Shown here one piece after another: positions 1 through 64,000 of a stretch of DNA of 64,000 nt. The notes beneath the pieces are model-generated. The model had not been told where the DNA came from. It saw only the letters and a program-made list of their open reading frames with translations, and did not search any database. Source of the DNA: Brenneria alni (lineage in GTDB: Bacteria > Pseudomonadota > Gammaproteobacteria > Enterobacterales > Enterobacteriaceae); the NCBI RefSeq assembly GCF_003666245.1, contig NZ_MJLZ01000020.1, positions 1-64,000 on the forward strand, written 5' to 3'. The translations under genes were made by a program, and so were the position numbers. Within the stretch, counting starts at the first letter, position 1, and the number at the start of each line of letters is the position of its first letter.

Positions 1-396
1 GGATATTTGCTCCCGCCTTCTTCAACTTCACCGCGACTTTTTGTCGTTGTTCATTTCCATGGCAAAGAAGGCTGAAGCCTTTTTTAACAGGTCATTGTCG
101 CTTTGCAACTGCCGCACCTGCTTTTCAAGTTCCTGTATCCGCCGTTGTTCCGGTGTTATCGCACTGGCTAGTGGTGTATCCCCGCGTATCTCTCCACGAT
201 ACTGCCGTAGCCAGCGCTGGAGGGTTGAAAGGCCAATATTCATTGTTTCAGCAGCCCGGAGCACCGGGTAGTTGTGCTGAATAACCAGATTGACGCATTC
301 CTGTTTGAATTCATGGGTAAACGTTTTTCTTCGCATTTTCACCTCGTTAGTGTTGCTCATTATACCTCTAACAAAGTGTCCAGAATGATTAGACCA
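1..396 (-). mobile_element. IS3-family insertion sequence, partial
   Basis: This is the orfA end of an IS3-family element that continues past the left window edge. The outer terminus is inferred at 396, because read on the minus strand the sequence opens TGGTCTAATCATTCTGGACA, an IS3-like terminal repeat, and the disrupted methylase reading frame resumes at 397. The other end and the target duplication are outside the window, so the boundary could be off by a few bases. The insertion interrupts the dam gene of the P2-like prophage. Confidence 0.75.
28..336 (-). CDS. IS3-family transposase OrfA
   Basis: OrfA is the DNA-binding subunit that is joined to OrfB by programmed frameshifting to give the IS3 transposase. 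The N-terminal helix-turn-helix reads TFTHEFKQECVNLV through LSTLQRWLRQYR, and a C-terminal leucine-zipper-like segment (IQELEKQVRQLQSDNDLLKKA) follows, as is usual for the family. The start at 336 has a good GAGGTG ribosome site; an alternative in-frame ATG lies at 360. Near the stop the coding strand has CAAAAAG, a plausible -1 slippage site for the OrfAB fusion. OrfB lies outside the window. Confidence 0.85.
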   Translation of the reverse strand: MRRKTFTHEFKQECVNLVIQHNYPVLRAAETMNIGLSTLQRWLRQYRGEIRGDTPLASAITPEQRRIQELEKQVRQLQSDNDLLKKASAFFAMEMNNDKKSR

Positions 397-906
397 TTAC
401 ACTTTCCTGAACACGAAATACGGTTGTTTGCTGAAAAGGCGAATGACACGGCAACTATCTTTATTTGTGCCGATTTTAAAGAAACATTGCTGGTTCATAC
501 CGAGCCAGGTTTCGTAATTTACTGCGATCCTCCCTATTTACCTGCTAGCGAAACGGCCAATTTTACGCAGTATCACACCTCATCCTTTACTTCGGATCAT
601 CATCGTGAGTTGGTTGAATTGCTATGGGGCGTCCACCGCGAGACCGCTGCACCAGTGGTTATCTCAAATAGCGATACGCCCGCTACACGCGAAATTTACC
701 AGCATTACCAATTTCATGAGATTAGCGTTTCCCGTTCTTTGGGGGCCTCTGCTGCTTCACGTAAGAAAGCAGGAGAGGTAATCGGTGTGCTGAATAAGGT
801 GCGCCACAGCCGGGAGTATTACCGCCGCGCAAAGATTTCGGCCAAGTTTCGCAAAGAGACTGCTGCCATCCGTAATCAAGCCTTTGACGATGGGATGCCG
901 TTCTGA
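397..906 (+). pseudogene. dam: P2-like phage Dam methylase, 5'-truncated by IS
   Basis: This is the C-terminal two thirds of a D12-class N6-adenine methyltransferase of the kind found beside gene A in P2-like phages. The catalytic motif DPPY is seen in VIYCDPPYLPAS, followed by the SFTSDHHRELVELL and VVISNSDTP segments typical of phage Dam proteins. The N-terminal half with the SAM-binding FxGxG motif is missing because an IS3-family element ends at 396. The stop overlaps the start of the cytosine methylase gene (TGATGG), so the two were translationally coupled. It is presumably inactive. Confidence 0.85.
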
Positions 907-1830
907 TGGCGGCTTACTACAACGAGATCGACCCCTTTGCAGCCCAATGGCTGCGCAATCTTATTGCCGCTGGCCATATCGCGCCGGGGGATGTTGACGA
1001 GCGATCAATTGAGGATGTGACACCTGATGACCTTAGAAACTACACGCAATGCCATTTCTTTGCCGGGATCGGCGTCTGGTCATACGCCCTGCGCCGAGCG
1101 GGATGGCCGGATGATAAACCTGTCTGGACGGGATCGTGCCCTTGCCAACCTTTCAGCGCGGCAGGCAAGAAAGGCGGGTTTGCTGATGAGCGGCACTTAT
1201 GGCCCGCTTTCCATCACCTCATTAACCAGTGTCGGCCTACAGTTGTCTTTGGAGAACAGGTTGCAAGCAGCAACGCTGATGCATGGTTCGACCTTGTACA
1301 ATCTGACGTGGAAGCAATGGGTTACGCCTATGGGCTTGTCCCGTTTCCGTCTGCGGGCATCGGTGCGCCGCACGTCAGAGAGCGCGCCTATTGGGTGGCC
1401 GACTCCAACAACGAGCAACGATCGTTATCCATGCCCGCAGGAAGCGATGCGGAACTATCGAGAGAACGGAACAAAAATTCAGAAGCGTTTGCAGGATGTG
1501 GCAGCACTGACACGCTGGCCGACGCCAACTGCGACGGATTACAAGGGGGGACTATCAGGGGGGACGGATGCGCAACGGGAAGTTGAGCACGGATCGTCTG
1601 GATGTTGCAGCACAGTTAGTCAGCCCTTGCAGGTTAACGGTTTTTGGCGTGATGCAGATTGGCTCTCCTGCCGGGATGGAAAGTGGAGGCCAGTTGAACC
1701 CGGCACATTCCCGCTGGCTTATGGGATTACCAACCGTATGGGACGACTGCGCGCCTATGGAAACGCCATCAACGCGGAAGCGGCCAAAGCGTTCATAGCG
1801 GCATTTCTTGATGTTCGGCGGGGTAATTAA
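906..1830 (+). pseudogene. C5-cytosine DNA methyltransferase, frameshifted
   Basis: This is a phage-type Dcm. The first frame carries FAGIG (motif I), the catalytic PCQPFSAAG loop (motif IV), GEQV in place of ENV (motif VI) and HVRERAYWVAD (motif VIII), then stops at 1586. The C-terminal part (NGFWRDADWLSCRDGKWRPV, then MGRLRAYGNAIN) is in the next frame and ends at 1830. Deleting one G from either of two G6 runs (1545-1550 or 1558-1563) joins the halves into a 307-residue protein of normal length. It overlaps gene A by one base (TAATG). The break may be a mutation, phase variation or a sequencing error; the region also encodes a second protein in another frame. Confidence 0.8.
1186..1798 (+). 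CDS. Overlapping alternative-frame protein inside dcm (broken by the same indel)
   Basis: A second reading frame runs inside the methylase gene. It starts at ATG 1186 behind AGGCGGG and reads MSGTYGPLSITSLTSVGLQL, then SRFRLRASVRRTSES and GWPTPTT/RWPTPTATDYKGG. In the frame after that it continues with MRNGKLSTDRLDVAAQL and GGQLNPAHSRWLMGLP, stopping at 1798. Deleting one G from either nearby G6 run joins the two parts into 203 residues, the same edit that repairs the methylase. From memory, proteins with these WPTPxA and NPAHSRWLMGLP motifs recur beside phage cytosine methylases. The function is unknown. Unrepaired, the frame runs into the methylase C-terminus at 1830. Confidence 0.5.
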
Positions 1831-2543
1831 TGTCCGAGCAATGGGCCTACCCCTGGAACGCGCCGCGCCCCGCGATCTCCGCGTATCAGGGGATCGCTGA
1901 CTCCCTTCCTTCTCTGGCGGTAAATACTACCGAGCCGCATCCCGTCGTCGAGAATCACCTTAAGCGGCTGGTATCACGCGCTGCTTTCTCCGATCTGGAT
2001 TTCGATCAGGCCGTCGCGAGGCTGGACTATTTAGAGCCTAATGCAACATTGCTGACGATGCGCCGCCGGTTCGCTGAAGCGGTGCAGGCAGAGCATCTGG
2101 CGGCATTAAAAAACTGGATGGAAACGCCGGAAGGAGTGGAAGCCCGGTTGCGCGAACAGCCGTTTTTTATCCGTGATACCTACCGGCAAAAAATAGAATG
2201 GCTGCGCACCAACCGCGAACCGCGACACGTCAGCGCCTTTTTCATGGGAACCGTGAAAAAAGCCCTGCTGCGTCTGGATGCCGTACGCACAAAACAGGGC
2301 GTGCGCGATGGTTTTGTGTCAGAACTCGCGAGCTACTGGCGGGCGCGCTGGGCGCATCTGGCCGAATTCACCAGGCGTGAAGTAATTAACGCCGGTCATG
2401 CTATCGCTGCCAGCGTCGCGGAAATGTTTGAAACTGAATGCGGTAATACTTCACCGGAAGATCTGACAAATGACGAGATCCAGGCGCTTTTTTGGCATAT
2501 GGGGCGAGAAATACTGGCGCTGCGGGTTACTGATCAGAAGTGA
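1830..2543 (+). pseudogene. A: P2-like replication gene A, 5' fragment
   Basis: This is the N-terminal 234 codons of the P2 gpA rolling-circle replication endonuclease, cut at 2530 by the Mu-like prophage. The fragment then reads into the phage end (residues DQK) and stops at 2543. It contains no catalytic motif; those are in the 3' fragment at 39878-41687. Joining 2530 to 39878 gives an uninterrupted 836-residue gene reading ALRVT-PPCWGVI across the scar, which proves that the two pieces were one gene. P2 gpA is about 760 residues. The start overlaps the dcm stop (TAATG). Confidence 0.9.
2525..2530. repeat. Target-site duplication, left copy (GGTTAC)
   Basis: GGTTAC lies immediately before the TG at the left end of the transposable prophage, and the same six bases follow the CA at its right end (39872-39877). 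The next base is T on both sides, so seven identical bases flank the element, but the TG...CA termini place the cut so that six are duplicated. Confidence 0.9.
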
Positions 2544-2606
2544 GATAAACAACTAGGAGAATCTGAGATAAATGGGATTTAGTGAAACCTTTGGGGATTT
2601 ATCGGG
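2531..2606 (+). repeat. Left transposon end with transposase-site repeats
   Basis: The terminus TGATCAGAAGTGAGATAAAC matches the inverted right terminus at 14 of 20 positions. The core GAGATAAA occurs at base 12 from the end (2542) and again at base 35 (2565). The right end carries GCGATAAA at exactly the same two distances. A third copy, inverted (ATTTATCG), lies at 2597-2604 and has no counterpart at the right end. These are the likely transposase binding sites. Confidence 0.8.
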
Positions 2607-2625
2607 ACAGATTACTGTAATCACC

Positions 2626-2646
2626 TTTCACATACTGTAAAAGAAA
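2626..2646 (+). repeat. Subterminal TTTCACATACTG repeat, left copy
   Basis: TTTCACATACTGTAAAAGAAA here closely matches TTTCACATACTGCAAAGAAA at 39800-39819 near the other prophage end, in the same orientation on the plus strand. A related palindrome (TTTTCAC-ATA-GTGAAAA) lies upstream of the internal dam gene at 14957. The role is unknown; a protein-binding site near each end is possible. Confidence 0.5.
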
Positions 2647-2677
2647 CAAGGGCAGAAAATTTAGCTCTTCTACCCTT
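2640..2677 (-). terminator. Terminator of the leftward early operon
   Basis: A 10-bp stem with one mismatch pairs 2648-2657 with 2668-2677 around a 10-nt loop. Read leftward it is followed by the T-rich run GTTTCTTTTAC. It sits just past the last early gene and before the phage end, where an early-operon terminator would keep transcripts out of gene A. Confidence 0.65.
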
Positions 2678-2692
2678 AATTTTACGGTGGGG

Positions 2693-2920
2693 CTAGTTTC
2701 TGTCATAGGCCCAACCGAGCCTAAATATCACGAATGGCACGATCAGTACGACGAAAAAAAACCGATAATCTTTTGTCGTAGGAATTAGGTCAGAAACATA
2801 GCCAATTTTGAATATGCTGACCGCTCTTGAGTCGTTCTTACGAGTCGTGTACCACAACTCAGTCGATACACCAAAACCCATAATAAAACGATTGATGGTA
2901 ACTGTTTTATCCACAATCAT
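2693..2920 (-). CDS. Small membrane protein, end of early operon
   Basis: This 75-residue protein has one strongly hydrophobic stretch near the C-terminus (YRFFFVVLIVPFVIFRLGWAY), so a single membrane span is likely. The start lies behind GAGGGG and overlaps the stop of the Mor-like gene (ATGA), so it is translationally coupled. I recognise no family. As the last gene of the early operon, it could be an accessory function acting on the host envelope, but that is only position-based inference. Confidence 0.6.
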   Translation of the reverse strand: MIVDKTVTINRFIMGFGVSTELWYTTRKNDSRAVSIFKIGYVSDLIPTTKDYRFFFVVLIVPFVIFRLGWAYDRN

Positions 2921-3282
2921 TTCCCCTCATCGTCGAACAGATCCAGACCAGGTTGTCGGCTTTTCATCACCCGCTTGTGGACTCGGTGAATCAGCTTTCG
3001 CAGGCCACGTTCGGTGATGCCGTATTTTGAGCTCAGTTCGGCCCAGTTGTTGCCTTTATGCTCGTTGTAAATCTGTAGATCACGAACCGCCAGCTTATAG
3101 ACATAGTCACGCGGGAACGTGAAATTTTGTCCGCCAAAGTGCTCGGCCAGAAAATTAGCGACGGCGAGGCCCAACTGTTCGGCGTGTTCAACGGAACAAC
3201 CATAATCGGTCGCAGTCTCTGCAACGTGATCGGCCAGCTCAGACAGCAGCTTATGGCGCTTCTCTTCCATCGTCGTGATCAT
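2917..3282 (-). CDS. mor: Mor-family transcription activator
   Basis: This 121-residue protein belongs to the Mor/C family, which in Mu switches on middle and late transcription by binding dyads upstream of phage promoters. The central segment (FLAEHFGGQNFTFPRDYVYK) and the C-terminal helix-turn-helix (WAELSSKYGITERGLRKLIH) match the family. The start at 3282 has a GAGGGG ribosome site. It is near the end of the early operon, as mor is in Mu. No separate C gene is visible, so it may act directly on the late dyads at 15119 and 23092. Confidence 0.88.
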   Translation of the reverse strand: MITTMEEKRHKLLSELADHVAETATDYGCSVEHAEQLGLAVANFLAEHFGGQNFTFPRDYVYKLAVRDLQIYNEHKGNNWAELSSKYGITERGLRKLIHRVHKRVMKSRQPGLDLFDDEGK

Positions 3283-3292
3283 GATTTACCCC

Positions 3293-3715
3293 TCACTCAA
3301 CAGACTGGGCCTTGCGTTCGCGGGCCTGCCATTTCTTTAGTGATTCGATAACACGGCTGGCCTGGTCTGTGCTGAGCCAGTCCAACCGCCCGACGCCTGT
3401 GATCCTGTGCGCATACGCATTGATTGCACGTTCAGAACTGTCCCGAATGTAGCCCTCATCGGCCATTTCAAGCCATAGCGCACGTATTTTCTTAGACTGT
3501 GCGTCAGTGGCTGTGATCTTATGAGGCTTGGCACTTTTTACTTTAAAACCCAACTGCTTCATTGCATCTAAAACCTGTTGCAGTTGCTGATCGGTCATAT
3601 CCTTAGTGCTGTTGACGCCAGCATAGTTAATCAGGAACTGGCGATAGGTATCGTCATCCAGTTTGCGATCGCGTTTTGCAACGTGGATGAGTTTAACGAG
3701 TTGGTTTCTGTTCAT
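3293..3715 (-). CDS. gemA: GemA-like (Mu gp16 family) protein
   Basis: This is a 140-residue protein of the DUF1018 family, typified by Mu gp16/GemA, which is linked to modulation of host gene expression and DNA topology. The N-terminus (MNRNQLVKLIHVAKRDRKLD, then DDTYRQFLINYAGVNSTKDM) and the C-terminal WLSTDQASRVIESLKKW are characteristic. The start at 3715 was chosen over an upstream in-frame codon because GGGAGGA lies just before it. It sits ten bases ahead of the Mor-like gene, the usual Mu-like order. Confidence 0.88.
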   Translation of the reverse strand: MNRNQLVKLIHVAKRDRKLDDDTYRQFLINYAGVNSTKDMTDQQLQQVLDAMKQLGFKVKSAKPHKITATDAQSKKIRALWLEMADEGYIRDSSERAINAYAHRITGVGRLDWLSTDQASRVIESLKKWQARERKAQSVE

Positions 3716-3893
3716 CGCTATCCTCCCGCCAAACAGTACCGCATGTAAGAACTGTCTCTGGGCGACGCTCATGTATCGCCTCCAGAACCAAATGGCATGA
3801 CTCCTCTGTCAGATAAATATCATCCGAGACAGGCAACGCCTCGCAAGCATCAAAACCACAGGTTGAAACAAGCAATACAAAGCCAATGATCAC
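3693..3893 (-). CDS. Small Cys-containing early protein
   Basis: This 66-residue reading frame starts at GTG 3893, overlapping the previous stop (GTGA), with a GGGGGTG stretch upstream. The N-terminus is hydrophobic (MIIGFVLLVSTCGF), possibly a signal or anchor, and four cysteines are present. It overlaps the start of the GemA-like gene by 23 bases. I recognise no family; the coupling to its neighbours is the main support. Confidence 0.5.
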   Translation of the reverse strand: MIIGFVLLVSTCGFDACEALPVSDDIYLTEESCHLVLEAIHERRPETVLTCGTVWREDSDEQKPTR

Positions 3894-4216
3894 GCGTCAC
3901 CCCCGCAGTTGCTGCACAAATCCTCTGCCACCCAATAACAACCCGATCCGCAGGCACAATCCCATGTGCAGCCACATACGCGGCATGACTGGGAAAGGTC
4001 TGGCGTAACCAGAAATTGACCTTTTTCATATACTGTTACTACTGTTACGGGCTTTACTTGGGTAATAACCAGCTTTTGCAGATTGCCGAAAACCTTCCGG
4101 CCTACGCTCTTTACCGCCACGACGGGGTCATAGGTGCATGACGCCGTTTTACCATTACCCCGCGCAAAATAAGTACCGTTAGTAAGGCGAACGGAGACCT
4201 CTATGGTTACTGACAT
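3890..4216 (-). CDS. Early protein with C-terminal Cys-rich zinc-binding motif
   Basis: The protein has 108 residues. The N-terminal 75 look like a beta-rich domain. The last 35 hold seven cysteines (CRVCGCTWDCACGSGCYWV and then CSNCGG), suggesting one or two zinc sites. The start abuts the stop of the DUF2786 gene, with one shared base. No family is recognised. The motif and the early position fit a nucleic-acid-binding or regulatory role, which is inference. Confidence 0.6.
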   Translation of the reverse strand: MSVTIEVSVRLTNGTYFARGNGKTASCTYDPVVAVKSVGRKVFGNLQKLVITQVKPVTVVTVYEKGQFLVTPDLSQSCRVCGCTWDCACGSGCYWVAEDLCSNCGGDA

Positions 4217-4935
4217 TATTCAGCCCTCCCAATCCGTACTACCGGACCAGCACCATTGACGCCGTGATGAATATTGGCGTTTTTCCCGGCGATGAATCCG
4301 ACTACTCTGGACTCATCCGTACCCCTTGCCTTGTTTGCGCTCCTGCCTCTGGTGGTTTCCAGCTCCAGCCGATCTTTTAATCGCTTGTCGTAGGCTGCCA
4401 TCAGCGTTTTTTCAGCATCCGAAGCCACAAAATCCTGAATGACCTGATAAACTCCTTGCGCCCATCCCTCACAAAAATTGTCAGCCCTTGCCGTTTTTGT
4501 GGTTGTTTTGATGTTTTTCCTCATGTTGGCAATAAATTCGCGGCGAGCCTTCATTAATTGTCGCGACAGAACGTCAAACGCATACGCCGCTACCTGCGGG
4601 CGTTCGTTAGGTCCAAAAAAAACGACGATCCGCTTTGTTGATATTGAGTCTGGAGCAAACGAGATATAGCAATTCACGCCAAATACACGCCTGATTAACT
4701 CCGCAAGATTCAACATATATTTGGGAGGTGTATTGGCTTGAGATGGTGCCGATTTACTGCTGGCCTCATTAATTTCCATCAGGTCAACGTCGGTGGCTGT
4801 CACCCCATGCTGGTGCATCAGTGCTTGTGCCTGCCGCATTGCATTAGCCGCCTCGCCGGCGTTCGTCGTCCGCCTGGCTAGGTTCAACAACTTTTTAATC
4901 CGCTGCAGGTATTTTTCTTTTTTGCTATTCGACAT
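4216..4935 (-). CDS. DUF2786 family protein
   Basis: The 239-residue protein has an N-terminal DUF2786 domain (residues about 5-45: YLQRIKKLLNLARRTTNAGE, then AMRQAQALMHQHG), common in early operons of Mu-like phages and of unknown biochemical role. A longer domain follows, ending in NIHHGVNGAGPVVRIG. The start at 4935 has a GGTGGAA ribosome site and overlaps the upstream gene by 11 bases. It is probably an accessory factor in replication or regulation. Confidence 0.8.
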   Translation of the reverse strand: MSNSKKEKYLQRIKKLLNLARRTTNAGEAANAMRQAQALMHQHGVTATDVDLMEINEASSKSAPSQANTPPKYMLNLAELIRRVFGVNCYISFAPDSISTKRIVVFFGPNERPQVAAYAFDVLSRQLMKARREFIANMRKNIKTTTKTARADNFCEGWAQGVYQVIQDFVASDAEKTLMAAYDKRLKDRLELETTRGRSANKARGTDESRVVGFIAGKNANIHHGVNGAGPVVRIGRAE

Positions 4936-5230
4936 ATTCCACCCCCAGCTTTTCGGCGAGCGCCTGCAACTGGCGCTGTTTGGCCACCTCGATGAGCGTG
5001 TCCATCCCGGCAAAACGGTACTGTTCGATCAGAATTTCCACGGTAGCCATTCGTTCGGCCAGAGAAACGGCGGTATCGGTGCCGTTTCTCTCGTGGTAGG
5101 CGGTTACGCACAGGTCGGATGTTGCCTCTATTAATGAAAGAGCACGTTCATCCATGCTTTTGCGCAGCGTTAATTTCTGCGTTGTCAGACCGTATAAATC
5201 ATTACGCGTATTAACGATGGTTGCGCTCAT
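4925..5230 (-). CDS. Hypothetical early protein
   Basis: This 101-residue, mostly helical protein (MSATIVNTRNDLYGLTTQKL onward) has no recognised motif. It is tightly packed: the start at 5230 overlaps the stop of the zinc-ribbon gene and the end overlaps the DUF2786 gene. Codon use matches the rest of the operon. Function unknown. Confidence 0.65.
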   Translation of the reverse strand: MSATIVNTRNDLYGLTTQKLTLRKSMDERALSLIEATSDLCVTAYHERNGTDTAVSLAERMATVEILIEQYRFAGMDTLIEVAKQRQLQALAEKLGVEYVE

Positions 5231-5418
5231 GATTCATCGCCCTCCGACAGAACTTCCAGATCGCCAGTGGGAATAAATGCACCATACGCCTGGGCGCAGT
5301 ACGGACAGGTCAGAATCAGGTCAACGCCCCAGGTGCCGTCGTCGGCCTGGGAGATGGTGGCCTGTTCCTGTTCGAGTTCTTCAACCTCGTTCTTGCAGCG
5401 TTTGCAGGTTAGCGACAT
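5227..5418 (-). CDS. Small zinc-ribbon protein
   Basis: The 63-residue protein carries two CxxC pairs (CKRC near the N-terminus and CPYC at about residue 38) spaced as in a zinc ribbon, with an acidic linker (EVEELEQEQ). GGAGGAAC lies upstream and the start follows directly after the stop of the preceding gene (TAAATG). A DNA- or protein-binding role in the early programme is likely by motif only. Confidence 0.7.
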   Translation of the reverse strand: MSLTCKRCKNEVEELEQEQATISQADDGTWGVDLILTCPYCAQAYGAFIPTGDLEVLSEGDES

Positions 5419-5586
5419 TTATAGTTCCTCCGACTTGGGGTCTTTACGCAGGATGTTGATCTCGTTCTCTGCGTTTTTCAGTGTACGCAGCGCCAGTTCA
5501 GTGGTGTTTTCCTGAATCTGACGGGTCGCCAGGCGGATAAATTGCGCCGTTTTTTCCAGGCGTTTTACGGGTGATACGTGGGCCAT
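5419..5586 (-). CDS. Small helical early protein (55 aa)
   Basis: This short gene encodes a 55-residue protein beginning MAHVSPVKRLEKTAQFIRLA and ending ILRKDPKSEEL. It is rich in charged and helix-forming residues, with no membrane span. ATG 5586 has GGAG nearby, and the TAA stop touches the ATG of the zinc-ribbon gene. Position and codon use support it as real; no family is recognised. Confidence 0.65.
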   Translation of the reverse strand: MAHVSPVKRLEKTAQFIRLATRQIQENTTELALRTLKNAENEINILRKDPKSEEL

Positions 5587-5678
5587 AATCATTCTCCAAA
5601 ATAGTGTTTATGCTGAATTACGGGTGCAGAATTCCCCGGCATTGACGCCGAAATAAAAGAAAAATCATGTTTAAATAA

Positions 5679-6290
5679 TCAAATGGCGGCGATATCCAAC
5701 GGGATATTAATTAATTTTCCCGATTCGTCTTTTTCCCGAAAATTAATATAGGTTTTCGATACAGCAACCAGTAATGATTCGGAAATTGCCTCCATTGCCT
5801 TCTTCCAGCGCTCATCGTCAATTTTTACCCGCCGCAGGGATAAAATGCGGGTGGTGCTGAGGTTGCCTTCTTTATCAACCTGAAACGCGTCAGAAATTAG
5901 CGCCAGTAGTTTGTCGTTGGCTCCCTCTGACCATTCCTTTACACATTCATCAATCAGGTCTTTGGCAACTTGCAGCTCAGGGCCGAAGACCAGAGAGTCC
6001 TGCACCTTGATGCTGATTTGCTTGCTGCCGTCAAAGCTGGAGAATGTCACATTGCCCTTAGCGCCGCCGCGAGTACGTCCGTATTTTTCGGCAATCAGAT
6101 CCAGCCAGGCGTAGCAATCATCGAACGCCCGTTTTTTGAAATCGCGTAGTTCAGCGCTTTTCAGTTTTGCGGATTTGATGGCGTCATTAACAAACGAGTC
6201 CATCGCCAGATCGTAATCAGAAACATGACTAATCGGCACTAGGCGCCCTTTGCGGTCAGTCATATATTCGTCTTTATTAATTTCAGACAT
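5679..6290 (-). CDS. DUF3164 family protein
   Basis: The 203-residue protein matches DUF3164, found in the early region of many Mu-like phages (YMTDRKGRLVPISHVSDYD, GGAKGNVTFSSFDGSKQI, then DERWKKAMEAISESL). The start at 6290 is preceded by GAGGAAAT; longer in-frame starts exist but lack a ribosome site. The family has no assigned activity; conservation beside the transposase genes suggests a role in transposition or replication. Confidence 0.85.
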   Translation of the reverse strand: MSEINKDEYMTDRKGRLVPISHVSDYDLAMDSFVNDAIKSAKLKSAELRDFKKRAFDDCYAWLDLIAEKYGRTRGGAKGNVTFSSFDGSKQISIKVQDSLVFGPELQVAKDLIDECVKEWSEGANDKLLALISDAFQVDKEGNLSTTRILSLRRVKIDDERWKKAMEAISESLLVAVSKTYINFREKDESGKLINIPLDIAAI

Positions 6291-6303
6291 CGTTATTTCC
6301 TCA

Positions 6304-6573
6304 TTAATGGAGAGATTCAGACCAGATAATTCGGCAACCATGCTGTTCAAATTCGCCCTGGCGAAACCTGCCGTTGCTGTCGCAACCAATCACCACGTAA
6401 CGGGCCACACCGCTGTTAATCAGCTTTTCGCAGTGGCCGTTTCTGGCTATGCGAATAAGTGGTTTACTGCCTTTAATCATCACGCTTTGCACGGTAGCGT
6501 TCATTGCACGCAATGAAACCATCACGTCTTTGATATTGGCTAATTGCTCATTGATATTCGGAATAGCTTTCAT
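6304..6573 (-). CDS. Hypothetical early protein
   Basis: The product is an 89-residue protein (MKAIPNINEQLANIKDVMVS, then GSKPLIRIARNGHCEKLINS). The start at 6573 is favoured by GGAG eight bases upstream; an alternative ATG is at 6585. It sits between the 88-residue gene and DUF3164 with short spacers. I do not recognise a family. Confidence 0.6.
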   Translation of the reverse strand: MKAIPNINEQLANIKDVMVSLRAMNATVQSVMIKGSKPLIRIARNGHCEKLINSGVARYVVIGCDSNGRFRQGEFEQHGCRIIWSESLH

Positions 6574-6588
6574 TATTGGCTCCATATA

Positions 6589-6855
6589 TTAATGCACAGC
6601 CTTTTTCTGCATTTCTTCTACGCTGACCGAATGGCTGATATTTACCCCCAGCGCAGTCAGCATCTTTATCATCTCCTCCTGCGACTGTTTGATGGCCGCT
6701 GGCAGGCTGTTGACAATATGCTGTGTCGTCAGCGCGATGATGTTCGAATCCTTGGAATCCAGCGCGTATGAAATACTGACGCCGGACAGTACGTGTTCGC
6801 AATTGCCCTCGACTTTATTCATCACCGGGGAAATCTGGATAACGATAGTGGCCAT
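6589..6855 (-). CDS. Hypothetical early protein downstream of ATPase
   Basis: This 88-residue protein (MATIVIQISPVMNKVEGNCE, then HIVNSLPAAIKQSQEEMIKM) directly abuts the stop of the ATPase gene at 6856, so it is probably translated by coupling. It looks like a mixed alpha/beta protein without a membrane span. No function can be assigned. Confidence 0.6.
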   Translation of the reverse strand: MATIVIQISPVMNKVEGNCEHVLSGVSISYALDSKDSNIIALTTQHIVNSLPAAIKQSQEEMIKMLTALGVNISHSVSVEEMQKKAVH

Positions 6856-8019
6856 TTAAACCCCCTTAACCACATCGGCATTCACCACCGGCACACCGAT
6901 ATCAGCGGCCAGATTCATCGCGGCGATCAGCAGATTGCCGACGGCCAGTGGGTACAGCAGGCTGACGATGCTTTTACGTCCGCCGACCTGATTACTCAGC
7001 CGGGCGCGGATGGCGTCGATCGCGCTGGCGTCCAGCACGTCCGCCAACTGCTTGCCCGCCCGCGTGAATTTGAACTGGAGGTAATCCTCCAGCGCGTTAT
7101 CCAGCGGCAGCAGTTCGACCACTTCGCAACGCTGGACGACTTCGCGCACCTCCATATTGCGCTCGGACAGCTTCACCGCCAGTTCCTGCTGGCCGATTAG
7201 CACGATGGAAATCAGCTTTTTAAACCCGCTTTCCAGCTCAAAAAACCTTTTCAGGTGCTTGAGCGTGGGGATCGGCAGGCTGTGGGCCTCTTCAATCACA
7301 AGAACATGGCTATAGCCTGCCGCGCAGCTCTCTTTCAGTACACGGTGCAACTGGCGGAACCGTGCGTCCTGACTGCGTTTAATGCCCTCCAGCGGTGCGA
7401 TAGTGCTGATTATTGCCTCCGCGATCGCCGCTGCCTTCAGCGTCTTGCCCTTGACGTCGTTGTCCTCCATCGCCAGCACATACGGCTCGATAACGATAAT
7501 CGGGGCGTTTTCGCGGTTAATGCGTTCAATCAGATCCCGGCGCAGTGTGGATTTACCCGCCCCGGACTCGCCAATCACCGCCATAAAGCCGCCGTGACGC
7601 GCAGTCTGATACAGCGCTTCACGCACATAGCGGATATCCGGCGTGGTAAATACATCCTCCGAGCCTTGCAGATCGTCGGCGAACGGGTCGCGGAACAGCC
7701 CGAACGCCTTTTTTGCCGCTGGACGCAGCACCTGTTTTTTCAGTAGCATATTTTCGTCCTCTTCATTTGCGTGTAGCGGGACACCGGTACCGGCAGCGGC
7801 CTCATCCGCAGCCGGTACCACCTCAAATGCCCCTGTTGGATCGATACCGCGACCAGACAACTCGCGGGTGATATTTTGCCGAATGCTGTCGGCGTTTCGT
7901 TTCGGCCAGATGCCGTGATTAACCAGTTGCGCGATAGCCGGCTGCGATATGCCCGCCGCAGCGGCGAGCGCGCCCTGATTGATACCGTGTGCCGCCATAA
8001 TGTGTTTCAGTTGCAGCAT
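6856..8019 (-). CDS. B: Transposition ATPase (Mu B-like, AAA+)
   Basis: MuB-type ATPases bind target DNA, activate the transposase and confer target immunity. The 387-residue protein has an N-terminal helix-turn-helix (INQGALAAAAGISQPAIAQL), a linker, then an AAA+ domain with Walker A GESGAGKST and Walker B VLVIEEAHS, and the ExeA-like segment LKHLKRFFELESGFKKL. The start at 8019 follows GGGAGGA. It lies just downstream of the transposase gene in the same operon. Confidence 0.92.
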   Translation of the reverse strand: MLQLKHIMAAHGINQGALAAAAGISQPAIAQLVNHGIWPKRNADSIRQNITRELSGRGIDPTGAFEVVPAADEAAAGTGVPLHANEEDENMLLKKQVLRPAAKKAFGLFRDPFADDLQGSEDVFTTPDIRYVREALYQTARHGGFMAVIGESGAGKSTLRRDLIERINRENAPIIVIEPYVLAMEDNDVKGKTLKAAAIAEAIISTIAPLEGIKRSQDARFRQLHRVLKESCAAGYSHVLVIEEAHSLPIPTLKHLKRFFELESGFKKLISIVLIGQQELAVKLSERNMEVREVVQRCEVVELLPLDNALEDYLQFKFTRAGKQLADVLDASAIDAIRARLSNQVGGRKSIVSLLYPLAVGNLLIAAMNLAADIGVPVVNADVVKGV

Positions 8020-8029
8020 GTTTCCTCCC

Positions 8030-9799
8030 TTAGCGTATGCCGACGGCATTAGCGGCGGCCGGTGCGACCATCAGTGCACTGACAACTGTCTCGATATCGT
8101 CAGCCGATATGCCGTCGGGGTATTGCGCGACCAGTTGCCGGTAATGCTGCGCCGTCCAGGGCTGTCCCTTTGATGACAGTCGCTCGCGCAGTTGCTTGGC
8201 GGCTTCGACATGAGTGAGTGGGCGTTGCTCGATACGCGGGCCGCGAACGTTCGACGCCGTGCCGCGTTTCGGCAGGTAGGCGGGTAACGCGGCGTCATCA
8301 ATTGTGCGGTATGGGTCGAATTGCCCGCCGAACGGCACAGCCTTAGCTTTGCGCGATGCAACTGCCGCCTCTGCTGAATCCGTGCCCGTCACCAGTTGTT
8401 CAATCTGCTGGTTAACGTGCTGGGTTACTGTGTCAGCCGGTTTCTTGTAACTTTCGCCGATGATCGCGGCATTCGTTGAGAAGCCGAATTCGTTCTCTGC
8501 CACCTCTTCGATAAGATGAAATACTTCGTGGCCATCTTCGCCAGTCAGCACTATCTGTGCCGCGTCTGTACGCCACGGATTACTTGTGACCATGACAGAC
8601 TCGCCAACCATGACGGACGGCACCGTTGACACATCGTACTTGCGGCCCTGAAACGAGATTTCGAGCGTCGGCTGAACCTTGCGGCGTTCCGGCGCAGCGA
8701 TGGCCAGTTCGCGGCAGATGTCCACAGACGGCGCTTTAATCAGTTGTTCAGTTGTGATGCGCAGCCAGATGTCGTTCCGTGTTTGGCCGTGGCGGCTGTG
8801 TATCGCCGTCGCGTTAAAATGGCTGCGCCAGCGCGCCGCCATTGCGTTCAGTTCGTCCAGGCTGCTGACCGCGACGAACTTTAGCCCCGGTTCGAACTTG
8901 CGTTCGATAATGTCACGGGCTTTCTCAACCTGCCCGGTAGCACGGGCATTCCCTGCTCTGTGGGCGATGATTTCAATGCCCAGGGATTTGCACAGATTGC
9001 GCGTCATGGCGGCGGTGTTGGCCGAGCCTGGGTCCATAAACAGCACTTTAGGTACGCCGTGCAATACGTCAGCGCTGCCGCGCTCTTGCATCGCATTGAT
9101 TAGTACCGAACAGAGGTTTTCGCCGGATTCCGCGCCCATCACATACTCAACGTAAATCCAGCCGCTGGTGTGATCGGTGATCTCGTAGCTCCATACCCGG
9201 TCATTCGCTATCCGCGCCAGATTTTTGGGCTTGTTTTTATAGAACTGGTCACTGTTCATTACTTGCAATCCCGTCGTTTTCTTGCCGTTTTGCAGGTAAT
9301 ACAGGGTGCAGAGCGAGGCATCAATCAGCCAGACGTGATTCGGATGCAGGCTGGCCAACCGCGTGCTGGGTTCCGGCGCCATCAACTGATCGGGGTGAAC
9401 GCCGTAGCCGCGCATCGCGCGGATAATGGCGCTTTCCGATAACGGACGAATCTCGCCGGTAGCCTGATCGATGAATTCGGCGGTGATCATGTTGTTTGCC
9501 CGCAACTCCGCGACGGCGTCGGCAACCGAATACAGGCGTTTGCCGTTCTTACGGGTAGACTCAGTCAGCAGCGCGGAAATGGTCAGCGCCTCCTCGCGGG
9601 ATAGCGCGGTTTTGCCGGCATCGGCGCGGCGTTTGCGGGGCAGTTTCGGCCGTATTTCGCCGAGTTTTCTTATCAACGTGGCGCGCGACATGTGTAACTC
9701 CTCGCAGGCGGCCTGATAAATCGGCTCTTTATTGCCATGTCCGGCGGCGTCAACAGCCGAAGCAATACTAACCAGACGATCAATTAATACCGGGTTCAT
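8030..9799 (-). CDS. A: DDE transposase (Mu A-like)
   Basis: This 589-residue protein is the strand-transfer enzyme for integration and replicative transposition. The N-terminal domain has helix-turn-helix segments (residues about 25-50 and 65-110). The catalytic triad is visible as D160 (HVWLID), D256 (VLFMDPGSAN) and E292 (GQVEKARD), a DD(35)E arrangement, followed by a beta-barrel-like domain. The C-terminus probably contacts the ATPase. It is closer to the BcepMu/Tn552-type branch than to Mu A by organisation. Its targets are presumably the G(A/C)GATAAA sites at both phage ends. Confidence 0.95.
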   Translation of the reverse strand: MNPVLIDRLVSIASAVDAAGHGNKEPIYQAACEELHMSRATLIRKLGEIRPKLPRKRRADAGKTALSREEALTISALLTESTRKNGKRLYSVADAVAELRANNMITAEFIDQATGEIRPLSESAIIRAMRGYGVHPDQLMAPEPSTRLASLHPNHVWLIDASLCTLYYLQNGKKTTGLQVMNSDQFYKNKPKNLARIANDRVWSYEITDHTSGWIYVEYVMGAESGENLCSVLINAMQERGSADVLHGVPKVLFMDPGSANTAAMTRNLCKSLGIEIIAHRAGNARATGQVEKARDIIERKFEPGLKFVAVSSLDELNAMAARWRSHFNATAIHSRHGQTRNDIWLRITTEQLIKAPSVDICRELAIAAPERRKVQPTLEISFQGRKYDVSTVPSVMVGESVMVTSNPWRTDAAQIVLTGEDGHEVFHLIEEVAENEFGFSTNAAIIGESYKKPADTVTQHVNQQIEQLVTGTDSAEAAVASRKAKAVPFGGQFDPYRTIDDAALPAYLPKRGTASNVRGPRIEQRPLTHVEAAKQLRERLSSKGQPWTAQHYRQLVAQYPDGISADDIETVVSALMVAPAAANAVGIR

Positions 9800-9803
9800 C
9801 GCT

Positions 9804-10718
9804 TTAATCTCCTTTTACCCAATCCGGTACGGTGTCGCCCGGCTGATAGTCAGGCAGATTGAACTGCTGGCGCAGATCGCTAAACTGGAGTTGCAGGTCG
9901 TTAAGGATGCCGGTCATTAAACCCATGTGATTGATGCCGGTGCGTTCTGTGTGTTCAGCCAGAGCGGTAAAACCGCTTCTCAGTTCAACCAGCGCGCCAA
10001 CCACACCGTTTTTAAACCCGGCGACCTCGGTTTCGAGCGCCTGGCCTTCGGTATCCGGGGTTTCGGTGGCTGAGCGGCGCGTCAGGCGGATCTTTAAATC
10101 GTCGGTCTGGTCTTTGAGAGCGTTGATTTCGTCTTTTTTCTCAGCCAGGGTTTGGCGGCTGATTTCCAGATCTGTTCTCAGGTCTTCTTTTTCTTTGGTG
10201 TGTTTGGCGATCATTTCTTCCGCCAGTTCCAGTAGCGCAGCCTTATCACCGTCTCTGGCGACCTCGATCAGCGCGGTTTTCTGGTCTTCGGGCAGGCGCC
10301 GAAACTGGCGCAGTTCGCGGTAGCCAATGCCCATGCGGGACATGGATTCGAGGGCTTCCTCGCCAAAGGCGCGAAGGTTGGCGATGTCTTGATTGGCCTT
10401 TTCATCGGAGACGCCGAGTAATTCGCAGAACTCTTGCCATGTACCTAAAAACTCCAAACCGTTTGGACTTTTTTTACCTTTGAGATTGCGGTACAGCTTG
10501 TTTTCTTTGACAAATGCTAATTTGGAACTCCAAACCGTTTGGGAAAATTTGCCAAACGCTTCGGCCATCTGCGCCTGCCCCAGCAACTGGTTCAGCAGGT
10601 CACGTTCGTCATGCATTTCACTGCTGATCGTGGCCATCAGGTTCTGCGTATTCTCCAGTTCCGGGTTTAACTGTGCGTCCGGGACTAATTCGGCGTGTTG
10701 GGTTTTGGTTCGTGCCAT
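9804..10718 (-). CDS. Coiled-coil early protein upstream of transposase
   Basis: The 304-residue protein resembles DUF3102-type phage proteins. It has an N-terminal segment (LNQLLGQAQMAEAFGKFSQT), a central helical domain (TWQEFCELLGVSDEKANQDI, then LRQFRRLPEDQK), a coiled coil at about 170-215 (EKEDLRTDLEISRQTLAEKK) and an acidic tail. The central part recalls the helical DNA-binding domain of ParB/KorB-like proteins, which is only suggestive. The gene contains two copies of a 17-bp sequence with a CCAAAC/GTTTGG dyad. Confidence 0.65.
   Translation of the reverse strand: MARTKTQHAELVPDAQLNPELENTQNLMATISSEMHDERDLLNQLLGQAQMAEAFGKFSQTVWSSKLAFVKENKLYRNLKGKKSPNGLEFLGTWQEFCELLGVSDEKANQDIANLRAFGEEALESMSRMGIGYRELRQFRRLPEDQKTALIEVARDGDKAALLELAEEMIAKHTKEKEDLRTDLEISRQTLAEKKDEINALKDQTDDLKIRLTRRSATETPDTEGQALETEVAGFKNGVVGALVELRSGFTALAEHTERTGINHMGLMTGILNDLQLQFSDLRQQFNLPDYQPGDTVPDWVKGD
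10454..10542. repeat. Two copies of a 17-bp dyad sequence inside a gene
   Basis: AACTCCAAACCGTTTGG ends at 10466 and recurs ending at 10542, so the copies lie 76 bp apart. Each holds the near-palindrome CCAAAC-C-GTTTGG (10454-10466 and 10530-10542). The copies are read in different frames of the host gene (PNGLEF versus QTVWSS), so protein conservation does not explain the identity. Confidence 0.65.
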
Positions 10719-10730
10719 CGTTACTTATCC

Positions 10731-11036
10731 TTATCGGCTGCCAGCCAGAACGCGCTGGTTTAATTCATCAATACGACCCTGCGCGCGGGCGATTTCATTG
10801 CTGTGCGCTACCGCGATCTGCAACACTTGAACGCTCAGAGCAAAGCGGCCGTTATCCAGTTTTTGCGCCAAACCTTCGTCAATCAGGGTATTCAGCGCCC
10901 GGTTGATATTGGCGGGTGATTCATTCAGGGATTTCGCCAGATCGCTGTTGGATACGCCGTTCAGCGTATGGCCACGCAGCGCCTTAAGCACGCGCAGGAT
11001 GCGGCCACCAGAGCTGGATGTGTTGGGCTTGTTCAT
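10731..11036 (-). CDS. Winged-helix DNA-binding protein
   Basis: The 101-residue protein has an IclR/MarR-like winged helix-turn-helix (residues about 10-60: ILRVLKALRGHTLNGVSNSD, then ESPANINRALNTLIDEGLAQ) and a helical tail that may dimerise. It shares one base with the stop region of its upstream neighbour at 11036. It is a likely regulator within the early operon; what it binds is unknown. Confidence 0.7.
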   Translation of the reverse strand: MNKPNTSSSGGRILRVLKALRGHTLNGVSNSDLAKSLNESPANINRALNTLIDEGLAQKLDNGRFALSVQVLQIAVAHSNEIARAQGRIDELNQRVLAGSR

Positions 11037-11275
11037 TAACGCGCCTCCATTGGATGCAGAAAGCGGGAAACCTCATAGTCGGAAAGATGCACAGGGCCGT
11101 TATCGTCAGGGCCGTTCAATCCGCCAAATACATCAACATTGATAACTGTCTGTCCCTTGCGGCCATATGCAGTAGGCATGCGACTGACTACCGTGGCGCT
11201 GAGTAGCTCAGTAGATTTTCCCAATGTAGGCTGTAATAAAACGCGCATACCGGGTTTTAGAGCGCTAGGTTTCAT
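11036..11275 (-). CDS. Hypothetical early protein
   Basis: This is a 79-residue, beta-rich protein (MKPSALKPGMRVLLQPTLGK onward). The start at 11275 overlaps the previous stop (ATGA) and the end overlaps the winged-helix gene, so it is embedded in a coupled operon. No family is recognised. Confidence 0.6.
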   Translation of the reverse strand: MKPSALKPGMRVLLQPTLGKSTELLSATVVSRMPTAYGRKGQTVINVDVFGGLNGPDDNGPVHLSDYEVSRFLHPMEAR

Positions 11276-11754
11276 TGTTCAAGCTCCAGTTGAGGGTTGG
11301 CGTGGGCCTTCACGTTGCCGTGATGCCAGGCGACGCTCTGTAAATGGTTGGTCAACGCCTGTACGGTGTTGTCCTGCGTTGCCCGACCGGCGTAAAAATC
11401 GGTCAGCAGTTTCATGGCATCGGCAAACGAACCATGCAGTTCGCTGACGTCCGTCGCCTGCAAGGCGCGACCGGTGGGGATGTCGATCAGCAATTTGCCG
11501 CCGCTGGCGGCGATCCAGCGGGTGACATAGTCGATACCGCAGGCGGCTTCATATGGGCGGATCAGGTTGGCGGGCATGCGGCCATTTTGCAGCCATTTGT
11601 ATAACGTCCAGTGGTCGGACAATCCCATCAAATCGGCAACCTGTTCTACCGAACGGTTCAGGCGCGCGCGGGCATGGTCCTTGCACAGTTCCAGCGCGTT
11701 ACGTAGGCCACTGGGCTGGATACGTTTCCAATTGCAGCGTGTGGTTGGAATCAT
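11272..11754 (-). CDS. Hypothetical early protein with helix-turn-helix-like segment
   Basis: The protein has 160 residues. The segment NRSVEQVADLMGLSDHWTLY, followed by KWLQNGRMPANLIRPYEAAC, looks like a helix-turn-helix used by transcription regulators. The start at 11754 has AAGGGGA upstream and is preferred over much longer in-frame extensions that overlap the neighbouring gene. It probably regulates the early region. Confidence 0.65.
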   Translation of the reverse strand: MIPTTRCNWKRIQPSGLRNALELCKDHARARLNRSVEQVADLMGLSDHWTLYKWLQNGRMPANLIRPYEAACGIDYVTRWIAASGGKLLIDIPTGRALQATDVSELHGSFADAMKLLTDFYAGRATQDNTVQALTNHLQSVAWHHGNVKAHANPQLELEQ

Positions 11755-11809
11755 CGCTGTCGTCCCCTTAATAACTGGTTCCAAACAAAAACGTTTTGTG
11801 GGTCTGGTG

Positions 11810-12055
11810 CTAACCCGGTTGACCGCCTGACAATAGCGGCTCGTTGCCATCGCCGGGCCGTAAACCCAGCGCAATGGCGATACGCCGGTTTTTGCCGCGC
11901 AGACCGCGCTGTCTGCTGCCCTGTAGCAACTGCGCCACGGTTTCACGGGGTACGCCGTGCAGACGGGCAAACTCGCTTTGACTGATACCGTGGGCGATCA
12001 ACCATTCCCGTGCCGATGCCGGGGTTTGCGGATACGGAATGTAAATACGATTCAT
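11810..12055 (-). CDS. BcepMu gp16-family DNA-binding protein, copy 2
   Basis: The 81-residue protein has a helix-turn-helix (REWLIAHGISQSEFARLHGV, then PRETVAQLLQGSRQ) and the family-typical end NRRIAIALGLRPG. It is a paralogue of the product of 12510-12731. Proteins of this group sit at the head of early operons in BcepMu-like phages and probably act like Mu Ner. The start at 12055 lies 40 bases from the oppositely directed start at 12096. Confidence 0.7.
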   Translation of the reverse strand: MNRIYIPYPQTPASAREWLIAHGISQSEFARLHGVPRETVAQLLQGSRQRGLRGKNRRIAIALGLRPGDGNEPLLSGGQPG

Positions 12056-12060
12056 ATCTG

Positions 12061-12513
12061 CTACCCTTTGTGTGATTTTATGGAGGCCAACAACCATGCG
12101 CGAAAGCGAATTGGAACTGCGGCGAGAAATCGCCGAATTGCGCGCCAAAATCGAGGTGGTCGACGACTGGGCGACCGGGATGCAGCGAGTGCTGGCCGAT
12201 GTATTGCCGCCGCTGCTGCGCGGTCATCCGCAAATTGCCCAGATCCATCAGCGGTTGCAGGCCGCCGATCGGCGCTATGAAGTGTTGCAGGCTGACCCGT
12301 CAGCGGCAGAGCCGGGCGTTCGTGCCGGCCTGTATGAACCCGGTAGGGTGCTGTATCGCTTGTTTGGCATTTATGGCGTGTGGTCGGATGTTGATCCTGA
12401 CGCAAGCACTGATAAATCTTCCGGGCCTGATCGACCGTGAATAGCCGCTGGCCGTTGCAGCGGGTTGATTCCGTAATCAACGCGCGAATGAACTGCTCTT
12501 CGGTGGTGTTCAT
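12061..12513 (-). CDS. Small protein with a transposase DNA-binding-domain segment
   Basis: The start at 12513 overlaps the stop of the preceding regulator (ATGA). Residues about 4-32 (EEQFIRALITESTRCNGQRL, then FTVDQARKIYQ) align with residues about 70-100 of this phage's own transposase (ALLTESTRKNGKRLYSVADA). Beyond about residue 40 the frame runs antisense to the rightward gene at 12096-12440 and looks like low-complexity noise, so the functional part may be only the N-terminus. It may be a transposase-end-binding decoy or regulator; this is inference. Confidence 0.5.
   Translation of the reverse strand: MNTTEEQFIRALITESTRCNGQRLFTVDQARKIYQCLRQDQHPTTRHKCQTSDTAPYRVHTGRHERPALPLTGQPATLHSADRRPATADGSGQFADDRAAAAAIHRPALAASRSPSRRPPRFWRAIRRFLAAVPIRFRAWLLASIKSHKG
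12096..12440 (+). CDS. Coiled-coil protein on the opposite strand within the early region
   Basis: This 114-residue protein begins with a heptad-rich helix (MRESELELRREIAELRAKIE) and continues with LPPLLRGHPQIAQIHQRLQA and LYEPGRVLYRLFGIYGVW. A strong GGAGG precedes ATG 12096. It is the only rightward gene inside the leftward early operon and lies fully antisense to the tail of the 12513 reading frame. From memory, similar proteins occur in other transposable phages; function unknown. Confidence 0.6.
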   Translation: MRESELELRREIAELRAKIEVVDDWATGMQRVLADVLPPLLRGHPQIAQIHQRLQAADRRYEVLQADPSAAEPGVRAGLYEPGRVLYRLFGIYGVWSDVDPDASTDKSSGPDRP

Positions 12514-12731
12514 GCGGCGATCACCCCGTCCTTGAGCCCCAGGGTCACGGCGATGCGGTGCGACTCTCCGAAGCGGCATTTATGCCGGGGTGAGACGTCG
12601 TCGTCGTTCAGGATGTTGTAAACCAGGTTGGCGTTAAAACCGTATTTGCGCGCCAGTTCTGAGGTTGCTATGCCCTGACGGGCCAGTTCGGATTTAACCT
12701 GGGCACGGGTTTTGATGGTTCGTTTTGTCAT
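12510..12731 (-). CDS. BcepMu gp16-family regulator, first early gene
   Basis: The 73-residue protein has a helix-turn-helix (VKSELARQGIATSELARKYG, then FNANLVYNILNDDD) and ends in HRIAVTLGLKDGV, as in the BcepMu gp16 family. It is the first gene behind the early promoter at 12789-12817, the position of Ner in Mu, so it probably tunes early transcription. The start at 12731 has GGAG ten bases upstream. A second family member lies at 11810. Confidence 0.75.
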   Translation of the reverse strand: MTKRTIKTRAQVKSELARQGIATSELARKYGFNANLVYNILNDDDVSPRHKCRFGESHRIAVTLGLKDGVIAA

Positions 12732-12788
12732 GGCGTTTGCTCCACTGGCTGTGTACAAATTTGGCTGGTTGTTTAACTGTGTGATGTG

Positions 12789-12817
12789 ATTATGGGTACA
12801 ATTGTACCCATTGTCAA
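12789..12817 (-). promoter_or_regulatory. Early promoter of the transposition operon
   Basis: Read leftward, TTGACA (12812-12817) and CATAAT (12789-12794) are separated by exactly 17 bases, a near-consensus sigma-70 promoter. Transcription would start near 12782 and enter the early operon. The spacer lies wholly inside a perfect palindrome that probably binds the repressor. Confidence 0.8.
12792..12811. promoter_or_regulatory. Repressor operator, perfect 20-bp palindrome
   Basis: The half-site ATGGGTACAA is followed directly by its exact complement. It fills the spacer of the early promoter and lies 15 bp upstream of the repressor start codon, so one bound dimer could block early transcription and control the repressor's own gene. 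No second full copy is seen nearby. Confidence 0.8.
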
Positions 12818-12825
12818 GGTGGGTT

Positions 12826-13167
12826 ATGGGTTCATTTGGTGACAGGTTAAAAGCAGAGCGAGAACGGCTTGGTATGAACCAGACGGATTTCGCAGAATTG
12901 GCGGGGACTACTAGGAAGTCTCAGTTTAATTACGAGTCAAATTTGAGGCGACCCGATGCTGACTACTTAGCTGCCGTAGCTGCTGCGGGAGTTGATGTTC
13001 TGTATGTATTAACAGGGCAACGGTCTATGCCTGTTGAATCACAGCTGTCTACTGAGCAGCAGCGGCTACTGGAGGCATTTAATACAATGACGCCGGAGCA
13101 GAAAAAAACAGTACTCGACGTTGGTCGGCTCCTTACCCAGCCCAAACCAGACGGTAAGGCCGGCTGA
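12826..13167 (+). CDS. Xre-family phage repressor
   Basis: The 113-residue protein has an N-terminal Xre/Cro helix-turn-helix (GDRLKAERERLGMNQTDFAE, then LAGTTRKSQFNYESNLRRPD) and a short C-terminal region that probably dimerises. There is no peptidase domain, so SOS-type self-cleavage is not expected. The start at 12826 follows AAGGTGGG. It faces the early operon across the operator-promoter and is the likely lysogeny repressor. A good rightward promoter is not obvious. Confidence 0.8.
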   Translation: MGSFGDRLKAERERLGMNQTDFAELAGTTRKSQFNYESNLRRPDADYLAAVAAAGVDVLYVLTGQRSMPVESQLSTEQQRLLEAFNTMTPEQKKTVLDVGRLLTQPKPDGKAG

Positions 13168-13175
13168 TGGTGAAC

Positions 13176-13193
13176 AGCCCCGTATTCGGGGCT
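13176..13193 (+). terminator. Hairpin after the repressor gene
   Basis: AGCCCCG and CGGGGCT form a 7-bp stem around TATT ten bases past the repressor stop. No T-run follows, so it may be a weak terminator or a 3'-end stabiliser. Confidence 0.45.
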
Positions 13194-13353
13194 CTCCCAG
13201 TGCCAGGGGACCACCTTATTCGCAATACGATAACAACGATAACGTGTATGATTTTCAAGCATGTTTAGATAAACGAAAAAACAAACCTTCGCTTGATTCT
13301 TTTGATTAAACACAGCGGCAGTTTTGCTTCTGGGTAATTGGCAGGATGCCGCT

Positions 13354-13379
13354 ATTAAACCAATAACCGTTGGTTTAAT
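13354..13379. repeat. Inverted repeat upstream of the lipoprotein genes
   Basis: ATTAAACCAA and TTGGTTTAAT flank a 6-bp spacer, ending 18 bp before the first lipoprotein gene. The position suits an operator or activator site for this cargo block. As a hairpin it lacks a T-run, so a terminator is less likely. Confidence 0.5.
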
Positions 13380-13397
13380 AATAAATAAGGGGTAAAT

Positions 13398-13709
13398 ATG
13401 AATTATTTTAGTACAGGAATGTTCTCTTTATTTCTCTTGATTCTCTCAGGCTGCGCTTCCAGTGGGCGTGATTTCAACGAATCAGCCATAACACAGTTAC
13501 AGCCGGGCATTACCACGCTAATGGATGCTACAGCGCTGCTTGGCTCTAAGCCGGTCCAGACTGTTAACCGCGCCGATGGGTACTCAGTTTCTTTCTGGCG
13601 TTATATTCAAGTGAATGGAGTAGTTGCTACCACTCATCAGAAAGAAGTTGGGTTGGTTTTTGGCCCTGATGGTCATTATGTGCGAGTGTTCCATCAGGTA
13701 AGCCAATAA
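13398..13709 (+). CDS. Small lipoprotein (BamE/SmpA-like)
   Basis: The 103-residue protein has a lipoprotein signal ending in the lipobox LSGC (cysteine about residue 19). The mature part has the pattern ITQLQPGITTLMDATALLGS, which recalls the SmpA/BamE fold. AAGGGG precedes the ATG. It is expressed rightward from the block between repressor and lysis genes, where phages often carry lysogeny-expressed genes such as superinfection exclusion lipoproteins. That role is inferred from position. Confidence 0.7.
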   Translation: MNYFSTGMFSLFLLILSGCASSGRDFNESAITQLQPGITTLMDATALLGSKPVQTVNRADGYSVSFWRYIQVNGVVATTHQKEVGLVFGPDGHYVRVFHQVSQ

Positions 13710-13740
13710 AAAATCAACCCCTTCGGGGCGTAATCAATAA

Positions 13741-13771
13741 AACCGATTAAAAATCGGGTTAATTTTTATTT
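13741..13771 (+). terminator. Terminator between the two lipoprotein genes
   Basis: AACCGAT and ATCGGGTT pair with one bulged G around a short A-rich loop, followed by AATTTTTATTT. A second small hairpin (CCCCTTCGGGG) lies just upstream at about 13718-13728. Together they suggest that the two lipoprotein genes are separate transcription units. Confidence 0.6.
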
Positions 13772-13793
13772 CATTATATAGCAAGGAGCTAAT

Positions 13794-14174
13794 ATGCATT
13801 ATTCCCGTCTGGGATTACTCTCTTCAATATTTTTTCTCCTTACCGGATGTGCCACAAAACAGTATCCCATCGCCACGCCGATTCTGCCTGAAGAAGCCAG
13901 TGCAATGGGCTGCAAGGATCTCGACCGCGAGATCGCCCATGTGAAAAGTATTCAGTATCAAATTGAGAGAACGGGCGAGTTTAATGGCCGTACTGTGCTG
14001 GGCTTTTTAGGCGATTTTGGTATCGGTAACGGCATTGCAAAATCTGATGCCCGTGACCGGGCACGCGATCGCGAGCGTCAGCTTTATTCGCTGAAAACCG
14101 AGAAATGCCGCGTTATCTATTCAAATGGAGAGAATTATCCGGGTCCGAACGATAAACCTATCGGCACGGACTAA
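13794..14174 (+). CDS. Small lipoprotein, possible lysogenic cargo
   Basis: The 126-residue protein has a signal peptide with lipobox LTGC (cysteine about residue 19). The mature part starts ATKQYPIATPILPEEASAMG and contains NGRTVLGFLGDFGIGNGIAK, followed by a charged helix (SDARDRARDRERQLY). AAGGAG precedes the ATG. The last 17 bases overlap the 3' end of the reversed dam gene. Similar lipoproteins of unknown function occur in enterobacterial phages, from memory. An envelope or exclusion role is plausible. Confidence 0.7.
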   Translation: MHYSRLGLLSSIFFLLTGCATKQYPIATPILPEEASAMGCKDLDREIAHVKSIQYQIERTGEFNGRTVLGFLGDFGIGNGIAKSDARDRARDRERQLYSLKTEKCRVIYSNGENYPGPNDKPIGTD

Positions 14175-14943
14175 AATTACCAATAATCAATTCCCGTTGC
14201 CGGGCATTCGCTCGACCCGCTCCCTGTAGCGAATAGTGGATATCCACGCCCTCAAAGGGCAGCCCGGCAAAGACTTCTCGCATTTCCGGGATATCGTTCA
14301 CTGAAATAATCATCCTCCCCTTTATCGTTTTCGCCAGATCCGCCAAAATCTGATAGTTTTCAAACTCGAACGCCACGCCGTAGCCTTCCGTCCCCCAGTA
14401 TGGCGGATCGCAATAGAACAGCGTATGGGGCCGATCGTACTTCTCTACGCATCTATCCCAGGGCATATGTTCAATGCATGTTCGTGCCAGCCGCAAATGC
14501 GCCTGCGACAACTCCTCTTCAATGCGCAGCAGATTAAGACGTGGCGGACTGGTGGTCGCCGTGCCGAACGTCTGCCCCTCCAATTTTCCGCCGAATGACT
14601 GTTTTTGCAGATAATAAAACCGCGCCGCTCGCTGAATATCCGTCAGCGTTTCAGTCGGCGTGATTTGCAGCCAGCGATACATCTCACGGCTAACCAGCGA
14701 CCATTTAAACTGGCGGATAAACTCTTCCAGATGGTGCTGGATCACCCGGTACAAATTCACCAGTTCGCCATTGATATCGTTTAGCACTTCCGATTTTGCA
14801 GGGGATTTCATAAAAAACAGCGCCGCCGCGCCGCAGAACGGTTCGACGTAGCAGGTGTGTTCGGGGAATAGCGGCAATATTTGTTTGGCCAGCCTGCGTT
14901 TTCCGCCCAGCCAGGGAAAAAACGGGGTGTATGTCGATTTCAT
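14158..14943 (-). CDS. dam: DNA N6-adenine methyltransferase (Dam family)
   Basis: This complete D12-class methylase of 261 residues would be expected to methylate GATC, probably to protect phage DNA or alter its regulation. It shows FPWLGGKRRLAKQI and VEPFCGAAALFF (SAM site), DPPYWG in FYCDPPYWGTEG, and IISVNDIPEMREVF. It runs against its neighbours, between the lipoproteins and the lysis genes, with its 3' end overlapping the lipoprotein gene. It is not closely similar to the broken P2-side Dam at 397, so it was acquired independently. Confidence 0.9.
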   Translation of the reverse strand: MKSTYTPFFPWLGGKRRLAKQILPLFPEHTCYVEPFCGAAALFFMKSPAKSEVLNDINGELVNLYRVIQHHLEEFIRQFKWSLVSREMYRWLQITPTETLTDIQRAARFYYLQKQSFGGKLEGQTFGTATTSPPRLNLLRIEEELSQAHLRLARTCIEHMPWDRCVEKYDRPHTLFYCDPPYWGTEGYGVAFEFENYQILADLAKTIKGRMIISVNDIPEMREVFAGLPFEGVDIHYSLQGAGRANARQRELIIGNFSPCR

Positions 14944-14956
14944 CTACTGTAAGCCT

Positions 14957-14973
14957 TTTTCACATAGTGAAAA
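14957..14973. promoter_or_regulatory. Palindrome upstream of internal dam
   Basis: TTTTCAC-ATA-GTGAAAA is a perfect 17-bp dyad 13 bp upstream of the dam start. It resembles the TTTCACATACTG repeats near both prophage ends. A second exact palindrome, GTCTCGCGAGAC, lies at 14991-15002. Either could be an operator. Confidence 0.5.
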
Positions 14974-15069
14974 TAAATTAAGCTGAATCTGTCTCGCGAG
15001 ACGGACTGAGCCTCGGTTAGCTCACAGGTGTGTTCTGTGGGTTGACGGCCTGCCCGGTGTTGGCGCACT

Positions 15070-15097
15070 GGGCGGGTCGCTCTTTTCCCGCCCATTT
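15070..15097 (+). terminator. Hairpin terminator upstream of the late promoter
   Basis: GGGCGGG (15070-15076) pairs with CCCGCCC (15087-15093) around TCGCTCTTTT, followed by ATTTT. It would stop rightward read-through from the cargo block before the late promoter at 15119. Confidence 0.6.
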
Positions 15098-15118
15098 TGA
15101 TCGCAATCGCCACTCGGT

Positions 15119-15165
15119 TAATCTGCCCGAGGGCAAATTACATTCACCGCCCCGCATCCCACAAT
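15119..15165 (+). promoter_or_regulatory. Late promoter dyad upstream of lysis genes
   Basis: Half-sites TAATCTGCCC and GGGCAAATTA flank GA at 15119-15140 with one mismatch in the dyad. A possible -10, CACAAT, starts 20 bases after the dyad (15160). A near-identical dyad with the same offset to CATCAT precedes the protease gene at 23092. By position these correspond to the lys and I late promoters of Mu, which are driven by the Mor-related activator C. Confidence 0.7.
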
Positions 15166-15209
15166 GGCCCCTGATCTATCGACTTATTTATCGTATCAGG
15201 GAGCTTCCC

Positions 15210-15566
15210 ATGTCCGTATTAACCAAAATTCAGCGCCAGCGACTGTTGGGCTGGCTGATTGCCGCCGTGGTATTGCTGATCGTTATCGCGTTGACATCGC
15301 CGCAGCAGTTAGGCATCACCGTCTACAAACTCTCGCTGGTATCGCTGGCCGCCGTGCTGGGCTACCACCTCGACCGGGGATTATTTCCGTATGCCAGCCC
15401 CGGCAGTTACCTGCGCCACGACTGGAAAACCACTGCCGCCTATCAGGGGGAGGAACAGCCGGAGTTTCCCATTGTGCCAGGATTTGAACTGGTGTTCGCC
15501 GCCGTACTGCTGCGCCGGGCGGTGATTGTGCTGGCGGTGGTGCTGGGCGTGACGCTGGGGCTATGA
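15210..15566 (+). CDS. Putative holin, two membrane spans
   Basis: The 118-residue protein has two adjacent hydrophobic helices (LLGWLIAAVVLLIVIALTS and VYKLSLVSLAAVLGYHL) and a third near the C-terminus (AVIVLAVVLGVTLGL). It matches the putative holins that precede the transglycosylase gene in BcepMu/B3-like phages. GGGAG precedes the ATG at 15210. Its stop overlaps the next gene. It would form the membrane lesion that starts lysis. Confidence 0.8.
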   Translation: MSVLTKIQRQRLLGWLIAAVVLLIVIALTSPQQLGITVYKLSLVSLAAVLGYHLDRGLFPYASPGSYLRHDWKTTAAYQGEEQPEFPIVPGFELVFAAVLLRRAVIVLAVVLGVTLGL

Positions 15567-16195
15567 CGATGCGCCGGCTACTGTTGTTATCGCTGTTGCT
15601 CGCGTCCTGCCATGCCGTGCCGGTACAGGCGGATATTCCGCCCAATGCCGAACGCTATCAGCGAGAACTGACGCGCAACGCTCGCGTTATCTGGGGACTG
15701 GATGCGCCGGTGGCTACCTTCGCCGGGCAGATCCATCAGGAGTCGCAGTGGAAAACCAACGCAAAATCGCCGGTCGGCGCGCAGGGACTGGCGCAGTTTA
15801 TGCCCGCCACGTCAAAGTGGATTGCCGATATCTATCCCGCCGAACTGGGCGCCAACCAGCCGTACAACCCGTCATGGTCGCTGCGTGCGCTGGTGCAATA
15901 CAACCAGTGGCACTGGCGGCGCATCACTGCTGCCGGCGATTGCGACCGCATGGCGTTTACGCTGTCGGCCTATAACGGCGGGCTGGGCTGGGTGCAGCGT
16001 GACCGCAAGCTGGCAGCGCAACGCGGTCTGGACAGTTCCCGCTACTGGGATCAGGTCGAGCGGGTCAACGCTGGCCGCTCCGGCGCCAATTTCCGCGAGA
16101 ATCGCGGCTATCCCGATCGCATTATTCACCGCTGGCAACCGCTGTATGTCGATGCCGGCTGGGGACTGGGGGTGTGCGATGAGCACCGTGATTAG
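15563..16195 (+). CDS. Lytic transglycosylase endolysin (SLT domain)
   Basis: The 210-residue protein cleaves peptidoglycan. The SLT motif has the catalytic glutamate E60 in HQESQWKTNAKSPVGAQGLAQ, followed by FMPATSKWIADIYP and the SAYNGGLGWVQRD motif. An N-terminal signal with a possible lipobox (LLLASC) suggests export or membrane tethering rather than holin-only release. It overlaps the holin stop by four bases and is followed by spanin genes. Confidence 0.9.
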   Translation: MTMRRLLLLSLLLASCHAVPVQADIPPNAERYQRELTRNARVIWGLDAPVATFAGQIHQESQWKTNAKSPVGAQGLAQFMPATSKWIADIYPAELGANQPYNPSWSLRALVQYNQWHWRRITAAGDCDRMAFTLSAYNGGLGWVQRDRKLAAQRGLDSSRYWDQVERVNAGRSGANFRENRGYPDRIIHRWQPLYVDAGWGLGVCDEHRD

Positions 16196-16622
16196 GGCTG
16201 TCTGGGGTGCGATTTGGCCGTACCTGCTGGCCACCGCAGTAGCGGTGGCGTGCTATCAACTCGGCAAGCGTGACGGGCGCACCGCCGTCAGTCTGGAAAC
16301 TTCACAGGCGACCGCCATCGCGGCGGTCAAAACACTCACAGAATTCGCCGACGGCACCCGCGCGCTGATCGGCAGCGCCAACAAAGCCAGCGCACGCCTG
16401 GCGCAACAAATCAACGCCCGCCAGGAGGCGGACGAACAATCAACGGAGGCCATCCGTGACACTCTCAAAAAAACCGCCGCTAATCGTGTTAACTGCGTGT
16501 TTGACGCTGACGTCATGCGGCAACTCGCCGCCGCCCGTGAGCGTGCCGCAACCGCAGCAACCGCTGGTCTTACCGGCGCAACTGGCGGTGCCGTGCGAAC
16601 GGCCGGTGGCGGCAGCCAGTAA
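16179..16622 (+). CDS. Rz-like i-spanin
   Basis: This 147-residue protein has one N-terminal membrane span (WPYLLATAVAVACYQLG) and a long periplasmic alpha-helical part (residues about 35-110). It pairs with the embedded lipoprotein at 16456 to fuse inner and outer membranes in the last lysis step. It begins within the last codons of the transglycosylase gene, with GGGGG upstream. Confidence 0.75.
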   Translation: MSTVIRAVWGAIWPYLLATAVAVACYQLGKRDGRTAVSLETSQATAIAAVKTLTEFADGTRALIGSANKASARLAQQINARQEADEQSTEAIRDTLKKTAANRVNCVFDADVMRQLAAARERAATAATAGLTGATGGAVRTAGGGSQ

Positions 16623-16740
16623 CGGCATGGATGACCTGGCGATCGCGCAAAAACAGTTATACGACCAGTACGGTATCTGTGCCGGACGGTTGTTTGAGGT
16701 TATCAAGTGTACCCAGGGAGGCAATTGTGGGGATAAATGA
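16456..16740 (+). CDS. Rz1-like o-spanin lipoprotein
   Basis: The 94-residue lipoprotein starts at GTG 16456 behind a strong GGAGG and overlaps the i-spanin gene in another frame, the classic Rz/Rz1 layout. The lipobox is LTSC, with a proline-rich mature N-terminus (GNSPPPVSVPQPQQPLVLPA) typical of o-spanins. Its C-terminus extends beyond Rz and overlaps the DUF2730 start. Confidence 0.82.
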   Translation: MTLSKKPPLIVLTACLTLTSCGNSPPPVSVPQPQQPLVLPAQLAVPCERPVAAASNGMDDLAIAQKQLYDQYGICAGRLFEVIKCTQGGNCGDK

Positions 16741-17029
16741 TCTGAGTTTTAACTGGCAGTTTCTGCAATGGGCGGTGATGGCTGTCGTCGGGGTTTATAC
16801 CTGGCTGATAGGGCGTCAGTCCGCCAGTCAGAAGGAGTTGCTGGAGTTGCGTACGCGTATCACCACCCTGGAAGCGCAGGTCGCGCAGGTGCCGACACAG
16901 TCTCAAATCACCGAGCTAATCAGCAAGTTGAGCCACACCCAGGCGCAATTATTGGGCATGAGTGAGCAGATTGCCGCGATATCCCGACGCACTGAAACCA
17001 TTAATGATTATTTGTTGCAGACTAAGTGA
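16727..17029 (+). CDS. DUF2730 family protein
   Basis: The 100-residue protein has an N-terminal membrane span (FLQWAVMAVVGVYTWLIG) followed by a coiled coil (LLELRTRITTLEAQVAQVPT). It is conserved between lysis and terminase genes of Mu-like phages (similar to Mu gp25). A GTG start at 16727 with GGGAGG is chosen. The exact role is unknown; association with lysis or packaging is suggested by position only. Confidence 0.78.
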   Translation: MGINDLSFNWQFLQWAVMAVVGVYTWLIGRQSASQKELLELRTRITTLEAQVAQVPTQSQITELISKLSHTQAQLLGMSEQIAAISRRTETINDYLLQTK

Positions 17030-17035
17030 GGCGCT

Positions 17036-17332
17036 ATGAAGTACCAGGATTTTCTGCGTGAGGACAGGCGGCTGGTCATTCTGCGCATTCTGTCTGAACT
17101 GCCGGGCTATCGCGCCAACAGTTCGCTGATCTACAGCGCGCTGGTGCAGTTCGGCCATTCGCCCAGCCGCGATCAGGTCAAATCGGAACTGCGCTGGCTG
17201 GAGGAACAGGGGCTGGTGTCCATTGAAGACGTCGGACCGGTATTGGTCGCCACCGAAACCGAGCGCGGCGCCGACGTCGCAGCTGGTCGGGCGACCGTTC
17301 CGGGAGTAAAACGCCCTGGCGCAGGGGGTTGA
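17036..17332 (+). CDS. Mu-like winged-helix phage protein
   Basis: The 98-residue protein (MKYQDFLREDRRLVILRILS, then DQVKSELRWLEEQGLVSIED) has an ArsR-like winged helix and belongs to the Mu gp26-like group beside the terminase genes. It starts six bases after the DUF2730 stop. A regulatory or packaging role is unproven. Confidence 0.75.
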   Translation: MKYQDFLREDRRLVILRILSELPGYRANSSLIYSALVQFGHSPSRDQVKSELRWLEEQGLVSIEDVGPVLVATETERGADVAAGRATVPGVKRPGAGG

Positions 17333-17333
17333 T

Positions 17334-17885
17334 ATGGGGCGTAAATCCAGTATTCACCGTCTGCCTGCCGATATCCGATCTCATATCGAGCGCCGGCTGC
17401 GCGAGGATGCTCTGACGCTCGATGAGCTGATTGCCGATCTGCACGAACATTTTCCCGATGTCGAAGTCGCGCCGAGCCGCAGCGCGTTAGGCCGCTATAA
17501 GCAGTCGTTTGAGCAGGTTGTATCCCGCATGCGCGAGCAGGACCAGATGGCGCGTCTGTTGGTCAGTGAACTGGGCGAGAACCCGGACGAGCGAGCCGGG
17601 GCGCTGATGGTGCAGGCCGTCACCACGCTGACGGCTCATGCATCGTTTGTGGCGCAGAATGAAGAAAACCCGGATATCGATACCGTGCGCCATCTGGCGC
17701 GCGCCGCCAAAGATGTTTTGCAGGCGCGTAAAGCCTCGCTGGATGAGCGCCGGGAAATTGAACGTGCCGCACGAGAGCGGCTGCTGCGCGAACAGCAGGA
17801 TAATCTGCAACAAGTGGCCAGTGCTCAGGGGCTAAGTGAAGATCAGGTCCAGTTCTGGCGCGAACGCGTGCTGGGGATCAAGTGA
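17334..17885 (+). CDS. DUF3486 family protein (small terminase-like, Mu gp27)
   Basis: The 183-residue protein matches DUF3486/Mu gp27: MGRKSSIHRLPADIRSHIER, then LIADLHEHFPDVEVAPSRSA. The N-terminal half has a helix-turn-helix-like DNA-binding region, and the C-terminal half is helical. It directly precedes the large terminase, so it is the likely small terminase that recognises phage DNA for headful packaging. Confidence 0.85.
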   Translation: MGRKSSIHRLPADIRSHIERRLREDALTLDELIADLHEHFPDVEVAPSRSALGRYKQSFEQVVSRMREQDQMARLLVSELGENPDERAGALMVQAVTTLTAHASFVAQNEENPDIDTVRHLARAAKDVLQARKASLDERREIERAARERLLREQQDNLQQVASAQGLSEDQVQFWRERVLGIK

Positions 17886-19585
17886 TGAACGAACCCCAGG
17901 CGATGAAGCCGCTGGCATCCACGGTACGGGTCGTCGAATGGGACGAACTGCCGCCGCGCGCCCGCGATATCCCGTTTGCCTTTAACCCGCTGGCTGACGG
18001 CGTATTGATGGCGCACCAGGTCGAATGCCTGAAATTCAACGTTTCTATCCTCGCCGTTCCCAAAGGCCGACGAACCGGCATTACGTTCGCCTGGGGGCTG
18101 AATTCCACCCTGATAGCCGGTGCCCGCAAATCCGCTGGCGGCAACAACGTTTATTACATCGGCGATACAAAAGAGAAAGGGCTGGAGTTTATCGGCTACG
18201 TAGCCAAGTTTGGCCGCGTCATCGCCCAGCAGCAGGCGCAGGCCATCTCCAGCATCGAAGAGTTTCTATTTGAGGATCAGGACGAACAGGGAAACACCCG
18301 CCAGATAACCGCCTATCGCGTGCGGTTCGCCAGCGGTTTTCAGGTCACGGCGCTGTCGTCCCGCCCGGCTAACATTCGCGGGCTGCAAGGCGTGGTGATT
18401 ATCGATGAGGCCGCGTTCCATCCGGACGTTCAGGGCGTGCTGGATGCCGCCACCGCGCTATTGATTTGGGGCGGAAAGATTGTGGTGATCAGTTCAGAAA
18501 ATGGCAAGAACAACCCGTTCTACCAGTTTCATAGGGATATTGAAAATGGGCGATACGGTGAGGATGCAGCGGTGTTTAGGGTGACCTTTGATGATGCCGT
18601 CGGCAATGGTCTGTTTGAGCGTGTCTGCATGATGAAAGGAGAGACGGCAACGGTTGAGGACAAACAGGCGTGGTACGCCCGTATCCGCAATGCCTACGGT
18701 CCGCGCAAGGCGGCGATGCGTGAGGAACTGGACGCTATTCCGCGCGACGGCAACGGCATCTGTATTCCAGGCGTTTGGATCGAGCGGGCCATGCCGGAGG
18801 AGCGGCCGGTCATTCGCCTGGTGTGTGATGATGAATTTATCAACATGAGCGAACTGGAGCGCCAAAGCTGGGGCGAAGACTGGATAGACCGCAACTTACG
18901 TCCGGTGATGGCCGAAACGCTAAACCCGGAATGCCGTCATGTATTCGGTATGGACTTTGCGCGGCACCGGCACTTCTCGGCGTTAATGCCAGTGGCCATC
19001 ATGCCCAACCTGCTGCGTGATGTACCGTTTTTACTGGAACTGAACAACGTACCGTCTGCATTACAACAGCAGATTTTATTCTGGTTTATCGACCATCTTC
19101 CTCGCCAGTCCGGCGGCGCGATTGACGCCACCGGCCCCGGCATGGTGCTGGCCGAATACGCCGCCGACCGCTATGGTCGCCCCCGTATCGCTGAAATATC
19201 GTTAAATCGCCAGTGGTACGGCTTGTGGATGCCGAAATTCACCGGGCTATTTGAAGACTCAATGATTGTATTGCCGCGTGATGAAAACACCGCACAGGAT
19301 TTGCGGGCGGTGGAGACTATCGACGGCGTGCCGATGGTCGCCCGCCTTGAGCGTAAAGACCTAAAAGACCCCGAACTGGTGCGCCACGGCGACGTCGCTA
19401 TCGCCGGGTGCCTGGCAAACTACGCTGCGCTCAATCTGGCATCGGAGATTGATTTCCAGTCTTCGGGGGTACGCGATATTTACCATCAGTTGGATGGCTA
19501 TGGCGCGACGTCCGGTGGCGGCGAAATAACGGATGCCGGGTTTGGCACGGTGCGCGGTCTGAATGATTTTGGAGGGTTTATATGA
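17885..19585 (+). CDS. Terminase large subunit (Mu gp28-like)
   Basis: This 566-residue DNA-packaging motor has a Walker-A-like segment VPKGRRTGITFAW (about 58-70), Walker B GVVIIDEAAFH (about 173) and a C-terminal RNase H-like nuclease beginning FGMDFARHRH. ATG 17885 overlaps the gp27 stop. Mu-type terminases pack past the phage right end into host DNA; here the flanking DNA would be gene A of the P2-like prophage. Confidence 0.93.
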   Translation: MNEPQAMKPLASTVRVVEWDELPPRARDIPFAFNPLADGVLMAHQVECLKFNVSILAVPKGRRTGITFAWGLNSTLIAGARKSAGGNNVYYIGDTKEKGLEFIGYVAKFGRVIAQQQAQAISSIEEFLFEDQDEQGNTRQITAYRVRFASGFQVTALSSRPANIRGLQGVVIIDEAAFHPDVQGVLDAATALLIWGGKIVVISSENGKNNPFYQFHRDIENGRYGEDAAVFRVTFDDAVGNGLFERVCMMKGETATVEDKQAWYARIRNAYGPRKAAMREELDAIPRDGNGICIPGVWIERAMPEERPVIRLVCDDEFINMSELERQSWGEDWIDRNLRPVMAETLNPECRHVFGMDFARHRHFSALMPVAIMPNLLRDVPFLLELNNVPSALQQQILFWFIDHLPRQSGGAIDATGPGMVLAEYAADRYGRPRIAEISLNRQWYGLWMPKFTGLFEDSMIVLPRDENTAQDLRAVETIDGVPMVARLERKDLKDPELVRHGDVAIAGCLANYAALNLASEIDFQSSGVRDIYHQLDGYGATSGGGEITDAGFGTVRGLNDFGGFI

Positions 19586-21087
19586 GTCTGTGGAGCCGAA
19601 TGACCGGAAAAATAAAACGTCCGAAATTGGGCCAGCAAATCGCCAGTACCGGCGACGGCCGCGATATCACCCGCCCCTGGGTCGGCGCTCTGGCGCTATC
19701 GGATGACAGCGTACTGCGCCATCGCGGCGCGCCGGATTTGCAGATTTACCGCGAGGTGCTCAACGACGACGAAGTCAAATCATCCTATACCCAGCGCCAG
19801 GACGCGGTCATTTCCCGCGAGTGGAAAATTGATGCCGGCGGCGAACGCCCGATCGATATCGAGGCCGCCGAAGCGATGCGTGAACAGATTGATGCGGTCG
19901 GTTGGGATCGCGTCACGCGACTGATGCATTACGGCGTGTTCTACGGATACGCCCCCGCTGAACTGATCTACGGCACCCGCGCTAACTTATTGTGGGTGGA
20001 TGATATTCGGGTGCGCGACCGCCGGCGTTTTCGCTTCTCTCCTGGAGGCGAACTGCGGCTGCTGACGCCCGGCAATATGTTTGCCGGCGAACCCTGTCCG
20101 CCGCCGTATTTCTGGCATTTCTGCACCGGCGCCGACCACGACGATGAACCCTATGGTCTGGGACTGGCGCACTGGCTGTACTGGCCGACGTTTTTTAAAC
20201 GCAACGGCCTAAAATTCTGGATGATCTTTCTGGATAAATTCGCCATGCCAACAGTGGTGGGTAAACACCCGGAAGGCGCTACAGAAGAGCAACGGCGCAA
20301 ACTGCTGGAACTGACGCGCGCCATCGCTGCGGATAGCGGTGTGATCATGCCGGAAAAAATGCTGGTCGAATTGCTGTCCGCCGCCCGCTCCGGCACGGCG
20401 GATTATCAATCGCTGTACAACGCGATGAATGAGGCCATTCGCCGCGTCACCGTTGGGCAAATATCCAGTTCCGGCGGCGCCAGCAAAGGGATCGGCGGCG
20501 ATGAGTCTCTCCAGGCCGATATCCTGAAATCCATCGCCAAATCCGACGCCGATGTGATCTGCGAAAGCTGGAACCGTGGGCCGGGCGCCTGGTTGACCGA
20601 GCTGAATTTTCCCGGCGCCGCCGTGCCGCGCGTCTATCGGGTATTTGACGAACAGGAAGATTTGGCCAAACGCGCCGAACGCGACAAAAACATTACCGAA
20701 ACGACAGGCTACCGGCCGACGCTGGCCAGCGTGATTGAAACCTACGGCGGCGAATGGGAGCCCAAACCGGTCGAGACACCGCGTCAGCCAGCCGAGCCTG
20801 CCGCCCCGGTGCAATTGGCCGAATCAAGCACCGAGCCGGACGCGCCCGCGCTGATGGCGCAGCGGTTGAACACCGAATTGCAACCCGCCACCGATACCTG
20901 GATAAACCAGATCCGCGAATTGGTCGATAGCGTGGAATCGCTGGAGCAGCTGCGCGACGAACTGGTGACGTTGCTGCCTAACATGTCGCTGGACGATTAC
21001 GCCGCCGCGCTGGCGCAGGCGTTGTCGGCCGCGCACCTGGCGGGTCGCAGCGATATCGTCGAGGAGGCGGCGGATGGCGACGACTAA
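19582..21087 (+). CDS. Portal protein (DUF935, Mu gp29-like)
   Basis: This 501-residue DUF935 protein is the portal ring subunit. Family features include WVGALALSDDSVLRHRGAPD, FWHFCTGADHDDEPYGLGLA, and KHPEGATEEQRRKLLELTRA. It overlaps the terminase gene by four bases and the next head gene by 14, so translation is coupled. The length is normal for the family. Confidence 0.93.
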   Translation: MSLWSRMTGKIKRPKLGQQIASTGDGRDITRPWVGALALSDDSVLRHRGAPDLQIYREVLNDDEVKSSYTQRQDAVISREWKIDAGGERPIDIEAAEAMREQIDAVGWDRVTRLMHYGVFYGYAPAELIYGTRANLLWVDDIRVRDRRRFRFSPGGELRLLTPGNMFAGEPCPPPYFWHFCTGADHDDEPYGLGLAHWLYWPTFFKRNGLKFWMIFLDKFAMPTVVGKHPEGATEEQRRKLLELTRAIAADSGVIMPEKMLVELLSAARSGTADYQSLYNAMNEAIRRVTVGQISSSGGASKGIGGDESLQADILKSIAKSDADVICESWNRGPGAWLTELNFPGAAVPRVYRVFDEQEDLAKRAERDKNITETTGYRPTLASVIETYGGEWEPKPVETPRQPAEPAAPVQLAESSTEPDAPALMAQRLNTELQPATDTWINQIRELVDSVESLEQLRDELVTLLPNMSLDDYAAALAQALSAAHLAGRSDIVEEAADGDD

Positions 21088-22354
21088 CGCCAGCTACGGC
21101 ACCCTGCCGTTCTCCGAGCAGATTGCGTTTTTCCGCCGCAAACTGGCGCTGCCGACTACCGGCTGGACGGATATCTACAATGCCGAGCACGACTGGGCAT
21201 TTGTGGTGGCCGGCGCCAACCGCAACGACCTGGTGAGCGATTTTCAACAGGCGGTAGACCGTTTCATTGCCGAGGGGCGCACGCTGGCGGATTTTCGCCA
21301 GGACTTTTCGTCCATCGTTGAGAAACACGGCTGGAGCTATAACGGCGGGTTCGGCTGGCGCACGCGGGTGATCTACGACACCAATCTGCGCGGCAGCTAT
21401 CAGGGCGGACGCTTCGCTCAGTTGATGGAACACCGCGAGACCATGCCGTACTGGGAATACGTTCACAGCGACGCCGTCGAGCATCCCCGCGAGCTGCACC
21501 TGGCGTGGGACAGCATGATCCTGCGCTGGGACGATCCCTGGTGGACAACGCATTTCCCGCCCAACGGCTGGGGCTGTCAGTGTACTGTGCGCGGCCGCTC
21601 CGAATCGTGGATGAAACGCAATGGGCGCAGCGTCGATACCGCGCCGGAAATCGTCTGGGAAGATCGGACGATCGGCCAGCGCAGCATCAACGGCTCCTAC
21701 ACCGTGCGGGTGCCGCAGGGTATCGATCCGTCGTTCGAGCATACGCCGGGGCGCTCAAGGCTGGACGGCCAGACGCCGCCGCCCCGCAATGATGACCCGC
21801 TGAGCGACAATCCGGCCAGTATGAGCAGTGCCGGCGCGCCGGGCGTTCCCAGCCGGACGCCATCGGATGCGCTACCCACGCCGCGCCCGGCCAGCGCCGA
21901 GCGGCTGCTGTCTGCCGGGCTAACCGATCGGGAGTACGCTGCCGCGTTCCTGGGCGAGTTCGGCGCCACGCTGGAGCAGCCGGCGATATACCGCGACGTG
22001 GTCGGAGAGCCGCTGGTGGTTGGCTCGGCGCTGTTTACCGTACGCAAAACCGGGGCGCTCAAAATCAGCAAACGCGGCCGCGAACGGTTTTTATTACTAC
22101 TGGCCGATGCTATCCGAGAACCTGATGAAGTCTGGACGCGTATCGAATGGATGGCGGCACGCAACGCTGCCATTGTCCGACGCCGCTATATCGCCCGGTT
22201 TGATATCGACGATACAACAACGCCCGCATTGGCGGTCTTTGACGTCGGCGCTGATGGTTGGACGGGCGTAACAACATTCGCGCCTGATGACGCGGATTAT
22301 CTTGATGGGTTACGGATCGGTGTACGAACATATCGGCGAGATGAAAAAGCGTAA
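21074..22354 (+). CDS. Minor head protein (Mu gpF-like) with PBECR-type C-terminal domain
   Basis: The 426-residue protein starts with a Mu F-like domain ending in HFPPNGWGCQCTVRGRSE (about 160-175). A proline-rich linker (residues about 235-280) joins it to a C-terminal domain (VVGSALFTVRKTGALKISKR, ARNAAIVRRRYIARFDI, then YLDGLRIGVRTYRR). That domain matches, by eye, the PBECR nuclease-fold domain often fused to phage minor head proteins. It could be injected with the DNA and act on host RNA; the fusion is seen, the activity inferred. Confidence 0.8.
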   Translation: MATTNASYGTLPFSEQIAFFRRKLALPTTGWTDIYNAEHDWAFVVAGANRNDLVSDFQQAVDRFIAEGRTLADFRQDFSSIVEKHGWSYNGGFGWRTRVIYDTNLRGSYQGGRFAQLMEHRETMPYWEYVHSDAVEHPRELHLAWDSMILRWDDPWWTTHFPPNGWGCQCTVRGRSESWMKRNGRSVDTAPEIVWEDRTIGQRSINGSYTVRVPQGIDPSFEHTPGRSRLDGQTPPPRNDDPLSDNPASMSSAGAPGVPSRTPSDALPTPRPASAERLLSAGLTDREYAAAFLGEFGATLEQPAIYRDVVGEPLVVGSALFTVRKTGALKISKRGRERFLLLLADAIREPDEVWTRIEWMAARNAAIVRRRYIARFDIDDTTTPALAVFDVGADGWTGVTTFAPDDADYLDGLRIGVRTYRRDEKA

Positions 22355-22436
22355 CCCGACCACCGCCACAGCCGGGTTACCGCTGCGCGTGGGATTGGAG
22401 GCCCTGGCGGGGGCTGCCCGCGCATTGATTAAATAA
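22305..22436 (+). CDS. Possible small protein overlapping the minor head gene end
   Basis: This 43-residue frame (MGYGSVYEHIGEMKKRNPTT, then GLPLRVGLEALAGAARALIK) opens inside the end of the PBECR-domain gene and fills most of the gap before the next gene. The ribosome site is weak; an internal ATG at 22341 is an alternative. Conserved-looking codon use is the only support. Confidence 0.3.
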   Translation: MGYGSVYEHIGEMKKRNPTTATAGLPLRVGLEALAGAARALIK

Positions 22437-22447
22437 TAGGATAGATT

Positions 22448-22948
22448 ATGGCCGGCGTCACGATTGTTTTTGCGGCTCAGCAGGCGCTCGACAGCCTGCT
22501 GAAAATGGAGGGCCAACTGGCCGATCCGACGCCCATGCTGGCCGAGATGGGCGAGGAACTGCTGGATATTCACAAAAAACGATTTGCTGATCAGATGTCG
22601 CCGGACGGCGTACCCTGGGCGCCGCTACAGCCGTGGTACAAAGCGGAGAAAAAGCGTAACGCCGATAAGGTGCTGACGCTGGACGGCTATCTGGGCAATA
22701 CGCTGCGCTGGCAAATTCGCGCCGGCGAGCTGCTGTTCGGCACCGACCGGCCCTACGGAGCGATCCATCATTTCGGCGGCACCATCAAACCGAAAACCGC
22801 CGGCGCGCTCAACGTAGGCGGTCGTCCGGTTAAACAGGTGACCATCCCGGCTCGGCCGTGGCTGGGGGTCTCCGACAGCGACGGCAAAACGCTGGTCGAC
22901 ATCGCGTCGGATCATCTGCAAAAGGCGTTAAAGTCGGGAGCGCCGTAA
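22448..22948 (+). CDS. Virion morphogenesis protein (Mu gpG-like)
   Basis: This 166-residue member of the phage virion morphogenesis family is related to Mu gpG and P2 gpS and probably helps join tails. Typical segments are LLDIHKKRFADQMSPDGVPW, YLGNTLRWQIRAGELLFGTD and PYGAIHHFGGTIKPK. AGGATAG precedes the start. It ends the first late block; a late promoter dyad lies in the following gap. Confidence 0.88.
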   Translation: MAGVTIVFAAQQALDSLLKMEGQLADPTPMLAEMGEELLDIHKKRFADQMSPDGVPWAPLQPWYKAEKKRNADKVLTLDGYLGNTLRWQIRAGELLFGTDRPYGAIHHFGGTIKPKTAGALNVGGRPVKQVTIPARPWLGVSDSDGKTLVDIASDHLQKALKSGAP

Positions 22949-23091
22949 AACGGCCGTAGCGGCGTTCAGGCGTTTCTGATGTGCGATGACCCCGGCGCGC
23001 GGCGTCAGGATTATTATAATAGCTTTTAATAACGCTCCCGCCGGGTTTAACCCGCCCCTGCCACGTTCCCCCGTCATTCCATCACGTTGCA

Positions 23092-23138
23092 TTATTTGCC
23101 CGAGGGCAGATTACCCCGCCGCGCGATAGCAGCATCAT
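23092..23138 (+). promoter_or_regulatory. Late promoter dyad upstream of protease/scaffold gene
   Basis: Half-sites TTATTTGCCC and GGGCAGATTA flank GA at 23092-23113, near-identical to the dyad at 15119. CATCAT starts 20 bases after the dyad (23133), as CACAAT does at the other site. The 221-bp gap also holds GGGTTTAACCC at about 23043. It corresponds in position to the I promoter of Mu. Confidence 0.7.
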
Positions 23139-23169
23139 GGCCGCATTATTGAGTGACGGACGATGATAA

Positions 23170-24294
23170 ATGCCCCAGCAATCCACAGCCACACTACCGG
23201 TTTTCATGCCCGGCACGCATACCGCGATGGACGGACGTACCGTAACGTTCACGATCGAGGATTGTCTCGACCTGGCCAGCAGCTACGACCCAGCGCTTGC
23301 CGAGGCGCCGTTTGTTATCGGTCACCCCAAACTGACGGCGCCGGCCTATGGCTGGGCGGGCCGGTTCGAGGTGCGAGACGATCTGGTTTACACCGAACCG
23401 AAACAGGTTGTGCCGGAATTTGCCGAAGCGTTTAACAAAGGATTTTGGAAAAAACGCTCGCTTTCCATCTATCTGCCGGATTCGCCCGGTAATCCCAAAC
23501 CCGGCCATTACTATCCGCGTCACGTCGGTTTTCTTGGCGCCGTACCGCCGGCGGTAAAAGGGTTGCCCGATGTGCAATTCTCCGAAGCCGGCGGCGAGAA
23601 TGCCCCGCTGGAGTTCGCTATTCCCTGGGAGACTGAACTGCTGACCGATATGTTTCGCAGCTTGCGCGACTATCTGGTCGAAAAAGAGGGCGCGGAGCGT
23701 GCCGATCAGATCCTGCCGCAGTGGCGCCTTAAATCCATTGAAGAAGCCGCCGCGCGGGCATCCGAGCCTCAGATATCACCACTGGCGTATGCCGAGGAGA
23801 CCAATGTGTCAAAAGAAAACCCAAACCTTAATCCAGCCGCTGATCTCGCGGCGCGTGAAGCGTCGCTGGTTGAACGCGAGGCGCGTATTCAGGCGCAGGA
23901 GCTAGCGCAACAGAAAGCGGCGGCCGAACAACGACGCGCCGATATCGTTTCATTTGCCGACGGGCTGGCGAAAGACGGCCGCATTCTGCCGCGTCAGAAA
24001 AACGCGGTCGTCGAAGTGCTGGTCAATCTGTCCGCCGAACCGATCTCGTTTGCCGACGGCAACGCCACGGTCAGCAAAACCCCGGAAACCCTGCTGCGGG
24101 AAATTCTGGGCGACAAACCGACGCTGCTGGATTTCAGCGAGAAAACGCCGCCGGAAGGTGAAGGAGCCGTGGATTTCGCCGACGCTGAATCCATCGCCGC
24201 CGCTGCCCAAGCGTATCAGGCGGAGCAGCAGAAACTGGGACGCACCATCTCTATCACGGCAGCCGTCCATCACATCAAGGGGAACCAGAAATGA
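23170..24294 (+). CDS. Head protease/scaffold (Mu gpI-like)
   Basis: This 374-residue protein resembles the Mu I protease-scaffold. The N-terminal part includes VFMPGTHTAMDGRTVTFTIE, KRSLSIYLPDSPGNPKPGHY and HVGFLGAVPPAVKGL. A helical, charged C-terminal half (AAREASLVEREARIQAQELA) probably serves as the internal scaffold. It starts the second late transcript. The ribosome site is weak. Confidence 0.88.
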   Translation: MPQQSTATLPVFMPGTHTAMDGRTVTFTIEDCLDLASSYDPALAEAPFVIGHPKLTAPAYGWAGRFEVRDDLVYTEPKQVVPEFAEAFNKGFWKKRSLSIYLPDSPGNPKPGHYYPRHVGFLGAVPPAVKGLPDVQFSEAGGENAPLEFAIPWETELLTDMFRSLRDYLVEKEGAERADQILPQWRLKSIEEAAARASEPQISPLAYAEETNVSKENPNLNPAADLAAREASLVEREARIQAQELAQQKAAAEQRRADIVSFADGLAKDGRILPRQKNAVVEVLVNLSAEPISFADGNATVSKTPETLLREILGDKPTLLDFSEKTPPEGEGAVDFADAESIAAAAQAYQAEQQKLGRTISITAAVHHIKGNQK

Positions 24295-24662
24295 ATATTC
24301 CAGGACTGATCACCGCCCGCCAGTCGTCCACCACCGTCATCGCGCGCCGTTTGATTATCAACGGCGCCAGTGATGGTCTGGCCGGGCAGGCAACCGATGG
24401 CTCCGCGCTGATTATCGGCGTCAGCACTGACGTCGATGCCGCTCCCGGCGACACGTTCGACGTGATCCGCTCCGGCCTGGCGCCGGTGACCTATGGCGGC
24501 GATGTGGCGCTGGGTGATCGACTGACTGCCGATGCTGATGGCAAAGCCGTGACGGCCGCCGCCGGCGACTACTTTATCGGTTACGCCGAGGTGACGGGGG
24601 CGGCGGATGAAATCGGTTCGGTGTGGATTGCCCCCGGACAACTGCCGGCGGCGGGCGCCTGA
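24291..24662 (+). CDS. Capsid decoration protein (DUF2190-like)
   Basis: This 123-residue protein is dominated by beta-strands (ATDGSALIIGVSTDVDAAPG, DVALGDRLTADADGKAVTAA, YFIGYAEVTGAADEI), matching the DUF2190/capsid-cement group found between scaffold and major capsid genes. It overlaps the protease gene by four bases and precedes the capsid gene by an 80-bp gap. Confidence 0.8.
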   Translation: MNIPGLITARQSSTTVIARRLIINGASDGLAGQATDGSALIIGVSTDVDAAPGDTFDVIRSGLAPVTYGGDVALGDRLTADADGKAVTAAAGDYFIGYAEVTGAADEIGSVWIAPGQLPAAGA

Positions 24663-24742
24663 CAGATCCCAATAACGCCGCGAGAGGCCCATTGAATGCC
24701 GGGACGGGCGCCGGCACCTATTCATAACTGGAGAGCAACACA

Positions 24743-25675
24743 ATGGCTGCTAATTTTCCGTTTCCCGTCGATCCGGTGTTAACCGGTATCACTATTGCTT
24801 ACCGCAACCCGTCGCTAATTGCCGACGAGGTGCTGCCGCGCGTGCCGGTGGGATTGAAGTCGTTCAAATGGCTGAAATTCGCGCTCGGTGAGCGTTTCTC
24901 CGTGCCAAACACGCGTGTGGGACGCAAATCCGCGCCGAACCAGGTGGAGTTTTCAGCCGAAGAAGAAACCGACTCGACCAGCGATTACGGCCTTGATGCG
25001 CCGGTGCCGCAGGACGATATCGATAACGCGCCGAAAAATTTCGATCCGCTCGGTCACGCAACAGAAGCCACTACCGATCTCATCCTGCTGGATCGCGAAG
25101 TTCGCGCCGCCAATCTGGTGTTCGGTGCCGACAGCTATAACGCGACCAACCGCACCCAGCTTGCCGGTACTGCGCAATGGAGCCACGCGGACGCCAATCC
25201 TATCAACGTGATTACCGATGCGCTCGATACGCTGATCGCACGGCCAAATATCGCCATCCTGGGGCGCAAGGTGGCCACCGCGCTGCGCCGCCATCCCACC
25301 ATCGTCCGGGCATACAACGGCACGACCGGCTCCGATGGCATGGTGCCGCTGGCATTTCTGGCTGATTTGCTGGAGTTGGAGAGCATCTATGTCGGCTCCA
25401 GTTGGGTTAATACCGCCAAACCCGGCAAAGCGGCGTCGCTGGTTCGCGCCTGGGGTAACCATGCCTCGTTTATCTACCGCGATCGTCTGGCCAATACTCA
25501 GGGTCGGGTGACATGGGGGATTACGGCGCAGTTCGGCGGCCGCGTGTCAGGCGCCATTGCCGACCCTGATATCGGTTTGCGCGGCGGCCAGCGTGTTCGC
25601 GTCGGCGAATCCGTCAAGGAGTTGGTCGTCGCCAAAGACGTCGGCTATCTGTTCCAGAACGCGGTGGCCGCATAA
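24743..25675 (+). CDS. Major capsid protein
   Basis: This 310-residue HK97-fold capsid subunit is of the B3/BcepMu type: VDPVLTGITIAYRNPSLIAD, then FDPLGHATEATTDLILLDRE and HASFIYRDRLANTQGRVTWG. GGAG lies upstream. It directly follows the decoration protein, the standard head-gene order. Confidence 0.9.
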   Translation: MAANFPFPVDPVLTGITIAYRNPSLIADEVLPRVPVGLKSFKWLKFALGERFSVPNTRVGRKSAPNQVEFSAEEETDSTSDYGLDAPVPQDDIDNAPKNFDPLGHATEATTDLILLDREVRAANLVFGADSYNATNRTQLAGTAQWSHADANPINVITDALDTLIARPNIAILGRKVATALRRHPTIVRAYNGTTGSDGMVPLAFLADLLELESIYVGSSWVNTAKPGKAASLVRAWGNHASFIYRDRLANTQGRVTWGITAQFGGRVSGAIADPDIGLRGGQRVRVGESVKELVVAKDVGYLFQNAVAA

Positions 25676-25677
25676 CG

Positions 25678-25899
25678 ATGGCCGTGATTAACGCGCAACC
25701 CTCTCACCGTCAGCTTACGGATGCCGAACTGGCGGTGATGGAAGAGATTATCGATTTGCGGACCATTGTGGGCGACTACCTGGACGGTCTGGCCGACAAT
25801 CCGGCCATCGATCAGACCTGGCTGCGTATCGCCCGCGAGCAGTTGCAACAAGGGTTTATGGCCGCTACCCGCGCGGTAGCCAAGCCCGCGACGTTTTGA
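25678..25899 (+). CDS. Hypothetical head-region protein
   Basis: This 73-residue helical protein (MAVINAQPSHRQLTDAELAV, then GLADNPAIDQTWLRIAREQL) lies two bases after the capsid stop. Similar small proteins occur after the capsid gene in Mu-like phages. The N-terminal LTDAELAVMEEIIDLRTIV is amphipathic. Function unknown. Confidence 0.7.
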   Translation: MAVINAQPSHRQLTDAELAVMEEIIDLRTIVGDYLDGLADNPAIDQTWLRIAREQLQQGFMAATRAVAKPATF

Positions 25900-25907
25900 G
25901 GTAAGCG

Positions 25908-26432
25908 ATGAACACGACCCGCTACATCACCCACGCCGATCTGGCCGAACACCCCGGCACCGCCGAACTGGCGCAATGCACCGCACAGGACGGCGAAGTG
26001 CCGGTGCCGCCGTCACTGCTGGCCGTGGTTATCGCCCGCGGCGACACGGCGGATTGGACGGCTGACGAATTGGTGCAGGCCAATGTGACGCTGGGGCGTA
26101 TTGATGAGGTCATCACCGACACCCAGGGACTGATTGACGGCTTCCTGCGCCAGCGCGGCCACCGGCTGCCGCTGGCTGCGGTGCCGCCGCTGCTGACCCG
26201 CTGGGCGCGGGCCATCGTCCGCTATCAGCTCAATCGCAACCGCGTCGGCGATGAGAAAACCGATCCGGTGATACGGGATTACAAAGAGGCGATGGCGTAC
26301 CTGGAAAAAGTGGCGGCAGGCAAATATTCGCTCGGGATTGAAGATCCGTTGCCGCCCGCAGGCGGCGTACCGCAGGTAACCGGCCCCGGACGGACCTTTG
26401 ATATGCACTCGCTGCGGGATTTTGGTAAATGA
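25908..26432 (+). CDS. Head-tail connector, DUF1320 (Mu gp36-like)
   Basis: The 174-residue DUF1320 protein shows MNTTRYITHADLAEHPGTAE, then LGRIDEVITDTQGLIDGFLR and YQLNRNRVGDEKTDPVIRDY. In Mu this gene encodes the first head-completion adaptor that binds the portal. AGGTAAGCG precedes the start and it overlaps the next gene by four bases. Confidence 0.88.
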   Translation: MNTTRYITHADLAEHPGTAELAQCTAQDGEVPVPPSLLAVVIARGDTADWTADELVQANVTLGRIDEVITDTQGLIDGFLRQRGHRLPLAAVPPLLTRWARAIVRYQLNRNRVGDEKTDPVIRDYKEAMAYLEKVAAGKYSLGIEDPLPPAGGVPQVTGPGRTFDMHSLRDFGK

Positions 26433-26887
26433 GCAGCGCGCCGTTTGATGTGACGCCGGTGATTGAACGGCTGAATCAGTTTGTCGGCGCGGACAAGCTG
26501 TTGCGCCTGGTCGGCAGCATGGCGGAATACAGCAAACTGACCGATTTGGCCAACGCTACCACGCCGGCGGCCTATGTCCTGCTGGGGCGCGAGTCGCCCA
26601 ACGATGCCCCGGCCGACGCCCGGCAGTCCGTTACGGCGGTATTCGGCGTGGTCTCGGTCGTGCGCGCCCAGTCGAGCGTCGTCACCAATATCGATAATGC
26701 CAGGCTGGCGTTGCAGCCGGTAGCGGGCGGTATCCGCGACCAGTTGATCGGCTGGTCGGTGGCCGGCCTGCGCGGCGGACGCCCCATTAAGTGGACCGGC
26801 GGCGAAACGCTGGGATTTGTCAACGGCGTGCTGGCGTGGATGGACACATACAGCTGTCAGCATTTCATTGGAGGGGGCAATGCCTGA
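26429..26887 (+). CDS. Head-tail joining protein (Mu gp37-like)
   Basis: This 152-residue protein of the gp37/DUF1834-type minor tail or connector group reads MSSAPFDVTPVIERLNQFVG, then AAYVLLGRESPNDAPADARQ and VRAQSSVVTNIDNARLALQP. Its position between DUF1320 and the tail tube gene fits a tail terminator role. Confidence 0.8.
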   Translation: MSSAPFDVTPVIERLNQFVGADKLLRLVGSMAEYSKLTDLANATTPAAYVLLGRESPNDAPADARQSVTAVFGVVSVVRAQSSVVTNIDNARLALQPVAGGIRDQLIGWSVAGLRGGRPIKWTGGETLGFVNGVLAWMDTYSCQHFIGGGNA

Positions 26888-27113
26888 CGTGAAACTGAAC
26901 AGCCGGCACAAGCATGCCGGCCAATGGCGCGAACCGGATGAGACGCTATCGGTGTCGCAACCGGTGGCTGATTGGCTGATCGGTCTCGGCGTGGCCGAAC
27001 CGACAGCCACTACGCGCAGCAAGAAAACCACGGCCGTTGCCGACGTAACGGCGGCCGAAACTGAAACCGCGCAGGCCGCTGATGCGACCGCCGCGAACCA
27101 CACCGGAGAATAG
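26880..27113 (+). CDS. Small tail-region protein
   Basis: The 77-residue protein (MPDVKLNSRHKHAGQWREPD) has a disordered C-terminal tail rich in Ala and Thr (AVADVTAAETETAQAADATA). It overlaps gp37 by eight bases behind GGAGGGGG. DUF2635-type small proteins occupy this place in Mu, but similarity is weak. Function unknown. Confidence 0.65.
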   Translation: MPDVKLNSRHKHAGQWREPDETLSVSQPVADWLIGLGVAEPTATTRSKKTTAVADVTAAETETAQAADATAANHTGE

Positions 27114-27115
27114 TC

Positions 27116-27874
27116 ATGTCATTAATGAGCCTACAGGGGCCGATCAATCTGGCGCCGCGTATTACCAGCACGGCGAAGGCAAAACCGGGGGCGCTGCGGT
27201 TCGTTGGTCAGGCCGACGTCTGCGATGTTGAGATGGAAGCCGAAAGCGCGTCGCAAACTGATTCTTATACCGGCCAGCGCCTGGAAATCGGCTCGCTGTC
27301 GCTGGGCAAAACCGGCACCATCTCGCTGACGCTCAAAGACTGGAGTCTGGAGAATCTGGCGCTGGCGCTGTACGGCCAGGTATTCAGAGTTGAGGCGGGA
27401 ACCATCAGCGGTGAAGCCCTGCCGCCTGGGTTAATCGTTGGCGATCGTGTCCGCCTTGACAATCCCTTTGTCAGCGATGTGCTCCTTACCGCGTCGGATG
27501 GCTCGACCGCACTGGTGCCTGGAACGGATTACCGTGTGGATTCCGCCACGGCCGGCATCATCGAACTGCTGAGCGAAAGCGCGCTGACGGCCACAGCGGC
27601 CTACAGCTACGCCCCGACCGAACAGTTGGGACTGTTTACCACCACGCCGCCGGAGCGCTGGCTGCTGCTGGACGGCATCAATACCGAAAATGATGAACGG
27701 GTCATCGTGCAGCTCTACCGCGTCAAATTTCAGCCGGTATCCAGCCTGTCGCTGTTGCACAACGAAGGCTATGGCGAACTGCCGCTGACCGGCAACGTGC
27801 TGGCGGATACCACGCAGGGTAGCGATAGCGAACTGGGTTATTTCGGCTCTTACGTTCAGAAGGTAGCTGAATAA
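27116..27874 (+). CDS. Tail tube (major tail) protein
   Basis: The 252-residue protein is beta-rich: AKPGALRFVGQADVCDVEME, then SLGKTGTISLTLKDWSLENL and PPERWLLLDGINTENDERVI. It lies between the connector genes and the frameshifted chaperone pair, the standard place for the tail tube gene in long-tailed phages. Its stop shares a base with the next start (TAATGG). Confidence 0.8.
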   Translation: MSLMSLQGPINLAPRITSTAKAKPGALRFVGQADVCDVEMEAESASQTDSYTGQRLEIGSLSLGKTGTISLTLKDWSLENLALALYGQVFRVEAGTISGEALPPGLIVGDRVRLDNPFVSDVLLTASDGSTALVPGTDYRVDSATAGIIELLSESALTATAAYSYAPTEQLGLFTTTPPERWLLLDGINTENDERVIVQLYRVKFQPVSSLSLLHNEGYGELPLTGNVLADTTQGSDSELGYFGSYVQKVAE

Positions 27875-28371
27875 TGGCGAAGAAAATTGTTCCGCCGGAG
27901 GAAACCGCTGCCGCCGATCTGGAAATTCTGAATCCCGATCGAACGATTAACATTGCTGGTGAAAAGCTGACCGTGCGGGAATATAACCTGGTTGACTCGT
28001 TGGAAATGCATGAACCGATCGCCGCGCTGACGCAGGCGTTGGCGGCAGTGATGCAGGATGGTCCGCTGTTTTATGAGGATGTCGAGGCCATTCTGGCTCG
28101 CCAGGTGGCTATCGTTCCGCTGCTGGCCGCGCGTGCCGTTGATAAACCGGCAAGCTGGGCGGAAAAACTATCCGCCACGGACGGCGCAATCCTGCTTGAC
28201 TGGTGGTGGGTGGTCAACCGGCATTTTTTTATGACCGCTGCCGTGCGCCGGATAACAGTGCAGGCCGCCAGAGAAAAACGGCAACAGTGGGATTCGCCAC
28301 TCTCTTCGCCACCCTCGTCCGGGCCGGACATAATGCAGAGCGACTCCGCTACTACACCCGGCGCCAGTTGA
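27874..28371 (+). CDS. Tail assembly chaperone (G-type)
   Basis: The 165-residue protein (MAKKIVPPEETAAADLEILN, then INIAGEKLTVREYNLVDSLE) lies between the tail tube and tape-measure genes, where long-tailed phages encode a chaperone pair. A fraction of ribosomes probably shift -1 at the AAA codon at 28276-28278 (context GAGAAAAACGG) to make the longer product. The unshifted end (LSSPPSSGPDIMQSDSATTP) looks unstructured, as is usual. Confidence 0.82.
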   Translation: MAKKIVPPEETAAADLEILNPDRTINIAGEKLTVREYNLVDSLEMHEPIAALTQALAAVMQDGPLFYEDVEAILARQVAIVPLLAARAVDKPASWAEKLSATDGAILLDWWWVVNRHFFMTAAVRRITVQAAREKRQQWDSPLSSPPSSGPDIMQSDSATTPGAS

Positions 28372-28505
28372 TGCTTTATTACCGTGAGGCGCTGCGCTTG
28401 CAGGATCGGGACAGTGTCGAGCGGATTTTGGACGTCGGCGCAGCCTATACCGGCGGGAAAACGGCGAAAAAACGTATTGACGCATTAACCAAAGCATTCC
28501 GTTGA
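28276..28505 (+). CDS. Tail chaperone frameshift extension (GT-type)
   Basis: In the -1 frame the sequence continues TATVGFATLFATLVRAGHNA, then YYTRRQLMLYYREALRLQDR to a stop at 28505. It has no good start of its own. Fusion to the upstream frame gives a 210-residue protein in the manner of lambda G-T and Mu gp41-gp42. The site is a single-tRNA slip on AAA rather than a full X-XXY-YYZ heptamer, so the exact position is inferred. Confidence 0.65.
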
Positions 28506-28520
28506 TGATGGGTATCCGCG

Positions 28521-31500
28521 ATGGCGACAAATAATGATTTGAAACTGGCGCTGCGTATCACTGCGGATGTCAATGAGGCCAAACGGGCGCTTGAAACGCT
28601 GACCGGAGATATTGAGCAGACCAGTAGCGCGGTCGATGCCGGTAATAAACATTGGTCGGAGATGGTTAACGCGCAGGATGCGGCGGCGAATGCCGCCCGG
28701 CAGACATCCAGCGCGGTAGCCGATTATCAACAGGCAGTATCCCGCGCCAGCAGTTCATCCAGTACGCTCAGCGCATCCGTCAGCGAGGTGACCCGTGATT
28801 TGTCCGCTCAGCAGGCCGCATTGGCAGCACTGCTGGGGCGCATCGATCCGGTTGTCGGTGCGTATGAGCGCCTGGACAACATGGAGCGCCAGCTCGGTGA
28901 ATTTAATGCCGCAGGCTTAATCGGCGGTGACGACTTTGATCTCTACGCTGCACGTCTGAATGATATGCGCGGCCAGGTCGAGGCCGCCGCCTACGCGGCC
29001 AGCGAGGCGGGACGACGGGAGGCTCAGGCTGCGCGGGAATCGGCACAGGCGGCGCGTGAAGCCGCTCAGGTCGAAGCTCAGGCAAAAGCGACAAAAGAGG
29101 CGTTTATCGCCCGGCTGCGCGAGCAAGCCGAAACGATGAGCATGACCACGGCCGAACTGTTGCAATACAAAGCGGCGCAGCTCGGCGTTGCGGCAGAAGC
29201 AACTCCATTTATTCAACGTCTGACCGATACATCGGCGGTAATGAGTCAAGGCGGTCTCAGTGCCAAACAATACGCCCAGGCGATGCGTTACCTGCCGATG
29301 CAGATTACCGATGTCGTTACATCGCTGGCATCAGGAATGCCGGTGTGGATGGTGGCCATCCAGCAAGGCGGGCAGATCAAGGACTCGTTCGGCGGTATCG
29401 GCAACACCTTCAAAGCGCTCACCAGTCTGATTACACCCGCACGCCTGGCAATGGGCGGTATGGTTGCGGCAATTGCTGCCGTTGGTATCGCGGTTATCAG
29501 CGTAATGAATGACCAGGATGCATTTAACCGCGCTATTGTCCAGACCGGAAATCACGCCGGAGTAACGGCTGGCCAATTGGAGCAGATGGCGCAGAGCGGT
29601 GGGAAACTCAGCAGCAATTACTCGCAGGTGCGGGATATTCTTGCTGGTCTGGTCAGCAGCGGAAAATTTACGTCAGAGACGATAGATGGCGTATCGCAGG
29701 CGGCATCGGCAATGGCACAGCTTACCGGGCAGTCCGCCGACCAGATAATCAACGAGTTTATGAAGATGACCGACAGCGTCAGCGACTGGGCCGTCAGCAG
29801 CAGTGAGAAGTACCACTGGCTGGATACAGCCACTTATCAGCGTATCCGGGCATTGGAAGAGCAAGGACGAACGGAAGAAGCCATTGATGTTGCGTCGGAA
29901 ATTTATAAGCAGGCAGCGATAACGCGCCTGACGCAGTTGGAGTCAGAGCTGAATTGGGTTGCACTCGGATGGAAAAACATCAAGGGCGCGATGAATGACG
30001 CTATCGCCGCCGCAAAAGGCTCCGCAGCAAGCGCGTTCGGATTGGACTCAGAAAGCGAATCCCGCGCAAAAAGGATTATCGAGTTACGTCAGCGTTTATC
30101 TGAAGCGGGTAATGACGTTGATATTGCTTTACGCGGCACCGTCTACCAACAGCAGGTTAAAGCAGACAAGGAGGAGTTAGCTGCATTAGAAAAAGAAGAA
30201 GCGGCGATAAAAGCGGCGGCAAAGGCTGAATCCGAACGCCAGAAAACAGAAAAAAGAGCGATTGCCGCGTCCCGCGAACTGGAAAAAATCTGGGCCAATA
30301 ATCGAACTGAACTCGATAAAGAAGCTGATGCGATTGAAGAGACCCGCAAGCGTTATGAAACATTGTGGAAGACCGAAAGCGGCCGCGATACGCTGCGCAG
30401 CCGTGGCGTCGCTTCTGAAGACGGTATCAACTTCTCCGGCGGTCAGTGGGATATCGACGTTGCCGCACTGGACGCATCGGACCAAAAAGCCCGTCAGTAC
30501 AACGATACGTTACGTCAGACCATTCAGCAGAAAACCGCGTTAACGCAACTGGAAAAAGTCGAAGCAGAGATCCGCTCTGGTTCGTTGAAGAATGCAACCG
30601 CCGAACGGCAGGAAGAAGCCCGCGCGCTGGCGCGTCAGGCCGATGCGCAGGACGCGCAAATCAAGTCGGCCCGCGAAGCCGCCGCCGAAACAAAACGCTC
30701 TGCCGCCGAGAACCAGCGATTCGTCGACTCGTTGGTCGAACAGGCCGCCAAACAGACACAAGGCACCGCCGCCATTCGCGCCCAAGAAATTGCCACCCGC
30801 AGCCTGACGGCGGAGCAACGCAAACTGGCTGAAGCGGCGCACGCCGCGCTGAATGCCCGCGAATTTCAGGACAAAAACCTGCAATTGCAAATGGAATACA
30901 TGCGTGCATCGGGAGATAGCGCCGGAGCCAGCCTGTTGGCGGTGAGTAACCAGTATCAGCAACTGCGTGACGAATTCACCGCCAGCGGCAACACTGAGGG
31001 AGTGAATTGGCTCGATAAGCTTCTACCGCTGCAAGAAGCACAGGTTCGGGTTGATGCGCTGAAAAAGCAGATTTCAGATTTGTTTACTTGGCGCAGCCAG
31101 CAGGAAACAACTGTCCAGGCTCAGGTTCAAGGTGGATTACTAACTGAGCTTGATGGTCGGGAGCGGTTGGTTCAACTGCATAAAGATGTCGCAAATAAAA
31201 TCCAGGGTTACCTGCCGACACTACGTGAAATGTCTAATATCCCCGGTGAGGCGGGAGAGAGTGTCCGCGCGCTGTTGGCTCAACTCGACGCGGAAATGGG
31301 AAAACTGCAGGAAACCGCTAATGCGCTAGCGCTGGCATTTAAAGACGGCCTGCAAGGCGGTATTCAGAGCAGTCTCCAGGGATTGTCCACTGGAGCAATG
31401 AATCTGAGTGATGCTGTATTGAATCTGGCACAGTCTGTCGTCAATGCTTTGTCGCAAATTGCATCGCAAAAGTTGGCCACCGCCATTATGGATGGAGCCA

Positions 31501-32246
31501 GCTCATTGTATGGCAGCGTCTTTGGCGCGAGTACAGATGCTGCATCTGGTGCCGCTGAAGCTACGGCCATGTCAACGGCTATTACCACTGCCACTACTGC
31601 TGGTGCTACAACCATGTCAACAGCGATTGGAGCAGCCAGTACGGCTGGTTCAGCTTCGTTTGGCGCGGGGGTCACTACTGCAATAACGGCTGGGGCTGCA
31701 ACCTTAACGGGTTCACTGGCCGGCGCGTTTGCTGCGGGTGCGGCCACCTTGTCAGCAGCGATTTCCGCCGCAAGCGCTGGTAGTGCCGCGTCAGGAATGG
31801 CCAGCGCCGGTGCAGCCGCCGTTGCCGCTGCCGGCGGCGGCCTTGTAACCGGTCCCGGAACTAGCACCAGTGACTCCATCGCAGCCTGGCTGTCAAACGA
31901 GGAGTTCGTGACACGCGCAGCGGTTACCAGTCAGCCCGGAGCACTGCCATTTCTCCACGACTTTAACAAACGCGGTATGTCAGCATTGCACGACTGGACG
32001 CGGGTACGCCATGCGACGGGTGGTCTGGCTGGGTTTCCGGCTCCGCGCGCTAGTAACCCGAATATGTTGTCCGAACTGCCTGAACGCAGCGCTGGCGGTA
32101 ATGCCGCCGCTCCCGTCATCCAGCAAACCCTGGTATTGGACGCCGCCGACGTGTTCACCAAAGGCGCGCAGAGCGTCGCCGGGCAGCGCGCCATGATGAC
32201 CTTTATCCGCGCCAATAAATCCACACTGAAACAGGAGTTAGGCTAA
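28521..32246 (+). CDS. Tail tape-measure protein (lambda gpH-like)
   Basis: This 1241-residue protein sets tail length. A lambda-type tape-measure domain is visible at about 250-340 (QAMRYLPMQITDVVTSLASG, then MPVWMVAIQQGGQIKDSFGG). Long coiled coils cover about 500-800, and an Ala/Ser/Thr-rich stretch (ATAMSTAITTATTAGATTMS) lies near the C-terminus, followed by GLVTGPGTSTSDSIAAWLSN. It points to a long flexible siphovirus tail rather than a contractile Mu tail. Confidence 0.92.
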   Translation: MATNNDLKLALRITADVNEAKRALETLTGDIEQTSSAVDAGNKHWSEMVNAQDAAANAARQTSSAVADYQQAVSRASSSSSTLSASVSEVTRDLSAQQAALAALLGRIDPVVGAYERLDNMERQLGEFNAAGLIGGDDFDLYAARLNDMRGQVEAAAYAASEAGRREAQAARESAQAAREAAQVEAQAKATKEAFIARLREQAETMSMTTAELLQYKAAQLGVAAEATPFIQRLTDTSAVMSQGGLSAKQYAQAMRYLPMQITDVVTSLASGMPVWMVAIQQGGQIKDSFGGIGNTFKALTSLITPARLAMGGMVAAIAAVGIAVISVMNDQDAFNRAIVQTGNHAGVTAGQLEQMAQSGGKLSSNYSQVRDILAGLVSSGKFTSETIDGVSQAASAMAQLTGQSADQIINEFMKMTDSVSDWAVSSSEKYHWLDTATYQRIRALEEQGRTEEAIDVASEIYKQAAITRLTQLESELNWVALGWKNIKGAMNDAIAAAKGSAASAFGLDSESESRAKRIIELRQRLSEAGNDVDIALRGTVYQQQVKADKEELAALEKEEAAIKAAAKAESERQKTEKRAIAASRELEKIWANNRTELDKEADAIEETRKRYETLWKTESGRDTLRSRGVASEDGINFSGGQWDIDVAALDASDQKARQYNDTLRQTIQQKTALTQLEKVEAEIRSGSLKNATAERQEEARALARQADAQDAQIKSAREAAAETKRSAAENQRFVDSLVEQAAKQTQGTAAIRAQEIATRSLTAEQRKLAEAAHAALNAREFQDKNLQLQMEYMRASGDSAGASLLAVSNQYQQLRDEFTASGNTEGVNWLDKLLPLQEAQVRVDALKKQISDLFTWRSQQETTVQAQVQGGLLTELDGRERLVQLHKDVANKIQGYLPTLREMSNIPGEAGESVRALLAQLDAEMGKLQETANALALAFKDGLQGGIQSSLQGLSTGAMNLSDAVLNLAQSVVNALSQIASQKLATAIMDGASSLYGSVFGASTDAASGAAEATAMSTAITTATTAGATTMSTAIGAASTAGSASFGAGVTTAITAGAATLTGSLAGAFAAGAATLSAAISAASAGSAASGMASAGAAAVAAAGGGLVTGPGTSTSDSIAAWLSNEEFVTRAAVTSQPGALPFLHDFNKRGMSALHDWTRVRHATGGLAGFPAPRASNPNMLSELPERSAGGNAAAPVIQQTLVLDAADVFTKGAQSVAGQRAMMTFIRANKSTLKQELG

Positions 32247-33214
32247 TGGCTTGGGAAACTGGCACCGCCGCCAACGAGCGCGAACTACTGCAAAAGCTGG
32301 ATGCCTTTCTGACATCCAACGCCGAACTGGTGGCCAGTGGTGAGAATTGGACGCAAATCTACGCCGACACCATTGCCGCTACATCAACCACGGTTGAGCG
32401 GTTGGCCTACGCATGGGTGGCGCCGGGTTCTGCTGGCGCGGATCAGATTTATATCGGGGCACGGTCAAACAACAGCATCGGCTCCGATATTTACAATATT
32501 TATTTTGCCGGGGGGACGTATTTCAATCCCGAGGCATTCAGCGATGCTGAAAACATCTGGAGTGGCATGGTTAACGGCTCGCCGCGTGTCGGGTGTTGCT
32601 GCGAAAACCTAACATTTAAATACTGGTTTATCGCCAACGGTCGGCGGTTTATTGTCCTCACCCGGCTGACGAACGCTATTTTTAGTTCCGCTTACTGCGG
32701 GTTTATGCTGCCGACCGTTACCCCGCTGGAATACCCTTATCCGCTGGTGATTGCTGGCAGCACTGATAATACGCTGAGTCGTTATTCGCTAACTACTGAT
32801 TACAACAGCAGTATTGTCGACCCACGCACCCAAAACTGCTGGTTGATGTATCCCGACCAGGGATGGCGTGATTTTTATGGCGCTGCCGCGACCAGCTATA
32901 CCACAGACGGTCAATCTCGCTACCTCACCCCGCGCGGTGCGCCTCGTTATTCCTACGCCAGTAACGCCGGTGAAGTGTTAACGGCACTGACTGCCTCTCC
33001 GGGTGATAACTATCCGCTATGGTCAGTGGAGTTTCGGGCACTGGAGGTGGCTGGAACCAATTATTTTGGTGCATTGGACGGCGTTTGCTGGTTACCGGGA
33101 GTAGGTGTAGCGGCGGAGGACATCATTAATACTGCTGATGATCAGCAGTTTGTCATTTCGCGTAATGCGTTTCGTACCAGCACACTCGATTATTTTGCCG
33201 TCGAGCTGGCATAA
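32246..33214 (+). CDS. Tail protein, first of a paralogous pair
   Basis: This 322-residue protein (MAWETGTAANERELLQKLDA) shares an N-terminal pattern, TGTAN..ELL.KL..F, with the following gene, suggesting tandem duplication. The rest is rich in Tyr, Asn and Gly, with several Cys (RVGCCCENLTF), like a beta-structured virion surface protein. Its start overlaps the tape-measure stop. No enzyme motif seen. Confidence 0.7.
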   Translation: MAWETGTAANERELLQKLDAFLTSNAELVASGENWTQIYADTIAATSTTVERLAYAWVAPGSAGADQIYIGARSNNSIGSDIYNIYFAGGTYFNPEAFSDAENIWSGMVNGSPRVGCCCENLTFKYWFIANGRRFIVLTRLTNAIFSSAYCGFMLPTVTPLEYPYPLVIAGSTDNTLSRYSLTTDYNSSIVDPRTQNCWLMYPDQGWRDFYGAAATSYTTDGQSRYLTPRGAPRYSYASNAGEVLTALTASPGDNYPLWSVEFRALEVAGTNYFGALDGVCWLPGVGVAAEDIINTADDQQFVISRNAFRTSTLDYFAVELA

Positions 33215-33225
33215 CAGGGGGATTT

Positions 33226-34224
33226 ATGGGCTACCAAACCGGCACCGCTAACGACGTTTCAGATCTGTTGGAAAAACTGAGCATATTTGCAAGTACGCTC
33301 GGTTGGACGGTTGATAAATTCGTGTCGGGAACATCTCCAGAACTATATCTACACAATGCCGATGGATATTGGTCGTTTGGGGTTACTAGGCCAAGCTCAT
33401 CATATAAATATGCGCTGTTCATTTTGGGAAATACTGGTTTTGACAATGCGCTGGCCTGGACAGCCCAGCCAGGTAGTAGCTATACCAATCATGGCAGCAC
33501 AAGTAGTTGGTTCGCCAACTATCGTGGCGCAGGCACGACAGAACTGGTTCGGGGGGCGGGGCCGTTTATCAGTTACGATTTTTTCGGCACAGCGCAATAT
33601 TTACACGTTATCGTACAAATTACCGCTGCCAGTTTTCGCCATTTTGGTATTGGCACGCTAAACCGTGAGGGGAATTATACTGGTGGACAATATACTTATG
33701 GCACCGCGTATAACCCTTTTGGCAATTCCGGTGTTGATAGCAATCCTGACTACAATACCTACCCATTTTGTGACAGAACAGTGTACGGCGACAATTTCTC
33801 ATCGGCTGTACGGGCAGATGCGTTGGGTGATAGTGGTTCCTCTCCTTACTGGTTTTTGTTTGGCGCTACCCTTGCAGGCATTGGAGCAATCGGGCTGGGT
33901 GGTTCTGTGTTATATAATTCCGGGACTTACAGTCGGCGTCATCCCGATACAATGGCAGTGGCCACCAGCCAAAGTCAACTGGGTGCGGTGATTGCACCAG
34001 TACCCAATGCCATTATGGTTATTGGTGCCGACGGTCTATGGCGTCGGCTAGGTATCGTGCCAGATATTGCTGTCTGCCGAATGATGGGGATCACATCACG
34101 TGGACAGCTTGAGTTAAACGGCGAAACCTGGATGATTGTTCCGCCGATAAAATACATGGCTGATGGCAGGATAGTTGGTGAAAACAGTCATGTTCTCGGC
34201 TACGCCTACCGGATCACCCCATGA
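33226..34224 (+). CDS. Tail protein, second of a paralogous pair
   Basis: The 332-residue protein (MGYQTGTANDVSDLLEKLSI) is related at the N-terminus to its upstream neighbour but diverges afterwards. It is Gly/Tyr/Ser-rich, with a C-terminal motif DGRIVGENSHVLGYAYRITP. GGGGG precedes the ATG. The gene looks more AT-rich than those around it, which may reflect separate acquisition. A tail-tip surface or fibre-like role is possible. Confidence 0.68.
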   Translation: MGYQTGTANDVSDLLEKLSIFASTLGWTVDKFVSGTSPELYLHNADGYWSFGVTRPSSSYKYALFILGNTGFDNALAWTAQPGSSYTNHGSTSSWFANYRGAGTTELVRGAGPFISYDFFGTAQYLHVIVQITAASFRHFGIGTLNREGNYTGGQYTYGTAYNPFGNSGVDSNPDYNTYPFCDRTVYGDNFSSAVRADALGDSGSSPYWFLFGATLAGIGAIGLGGSVLYNSGTYSRRHPDTMAVATSQSQLGAVIAPVPNAIMVIGADGLWRRLGIVPDIAVCRMMGITSRGQLELNGETWMIVPPIKYMADGRIVGENSHVLGYAYRITP

Positions 34225-35900
34225 CCAGCGTCCATATTGTTGCAAGCAGCTATCGCATCAGGCCGCCGCACAGCGCCAATATCGATAATCTGCTAACCCG
34301 CCAGGGCAGTATCCTGCTGGCAGAGCCAACAGTGATGACAAGCGGCACACTGCAGCGTACCGAAAAATCGATTGCCATACATTCCCGCGCCGGTTATCTC
34401 AGTGCCAGTTGGATTGATAGTTTTTACAACCGTATTGCGATTATCCCTACCACCCAATCCCTGGGCGCCATCAGTTCAGAGCAGACCGTCACAGTCAAAG
34501 TGTGGAACGCGTATTTATCGGCGCAGACATTGTTGAGCATGGCCATCAGCGGCGACGAGGGGATCGCACTCTCCGGTCCCGTCACTCCTCGCGAGTTCAA
34601 CCGGCTCGCCATCCATGAGTGGCAACTGACAATATCGATGGACGGTCCCAGCGCCATCAACTGCACCGTGACCTGGCAGTTCGCCGGCATGGACCCCGTA
34701 ACGTTTACGTTGACCGGGTCGCGCACCGTCAGTTGGCTACTGGCTCCTGACTGGAGTGATGGCATCACGGAAAACCTGGAATGGAAAACGGATGTTCATC
34801 GCTCCCAGACCGGCGCCGCGCAGCGTGTTGCCCGTCGCCTGTCGCCGCGCCGTACCTTCGAATTCAAAATTATTGCCGATGCCGCCGCACGCCGGCGATT
34901 CGAACAGCAGTTGTTCAACTATGGTTCGCGCAGTTGGGCGCTGCCGATCTACCCCGACCAGGCCCGATTGCCCGCTGTGCTGCCTGCAGGCAGCGATACT
35001 GTGCCGCTGGCGACGGCCGGCCGGGATTTTGTTGCAGGCGGTATGGCGCTGATTTGCGCGTCCACGGCGGTGACGGCCGCGCGCGAAACCGTCGAGATTG
35101 CTGGCGTCGAAGCTGAGGCACTGACGCTGTCTCGCGTAACGCAAAACGACTGGCCTGCCAGCACACTTGTCTATCCGCTACGCAGCGCTGTCATCACCGA
35201 CCAGCCCCGGCTGATGCGCAAAAATGATGGCGTCATTACGGCGCAGATGCGCTTTCTTATCACAGAACACAACGCCCACAGCGACGAGCACGGCCTGACG
35301 CTGCATCGTGGTTTTCCTGTCATCGAGCCTGGCTCTGACTGGTCTGAGGATTTGACGGCGGAATATTCCCGGCTGTTGGCCGAACTGGACAACGACATCG
35401 GCATTCCGTACCGGCTCGACACGGCCGAACGGCCGTTCATCGTCCAGTCGCACGCCTGGTTGGCTGTTGGCCGCGAAAGGCAGCGTCAGCTGCGCTGCCT
35501 GCTGTATTGGCTGCGCGGCCGCCAGCGGCCGGTGTGGGTCGGCAGCCAGGCCACGGACATGATTGCCGTGGCCGATATCGCCAACCAAACCCTCGATATC
35601 GAGTCCATCGGGTTTACAGATTCCGGGGGAGCGCTGCCGGGCCGGCAGGACATTCGTATCGAAACCACGACTGGCGTTTACTATACCCGCATCACCGCCA
35701 GCGCCATCCTGGATGATGATACCGAGCGGCTGGTCATCGATGCCGCGCTGAACATCTCCCGCACACAAATTTTGAAAATCTCCTGGCTGACACTGTGCCA
35801 TCTGTCCAGCGACAGTGCGGCCTGGGAGCACAAAACCGACGCCGACGGCGTTGCGGCACTGTCACTCACGTTTGAAGGAGTACGCGATGAGCTGGAGTGA
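34221..35900 (+). CDS. Large distal tail protein of B3-like phages
   Basis: The 559-residue protein (MTSVHIVASSYRIRPPHSAN, then RRLSPRRTFEFKIIADAAAR and RQRQLRCLLYWLRGRQRPVW) lies between the paralogous pair and the BR0599-family gene. B3 and D3112-like phages carry a gene of this size here. It probably forms part of the tail tip. No catalytic motif seen. Confidence 0.7.
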   Translation: MTSVHIVASSYRIRPPHSANIDNLLTRQGSILLAEPTVMTSGTLQRTEKSIAIHSRAGYLSASWIDSFYNRIAIIPTTQSLGAISSEQTVTVKVWNAYLSAQTLLSMAISGDEGIALSGPVTPREFNRLAIHEWQLTISMDGPSAINCTVTWQFAGMDPVTFTLTGSRTVSWLLAPDWSDGITENLEWKTDVHRSQTGAAQRVARRLSPRRTFEFKIIADAAARRRFEQQLFNYGSRSWALPIYPDQARLPAVLPAGSDTVPLATAGRDFVAGGMALICASTAVTAARETVEIAGVEAEALTLSRVTQNDWPASTLVYPLRSAVITDQPRLMRKNDGVITAQMRFLITEHNAHSDEHGLTLHRGFPVIEPGSDWSEDLTAEYSRLLAELDNDIGIPYRLDTAERPFIVQSHAWLAVGRERQRQLRCLLYWLRGRQRPVWVGSQATDMIAVADIANQTLDIESIGFTDSGGALPGRQDIRIETTTGVYYTRITASAILDDDTERLVIDAALNISRTQILKISWLTLCHLSSDSAAWEHKTDADGVAALSLTFEGVRDELE

Positions 35901-36702
35901 TTACGAATATTCGACCGCCAGCGGTCAGCCGGTGCGGCTGTATGAGTTTATTCGCGGCGGAACGCGTTATTATCGCTACACCAATGCCGACCGTGCGGTA
36001 ACCGCAGGCAGTCAGACCTGGGAACCGATTGCCATCAGCGACGGCGGCATCGCATCAGGAACCGACGATGATGATATGACCGTCACGCTGCCAGCTGATA
36101 ACCCGGTCGCCGAGCTGTATGACGGCGTTCCGCCGTCCCGTGCGGTACGGTTGAAAATCCATGAACTGCACTACGGTGACGCCGACGTTGAGGTCAAAAC
36201 CCGCTGGGTCGGTACGCTCACCAACCGCCAGCGCAGCGATGCAGGCGTAGCAAAACTGTTCGCCGTCAGCCTGGCGGCCACCTTCGGTCGCACTGGCGTG
36301 CGTCTGACCTGGGGGCGCGGCTGCCCGTATGCGCTGTACGACCACAATTGCCGTCTCAAATCCGCCGATTACGCTGTGGCGTTGACCGTTACGGCGACGA
36401 ATGGCGACGGCATCACGGTCAATATCCCGGCCGGTGTACCGGAGGGCTATTTCAGCGGCGGTTATATCGAATTTACCGCCGACGGTGTGACGGAAACGCG
36501 CGGCGCCCGCGTCCACAGCGGCAACGCCATCAATTTATTCGGCGGTTCGACCGGACTGACTGTCGGCCAGGCTGTTACCGCTTATCCGGGCTGCGATTTA
36601 ACGGCTGAAACCTGCGATGCCAAATTCGGCAATATTCTGAATTTTGGCGGCATCAATCATTTACCTAGCGTCAATCCCTGGCAAATAATCAAGGTGTTCT
36701 GA
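35887..36702 (+). CDS. BR0599/DUF2163-family tail protein
   Basis: The 271-residue protein starts MSWSDYEYSTASGQPVRLYE and has the family's C-terminal core LTWGRGCPYALYDHNCRLKS, then YPGCDLTAETCDAKFGNILN with conserved cysteines. The family is linked to the tail tip of siphoviruses and gene transfer agents. AGGAG precedes the start, which overlaps the upstream gene. Confidence 0.85.
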   Translation: MSWSDYEYSTASGQPVRLYEFIRGGTRYYRYTNADRAVTAGSQTWEPIAISDGGIASGTDDDDMTVTLPADNPVAELYDGVPPSRAVRLKIHELHYGDADVEVKTRWVGTLTNRQRSDAGVAKLFAVSLAATFGRTGVRLTWGRGCPYALYDHNCRLKSADYAVALTVTATNGDGITVNIPAGVPEGYFSGGYIEFTADGVTETRGARVHSGNAINLFGGSTGLTVGQAVTAYPGCDLTAETCDAKFGNILNFGGINHLPSVNPWQIIKVF

Positions 36703-37010
36703 TGGACATGATATTGCACGTATTCAACGAGCTGTTATTTCCCTCGCCGGTTTATATCGACGGCAAACCTATAGCGATGGCGTACTGGCAGGTGTTCTAT
36801 TATCTGGCTGTGATGGTCGCGTCTTATTTTATTAATCAGGCGCTGGCTAAAAACAACCAGACAAAACCGGAGGCCGCAACAGCCGATGACTGGGATTTTC
36901 CACAGACCGATGAAGGCACAGCCCAGTGCATATTTTTTGGCGACTGCTGGACCGAAGACTGGCAGGTGCTGGACTACGGTAATTATCGTTATGAGGCAAT
37001 TAAAAAATGA
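36702..37010 (+). CDS. Small tail-tip protein with membrane-like segment
   Basis: The 102-residue protein has a hydrophobic segment (MAYWQVFYYLAVMVASYFIN) at about 25-45, then a hydrophilic part with two cysteines (CIFFGDCWTEDW). Its start shares a base with the previous stop. Similar small proteins precede the tail-tip hub gene in B3-like phages. It may be a tail assembly factor. Confidence 0.65.
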   Translation: MDMILHVFNELLFPSPVYIDGKPIAMAYWQVFYYLAVMVASYFINQALAKNNQTKPEAATADDWDFPQTDEGTAQCIFFGDCWTEDWQVLDYGNYRYEAIKK

Positions 37011-37237
37011 CCGGGAATAGCACGGACGTGATCGACATCTTCGTCACGATGGATCATATCCGCATTGCCGGCGGGTGCGCGCCGGGGGCCAAAACCTGGT
37101 TTCGGCGCTACGGCCTGGATTTTCGGGCCTTTATCCGCGACGGTGGCATCAGCAGCGACAAGCTACTGGCGACTGGCGATGCGCTGGCATTACGCACAGT
37201 GGCTATCGCCCTAAAATCTAACAGTAATGGAGCATAA
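37007..37237 (+). CDS. Small tail-tip protein
   Basis: This 76-residue protein (MTGNSTDVIDIFVTMDHIRI, then GGCAPGAKTWFRRYGLDFRA) overlaps its upstream neighbour by four bases. The GCAPGAKTWFRRYGLDFR motif is common to small tail-assembly proteins of Mu/B3-like phages, by recall. Function unknown. Confidence 0.65.
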   Translation: MTGNSTDVIDIFVTMDHIRIAGGCAPGAKTWFRRYGLDFRAFIRDGGISSDKLLATGDALALRTVAIALKSNSNGA

Positions 37238-37240
37238 CTA

Positions 37241-39574
37241 GTGGGCAGTAAAAAGAAAAAAACCACTGTCGGCTATAAATACAGTTGGGATATTCATGCA
37301 GGATTGGGGCGTGGACCGGTTGATGAATTGGTTGCCATCACTGCTGACGAAAAAATCGTACTGGCGACAACAGCACAGCAGATCACGGTTAACACAACGG
37401 TCTACATCAATAAACCATCGCTGTTCGGCGGCACGGATGTCAGCGGCGAGGGGGGCGTGCAGGGTTGGCTTGAAGTCTACTTCGGTGAGGCGGACCAGGT
37501 GCCCACAGACCGTCTCAAGAGCCTCCTGACCGGCTTGGTTCCCGGTTTCCGAGGCATCGTGTCCACGTTGTTCAGCGGGCTGGTCGGTGCCTACAGCGCC
37601 AGCCCCAAACCCTGGAAGTATCGCGTTCGGCGTGCGTTGAAGGGGTGGGATAATGGCGTGGTCTGGTACCCGGAAAAAGCCAGGATTATCCTGCGAAACG
37701 ATACAGCGCAAATCGAATCGGACGATATTACTGCAGGATGGGACAGCTCCATGCCAGCCATTGTTCTGGCGATTCTGGACAATCAAGGGATCAAGCCTAC
37801 TGTGCCAGGTTCAGAGGACGTACCGAATATCATCGATAATCTGAAAAACATTTACGCCATGAATCCCGCTCATATTCTTGTGCAGGCAGCCATCAGCAGG
37901 GATTGGGGGCGAGGGTTATCGCTGCAAGATGATTTGGATCTGGATGCCTATCAGAAGATGGCGGATACCTTATATGAGGAAGGTTTCGGGCTATGTTTCC
38001 GTTATAACCGGCAGTCCAATCTGGACGATTTTATTCAGCAGATTCTCGATCATATCGGCGGTGTGCAATATGCGGATCTGAATACTGGAAAATTGACCGC
38101 CAAATTAATTCGTAACGATTATAACGTCGATGATTTGCCATTATTTACCTATAACAACGGTATTCTCAGCGTACAGGATGACGATAGCTCCGCAGCGGAT
38201 AATGCGCCGAATGAAATCATCGTCACCTTTCACGACCCGGTCACCAATACCGACTCGACGGTTCGCGCCCAGAATCTGGGGGCTGTTCAGGCCGCTGGAC
38301 TGATCAGCAAAACGGCAGATTATCCGGCCATCCCCACCCATAAATTGGCTGGACAAGTCGCCCAGCGCGATCTGGAAGCAGGCGCATCGGGATTGGCCAG
38401 GTTGAAGCTAATAATGGATCGGCGCGGAAGCGAACTGACGCCAGCGGGCGTCTTTCGCATTTCGCTGGCTGACAGGAATATAGAGAACATGGTGGTGCGC
38501 GTCGGCAACATGAAAGAGCAGGACGATGGCTCGTTACTGGTCACCGTGGTGCAGGATGTGTTCGGCCTGGCTGCGTCAACTTATAGCAGTGGCCAGCCGC
38601 AAAGCAGTTGGACGCCCCCCTCACTAATCCCGCGCCCGGTGACGCAGCAGCGGCTGATGGAAATCCCCTATACCGTCCTGGCATCCGAACTGAGTACAGC
38701 GGATCTGAACGTACTGTCGGATGAAACCTGCGTTGTGGGTATCATGGCCACCGCACCAACGTCCACGGCCATCAACTACGGTATTCAGTCCCGTGCTGGC
38801 ATCGCCGACTATGCCGACCGGGGAACGGGCGACTGGACACCGGTTAGTCTGCTGCTGGCCGACGTTGGCCGCCAGGGCGACGTGTTCAGCGTGTCGTTTG
38901 ACAGCGTGATGTTTGACGTGGGCGATGCGTTGCTGATTGACGACGAGATCGTGCGTATTGACGCTATCGATGCGGCCAACGGCACGCTCACAGTCGGTCG
39001 CGCCTGCGCCGACACCGTTCCGCAGAAACATAATGGCGGCGCGATTATCTGGTTCTATGACGGCTGGCTGGAGAGCGACAACGTGGATTATCTGCCGGGT
39101 GAAACCATTAGCATCCGGCTACTGACCACAACAGCCAACGGGCCGTTGGACGCAGCACTGGCCACAGTGCAAACGCTGACGCTCAATCAACGCCAGGCGC
39201 GGCCATACCCCCCCGGTAATGTTCGCATTAATGGTGTCGCCACACTGTATATCATCGCCAGCGTAGCATTCACGCTGACGTGGGCGCATCGCGACCGCGT
39301 GGTGCAAGGCAATAACCTGGTCAGCCACGACGAGGGCAACGTAGGCCCGGAGGCCAGCACGGAGTATGTCATCCGTCTATATAAAGGTTCAACGTTGGTG
39401 CGCGAGGAGCGAATCGCTGGCACCGAGTGGATCTATCCCAACCAACCCGATCCGGATGACACGACCGGCAGCACGATGATTTGGGAAGATATCGACCGCA
39501 TCACGCTATACAGCGAACGTGACGGGCTGGAGAGTTTGTGGGGATATGAATTTACGGTTGTATCAGGAGGATAG
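37241..39574 (+). CDS. Tail-tip hub protein (TipJ/gpJ-like)
   Basis: This 777-residue protein starts at GTG 37241 behind GGAG. The N-terminal half resembles the phage-tail_3/TipJ hub (ISRDWGRGLSLQDDLDLDAY, then LDDFIQQILDHIGGVQYADL). The C-terminal part has beta-sandwich-like repeats (QARPYPPGNVRINGVATLYI). It would form the host-contact end of the tail; no separate fibre gene follows except a 62-residue protein. Confidence 0.85.
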   Translation: MGSKKKKTTVGYKYSWDIHAGLGRGPVDELVAITADEKIVLATTAQQITVNTTVYINKPSLFGGTDVSGEGGVQGWLEVYFGEADQVPTDRLKSLLTGLVPGFRGIVSTLFSGLVGAYSASPKPWKYRVRRALKGWDNGVVWYPEKARIILRNDTAQIESDDITAGWDSSMPAIVLAILDNQGIKPTVPGSEDVPNIIDNLKNIYAMNPAHILVQAAISRDWGRGLSLQDDLDLDAYQKMADTLYEEGFGLCFRYNRQSNLDDFIQQILDHIGGVQYADLNTGKLTAKLIRNDYNVDDLPLFTYNNGILSVQDDDSSAADNAPNEIIVTFHDPVTNTDSTVRAQNLGAVQAAGLISKTADYPAIPTHKLAGQVAQRDLEAGASGLARLKLIMDRRGSELTPAGVFRISLADRNIENMVVRVGNMKEQDDGSLLVTVVQDVFGLAASTYSSGQPQSSWTPPSLIPRPVTQQRLMEIPYTVLASELSTADLNVLSDETCVVGIMATAPTSTAINYGIQSRAGIADYADRGTGDWTPVSLLLADVGRQGDVFSVSFDSVMFDVGDALLIDDEIVRIDAIDAANGTLTVGRACADTVPQKHNGGAIIWFYDGWLESDNVDYLPGETISIRLLTTTANGPLDAALATVQTLTLNQRQARPYPPGNVRINGVATLYIIASVAFTLTWAHRDRVVQGNNLVSHDEGNVGPEASTEYVIRLYKGSTLVREERIAGTEWIYPNQPDPDDTTGSTMIWEDIDRITLYSERDGLESLWGYEFTVVSGG

Positions 39575-39578
39575 TTTC

Positions 39579-39767
39579 ATGAAGTTTTATCAATTTCCAC
39601 CTTATGGCGTTAACGGCTCTGCGGTATCAGTTTGTCTGGAGCGCATCACCCATTACTACCGCATCAATTACAACGGAAACAGCGGTACGGTATTGGTGCT
39701 GGATACCGGCAAAGAGGTCAGCACTTCTATGAGGGAAGGAGATGTAAGAAAACTGCTGGAGGAGTGA
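39579..39767 (+). CDS. Last late gene, small protein
   Basis: This 62-residue protein (MKFYQFPPYGVNGSAVSVCL, then TVLVLDTGKEVSTSMREGDV) sits behind a strong GGAGGAT, four bases after the hub gene. It is the last gene before the phage right end. The pattern suggests a small beta-domain. I recognise no family; a virion or host-takeover role is equally possible. Confidence 0.65.
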   Translation: MKFYQFPPYGVNGSAVSVCLERITHYYRINYNGNSGTVLVLDTGKEVSTSMREGDVRKLLEE

Positions 39768-39799
39768 AACAGAAAAAATGCATGTTTTTTGTAATTCTG

Positions 39800-39819
39800 T
39801 TTCACATACTGCAAAGAAA
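39800..39819 (+). repeat. Subterminal TTTCACATACTG repeat, right copy
   Basis: TTTCACATACTGCAAAGAAA matches 2626-2646 near the left end in the same orientation. It is 52 bases from the right terminus, against 95 from the left, so the spacing is not symmetrical and it is unlikely to be a core transposase site. Confidence 0.5.
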
Positions 39820-39827
39820 TCCAGCAT

Positions 39828-39871
39828 CATTTATCGCGCTTTTTGTGGCGCATTTATCGCACGGCGCATCA
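39828..39871 (-). repeat. Right transposon end with transposase-site repeats
   Basis: Read inward from 39871 the end is TGATGCGCCGTGCGATAAAT. GCGATAAA occurs at base 12 and base 35, the same distances as GAGATAAA at the left end. The 23-bp spacing at both ends fits two ordered transposase sites per terminus. Confidence 0.8.
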
Positions 39872-39877
39872 GGTTAC
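39872..39877. repeat. Target-site duplication, right copy (GGTTAC)
   Basis: This is identical to 2525-2530. Removing 2531-39877 restores gene A with GTT ACT CCG CCG across the junction. Confidence 0.9.
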
Positions 39878-41687
39878 TCCGCCGTGCTGGGGCGTGATTA
39901 TCGGCGATAGCGAATCACGAAATCGTATTTACTCCGCCATTCTGCGCATTACTAATCCTGAGTGGTGGGGGCGTAAGCTGTGGCGTTTACGCTGTGAATG
40001 GCGGGAAAACCAATTCCGCGCTATTGGCGTGATCCATAAAAAGCGTATGCCGTATGTCAGCATCGACGCGCTGAACCAGTGGCAAGAGCAGCGCCGCAAA
40101 AACCGCGCATTTTTCCAAGCTCATGAATTGGTTGATGAGGATGGCAACATCGCATCACTGGAAAATATGGTGTATGCCAGCATCAGCAATCCGGTTATTC
40201 GTCGGCATGAGCTAATGACACGCATGGCGGGCGTTGAAATGGTTGCTATTTCGCGCAGTGATGAGGGGATTTTTCTTACTATTACCTGCCCGTCCCGCTA
40301 TCACGCCACCATTCAGAGCGGCCATCAAAATCCCAAGTGGGATACCTCATCCCCTCGCCAGGGACAACGCTACTTATGCAAAACTTGGGCTAAGGCTATG
40401 TCGGCACTCAACCGTCGCGGCCTGCGGCCCTATGGTTTTCGTGTGGCCGAACCGCATCACGACGCTACACCGCACTGGCATGTTTTGCTGTTTATGCCGC
40501 CAGAAGACAGAAAAGAAATTACCAGCATTTTGCGTGAATACTTCATTGCCGAAGACCGTGCGGAGTTGGGCCGCAATACCGGCGCCCGTTTCAAAGCGAA
40601 GAAGCTCGATCCGAAAAAGGGCAGCGCTACGGCATACGTGGCGAAATACATCAGCAAAAACATTGATGGTTACGCGCTCGATGGGGAGCTTGACGGAGAA
40701 ACCGGAAAACCCCTGCGCGAGACGGCTAAGTTTGCGATGGCGTGGGCGTCTCAGCATAACATTCGCCAGTTTCAACCGTTCGGCCTGCCGCCGGTCACGG
40801 TATGGCGCGAACTGCGCCGACTGGCGAACCAGCTTACTGCGATGCAGAAAGAAGCCGGAACATTTAAACGCGGTGCCGCCCAGCTTGCCGATCCCGCAAT
40901 GGATGCCGTGTTAGCGTCTGCCGATGCCGGATGTTTTGCCACTTATATTGAAAAACAAGGCGGCGTGCTGATCCCCCGTGAACGTTACACCGTGCGCATC
41001 GCCTACGAGGATGCGCAAGAGCAAAACGAATACGGCGAGACTCCAGAAAAAATCTTTGGTGTTTTCTCCCCGCGTTTGGGCGAGCTATCCCGCATTTGCA
41101 CCCGTCTTATCAAATGGAAGATCCGCAAAAAACAGGCATCAGACGCAGCCGCTAATGATAGCGCTGGGCGTGGTTTGGCCGTTACGCCGCCCACCGGCGG
41201 CGCTTGGAGTTCTGTCAATAACTCTACGGTAGACGAAAAAACAAACACTTCCGAGCCAACCGATAGAGAGATTGACGGTACGTCTGAACAAGAAAGCATC
41301 GACTTTGAGCACATGACAGACACGGAACGGCGTGGATTGCTTAACCGTCTTAGATCGCAGCCACCGGATCAGCGACATAACAAACACTCGTCCACAACTC
41401 ATCCCGTTAAAGCGAATGAAAAACAGCCGGTTATCAAACTGTCGGACGACTGGCGCACAAGAGTTGCCGATTTCGCCCGGTCGTTGGGCTGGTATATCAG
41501 CAGCGGAGAGATTCAGCGCCTGGCTATGGGGTTTGCGATCACCTTTTCCGGGCAGTCTTACGTTGCGCGGCCTGATGGGTGCCTGTACTGCGCGTCAGTG
41601 AAAGGCAGGGAATCGGGAAATCAGGATAAAGCGGCGGCGTTATTACGGCGCGTCGCTGCGCTACGGGAGTTAGCGGCACAGTTATAG
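39878..41687 (+). pseudogene. A: P2-like replication gene A, 3' fragment
   Basis: This is the larger, catalytic part of the gpA endonuclease, which nicks the phage origin for rolling-circle replication. The HUH metal site is in PHWHVLLFM (about 40469) and the two catalytic tyrosines are in YVAKYISKN (codons at 40634 and 40646). The region upstream (RITNPEWWGRKLWRLR) is typical of the family. It lost its start to the Mu-like insertion. A TTG at 39843 inside the phage end is in frame, so a shortened protein is conceivable. Confidence 0.9.
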
Positions 41688-41779
41688 CTGGTTGTGTTGG
41701 CCATACCTGGGAACACAGACAGAAATGACATTACTTCAGCAAAGATAAAAACAGCTATGTGGTACCGAAAGGGGGAAAT

Positions 41780-42484
41780 ATGGGGTATTTGGGGAGCAAG
41801 GCGGCGTCCGGCGCGTATCAGAAAATTATCGCTAACATGCCGCCGCATGATGTGTACGTTGAAACTCATCTGGGTGGTGGCGCCGTCATGCTGAATAAGC
41901 CGCCCGCGAGGTTAAATATTGGGATTGATATTGACCCGGATACCGTTGAGGCGTTTTGCCAGTTCAACCCTGAGTTTGTAGATCGGCTAGATACGCAGCT
42001 AAGAATCATGAATGAGGATGCCATTGATTTTTTGCAAAGCCACGACCTCGAATCAATGGGCCGTACTTTGATTTATGCAGACCCTTCCTATCTGCTGGAG
42101 ACCAGAACCAGCCGCACCCGCTATCGGCATGAATACACTGTTGATGACCATCGGGAGTTGATCGCTATTCTGCGGCAGGTTCCTTACAGCGTAATGATTT
42201 CCGGCTATCCGTCGTCGCTTTACGATGAGCTATTGTCTGGCTGGCGCTCTATTGAATTTCAGGTGATGACGCGCGGCGGGGCCAGGACAGAAAAACTATG
42301 GATGAACTATCCAGAAAACCCGGCCTACAGCGCGAAGTATGCCGGTAAAGATTACATTGATCGGCAGCGCATCAAGCGAAAAGCGGAAAGATGGGCGGCT
42401 AAGTACCGGGCTATGTCGCCAGCGGAACGGCTGGCGGTAATGACGGCTTTGTGTGAAATTGATGGCAGAGCACAAAATAATTAG
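41780..42484 (+). CDS. DNA adenine methyltransferase-like protein with DPSY motif
   Basis: The 234-residue D12-class protein starts at 41780 behind AGGGGGAA: MGYLGSKAASGAYQKIIANM, then ETHLGGGAVMLNKPPA (SAM site) and LIYADPSYLLETRTS. The catalytic DPPY is DPSY here, an unusual change of the second proline; activity is uncertain. The C-terminal helical tail is RIKRKAERWAAKYRAMSPAE. It follows gene A, and P2-like phages often carry variable genes here. Confidence 0.82.
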   Translation: MGYLGSKAASGAYQKIIANMPPHDVYVETHLGGGAVMLNKPPARLNIGIDIDPDTVEAFCQFNPEFVDRLDTQLRIMNEDAIDFLQSHDLESMGRTLIYADPSYLLETRTSRTRYRHEYTVDDHRELIAILRQVPYSVMISGYPSSLYDELLSGWRSIEFQVMTRGGARTEKLWMNYPENPAYSAKYAGKDYIDRQRIKRKAERWAAKYRAMSPAERLAVMTALCEIDGRAQNN

Positions 42485-42578
42485 ATTTATGATTAGATAG
42501 TCATTGATGGAATTAGATAAATATCTTATTATTATCTCATCCCAAGCGGATATGCTCTTTAAAAAACCGAGGAAGCTG

Positions 42579-42839
42579 ATGGTAAAGGTAATCTGGACAA
42601 GGAAAGCGTTGAAACAACGTTCAACGATAGACCGAAGATATCAGGACACCATAAGTGAGAAAGTTGCCGAACTGAAGAACTTCCCCGCCGTCAAACTGGA
42701 TATTACTACGCTGAAGGGTGAGGCGGGTAAATTCAGGCTACGGATTGGAGACTACAGGGTAATTTTTGAAATCATTAAAGGTGAGCCAGTTGTCTGTGAA
42801 GTTCAGGCGGTCAAGCGCAGAACATCAACAACTTACTAA
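42579..42839 (+). CDS. RelE/ParE-family toxin
   Basis: This 86-residue protein has the RelE-type fold pattern: VIWTRKALKQRSTIDRRYQD, then FPAVKLDITTLKGEAGKFRL and the C-terminal RIGDYRVIFEI...EVQAVKRR with conserved Arg. RelE toxins cleave mRNA on the ribosome. The start at 42579 follows GAGGAAG; the longer frame starting at 42504 is less likely. It is paired with the Xre gene 70 bp downstream (toxin first, as in HigBA). Confidence 0.85.
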   Translation: MVKVIWTRKALKQRSTIDRRYQDTISEKVAELKNFPAVKLDITTLKGEAGKFRLRIGDYRVIFEIIKGEPVVCEVQAVKRRTSTTY

Positions 42840-42909
42840 TTATCAGGCGGGGTAACCCGCCAGTTTCCTTATGACATACACCGCGACTCACTGACACCCG
42901 GATGAAATT

Positions 42910-43278
42910 ATGTCAAAACTACAATTTATCAATGACGTGAACGGTAAACCACAGTTCGTGGTATTACCAATCAAAGAGTATGAAAAGATGTTGTCTGATA
43001 GCGATTCAGGCTATGAGGACATTCCTTATGTTGCTGATGAGCACGATAACGAAACTGTGCCTAACGACGTGGTAGAAATCATGTTCCGTGATGATGTTAG
43101 CCTGCTTGCTGCCTGGCGCATCCATCGTGGATTATCACAATACGATGTGGCCGAAAAGCTGGGTACAACACAATCAGCGGTTTCACAGTGGGAAGCGAAA
43201 GATTCCCGCCCGCAGAAAAAAACCCGCGAAAAACTGGCCGAACTTTATCACTGCCGTCCTGAGCAAATGACGCTTTGA
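42910..43278 (+). CDS. Xre-family antitoxin
   Basis: This 122-residue protein has an N-terminal toxin-binding part (QFINDVNGKPQFVVLPIKEY, then acidic residues) and a C-terminal Xre helix-turn-helix (HRGLSQYDVAEKLGTTQSAV, then SQWEAKDSRPQKKTREKLAE). It would neutralise the RelE-like toxin and repress the operon. A clear terminator follows at 43293. The pair may stabilise the prophage, including this disabled one. Confidence 0.85.
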   Translation: MSKLQFINDVNGKPQFVVLPIKEYEKMLSDSDSGYEDIPYVADEHDNETVPNDVVEIMFRDDVSLLAAWRIHRGLSQYDVAEKLGTTQSAVSQWEAKDSRPQKKTREKLAELYHCRPEQMTL

Positions 43279-43292
43279 TGATGTTGCTACTG

Positions 43293-43316
43293 ACCCGCTC
43301 CGGCGGGTTTTCTTTT
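43293..43316 (+). terminator. Rho-independent terminator after the toxin-antitoxin pair
   Basis: ACCCGC and GCGGGT form a 6-bp stem around TCCG, followed by TTTTCTTTT. It lies 15 bases after the antitoxin stop and ends the early-side transcript before cos. Confidence 0.88.
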
Positions 43317-43450
43317 GCCTGAAAGCTACTGCAAAATTCTGCACAAATTTGCACAATTTTTTCACATCACCGAATCCCATCCCGCGCCAGTGCTGGCGCG
43401 GTTCTCCCTACCCTGAGATATTGCACAAAAAGAGGCATGTTTAGCGCGCA

Positions 43451-43469
43451 GGCGAGGCGGGGGAGCAAG
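43451..43469 (+). other. cos: P2-type cos site
   Basis: GGCGAGGCGGGGGAGCAAG here shares its first 12 bases with the 19-nt cohesive end of P2 (GGCGAGGCGGGGAAAGCAC), from memory. It lies between the early genes and gene Q, as in P2. Exact inverted repeats AGCGCGC (43443-43449) and GCGCGCT (43471-43477) flank it. The terminase encoded at 44794 would cut here to make packageable ends. Confidence 0.85.
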
Positions 43470-43674
43470 CGCGCGCTTTGGGGGCTAGGTAGGGGGTCTG
43501 ATGCCTCCTAAATCGCTTGCTGGGAGGTGCGCACCGCATCGGTGCGTCAGTCGGATAGGTGTGTGAAAACTCGCCAGTGTGCCGCCTGTCGCGTCTGGTG
43601 TGGGAATAATGGGCTGCGGTAAATGGATCGTTGTGGCTATGCTCGATGCATAGCGTTTGGGGAGTTATCGGGGC

Positions 43675-43737
43675 GTTGGCCGGAATAGTCAGCCATGACT
43701 ATGTTATCCTGATCGCCACGCCGCCGGGCAGCATGGC
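43675..43737 (-). repeat. Dispersed repeat copy A, 3' of Q
   Basis: This 63-bp segment shares 28 of its first 30 bases with 61259-61288, and both end in CAGCATGGC. On the minus strand it forms ATAGTCA-TGGC-TGACTAT. It begins nine bases past the Q stop. It also contains a short open frame starting MADYSGQ on the minus strand. Role unknown: a 3'-end RNA element is the best guess. Confidence 0.6.
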
Positions 43738-43745
43738 CGTGATGA

Positions 43746-44792
43746 TTATTTGTCTGTATCCAGCAGCGCGTAGGGGTTGAAGCGGATCACTTCCTCACCC
43801 AGCCATTCATTTACATACTTCATCGCTTCCATGACCGGGGTAAGTTCATTGATGGCGAATACCTTTGCGGCCTTTTCAATATCACCAAATGAACCATTGC
43901 CTTCAGGAATGGCGCCCATCAGTTGAGGCGGCACGCGATGCGCAGCCAGAATGTCATCACGCGTTGCCGACTTAACGCCAATGAATTCATCCTTTGCCGA
44001 TATCTGACTGAACGGCAGGATCTGCACAGAGTCTTTACCACCATTTGGCGCATGTAGCAGGATGTTTTTGAATGCCCCGCCCCGTCGCGTATCCGTCAGC
44101 GTCTTTTTTAATTTGCCCAGGCTCTCCTGATCGGCAATGGCGCTGTTGACGTAGACAATGCAGCCCGCATGACTGCCGTTGTCGTAGTACAGTTTGCGAA
44201 ACATATCGGCAGAGTGCGACAGGTTGGCGGACAGCAGCCCCGCCAGATATTCAGGCATCCCGTAGATTTCCTGATGAATATCAGGATTGATAACGTGACA
44301 AACATCACCGGTTTTAAAAGAATAATCATCCAGCCCGGACTGAATAAACCAGTAGGTATCCAGATCGGAACCGCGCCGGGTGTACTTTGCCAGGACGTGA
44401 CGTAACGATAGCGGGCCACCAAACACGTTCTTACGTAATTCAAGATAGGCATTGCCGAAAACCAGCCAGTCAAGCGCAAACGCAGAGAACATCTGGCGAG
44501 ACAGCAAATTGTGAGGGATGAAACAACCGGCCAGCACATTGCGCTTGAATATCAGCGCCGACTGGTGCCAACTGGCATGACCGAATTGTCGCGCCAGACC
44601 GTACCAGTTGATCGGCGTCTCGTAGTACCGGCCATTGTCGGCGCAATACATCGAGTCCAGCAAGTCATAGGACGATGTGACCGGCCAGGGGCCGTCAAAC
44701 GTAAACGTGTTCAGGCCGGGGAGTTTTTGTAGTTCTGCGGCCAGATCCGTCCCGGCTTGCCGCCGCGCACGCGGTGATTTTCGTCTGCTCAA
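43746..44792 (-). CDS. Q: P2 gpQ-like portal protein
   Basis: This 348-residue portal subunit has normal P2 family length. Recognisable segments: FTFDGPWPVTSSYDLLDSMY, then YYETPINWYGLARQF and IGVKSATRDDILAAHRVPPQ. It is co-transcribed leftward with P, with one base between the genes, from the divergent P/O promoter region. Confidence 0.95.
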   Translation of the reverse strand: MSRRKSPRARRQAGTDLAAELQKLPGLNTFTFDGPWPVTSSYDLLDSMYCADNGRYYETPINWYGLARQFGHASWHQSALIFKRNVLAGCFIPHNLLSRQMFSAFALDWLVFGNAYLELRKNVFGGPLSLRHVLAKYTRRGSDLDTYWFIQSGLDDYSFKTGDVCHVINPDIHQEIYGMPEYLAGLLSANLSHSADMFRKLYYDNGSHAGCIVYVNSAIADQESLGKLKKTLTDTRRGGAFKNILLHAPNGGKDSVQILPFSQISAKDEFIGVKSATRDDILAAHRVPPQLMGAIPEGNGSFGDIEKAAKVFAINELTPVMEAMKYVNEWLGEEVIRFNPYALLDTDK

Positions 44793-44793
44793 T

Positions 44794-46515
44794 TTAATAC
44801 TCCATAACCGTCATTGTGCTGCCGCCGTCTTGCCCCAGCGGTTCGTTAATAATCGCGAGCATGGTCGCCCAGGCAAGATCGCCGTGGCTAACGCCTCGCG
44901 TGCGATCGGTGTCATACGTGATAACCCCGCCGGGGGTAACAATCTTGCGTACAGCGCTGAACGCCGTGATCAGGTCATACTCTCCCCTGTCATACTCCCA
45001 GCGCCCGCCCCGGACTATCTGTTGCATTTTCAATACCAGCATCCGCTTGCTGGCTGGTGAGAACTGATAGCAGACTGCCGCCGGGAATCTTTTCTTTACC
45101 AGTTGGTAAACCGCCTCACCAATACCGCTGCCGTCAATACCAATGTGCTGAACGTTGTAGCGTGACAACATGCCGATAATCATGTTGGCCTGTTCTTCAA
45201 ACTCCATGCCCCGGATACGTAACGTTTCAATGGTGCGGAATTTGCCACCGCCGACCAACGGCGCTGCACTGACTGAAATAGCGCCGCTGTCACCTTTCCC
45301 GCTGGCGCCGTTGGGATCGTAGCCAATCCATACCGGGCGATCGGCCATTGGCCGCATTGCATACGGTTTCCAGTCCGGCCAGTCGTCATAACCATCAGCG
45401 CCGCAGGTCAGCAGCATGTTGTAGTCGAAAGCCGATTCGCCGTTTTTAATAAACTGGCAATCGTAAAGATTGTTGTATTCCTCCGGGCTGTTCTCCTGGC
45501 GGATTTCGTCAATATCGGTGAGATCCCAGCCGTGATCGATGGCGTCCTGTAGCGTGACAATCTGCCGCCAAATGTTGTCGGGACACATCAGGCCGCAGTT
45601 GAGCGTCTTCCATGAGGTATCGAATTCAACGCGCTTTCCGTGCGTGCGCCCCTTGTTGAAGGCTTCCCCTGTCCAGAACGGATAAGCCTCATGACTTTCA
45701 GCCGAAGGGGTAGAAAAATAGGTACGCGTTAACCCTTTCAGGGTTGCCATTGCGCCCGCCACTTTTTTGAGGTTGGCGAACCGACCGACCCAAAAAAACT
45801 CATCAAAATACAGATTGCCGGTGTAAGACTGCGCCGTCGCCGCTGAGGTGCCGAGAAAATGAAGTTCGCCACCGTTGGCAAGTTGGATCATGTCGCCGCC
45901 TTTCAACTCAACGTCAACCTCTTCCGCAGCAGAACGAATAAAGCTGCGAAACTGGTACGCCTGGCGACGGCTGGCCGACAGAAATATTTGGTTGCGCTGA
46001 TGCTTGTACTTCACCTCATCAGTCAGCGCCCGTAATAACGCTTCGCGGGCGAAATACCAGGTCGCTCCAATCTGACGAGATTTAAGGATTGCCCGGTTAC
46101 GGTGATGATGATTGTCGTACCAGCCCTGCTGATGCCAGTGCAGCGAACTAAGAATGTTTTCACGCAGTGCGGCGATCTGTGCCTCTGAAAAAAAATTCTG
46201 TTTCTTGCGGATCTTCTTTTTCGGTTGAGTGGCCGTAGTGCCGTTATCCAGCTTTTTCAACTGACGTGTCAGCAGGTCGATTTCTTTAAAGTCGCCGCCG
46301 GTCTTTTTTTCCTTGCCGGTCAGTTGCACCAGTCGCGCATCAATGGACGTAGTGATCCGTTGAATCGGCGGCGTTTCGTCCCATTCGTCGCGCTTTTTCC
46401 AGGCATAGACCGTATTTTGGTTGATACCCATCAGACGCGAGATCTCCGCCGGGGGGTAGCCCTGCCAGTAAAGCTGTCTCGCCCGCTGCCTGATGAATGC
46501 TTCCTGAACCGTCAT
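44794..46515 (-). CDS. P: P2 gpP-like terminase ATPase/endonuclease subunit
   Basis: The 573-residue large terminase cuts at cos and drives packaging. It has an N-terminal helix-turn-helix (YPPAEISRLMGINQNTVYAW), a Walker-A-like loop in ILKSRQIGATWYFAREAL, and a C-terminal nuclease domain starting WIGYDPNGASGKGDSGAISV. Its start faces gene O across a 161-bp gap with an Ogr-type site. Confidence 0.95.
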   Translation of the reverse strand: MTVQEAFIRQRARQLYWQGYPPAEISRLMGINQNTVYAWKKRDEWDETPPIQRITTSIDARLVQLTGKEKKTGGDFKEIDLLTRQLKKLDNGTTATQPKKKIRKKQNFFSEAQIAALRENILSSLHWHQQGWYDNHHHRNRAILKSRQIGATWYFAREALLRALTDEVKYKHQRNQIFLSASRRQAYQFRSFIRSAAEEVDVELKGGDMIQLANGGELHFLGTSAATAQSYTGNLYFDEFFWVGRFANLKKVAGAMATLKGLTRTYFSTPSAESHEAYPFWTGEAFNKGRTHGKRVEFDTSWKTLNCGLMCPDNIWRQIVTLQDAIDHGWDLTDIDEIRQENSPEEYNNLYDCQFIKNGESAFDYNMLLTCGADGYDDWPDWKPYAMRPMADRPVWIGYDPNGASGKGDSGAISVSAAPLVGGGKFRTIETLRIRGMEFEEQANMIIGMLSRYNVQHIGIDGSGIGEAVYQLVKKRFPAAVCYQFSPASKRMLVLKMQQIVRGGRWEYDRGEYDLITAFSAVRKIVTPGGVITYDTDRTRGVSHGDLAWATMLAIINEPLGQDGGSTMTVMEY

Positions 46516-46582
46516 TGCCGTCCCCTCATTTACTGATGGGGAGGTTAACCCGCGCGCGCGGGTGTTTTCCTGCGGCTACGGT

Positions 46583-46600
46583 TGTCTGATTTCTCCTACA
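46583..46600. promoter_or_regulatory. Ogr/Delta-type activator site between P and O
   Basis: TTGT and ACAA flank the site so that TGT-N12-ACA is exact (46583-46600). This is the binding pattern of the P2 Ogr activator, placed between the divergent P and O genes as in P2. A separate CGCGCGCG tract lies at about 46552. It should control both leftward Q-P and rightward O onward. Confidence 0.78.
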
Positions 46601-46676
46601 ACAACAAGGCGTTGAGGGGACAGCTACCGCCCTGCCATCATCATCGGGAACTCAACAAATTCGTGAGCAAGCAAAC

Positions 46677-47510
46677 ATGGCAGGCAAAACGAGTACCCGT
46701 AAAAAATTCCGTGTCATGACCTCCGGCACCACCATTGATGGCCGTAGCGTCAGCCGCGATCAAATTCATGCGATGGCGGCGGCATATAACCCGGCGGTTT
46801 ATGGCGCCCGAGTCAATATTGAGCATTATCTGTCGCCATTCCCGGACAGCACATTTTGTGCAATGGGCGATGTGATGGCCCTTTCCGCCGAGGATATCGC
46901 TGAAGGGCCATTAACAGGCGAAGCGGCATTATTTGCCGAAATTGAACCTACAGACCGCATGAAAACCATGACCGACGATGGGAAAAAGATTTATTCCAGC
47001 GTCGAAATTCACCCCAAATTCTCTCTGACTAACGGCCCGTATCTGGTCGGCCTGGCAATGACTGACACACCGGCCAGCCTGGGAACTGACAAGCTGAAAT
47101 TTGCCGCTGAAAAACGCAGTGAAATTATGCGGTTCAGCGTGGCAGATGCTGTACCAACCATGTTTACCGCAGCTATTGAGGCAGATTTGGTGCAGGCAGA
47201 GCAGGTGCGCGCCGACTCCGGCAAAGAGTGGTTTTCCCGCGTGATGGGCATCCTGGGTAAAGGCAAGAAAACCGACGATGAGCGATTCAGTCAGGTGCAT
47301 CAGGCGGTTGAAGTGGTTGCACAGTCACAGGCCGATTTGAGCGACCAGTTCAGTACCGCAGAGCAGGAACGCGCCAGCAATAAACAGGCCATCGAGAAGC
47401 TGACCGCTGATCTGACCGCGCTACAACGGAAGCTGGAAACCACGGACGGTAATTTCAGCCGCCGCCCGCCTGCCAGCGGTGGCGACGCCGGTCAACTGGC
47501 TGAATTCTAA
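46677..47510 (+). CDS. O: P2 gpO-like capsid scaffold/protease
   Basis: The 277-residue protein directs capsid assembly and cleaves capsid proteins. Segments: SRDQIHAMAAAYNPAVYGAR, NIEHYLSPFPDSTFCAMGDV and YSSVEIHPKFSLTNGPYLVG, followed by a coiled C-terminal scaffold (ASNKQAIEKLTADLTALQRK). It is the first rightward late gene after the Ogr site and of usual length. Confidence 0.93.
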   Translation: MAGKTSTRKKFRVMTSGTTIDGRSVSRDQIHAMAAAYNPAVYGARVNIEHYLSPFPDSTFCAMGDVMALSAEDIAEGPLTGEAALFAEIEPTDRMKTMTDDGKKIYSSVEIHPKFSLTNGPYLVGLAMTDTPASLGTDKLKFAAEKRSEIMRFSVADAVPTMFTAAIEADLVQAEQVRADSGKEWFSRVMGILGKGKKTDDERFSQVHQAVEVVAQSQADLSDQFSTAEQERASNKQAIEKLTADLTALQRKLETTDGNFSRRPPASGGDAGQLAEF

Positions 47511-47532
47511 TTCAATACGAGAGAACCCAGAC

Positions 47533-48579
47533 ATGAGAAATGACACTCGCAAACTGTTTGATCAGTACGTGTCCCGACAAGCGTCGCTGAATGGCGTCAC
47601 CGTGGACGCGGTGGCGGCGCGGTTCAGCGTCGATCCCAGCGTACAGCAAAAGTTGGAAGCGGCAGCACAGGAAAGTGATGCTTTCCTGAAACAAATCAAC
47701 ATATTTGGCGTGAATGAACAGATCGGTGAAAAAATCCTGATCGGCAGCAAGGGGCCGTTGGCTGGCGTAAACAACAGCACAACCACGCGCCGCAACCCCG
47801 CCCCTAACGACAGCATGACGCCTTACGATTATATGTGCCGCAAGGTCAATTACGACTATGCGATCAAATACGCACAGTTGGATGCCTGGGCGCACCGGCC
47901 TAATTTCCAGCCGCTGATCAGCGCGGCGATGACGCGCCAGATGTCGCTTGACCGCATCATGATCGGCTTTAACGGCACCAGTTATGCCGATCCGTCAGAC
48001 CGCACAGCCAATCCGCTGTTACAGGATTGCGGGATTGGCTGGTTGCAAAAAATCCGCAACGAGGCATCACACCGCATTATCAGCGGCGTGACCATTACTT
48101 CGCGCGACCAGAACAACGGCATTATCGCGACCGGCACCTATGGCAACGTGGACGCCGCCGTGTATGACGCGAAAAACAGCCTGATGGATGAGTGGCACAA
48201 GCGTAACCCGGATAACGTGGTGATCCTGGCCGGTGATCTACTGACAACCAGTAGCTTCCCGACCATTAACGCCATGAGTCAAACCAACCCCAACAGCGAA
48301 ATGCTGGCCGGTCAGTTGATTGTGGCCCGCGAACGCGTGGGGAACATGCCGACCTTTATCGCGCCGTACTTTCCGGTCAGCGGCATTCTGATTACGCCGT
48401 TTAAAAACCTGTCGCTGTATTACCAGAACGGCGGGCTGCGCCGCACCATCAAAGAAGAGCCGGAATATAACCGCGTCGCTACCTATCAATCGTCTAACGA
48501 TGATTTTGTCGTGGAGGATTACGGCGCCGTGGCATTTATCGACGGCATTACCTTTGCGCAGGCAGAAAACGGCGGTTAA
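47533..48579 (+). CDS. N: P2 gpN-like major capsid protein
   Basis: The 348-residue capsid subunit starts at 47533 (MRNDTRKLFDQYVSRQASLN), chosen over a longer frame that begins inside gene O. Family segments: GSKGPLAGVNNSTTTRRNPA, then IMIGFNGTSYADPSDRTANP and NVVILAGDLLTTSSFPTINA. Normal P2 family size. Confidence 0.95.
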   Translation: MRNDTRKLFDQYVSRQASLNGVTVDAVAARFSVDPSVQQKLEAAAQESDAFLKQINIFGVNEQIGEKILIGSKGPLAGVNNSTTTRRNPAPNDSMTPYDYMCRKVNYDYAIKYAQLDAWAHRPNFQPLISAAMTRQMSLDRIMIGFNGTSYADPSDRTANPLLQDCGIGWLQKIRNEASHRIISGVTITSRDQNNGIIATGTYGNVDAAVYDAKNSLMDEWHKRNPDNVVILAGDLLTTSSFPTINAMSQTNPNSEMLAGQLIVARERVGNMPTFIAPYFPVSGILITPFKNLSLYYQNGGLRRTIKEEPEYNRVATYQSSNDDFVVEDYGAVAFIDGITFAQAENGG

Positions 48580-48624
48580 TGACACGCAGGCGGGCCATGC
48601 CCGCCGCTATTCGGGGACAGGATA

Positions 48625-49551
48625 ATGCTGACACCGGCACAAAAACATTTTCAAAGGGTCATGGCCGAGCGCCACGGCAACGCGGAAACGCAGACGGACA
48701 CCGCCCGCACCGCACATGAACAAATTATGCACCGGCTGCGCATGGATCAGAGTGCATTACGCAAAGTGCAGTCCGACCAGGCGAAAGCCGCCATGAAACA
48801 GCGGTTGCTGCCACAGTATGAGGGCTGGATTGACGGAACGATTGAAGGCGACAGCGGGCGACAGGATGAAGTGATTGTCACCCTGATGGTGTGGGCGATC
48901 GATGCCGCTGATTATCCGCTTGCGGTGCGTATTGGCCGCTATGTGGTTACTCACGGCCTCGCCATGCCAGACCGCTTTAACCGTACTGCGCCGACCGTGT
49001 TGGTTGAAGAAATCTGCGATCCGATTCTGATACAGGTGAAAGCCGACGACACCACCGATATTTCCACCTATCTGACCGTGTTGAATGACGTCGCCCAGAT
49101 TGTTGACGGTAAAGACATGCCGGATCAGGTGCGCGCCAAACTGTTTAAAACCCGCGCCTTTGCGCTGCGCAGCGGAACCGAAACCGACCAGGTGATGGCG
49201 CTGGAATACCTGCGCGAGGCGTTAAAGCTGGATGCGGGCGCGGGTGTGAAGAAAGAAATCGAACGCCTGGCGCGTCTGGTTAAGAAAGCCAGCCAAGCCG
49301 TTGATGCAGAGGGTGGAACTGATGCAGGTAACGGGGAGGATGCCGGTAATAGTGCCAATAGTGCCGGGGATGCAACCGAAGGCGCGACGGCTGACGGAAA
49401 CGCTGAAGCATCGTCAAATGCGGCAGTGGTGGCCACGGCAACGAATAAGACCTCAACCCGAAAAACAACACGCAAAACGGCGGCGACAGCCAGGAAAACA
49501 ACGACCCGCAAGGCTGTGGCTAAGAAAACCGCGACCGAAAAAACCGAATAA
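48625..49551 (+). CDS. M: P2 gpM-like small terminase with histone-like tail
   Basis: This 308-residue protein is the DNA-recognition subunit of terminase: MLTPAQKHFQRVMAERHGNA, DEVIVTLMVWAIDAADYPLA and YLREALKLDAGAGVKKEIER. P2 gpM is about 247 residues; the extra is a C-terminal tail of about 80 residues. That tail is first Gly/Ala/Asn-rich, then Lys/Thr/Ala-rich (TRKTTRKTAATARKTTTRKA), resembling a histone H1 tail. That tail could bind DNA non-specifically during packaging. Confidence 0.92.
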   Translation: MLTPAQKHFQRVMAERHGNAETQTDTARTAHEQIMHRLRMDQSALRKVQSDQAKAAMKQRLLPQYEGWIDGTIEGDSGRQDEVIVTLMVWAIDAADYPLAVRIGRYVVTHGLAMPDRFNRTAPTVLVEEICDPILIQVKADDTTDISTYLTVLNDVAQIVDGKDMPDQVRAKLFKTRAFALRSGTETDQVMALEYLREALKLDAGAGVKKEIERLARLVKKASQAVDAEGGTDAGNGEDAGNSANSAGDATEGATADGNAEASSNAAVVATATNKTSTRKTTRKTAATARKTTTRKAVAKKTATEKTE

Positions 49552-49653
49552 ACGACTTGCGCCCCGTGCGCTGGCGGCGCGGGCGGAGATCTGCAACGTA
49601 TCGCGGGTGCTTTTCTCCACTCGCTCACCGCCAACCTTTAAGGAGATTGGGCT

Positions 49654-50151
49654 ATGAGCTTTGTTGCCGGACGAATCGTCACCGCCGCCGCTGACGATGT
49701 GCCTGATACCGATGATAACGGCGAGAGAATTAGCGCTGGCGCGTTCTGGCCGGAGATCTCGCTAAGTGATGTCCGCATGGAAATGCGCATTAACGGCGCA
49801 GTGACGACAACCCGGCTAAAGCACGTTGTGATCGAGGCTGTCGCGCATGTCACTGACCAGTTAGCGAAGTGGCAAGCCGACCAGTCGAGCGCTGGTTATG
49901 CATCGCTCGCTCTCATCCCTGCGGCGCAGATAAACGGTGAAAGCGTGAAGGTATATCGCTACCGCCGCGCGGTGTTCAGCATCGCCCGCGCGCTGCTTAT
50001 TGAGAACTACCGCGACGTTGATACGACCGGCGATGCGGGCGAGAAACACGCTAGCGCGTTGACCTTGCAAGCGGCGGATCTGTGGCGTGATGCGCGCTGG
50101 GCGATTTCCGACATTATTGGCGCTGTGCGCAATCTTGCGGAGACGTTTTAG
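49654..50151 (+). CDS. L: P2 gpL-like head completion protein
   Basis: The 165-residue protein includes RISAGAFWPEISLSDVRMEM, then ALIPAAQINGESVKVYRYRR and AADLWRDARWAISDIIGAVR. It caps the filled head and joins it to the tail connector. It overlaps gene X by one base. AAGGAG precedes the start. Confidence 0.93.
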   Translation: MSFVAGRIVTAAADDVPDTDDNGERISAGAFWPEISLSDVRMEMRINGAVTTTRLKHVVIEAVAHVTDQLAKWQADQSSAGYASLALIPAAQINGESVKVYRYRRAVFSIARALLIENYRDVDTTGDAGEKHASALTLQAADLWRDARWAISDIIGAVRNLAETF

Positions 50152-50351
50152 TGAAAGTGAAAGCGCTACAGGGCGATACCGTCGACCAACTGTGTTACCG
50201 GCATTACGGACGCACGGAAGGCGTAACCGAGGCGGTGATTGCCGCCAACCCCGGCCTGAGTGGTCAATTATTTCTGGCTGCGGGTCAGTCAGTCGAAATG
50301 CCGGATAGCGTTGAGGCCGAAGAGCCGCAGACCATCCAGCTTTGGAGCTAA
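50151..50351 (+). CDS. X: P2 gpX-like tail protein (LysM-type)
   Basis: The 66-residue protein has a LysM-like fold (DTVDQLCYRHYGRTEGVTEA, then NPGLSGQLFLAAGQSVEMP) as in P2 gpX, a small protein at the tail. It starts at GTG 50151, overlapping the L stop. Confidence 0.92.
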   Translation: MKVKALQGDTVDQLCYRHYGRTEGVTEAVIAANPGLSGQLFLAAGQSVEMPDSVEAEEPQTIQLWS

Positions 50352-50353
50352 TT

Positions 50354-50665
50354 GTGAATGAAGCGGAAAAAAGTGTCGTCACGCTGTTTGTTATCGGCGT
50401 GTTGATAGCGGTGGGAAAAGTATTAGCCGGTGGTGAACCGATCACCTTGAGGTTATTTATCGGGCGCATGTTGTTGGGCGGGTTTGTATCAATGGTGGCC
50501 GGTGTGGTGCTGGTTCAGTTTCCGAATCTGCCGCTTACAGCCATATGCGGCATTGGCTCCATGCTGGGGATTGCCGGTTACCAAACCATTGAGTTACTGA
50601 TCCGACGGCGTGCCAATCAATTGGGAAAGAAAAACGATGAGGCAAGCGGGGGCGAGAATGGCTAA
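50354..50665 (+). CDS. Phage holin
   Basis: The 103-residue protein starts at GTG 50354 with GGAG upstream. Three hydrophobic spans are visible (VVTLFVIGVLIAVGKVLAGG, MLLGGFVSMVAGVVLVQF and LTAICGIGSMLGIAGYQTIE), which fits a class I holin. It is not P2 gene Y-like in sequence; the lysis cassette differs from P2 in its holin and endolysin. Confidence 0.82.
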   Translation: MNEAEKSVVTLFVIGVLIAVGKVLAGGEPITLRLFIGRMLLGGFVSMVAGVVLVQFPNLPLTAICGIGSMLGIAGYQTIELLIRRRANQLGKKNDEASGGENG

Positions 50666-51146
50666 CCATCCGAATGTTATTGCATTTCTTGACATGCTGG
50701 CCTTTTCGGAAGGCACGGCCTATCACTCGCTGACGCGTAATTGTGGCTATGACGTGATCGTGACCGGCATGGATGGCAAGCCGGAGGTTTTTACCGACTA
50801 CAGCGATCACCCTTTTGCCTCTGGGCGACCAGGCAAGGTATTCAACAAACAAGGGCAGCGATCAACGGCGTCCGGGCGTTACCAACAGCTTTACTGGTAC
50901 TGGCCGCATTACAAGGCGCGGTTGGCATTACCGGATTTCAGCCCCGAATCACAGGATAGGCTGGCGATACAACTGATCACTGAACGCGGCGCGCTGAATG
51001 ATGTGATCGCCGGACGGTTTGACCGCGCCGTATCGAAGTGCCGGAACATCTGGGCGTCGTTACCGGGCGCCGGATATGGACAGCGTGAGCATAACCTTGA
51101 TCGCCTGCTGGTTGCCTATCGGCAGGCAGGCGGGCAAATCGCATGA
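50658..51146 (+). CDS. Endolysin, lambda R-like transglycosylase
   Basis: This 162-residue protein aligns by eye along its full length with lambda R: AFLDMLAFSEGTAYHSLTRN with catalytic E18, GYDVIVTGMDGKPEVFTDYSDHP split across the region, and NIWASLPGAGYGQREHNLDR near the end. It cleaves peptidoglycan to 1,6-anhydro products. P2 itself uses a different endolysin (K), so this is a module swap. The start at 50658 follows GGGGGCGAG and overlaps the holin stop. Confidence 0.93.
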   Translation: MANHPNVIAFLDMLAFSEGTAYHSLTRNCGYDVIVTGMDGKPEVFTDYSDHPFASGRPGKVFNKQGQRSTASGRYQQLYWYWPHYKARLALPDFSPESQDRLAIQLITERGALNDVIAGRFDRAVSKCRNIWASLPGAGYGQREHNLDRLLVAYRQAGGQIA

Positions 51147-51592
51147 AGACGGCGCTGATTATTGGCGCAGCAGTCTTGCTGCTGCTATCCGGTCTGGGCG
51201 TGCAATCGCTGCGACTCAATCATGCGCAACAACTGAATGACCAGCAGAGCAAGGCGCTCAAACAGCAGCAGGATGCGCTGAACGAAAAAAATAACCAACT
51301 GGATGCGTTGGCTGGCCAGTTGAAACGCAGTGATGAAGAACAGGCGCGACTGCGTGAGTTGGCAGCAAAAAATCACGCGGCATTGTCCGACAGGCAGAAA
51401 CTGATCGAGAGGTTAAAACGTGAGAATCAAGAGCTTAAGCGTTGGGCTGACACTCCTTTGCCTGCTGATATTGTCAGGCTGCGCCAGCGTCCCGGCTTCA
51501 ACGGCGGTAGTGCTTACCGTAAATGGTTGTCCGAAGCTGACGCCGTGCCGGTTTCCGGCATCCAGTCCGCAGACCAACGGCGAACTGAATAA
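51143..51592 (+). CDS. lysB: LysB-like i-spanin
   Basis: The 149-residue protein has an N-terminal membrane span (LIIGAAVLLLLSGLGVQSL) and a long coiled coil (SKALKQQQDALNEKNNQLDA). The C-terminus LPADIVRLRQRPGFNGGSAY is typical of P2 LysB. It overlaps the endolysin stop and contains the o-spanin start in another frame. Confidence 0.9.
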   Translation: MKTALIIGAAVLLLLSGLGVQSLRLNHAQQLNDQQSKALKQQQDALNEKNNQLDALAGQLKRSDEEQARLRELAAKNHAALSDRQKLIERLKRENQELKRWADTPLPADIVRLRQRPGFNGGSAYRKWLSEADAVPVSGIQSADQRRTE

Positions 51593-51707
51593 CCAGCTTG
51601 ATGAAACAGAAGCGGCCCTGGCTGACTGTGCCGATCAGGTTGATATCACTATCGCCTGTCAGGATCGCGCAGATGCGCCGACAGGATTAAATCAGAAGCG
51701 GGAATAA
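51420..51707 (+). CDS. lysC: LysC-like o-spanin lipoprotein
   Basis: The 95-residue lipoprotein starts at GTG 51420 inside lysB. The lipobox is LSGC (cysteine about residue 21) after a hydrophobic signal. The mature part includes NGCPKLTPCRFPASSPQTNG, matching LysC. The embedded arrangement is the P2 norm. Confidence 0.88.
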   Translation: MRIKSLSVGLTLLCLLILSGCASVPASTAVVLTVNGCPKLTPCRFPASSPQTNGELNNQLDETEAALADCADQVDITIACQDRADAPTGLNQKRE

Positions 51708-51717
51708 GGGTTAAACA

Positions 51718-52179
51718 ATGCTAAAGGCTGAATCATTGCGCGCAGCGCTGACAGAAAAAAACCGTTGGTGCAAAGCCAACCCGGAGGGCGTAACCGTCTG
51801 GGTGGAAAAAGGCTCTATTGAAATAGCCGGTGATGATAGCTCTTTCATGTACCGCTATCCGATCAGCGTTTTTGCAATGGACTACCCTGGCAATATTGAC
51901 GACCTCACATTGCCGATCCTCGACTGGATTCGTGTTAATCAGCCCGACCTACTATTGAATCCCGATAAAAACAAACTGATTGAATTCGATGCGGATATTG
52001 CCAACGACGACACCGCAGACGTGCTGTTTAAAATCCCCGTATGGGAGCGAGTGATCGTCACGCGCGACGAGGACGGCGCGGTGACCGCCGAACATTTGGC
52101 TGAACCTCGCCCGCGTCTGGCGGGTGGCGAATGGGACGCAGTTTTTGAAGGTGAAATGACGCAAGAGGCCCGGTCATGA
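51718..52179 (+). CDS. R: P2 gpR-like tail completion protein
   Basis: The 153-residue protein reads MLKAESLRAALTEKNRWCKA, then FAMDYPGNIDDLTLPILDWI. It acts in tail completion with gpS. It starts ten bases after lysC and overlaps S by four bases. Confidence 0.93.
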   Translation: MLKAESLRAALTEKNRWCKANPEGVTVWVEKGSIEIAGDDSSFMYRYPISVFAMDYPGNIDDLTLPILDWIRVNQPDLLLNPDKNKLIEFDADIANDDTADVLFKIPVWERVIVTRDEDGAVTAEHLAEPRPRLAGGEWDAVFEGEMTQEARS

Positions 52180-52814
52180 GCAACAACGATACCCTGTTTC
52201 ATCAGCTTGATGAGGTATTTAACGGCATCCTGGCGGGAATGTCCGCACAGGGGCGCCGCGCATCAGCCAGGGCTATCGCGATCTCTCTGCGCCGCAGCCA
52301 GCAACAGCGCATTACGCGGCAGCAGAACCCGGACGGATCGCAGTATGAGAAGCGCCGCCGTAAGGTGCTGCGCTCGCAGGCCGGGATCAGCTTTGTCTGG
52401 AACGATGAAACACGCCGCCTGAAAAACTGGCGTGCTACCCGTGGAAAACGTGGGCGAATGCTGACCGGTTTCGATGAGGATCGCGGGGCTATACGCTCAT
52501 TTTATCGCGCCGACATAGCGCGCTATCTCAATATCAATTTTGCTCAAACCAAAAAGGATACGACAAAAGCCGATCCGATGTTCCGCCGTCTCAGAACAGC
52601 CAAATGGCTGCGCACTAAAGCAGATGCGGCAGGCGCCACGATCGGATTTTCAGGCGTCGCCGCCCGCATTGCCCGCGCGCATCAGTTAGGACTGAAAGAT
52701 AAAGTCGGCGGCAATGCCTCCGTGACGTACCCGCGCCGCGTGCTGCTTGGCCTGAGCGAAGCAGACCGGCGGATCATCGCCGAGAAAATGATTGAATCTA
52801 TGAGGTTGTCATGA
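52176..52814 (+). CDS. S: P2 gpS-like virion morphogenesis protein
   Basis: This 212-residue protein of the virion morphogenesis family reads ISLRRSQQQRITRQQNPDGS, then LKNWRATRGKRGRMLTGFDE and VTYPRRVLLGLSEADRRIIA. It joins head and tail. P2 gpS is about 150 residues; this form is longer by a segment at about 70-110. It overlaps R and V by four bases each. Confidence 0.92.
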   Translation: MSNNDTLFHQLDEVFNGILAGMSAQGRRASARAIAISLRRSQQQRITRQQNPDGSQYEKRRRKVLRSQAGISFVWNDETRRLKNWRATRGKRGRMLTGFDEDRGAIRSFYRADIARYLNINFAQTKKDTTKADPMFRRLRTAKWLRTKADAAGATIGFSGVAARIARAHQLGLKDKVGGNASVTYPRRVLLGLSEADRRIIAEKMIESMRLS

Positions 52815-53392
52815 CTGCTGAACTATTCCGGTTGCTGGGGAATGTGCTGCGGGTCGGCACGGTGACAGAAATAGACGTGGACGATTGGCGAGTCCGTGTC
52901 AATTCGGGGGAATTGAACACGGATTGGTTACGTTGGCAAGCGACACGCGCAGGCGCTTTCAGTATCTGGCTCCCGCCGTCCGTAGGCGAACAGGTTTTGC
53001 TCGGCTGTATCGGCGGGAACCCTGAAACCGCCGTCATTCTCGGCAGTCTGTACAGCGGTGAAAACCCGGCGCCGGGCAGCAGTATCAATGAAATGGTAAT
53101 CAAAGCCCCGGACGGTGCGACGATTCGATATGACGCCGCCGCCAGCGCGTTGGAAGCCAGCGGAATGAAAACAGCGCGCATTGTCGCATCAGTTGGCGTA
53201 ACGCTGGAAACCCCGGTTGTTGAATGCACTGAGCATCTTGTTGCAAAAACCTTTTCATTCACTGAGGGCGGGGAAATGCAAGGCGATGTTAATCATTCAG
53301 GCGGCGCGTTTAAGTCAAACGGAGTGCAGGTTGACGATCACGATCACGGCGGCGTAGAGAGTGGGCCAAGCTGGACGGTGGGCATAAGATGA
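52811..53392 (+). CDS. V: P2 gpV-like baseplate spike protein
   Basis: The 193-residue spike subunit shows VTEIDVDDWRVRVNSGELNT, then WLPPSVGEQVLLGCIGGNPE and the C-terminal metal-binding HDHGGVESGP motif that holds the iron at the spike tip in P2. It overlaps both neighbours. Confidence 0.94.
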   Translation: MTAELFRLLGNVLRVGTVTEIDVDDWRVRVNSGELNTDWLRWQATRAGAFSIWLPPSVGEQVLLGCIGGNPETAVILGSLYSGENPAPGSSINEMVIKAPDGATIRYDAAASALEASGMKTARIVASVGVTLETPVVECTEHLVAKTFSFTEGGEMQGDVNHSGGAFKSNGVQVDDHDHGGVESGPSWTVGIR

Positions 53393-53757
53393 GCGCTCGC
53401 TATAAGGGTATGAATCCGTCCGGTACGGGAACGCTGACAGACAGCGATCACCTGTGGCAGTCCGTGCGCGACATATTGACCACGCCAATCGGCTCCAGGG
53501 TGATGCGCCGTGATTATGGTTCGATCGTGCCTGATTTGATTGACGCGCCTCAGAACGAAGTTACACGTATGCAGTTAATGAGCGCCGCGGTTATTGCGTT
53601 AACACGCTGGGAGCCGCGGATCGCCCTGGACACGGTAGATATTACCTATTCCGCATCCGGTCAGGTTGAGGCGAGATTACACGGACTCATCACCGAAACG
53701 ATGGAATCAGACAGCGGAACGGTAACGATAAAAGGGGGTAACAGTGGCAACGGTTGA
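53389..53757 (+). CDS. W: P2 gpW-like baseplate protein
   Basis: This 122-residue gp25/lysozyme-like baseplate wedge protein reads SDHLWQSVRDILTTPIGSRV, then MRRDYGSIVPDLIDAPQNEV. It overlaps V and J. Confidence 0.94.
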   Translation: MSARYKGMNPSGTGTLTDSDHLWQSVRDILTTPIGSRVMRRDYGSIVPDLIDAPQNEVTRMQLMSAAVIALTRWEPRIALDTVDITYSASGQVEARLHGLITETMESDSGTVTIKGGNSGNG

Positions 53758-54640
53758 TTTATCGCAGTTACCCCAGCCGCAGATCATTGAAGTGCTGGAC
53801 TTTGAAGTGATTTTGCAGGACGTGAAAGTGGTCATGATCGCTGCCTTTCCTGCTGACCAGCAAACATCTGTTGCTGCCGCGCTTGAACTGGAGTCAGAGC
53901 CATTGAACCAGATTGCGCAAGTGGTCGCCTATCGGGAAATGATGCTACGCCAGCGGATTAATGAAGGTGCCGCCGCCTGTATGTTAAGCCATGCCGTATC
54001 AAGTGACCTGGATAACCTGGCGGTAAACCTGAATACAGCACGGTTGATCATTACTGACGCCACGGAAACGGCTGATGCAGTGATGGAAGGCGACGACGCA
54101 TTTCGCCTGCGTGCACAAGCGGCGTTTGAAGGTCTTAGCGTGGCCGGGCCAACGGCGGCATATGAATATTTTGCTAAGAGTGCGAACGGAAAAGTCAAAG
54201 ACGCTAAAGCGATTAGCCCGTCACCGGCTGCGGTGGTTGTATCGGTGCTTTCTTCCGAGGGGAACGGCGGCGCATCTGCTGAATTGCTGGCTACCGTTGA
54301 AGCGGCGCTTTCTGCCGAGGATAAGCGACCGGTCGGTGACCGGTTGACCGTGCAGAGCGCGGAGATCGTCAGTTATCAGATTAACGCCCTGCTTTACCTT
54401 TACCCCGGCCCGGAATCAGAGCCGATCCACAACGCGGCACAACAGGCGCTGGGATCGTGGATCAGTGAACAAGGGAAAATTGGGCGTGATGTGGCCCGCT
54501 CGGCAATCATGGCGGCGCTGCATGTGCAGGGTGTGCAGCGTGTTGAACTGCTGGAGCCTGCGGCGGATATCGTTATCAGCGATACCCAGGCGGGATACTG
54601 CCAAGCCTTCACCCTAGAAGACGGGGGTACGGATGAGTAA
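53744..54640 (+). CDS. J: P2 gpJ-like baseplate protein
   Basis: The 298-residue baseplate-edge protein includes LPQPQIIEVLDFEVILQDVK, then FEGLSVAGPTAAYEYFAKSA and YLYPGPESEPIHNAAQQALG. It starts at GTG 53744 inside the end of W. Standard P2 length. Confidence 0.94.
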   Translation: MATVDLSQLPQPQIIEVLDFEVILQDVKVVMIAAFPADQQTSVAAALELESEPLNQIAQVVAYREMMLRQRINEGAAACMLSHAVSSDLDNLAVNLNTARLIITDATETADAVMEGDDAFRLRAQAAFEGLSVAGPTAAYEYFAKSANGKVKDAKAISPSPAAVVVSVLSSEGNGGASAELLATVEAALSAEDKRPVGDRLTVQSAEIVSYQINALLYLYPGPESEPIHNAAQQALGSWISEQGKIGRDVARSAIMAALHVQGVQRVELLEPAADIVISDTQAGYCQAFTLEDGGTDE

Positions 54641-55241
54641 TAGCCTGCTGCCGCTTTCTGCCAGCGGTTTTATGCGCCATGTGGCGACGGGGGCCAGCCG
54701 CCTTAGCCGTCTGCCAGTCGATCTCAATACGTTGTGGAACGCGGATAAATGTCCGGTCGAACTGCTGCCCTATCTGGCCTGGGCGCTATCCGTTGATCGC
54801 TGGGACAAACGCTGGTCGGAGCAAACCAAACGCCAGGTAATTAAGGCAGCATGGCTGGTACACCGTCAAAAGGGAACTATCGCCGCCATACGGCGTGCAA
54901 TAGAGCCGTTTGGCTATCTCGTTCGTGTTATTGAATGGTTCCAGAACGGCGGAGAGCCAGGCACTTTTCAACTTGCTGTTGGTGTTAATGAACAAGGTAT
55001 TACCGACGAAATTTACCGGGAGTTGGAACAGCTTATTGAACAGGCAAAACCCTGTTCACGCCACCTCACAGCACTGTCTATCAACCTTGACGTTAACGGC
55101 GTGATAACCGCCGGGGCCGTAGGGTATTTGGGCGATGAACTAACCGTTTACCCATACATGCCGCAAGTTATCAGCGCCACCGGGTTAACCATGGTCGGCG
55201 CCAGCATTCACATCATCGACAATATGAGCGTAACCGCATGA
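54633..55241 (+). CDS. I: P2 gpI-like tail protein
   Basis: The 202-residue baseplate protein reads MRHVATGASRLSRLPVDLNT, then VELLPYLAWALSVDRWDKRW and HRQKGTIAAIRRAIEPFGY. It connects baseplate and fibre and overlaps the spike gene by four bases. Confidence 0.94.
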   Translation: MSNSLLPLSASGFMRHVATGASRLSRLPVDLNTLWNADKCPVELLPYLAWALSVDRWDKRWSEQTKRQVIKAAWLVHRQKGTIAAIRRAIEPFGYLVRVIEWFQNGGEPGTFQLAVGVNEQGITDEIYRELEQLIEQAKPCSRHLTALSINLDVNGVITAGAVGYLGDELTVYPYMPQVISATGLTMVGASIHIIDNMSVTA

Positions 55242-57202
55242 GCACGACATACTTTGCATTATTGACAAACATTGGCACCGCTAAGTTGGCGAATGCCGCT
55301 GCGCTGGGGACTCAATTAAGTATTACTGAAATGGCGGTAGGTGATGGTGGCGGTGTATTGCCTACACCAGCCCCGACGCAAACCGCACTGATCAATGAAA
55401 CACGGCGCGCACCGCTTAATATGTTGAGCATTGACCCAGACAACGCCAGCCAGATTATTGCCGAGCAAGTCATACCTGAATCGGTGGGCGGATGGTGGAT
55501 ACGTGAAATCGGGCTGTATGACGATGACGGTGATTTGGTTGCTATCGCCAACTGCCCGGAAACCTACAAACCACGTTTACAGGAAGGTTCCGGGCGTGTT
55601 CAGACCGTGCGCATGATTTTGATTGTCAGTAATACGGAGGCCGTGACGCTAAAAATTGATCCCTCTGTTGTATTGGCAACCAGAAGTTATGTTGATTCGG
55701 CTTTGTTGGAGGTCGGCGCGGAATTAAAAGATTTTGTAAAAGTTAGTGATTTTTCGCAATATGGCGGTATTGCATCAATTCGGGATGTGGGCCGCGCTTC
55801 CGGGGCGTCGGTCGCTTTATTTCCTCGCCTGATGAATAAGTTGTCTGCATATAGACATGGCAATCAAGCCTATCAGAAAGTATTTAATTTTGTGGGGTTC
55901 GGTTCATCTGTCGGAGTGGGGGCTACACTGCCAGATCCAACAAGTCAGGCACCAGTTGCAAGATTCTTTGAGTATTTTAATTCATACTTAAATAGTGCCA
56001 GAATTTATCCTTTACAGTTTAAGAATTATTCTGTTAATGGATCTTTTATTTCAGGATTTACTACGCCATTTAACCAGTCAATTCAGGATGGGAGTTCTCC
56101 TGATTTAGCTTTATTTATTTATGGCATGAATGATTTTGCGCCAGCAGGATATAATGCGGGCCAAACTTTTGGCGGAGCGAATGGCTTTTCTAAAAGACTG
56201 GAGGACGCGATAATAAAAGTTCAGGCTGCCGGTGGGGATGTTGTCCTTGTGACCACGCCGCACCCTCACTCTGGGAGAATGGATCACTCGCTTCCACCTA
56301 GTGTAGACATGTTGTGGCCGTCACATGCTTCAGCTCCAGTAGCCGATGAAAATGTTATACCACCAGTATCGGATGCTATAAAAACAATTAACTGGAATGG
56401 AGTAGACATACAAGCTGACCATCGATTTCTTCGGGGAAATGACGCAATCAGGAAAACCGCTGTAAAAATGAAGGTGTTACTTATTGATGCGGAAAAATAC
56501 TGGTTTGATGCAGTGTCAAAATATGGCGAAGATGCTTTATTTGATATTGGACAAATAAATCACCCTAATGAATTGGGGCATGAGAATTCGTTCTGTGCCG
56601 CGTTTATTGATTTTTTCAAGAGTACTGTTGATTGTGGATGGACGCCGCCAAATGCCAGCAGTGATGCACTGCTTGATGTTGGCGGCGGCGGAGTATATCC
56701 AAATCCAACTGGTGGAGATATATCGTTGATGGCTTCAGGCGTGAGGGAAAATGCACTTGTTGAATATGATAAATATGGCAGGCCCTTAAGAAAGGTTTCT
56801 CATGAAGGGGTTGTATCAACGTACTTCTATACATCAAAGGATCCAGCATCTGGATCAGCGGGATATACATCGAGAATGGATGAACAGTTGATTCGTTCTG
56901 GTGTACAAAATGAAGGAGAGGTGATTGATTTTGTTATACCTCATCGTGCAGCAGTAGATATAATAATTGATGTTTTTACGCCGAATACTGATTTAGTGGT
57001 TCAAACATCAAAGATTCTGGCTAATAACAGAAATGGCAAGGTGATATTCAGTACTTATGCAGAAAATATCACAAGCGCAAGCGGGACTCTGTTTACGTTA
57101 AGTGCCGTTGATAATACAGAGGATGTTAACGCTGCAGCTCTAAGAATGGAAGTTAAGATTAATAATTCAGTATATCGGGCTGCTATGAGAACGTTGTTTT
57201 AA
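55238..57202 (+). CDS. Tail fibre/spike with SGNH-hydrolase domain
   Basis: The 654-residue protein has a P2 gpH-type N-terminus (residues 1-160: LGTQLSITEMAVGDGGGVLP, then ESVGGWWIREIGLYDDDGDL) that attaches to the baseplate. A different, AT-rich part follows. Residues about 205-460 show SGNH-like blocks: GFGSSVGVG, YGMND and INHPNELGH, with Q where the catalytic Asp of DxxH would be. It probably deacetylates or cleaves surface polysaccharide. No tail-fibre assembly gene follows. It defines host range. Confidence 0.8.
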   Translation: MSTTYFALLTNIGTAKLANAAALGTQLSITEMAVGDGGGVLPTPAPTQTALINETRRAPLNMLSIDPDNASQIIAEQVIPESVGGWWIREIGLYDDDGDLVAIANCPETYKPRLQEGSGRVQTVRMILIVSNTEAVTLKIDPSVVLATRSYVDSALLEVGAELKDFVKVSDFSQYGGIASIRDVGRASGASVALFPRLMNKLSAYRHGNQAYQKVFNFVGFGSSVGVGATLPDPTSQAPVARFFEYFNSYLNSARIYPLQFKNYSVNGSFISGFTTPFNQSIQDGSSPDLALFIYGMNDFAPAGYNAGQTFGGANGFSKRLEDAIIKVQAAGGDVVLVTTPHPHSGRMDHSLPPSVDMLWPSHASAPVADENVIPPVSDAIKTINWNGVDIQADHRFLRGNDAIRKTAVKMKVLLIDAEKYWFDAVSKYGEDALFDIGQINHPNELGHENSFCAAFIDFFKSTVDCGWTPPNASSDALLDVGGGGVYPNPTGGDISLMASGVRENALVEYDKYGRPLRKVSHEGVVSTYFYTSKDPASGSAGYTSRMDEQLIRSGVQNEGEVIDFVIPHRAAVDIIIDVFTPNTDLVVQTSKILANNRNGKVIFSTYAENITSASGTLFTLSAVDNTEDVNAAALRMEVKINNSVYRAAMRTLF

Positions 57203-57274
57203 AGCCAGCGGTTTTAGCCAGAATAATAAATAACTTTAACTATTATCAATGTCGGTAGTAATACAACAGTGTAT

Positions 57275-57300
57275 TGCAGCACAGTTACGACTGTGCTGCA
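57275..57300. terminator. Strong hairpin between convergent spike and U genes
   Basis: TGCAGCACAGT pairs perfectly with ACTGTGCTGCA over 11 bp around TACG. It lies between the rightward spike gene and the leftward U gene. Neither side has a T-run, so termination strength is uncertain. Confidence 0.55.
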
Positions 57301-57306
57301 GACACA

Positions 57307-57798
57307 TCATGAAAGTAATCCCCCAACCGAAGCGTTAACCGCATTATACGCCTCCATTGCGCCACTGCGGATATTGGTCAGCATGTCGCGGAATGACGAT
57401 GATTGCAGCCGTTCGCGATAATCTTCGTCAACCCGTTGCAGGCTAATGGAAAACTCTATTTTTTTCGCATTGCCGTACCGGTCAAACTCCGCGCCGGTAC
57501 GCTGCAAGCCGGTTAAAACATACATCCCGTAGATCTTTCCGCTCCCTTCAATCAGCGGCCAGGGGCGCCCCATATATCCCATCGTCGTTAACGCGGAGAG
57601 CGAGAGATTACCGCCGGTGATTTCCGGGTAGAGAACGCCGTCAAGGGTGATTTGAGACTCGCCCGCGCCGATATACTGCCAGCTTGCCGAGCGGTTAACA
57701 CGATCGTTCTTGACGTGGCGCCACTGCTGAGACTGCCGCAACTGCTGATAAGGTACGGTTTTGAGGGCAAAAACAAACATACCGAATACCATCATCAT
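57307..57798 (-). CDS. U: P2 gpU-like tail protein
   Basis: The 163-residue protein reads MMMVFGMFVFALKTVPYQQL, then WQYIGAGESQITLDGVLYPE and GSGKIYGMYVLTGLQRTGAE. It acts in tail completion. It lies downstream of T in a leftward block; in P2 U runs rightward before D. Confidence 0.93.
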   Translation of the reverse strand: MMMVFGMFVFALKTVPYQQLRQSQQWRHVKNDRVNRSASWQYIGAGESQITLDGVLYPEITGGNLSLSALTTMGYMGRPWPLIEGSGKIYGMYVLTGLQRTGAEFDRYGNAKKIEFSISLQRVDEDYRERLQSSSFRDMLTNIRSGAMEAYNAVNASVGGLLS

Positions 57799-57810
57799 AA
57801 TATTTTCTCC

Positions 57811-60756
57811 TTAATCTGCATCACGAAATGAGCCGCGCTGATTGCGTTCTCTTTCGTTGAGGATTTGCCTTATTTTCTGTTCAACAAGCTGCGCCAGTTC
57901 GCGTGGATCTTGTTTGCCAACATCGTTAAATACCAGGCTGAACGATGGCGCCGCGCTGGGTGATGCAGACACAGGCACGGTTTGGGCCTGCCGAATAGGT
58001 TGCGTGGTAATGTCCTGCATCTGCTGAGAAACAACGCGCGGGACTTTCTGCGCAGCGACACGTGTTTCCTGCCAGGCGCCTTGCACGGCAAAAGCGCGGG
58101 GCAGGTTTTTAAAAACGATATCCCCCGGCCCTATCCGTTTTTTGGTTTCATCCAGTAATCCGCTGGTATTGTCAGAGATTTTCTGTAGTCGCCGCTGGGT
58201 GCCTGTTTCCCCTGTCAATGGCTGCGGCGGGGTTGTAATCACAGGAGGATTGCTGCTGGCACTTTTGGGCGACCAATCCCATCCCTTTTTAACCATCTTC
58301 CCTTGTTTTTCGTCCCATTCCCACATGACGGGATCTTTCTTGAGGCTTTCAGCTTTAAGGCGCGCAGCTTCCAGCCCGGAAGGGATAAGATCGAGTTTTT
58401 CCAGTACCCAGCCGATACCCTCCATCAGTTTTTGCAGTGGCCAGAGAAGCACATTAAGCGCCGTGCCCAGCACGCGCCCGAAAGTTTCCCCGGCGCTGGT
58501 GCATTTTTCCAGTGATTCGCGGGAAGACTCTATCGGGGTAAAGAGTTGCTTAAACCAATCCCAGACGCGGGAAACGGCTGCGCCTATGGCATCAAAAACA
58601 GGTGATAGAGAAGCGAAAGTGTCGCGGAGTGGTTGCAGCGCCTGCATCACCCCAGAAAAAAAGCCGCTTAAGAATGCACTGATAGAATCCCAATACTTCC
58701 AAATCAGCACACCAGCCGCAACAAAGGCCGCGCCAATCAGACCAATGGGGCTAAGTAGCAATGATAATGCCCCACCCAGAACAGATACCGCGCCACTAAT
58801 CAGCCCCCACAATGCAGGCAGGCCGGTGAGTCTTAGCAGTAACAGACCAATGCCTTTCGCCAGGGAGACGAGCGACGATAACGGCGAGGTAAATACAGCA
58901 AGCAACATGCCGCGCAACGGCATGAGTAATCCCGGCAGACGGCCAAATCCTGCGGCCAGCGACTTCATAACCTGCGACCAGCCGCCGATCCTCGTCATAG
59001 AACTGCCCGCCACGCCGCCGAGCGTGCGGAACATGGCGATCGTACCGCCGATGCCTCGCCCGCCAGTCAACAGAGTGAAACCAAGTTGCAGTTTAGCCAA
59101 TGGCCCCATCAGTATCCCTATAGCAAGGGAGGTCACGCCAATTGCGGCAGTAAGAGCCAGGGCGCCGCCGCCAACAAGTAGCAACGTTTGCGTAAGTTCG
59201 GGATTTCCTTTAGTCCATTCCATTATGCTATTGATGACGCTACTGAGGCTTTGTGTGAGTAGGCGCAATGGACCGTCGATAGTCTCTTCAATCTGTATGC
59301 GAAACCCTTCCCATGCGCTATCCAGTTCTTTCAGATCACCGCTAAGGTTGTCGGCCATTGTTTCAGCAGCGGCCGCTGCTTCACCGCTGGCGTTTTTCAA
59401 TTCGCTGGCAAGTTTTCCTAATGCGCCACTGCCCGCCGCCTGGACTAACGTTTGCAGGCCGACGAATGCCTCTTCCCCCGCAATATCTTTAAAGAACGAT
59501 ACCTGATCGACGTCTCCGTATTTTTTTGTGGCTTTATACAAATCACCCAATACATCCTGCATTGGGCGCATTTTGCCCTGAGCGTCTGCGACAGATACGC
59601 CAAGCTCTTTCAACGCGTTAGCGGCTGCTTTGGGGGGTGATGCCAAACGGGAAAGGCTGGCGCGCATTGCTGTACCTGCATCGCTGCCCCGAATGCCATT
59701 ATTAGCCAGCATACCGGCCATTGCCGCCGCATCTTCAAGGCTGATACCTAGCTTGGATGCAACAGGCCCGGCATACTTCATCGTATCGCCCAGGTTGCGT
59801 AAATCCGTGTTGGTACGGGTGAATGCGGCAGTCAGTGTGTCACTGACGCGATCCATTTGACTGGCATCCAGCGCAAACTGAGAGAGAATGTTAGAACCAA
59901 TATCAGCGGATTCGCCCAGATCCATACCGCCAGCCAGCGCCATATTAAGAACGCCGGGTAAGGCGTCTTGAATAGATTGCGGCGTAAAGCCCGCCATTGC
60001 TAAAAACGCCTGGCCGCTGGCGGCGTCGCGCGTGCTAAATGCTGTCTCAGCGCCAAGTTTCTTCGCCTTAGCGCGCAATGCGCCCATTTGCTGATCACCT
60101 TTATCCAGCCGGGTTAGCGCCTGAACGCGTGACATTTCCTCATCAAAACCCACAGCAGGCGCCAGAAAGCGCCCTCCGGCATACCCTGCGCCAGCCGCGC
60201 CCAATGCGGCGCCAGTGCCTGAACTACGTAAATTGCCTGCGGTCTGCTGCATCTTGTCATAACGGGCGCGCGCCTGAGTGACAGCGGCGAGTTGCCGCCG
60301 CTCTCGTTCAAGTGATTGGCTGTATTGTTCTGTGCGCCGGATGGCGCTCTGGATCGCGCCGCTGCCGCTGGTCAGCGTGATCCCGTGCTGGCGCAATGCC
60401 TGCGCACCTTCCCGGAGTTTGGCGGTCTGTGCGCCGTAGGCAGTGGTCAGCGTGGTGATCTTTGTTCTCAGACCGTCGAGTTTGGCCCGCTGCGCCTCTG
60501 ATAATGTGCCAGTTTCTTTCAGCCGCTGGCTTAACCCCGCCGCTTCGCGCTGCGCCCGGTTCAGTTTTTGTGCGGTGTCATTAGTGCTGTTGCGCAGCTT
60601 CTGAAAAGAGGTGCTTTGGGATTCCAGGCTTTTGATCGCGGCCTGCGTTTTTTTGATAGATTCAGAAAGACCGCCCGCGCTATTCCGGGCGGCATTGACG
60701 GGGCGGGTAAATTTATCGATGGCGCTGAATGCGACACGGATATCAAGGCTCTTCAT
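57811..60756 (-). CDS. T: P2 gpT-like tape-measure protein
   Basis: The 981-residue tape measure starts at 60756 (MKSLDIRVAFSAIDKFTRPV) behind GGAG. It has an N-terminal coiled coil (residues about 30-170), the TP901-type core (SRVQALTRLDKGDQQMGALR, then KKLGAETAFSTRDAASGQAF), membrane-like helices at about 510-720 and a C-terminal linker region. P2 gpT is about 815 residues, so the tail should be somewhat longer. Its start overlaps the E' extension. Confidence 0.93.
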   Translation of the reverse strand: MKSLDIRVAFSAIDKFTRPVNAARNSAGGLSESIKKTQAAIKSLESQSTSFQKLRNSTNDTAQKLNRAQREAAGLSQRLKETGTLSEAQRAKLDGLRTKITTLTTAYGAQTAKLREGAQALRQHGITLTSGSGAIQSAIRRTEQYSQSLERERRQLAAVTQARARYDKMQQTAGNLRSSGTGAALGAAGAGYAGGRFLAPAVGFDEEMSRVQALTRLDKGDQQMGALRAKAKKLGAETAFSTRDAASGQAFLAMAGFTPQSIQDALPGVLNMALAGGMDLGESADIGSNILSQFALDASQMDRVSDTLTAAFTRTNTDLRNLGDTMKYAGPVASKLGISLEDAAAMAGMLANNGIRGSDAGTAMRASLSRLASPPKAAANALKELGVSVADAQGKMRPMQDVLGDLYKATKKYGDVDQVSFFKDIAGEEAFVGLQTLVQAAGSGALGKLASELKNASGEAAAAAETMADNLSGDLKELDSAWEGFRIQIEETIDGPLRLLTQSLSSVINSIMEWTKGNPELTQTLLLVGGGALALTAAIGVTSLAIGILMGPLAKLQLGFTLLTGGRGIGGTIAMFRTLGGVAGSSMTRIGGWSQVMKSLAAGFGRLPGLLMPLRGMLLAVFTSPLSSLVSLAKGIGLLLLRLTGLPALWGLISGAVSVLGGALSLLLSPIGLIGAAFVAAGVLIWKYWDSISAFLSGFFSGVMQALQPLRDTFASLSPVFDAIGAAVSRVWDWFKQLFTPIESSRESLEKCTSAGETFGRVLGTALNVLLWPLQKLMEGIGWVLEKLDLIPSGLEAARLKAESLKKDPVMWEWDEKQGKMVKKGWDWSPKSASSNPPVITTPPQPLTGETGTQRRLQKISDNTSGLLDETKKRIGPGDIVFKNLPRAFAVQGAWQETRVAAQKVPRVVSQQMQDITTQPIRQAQTVPVSASPSAAPSFSLVFNDVGKQDPRELAQLVEQKIRQILNERERNQRGSFRDAD

Positions 60757-61212
60757 CCTTATTGGCTCCACTTCTGATAGCCGCCCGCTCACGCCAGGCT
60801 ATCAGGTCGCAAAGCTCCATGACGTACATTTCCGAGAGCGGCCAATGAAAAATCGTGGCGATATCTGCGATCAGATCCTCCACGCTGTCAAATAGCAGAA
60901 CGGTTACAGGTTCTCCGTCGCCGCCTCGCTCTGTTCGGTAGGCGCCTGCGGAGCCAAAAAAGGTACTAACACCTCATTCAGCCGCACAAAGTCGGCAGTC
61001 GAAAGGCTGGCGATTTCGGGCAGGGTCAACGCTGGCGACGTGATACGGGTCAGCAGTGTTGATACGGCGTCAAAGTCCAGGTTAATGACGTCACCCAGCC
61101 GCAACCCGCGCAGCGATCCGGCCTGCTTAATTGCCGGGGTGATTTCAATCTGCGTAATTTCGCTACCCTTGCGCTTGATGGGTGCCGAAAGCGTGATTTT
61201 GCTTACAGTCAT
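60743..61212 (-). CDS. E+E': P2 gpE+E' frameshift product
   Basis: A -1 shift at T TTT TTG extends E into a 156-residue fusion. The added part reads EPVTVLLFDSVEDLIADIAT, then FHWPLSEMYVMELCDLIAWR, the typical E' sequence, and ends at 60743 within the T start region. Both products are needed for tail assembly in P2. Confidence 0.9.
60904..61212 (-). CDS. E: P2 gpE-like tail chaperone
   Basis: The 102-residue protein (MTVSKITLSAPIKRKGSEIT, then GLRLGDVINLDFDAVSTLLT) is the short tail assembly chaperone. It stops at 60904 unless the ribosome slips at T TTT TTG, read on the minus strand over 60955-60961. The site is in the correct phase (CCT TTT TTG), identical in form to that of P2. Confidence 0.93.
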   Translation of the reverse strand: MTVSKITLSAPIKRKGSEITQIEITPAIKQAGSLRGLRLGDVINLDFDAVSTLLTRITSPALTLPEIASLSTADFVRLNEVLVPFLAPQAPTEQSEAATENL

Positions 61213-61258
61213 GTTTTTTTATCTCCGGGCGGCGAATGCCACCGTTTAAATATTGAGA

Positions 61259-61325
61259 GTTGGCCGGAATAGTCAGTCATAACTATGTTTGCCGGTGTCG
61301 CCATGCCACGGCCCGACAGCATGGC
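61259..61325 (-). repeat. Dispersed repeat copy B, 3' of FII
   Basis: This segment matches 43675-43737 in its first 30 bases (28 identical) and in CGCCA(T/C)GCC and CAGCATGGC later. On minus-strand RNA the hairpin ATAGTTA-TGAC-TGACTAT keeps pairing through a U-G wobble. It lies in the E/FII gap and could open a 23-codon frame (MTDYSGQ...) whose stop overlaps the E start. Confidence 0.6.
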
Positions 61326-61339
61326 GACAGTGCTATGGG

Positions 61340-61855
61340 TTAACCGCCCAGCCCCAGCGCGGAGCGAACTCGATCAGGGTATAGGCTTTGACCGTTTCGC
61401 TTGTAAATGAAATTGAGTAAATCAAATTCAAGTAATGGCTGATCATCAATAGACAGCTTGTAATACGTGTTTTTGATGGCGTAAGTGTGATTGGTGTCAT
61501 CACCCTGTTTGGATTCGCCGGGGTCGATTTCCGTGATCCGTCCGCGCATCTCAACTTCAACGATGGAACTCGTGCCGCCGGTGTAATACTCACCGACAAA
61601 GCGCAATTTCAGTTCGTCAATGTCGCCGCCATATTTCAGGATCAGTTGTTCCTCAAAGCCGCCGACCTGCATTGACGCATCGAGCGCGCCGGAGTCCAGA
61701 CCGAGATCGACAGCAACGGCGCCAATCATTCCGCCGCCCTGAAAATCTTCCGTTTTACGGGTGATTTTAGGTAGCGTTACGCTGGGGATCTTCCCGATAT
61801 GGTTATCGCCGTCCACGTAGCACGTAAACAGGCGGAGCTTTTTAGGTACGGCCAT
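61340..61855 (-). CDS. FII: P2 gpFII-like tail tube protein
   Basis: The 171-residue tube subunit reads MAVPKKLRLFTCYVDGDNHI, then LPKITRKTEDFQGGGMIGAV and YYKLSIDDQPLLEFDLLNFI. It directly follows the sheath gene with no gap (61855/61856). Confidence 0.94.
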   Translation of the reverse strand: MAVPKKLRLFTCYVDGDNHIGKIPSVTLPKITRKTEDFQGGGMIGAVAVDLGLDSGALDASMQVGGFEEQLILKYGGDIDELKLRFVGEYYTGGTSSIVEVEMRGRITEIDPGESKQGDDTNHTYAIKNTYYKLSIDDQPLLEFDLLNFIYKRNGQSLYPDRVRSALGLGG

Positions 61856-63040
61856 TTACGCGCCCCCCAATGAAGAAAAAGCGGTTTCAAAATACTGATC
61901 GGTGAACGTCTGGTAGAGACTCAGATCTTCCAGCGGCGGGACAGGCGTATAGTTGTAACGCACAATGCACTTGCCCTGGCGTAACCCGGTCGTCGGGTTG
62001 TCCTCGATATCGAACCAGCAGGCCGCGCCGATCAGTTTCCCGGCGGTCACCAGCGCCTGTAATTTGGCGTCAATGCCGCTGACCACGTCCTTGACGTTAC
62101 CTGGCGTCATGGGTTTATCGACAGTGGTAAATTGCGCCTCTGCGATACTGTCAGCCAGTATCTGCGCGGTGCGGGTGTACACCTCAAAGATGTATTCTTT
62201 ATCGGGATCAGTGGTACGGTTGCCCCAGAATCGGAACCCGTCGCGCTTAATCAGCGTGGTGATCTCGTTGGCATTGAGTTCGTTGGCGTCGCTGTCTTCC
62301 GCCTGTAACGCCCAAAACACATCTTTGGCAATCCCCAGCACATTGTTAACAGCAACGTTAGACAAGGATTTGTGCCAACCCTGCGTGTTATCGATCAGCG
62401 CCCGCAGACCGCAGGCATAGGCTGTAGCCGGGAATTCTTCGTTTTGCCCGGTCAACGGGTTGTACGTGATGAAGTTGGGCCAGATTGTCATCACTTCGCG
62501 ATAGTTCAGCGTGGTGCGGTATGCCTTCGCTTCCGCAATGGTTTCGCAGCCGTGACAGTGCGCGTAAACGAATGCCCGCAGCTTCTGCGCGATAACACAA
62601 AGTTGTGTAGCCACTTCAATCGCGTCGTAGTCGGGAATGGCCAGAATGCGCGGACGATAGCCGGTTTTCTGTTCTGCCGTTAAAAACGCATACATTCCGG
62701 TATAGCTACCATCGGCAGCAGTGCCGCCAATCATAAGCTGTGATTGCGTCGGATTGTCTTCCCCTTCAACAGCCTGGGCCACTCGCACCACAATGACTTT
62801 AGGGCTGCACTGGTCAGAAATCGCCTTCAGGCTTTTGTAAAGCGATCCGGTCATGCCGGCCTTACCCAACACATTATTAACGCGGGTGATAAGTACGGGA
62901 GTATTTAACGGAAACGTATCCGGGTCTGCATCGTCCGCAACTGCCACGATGCCAATGACCGTCGAGTCAATGTCATTGATGGCTGTTACCAGATCGGTGT
63001 TTTCCCGGACGCGAACGCCGTGGAAAAAATTGTCGGTCAT
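61856..63040 (-). CDS. FI: P2 gpFI-like contractile tail sheath
   Basis: The 394-residue sheath protein starts at 63040 (MTDNFFHGVRVRENTDLVTA) behind GGCGG. Segments: VVRVAQAVEGEDNPTQSQLM and GNRTTDPDKEYIFEVYTRTA. The start faces D across a gap with an Ogr-type site. Confidence 0.94.
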   Translation of the reverse strand: MTDNFFHGVRVRENTDLVTAINDIDSTVIGIVAVADDADPDTFPLNTPVLITRVNNVLGKAGMTGSLYKSLKAISDQCSPKVIVVRVAQAVEGEDNPTQSQLMIGGTAADGSYTGMYAFLTAEQKTGYRPRILAIPDYDAIEVATQLCVIAQKLRAFVYAHCHGCETIAEAKAYRTTLNYREVMTIWPNFITYNPLTGQNEEFPATAYACGLRALIDNTQGWHKSLSNVAVNNVLGIAKDVFWALQAEDSDANELNANEITTLIKRDGFRFWGNRTTDPDKEYIFEVYTRTAQILADSIAEAQFTTVDKPMTPGNVKDVVSGIDAKLQALVTAGKLIGAACWFDIEDNPTTGLRQGKCIVRYNYTPVPPLEDLSLYQTFTDQYFETAFSSLGGA

Positions 63041-63111
63041 GTCTTGCCGCCTCGTCAGTGAGTTCATCGTGATATTCGCCGAAAACAACAGACCAGACAC
63101 GCGCTTAGGGT

Positions 63112-63129
63112 TGTTACAGGCAGGCGACA
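63112..63129. promoter_or_regulatory. Ogr/Delta-type activator site between FI and D
   Basis: TGT-N12-ACA is exact here, extended to TTGT...ACAA like the site at 46583. It lies between the divergent FI and D genes and could drive either. A small ACAAAC/GTTTGT dyad follows at about 63129-63144. Confidence 0.72.
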
Positions 63130-63187
63130 ACAAACGGCTGTTTGTCGTTTCGCGCGCGCATGAAACTATCAGCGCCGGGGGTGTGAA

Positions 63188-64000
63188 ATGGTATTGAGCA
63201 ACTTGACGGATATTCAGCAAATGCTGAGTTCAGGGCTTTCCGATATTGATAATGCGTCAACGGAAGTGGTTAAAGTTCCCGGCTTTAACATCACGATGGG
63301 CGGTAAAACACTTGCATTACTGGATGAACGTCTGATTTCGCTTTCAATGACAGATAACCGGGGCTTTGATGCCGATCAGTTAACAATTTCCGTTGATGAT
63401 GCGGACGGACGTATTGACCTGCCGCCGCGCGGCGCGGAATTATCCGTATCTCTGGGATGGAAAGGGGAAGCACTGGTTCACAAAGGCATTTTTGTTGTTG
63501 ATGAGGTCGCCCATTCAGGGCCACCGGACGCCATCGAGATCACCGCCCGTAGCGCCGATTTTCGCGACGAATTTAACGTCAAGCGCGAAGTTTCATGGCA
63601 TGACGTAACGGTTGAGCGTGTGGTATCGGCAATCGCCCATCGATACAGCCTAAAGCCCTTAATCAGTGCGCAACTGATGGGTCTGGAAATTGACCACGCA
63701 GATCAAACCCAAGAAAGCGATATGTCGTTTTTAACCCGCATGGCGGAAATGCTGGGCGCTATCGCCACGGTTAAAAATGGTTGTCTGCTGTTTATCCTGC
63801 CCGGTGGCGGCGTCAGTGCATCTGGTAAGCCATTGCCAGCGGCTGAAATCACCCGTTCCAGCGGCGACAGGCACAGCTTCCGTATTGCAGATCGTGATGC
63901 CTATACCGGCGTGCGCGCGTACTGGCTGGATCTGAACTTCGGGAAAAAGAAAAAGGTCAGCGTAAAAAAAAGAACACCCCAAAAGAAACAGGAAAAAAGC
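63188..64000 (+). CDS. D: P2 gpD-like late tail protein, 5' part
   Basis: The frame opens at ATG 63188 behind GGGGGTG (MVLSNLTDIQQMLSSGLSDI) and stays open for 271 codons to the window edge. Segments VPGFNITMGGKTLALLDERL, LTISVDDADGRIDLPPRGAE and SDMSFLTRMAEMLGAIATVK match gpD, the tail hub/late control protein. P2 gpD is about 387 residues, so about 115 are missing. Its N-terminal 30 residues look extended. Confidence 0.9.
   Translation, partial: MVLSNLTDIQQMLSSGLSDIDNASTEVVKVPGFNITMGGKTLALLDERLISLSMTDNRGFDADQLTISVDDADGRIDLPPRGAELSVSLGWKGEALVHKGIFVVDEVAHSGPPDAIEITARSADFRDEFNVKREVSWHDVTVERVVSAIAHRYSLKPLISAQLMGLEIDHADQTQESDMSFLTRMAEMLGAIATVKNGCLLFILPGGGVSASGKPLPAAEITRSSGDRHSFRIADRDAYTGVRAYWLDLNFGKKKKVSVKKRTPQKKQEKS

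Follow-up and report, generated by a model that had tools for sequence, protein, structure and literature searches.

A B3-type transposable prophage inserted in gene A of a P2-like prophage of Brenneria alni

The stretch of DNA analyzed here, called the window, comprises the first 64,000 of the 69,864 bases of one contig of Brenneria alni, from a draft assembly of 132 contigs and 4.13 Mb. It contains a P2-like prophage that is interrupted in gene A by a transposable prophage of 37,341 bp, and both junctions lie within this single contig. The features of both prophages are collected in Table 1. Read directly in the window, the inner element starts with TG (positions 2531–2532) and ends with CA (39870–39871), and a copy of the hexamer GGTTAC abuts each terminus. 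The insertion point falls in codon 234 of the 836 codons of gene A.

Table 1 Features of the two nested prophages, with positions counted from the first base of the window.
Feature	Positions	Strand	Basis
Transposase orfA of the contig-edge IS (HTH_Tnp_1)	28–360	-	Family match
dam, C-terminal part; 5′ part missing at the IS on the contig edge	400–906	+	Family match and comparison with sister prophage
dcm, with a frame change between 1514 and 1552	906–1830	+	Comparison with sister prophage
5′ part of P2-like gene A (codons 1–234, then three element codons and a stop)	1830–2543	+	ORF; no Pfam family
Left GGTTAC copy, 6-bp target duplication	2525–2530		Sequence and empty sites
Transposable prophage, B3-type, 37,341 bp, TG...CA ends	2531–39871		Ends and 6-bp duplications of relatives
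Late activator of the element, Mor family	2917–3282	-	Family match
GemA-like protein	3293–3772	-	Family match
AAA transposition protein (putative MuB-like role)	6856–8049	-	AAA_22 and phrog_296 matches
Transposase (DDE)	8030–9799	-	rve; phrog_310
HTH protein, probable repressor	12802–13167	+	HTH_3
Holin and endolysin	15030–16195	+	Family matches
Terminase subunits, portal, MuF-like protein, neck, protease, major head protein	17334–25675	+	Family matches
Head-tail adaptor and tail module	25908–39574	+	Family matches
3′ part of gene A (residues 235–836), ORF opening at a TTG within the element	39843–41687	+	Phage_GPA
Right GGTTAC copy	39872–39877		Sequence and empty sites
P2-like late genes (portal, terminase, scaffold, capsid, baseplate, fibre, gpU, tape measure, tube, sheath)	43746–63220		Family matches

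Joining positions 1830–2530 (701 nt) to positions 39878–41687 (1810 nt) yields 837 codons including the stop, that is, a protein of 836 residues. An earlier note on this DNA had claimed both the TG and CA ends bounded by GGTTAC and the in-frame rejoining of gene A; the two hexamer copies bear out the former and the arithmetic bears out the latter. When the two halves of gpA were searched separately, residues 1–233 and 235–836 were colinear in the uninterrupted copies of three close relatives (L003, L004 and L005) with a gap of one codon (residue 234), and the 5′ and 3′ halves were 94 and 89%, 74 and 88%, and 72 and 82% identical, respectively. The distant gpA of L007 is also colinear across the junction, with 27 and 39% identity and one codon between the halves. 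The colinearity across the rejoined junction that the earlier note had set as a test is thus found in these four loci; the remaining 25 gpA loci, the own locus excluded, match only the 3′ half at the same threshold.

At the DNA level, the flanks of the element overlap by the full 6-bp site in L061 (genome G004) and L065 (G030); in L064 (G001) the overlap is one base shorter, at 5 of the 6 bp. The empty site in G004 consists of a single GGTTAC between the same neighbours. A 6-bp match located exactly at the element ends, together with the empty sites, is not to be expected by chance. The left junction sequence occurs once in the own genome. A 5-bp duplication of the Mu type was rejected because the TG...CA ends leave a 6-bp shared flank and four relatives also carry 6-bp duplications (GCGGGG in G010, GTTTCA in G001, GCCAGT in G099 and CCTACC in G100). 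For G010, two candidate right ends have the same 6-mer and the one with the conserved end motif was taken; no right end or duplication was obtained for G030, G003 and G098, the last of which has a contig that seems to begin inside the element.

The 5′ ORF of gene A stops 13 bases past the left GGTTAC copy, at position 2543. The Phage_GPA match is confined to the 3′ part, where it covers profile positions 52–321 of 321. The sequences HWHVLLF (40473–40493) and YVAKYISK (40635–40658), which we take to be the HUH and tyrosine motifs of gpA, are both located downstream of the insertion. As judged from these motifs and the family match, the insertion separates the N-terminal part of gpA from the HUH/tyrosine nicking domain, in keeping with the earlier statement that the catalytic part is cut off from the start of gene A. 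Nonetheless, the reading frame of the 3′ part is uninterrupted from a TTG within the element onward, so a truncated gpA that retains the nicking domain could be made from this ORF. The 3′ part of gpA is 63.5% and 56% identical to its counterparts in P2-like phages of the Peduoviridae, Salmonella phages SI7 and SW5 and Yersinia phage vB_YenM_42.18. The outer prophage shares with these phages Phage_GPA, the P2-type portal, terminase, scaffold, capsid, gpU, tube, sheath and Ogr_Delta, as well as a right end beside tRNA-Leu; it differs from them in that its gene A is interrupted and its left module was not found.

Family matches place transposition, regulation, lysis, packaging, head and tail genes in the inner element, with further matches to DUF3164, major tail protein, tape measure and tail assembly families. 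The proteins scanned in the tail module gave no match to a sheath family. The MuF-like head protein (21074–22354) has a C-terminal PBECR2 nuclease-like domain. On the basis of the 6-bp duplication, a JBD67-like gene order and a capsid 67% identical to that of Beetrevirus (66.9%, among the matches listed), the element is a B3-type transposable siphophage. The earlier description of the element as Mu-like is therefore correct in that the element is transposable, but the 6-bp duplication and the siphovirus tail are of the B3 type and do not make it a close relative of Mu. The target duplication of phage B3 is reported to be 6 bp compared with 5 bp for Mu in PMC8705779, which also gives TG...CA ends for B3 and a genome size of 36–39 kb for the Pseudomonas phage B3 group (Beetrevirus, e.g. 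JBD67; H71, JD18), a range that includes the 37,341 bp of the element. The element and JBD67 share the same order, in which a leftward pair of transposase and AAA genes is followed by rightward lysis, terminase, portal, MuF, capsid and tail genes.

The element also departs from this group. Its transposase is about 56% identical to those of Pseudomonas phages of the B3 group, among the matches listed, and is closer to two Escherichia records and one Klebsiella record (69–70%); some IMG/VR contigs reach 79–86%. Among the matches listed for its tape measure protein, none covers more than one third of its length. JBD67 has a Gam-like gene, whereas no Gam family was found by Pfam in the four small left-module ORFs of the element that were scanned; the ORFs at 5227–5418 and 5419–5592 lay outside the scan. 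The inner phage may thus be without one B3-type function. The claim that the element is complete stands for its ends and main modules and does not extend to a Gam-like gene in the scanned ORFs. With a nearly full set of modules, the inner prophage may still be active. A second B3-type transposase, 67% identical, is encoded in the own genome (contig C12:81409–83148); apart from the portal gene in the window, a single portal match was found, at 23% identity, so this transposase may belong to a remnant.

The outer prophage resembles a sister prophage in G004, to which most proteins from position 41780 onward are 84–100% identical over their length. The exceptions are the fibre (77% over the N-terminal part only), a 92-residue ORF that has no match, an 83-residue ORF with a patchy match, and the small terminase subunit, for which 274 of 304 residues align. 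A pair of genes encoding a ParE-like toxin and an HTH antitoxin-like protein (42504–43278) lies between gene A and the portal gene, and is 98–99% identical in the sister prophage. Past the end of the sheath gene at 63220, an ORF with a sub-threshold Phage_GPD match is followed by an Ogr_Delta protein (L050 367–615), and a tRNA-Leu gene, the probable attachment site of the outer prophage, is located beyond it at contig positions 64808–64894. The right end of the outer prophage adjoins a Leu-Cys-Gly tRNA cluster (L050 808–1091). The sister prophage in G004 adjoins genes read as cpx-like and not the tRNA cluster. In G001, two pieces of this region are about 37 kb apart (L109, L113), suggesting that another element resides there.

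Contig C69 carries a further copy of the contig-edge IS, with 99% identity, beside large unrelated ORFs. The middle part of dcm in the outer prophage differs strongly from the sister prophage. The left module (int, immunity and cox) was sought in the assembly with DNA of the G004 sister prophage, which gave a single 116-bp match; a second search with sister DNA returned a 3.9-kb match that corresponds to the chromosomal flank of the sister, plus a 134-bp match. The sister integrase (Pfam Phage_integrase) had six weak matches in the assembly, the best of which by E-value is 29% identical. In the search for the other end of the outer prophage, the 3′ end of the tRNA-Leu gene was found once. Contig C41, picked by synteny with G004, had no match to sister-prophage proteins in the first 9,000 of its 39,025 bases.

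The insertion sites of relatives were surveyed in bacterial genomes and in IMG/VR. Among 26 bacterial loci, 12 had a candidate left end and one of these (L086) was dropped because the match was on the wrong side of the transposase; the left ends of three of the remaining 11 (L080, L089, L092) had four mismatches. Together with G001, G010 and G030 these loci make 14 mapped sites, with L069, which is the G058 contig, counted once. Phage families were found at none of the 14 in the one or two left-flank ORFs scanned at each, the neighbours being transporters, regulators, dehydrogenases, kinases and the like. In IMG/VR, 80 of 100 relatives were taken and 19 had a match to the end motif; removal of the window itself (L129), a misplaced match (L181) and nine with flanks shorter than 1.2 kb left eight usable flanks. 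Two of the eight carry phage genes (L184 and L185), one an integrase ORF (L149), three bacterial families (L130, L148, L205) and two no family (L131, L153). The B3-type left end in UViG_2660237954_000004 (L184/L208) adjoins P2-like lysozyme, lysis and R genes and an Abi-alpha-like gene. In UViG_2751185937_000007 (L185, L209/L210), a B3-type element is located between primase/repressor-like genes and a protease-portal-terminase run, an order that, we presume, resembles that of capsid-forming satellites. Because IMG/VR picks contigs for their viral content, these flanks indicate that nesting recurs and not that it is preferred.

The nested insertion is real, and both of its junctions lie inside one resident prophage. 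An assembly artefact that fused two prophages might be suspected in a draft genome of this many contigs, but the ends, the duplication and the empty site agree to the base, which a misjoin is not expected to produce, and we consider such an artefact highly unlikely. The account that we favor, and hold to be highly probable as a whole, is a chance insertion of a B3-type phage that split gene A of a P2-like resident. A B3-type phage would have infected a lysogen of the P2-like phage and transposed into codon 234 of the resident gene A with duplication of 6 bp of target, a step evident from the anatomy of the locus. The site is probably a single sample from a scattered set of targets, and the host would have tolerated the insertion because it has no need of the interrupted gene. 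The opposing proposal is that B3-type phages repeatedly and preferentially insert in resident P2-like prophages and gain from it, such that breaking the replication or lysis region is a form of selected competition. The second B3-type element beside P2-like lysozyme, lysis and R genes and the third among capsid-terminase genes are in its favor, and if it were true, the two cases of a B3-type element within a P2-like prophage would be early examples. We nevertheless find it very unlikely, given the lack of phage genes in the scanned flank ORFs of the 14 bacterial sites, the choice of IMG/VR contigs for viral content, and the different place of the second P2-like case.

With gpA split, the P2-like prophage would lack the normal initiator, and very probably it can no longer replicate. 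Because P2 gpA acts in cis, rescue of this prophage by a co-infecting phage might fail. Measured from int through the ogr-like ORF, the G004 sister prophage is about 32 kb long, which would put the composite near 70 kb. A genome of this length would exceed the capacity of a P2-sized head, although this would be secondary once gpA is broken. That one phage disarmed the other, as the earlier note put it, is a fair description of a likely consequence and not of an aim; it is too strong as a statement of intent because relatives insert at unrelated chromosomal sites, and the outer prophage has other lesions as well. These lesions leave room for the P2-like prophage having been defective before the B3-type phage arrived, in which case the insertion disarmed nothing. 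The cut of dam at the contig-edge IS, the frame change in dcm and the failure to find in the assembly the int gene and left module known from the sister prophage all point that way, as does the apparently defective state of all host prophages reported in a study of nested prophages in E. coli (PMC8112680). Set against this, most late genes are unbroken and 84–100% identical to those of the sister, both parts of gene A are open, and the left side may be on another contig with a different sequence. The dam and dcm genes of the outer prophage are presumably accessory, which also weighs against a prior defect. We regard a prior defect as a substantial possibility, although we lean toward a resident that the insertion disabled.

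Integration of one prophage within another has been published for STEC and EPEC, and the Brenneria case has the look of a routine insertion by chance, of a kind already known. In that study, integration is reported at attB sites carried by resident prophages, which are all apparently defective (PMC8112680), in contrast to the transposition with a 6-bp scar in Brenneria. Elsewhere, P2-like and Mu-like prophages are treated as separate in PMC2669165, and a Mu-like phage is placed at a site named RGP 97 in PMC7344871. Among the matches listed from the open literature, judged by titles and the starts of abstracts, no transposable prophage inside a P2-like prophage was recognized. The locus provides a base-exact case in which one prophage breaks into the replication gene of a second, and relatives supply the empty sites. 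Nested cases of this kind can be counted, which bears on whether transposing phages avoid, prefer or ignore resident prophages.

There is also a practical warning for users of virus databases. The IMG/VR record UViG_2835052945_000005 (64,342 bp) presents both nested prophages as one virus, such that any size, gene content or taxonomic placement taken from this record mixes two phages. The record starts at window position 274, and the 17,526 of its bases that were compared match the window exactly. By its length it ends at contig position 64615, and a P2-type terminase is found at the matching place.
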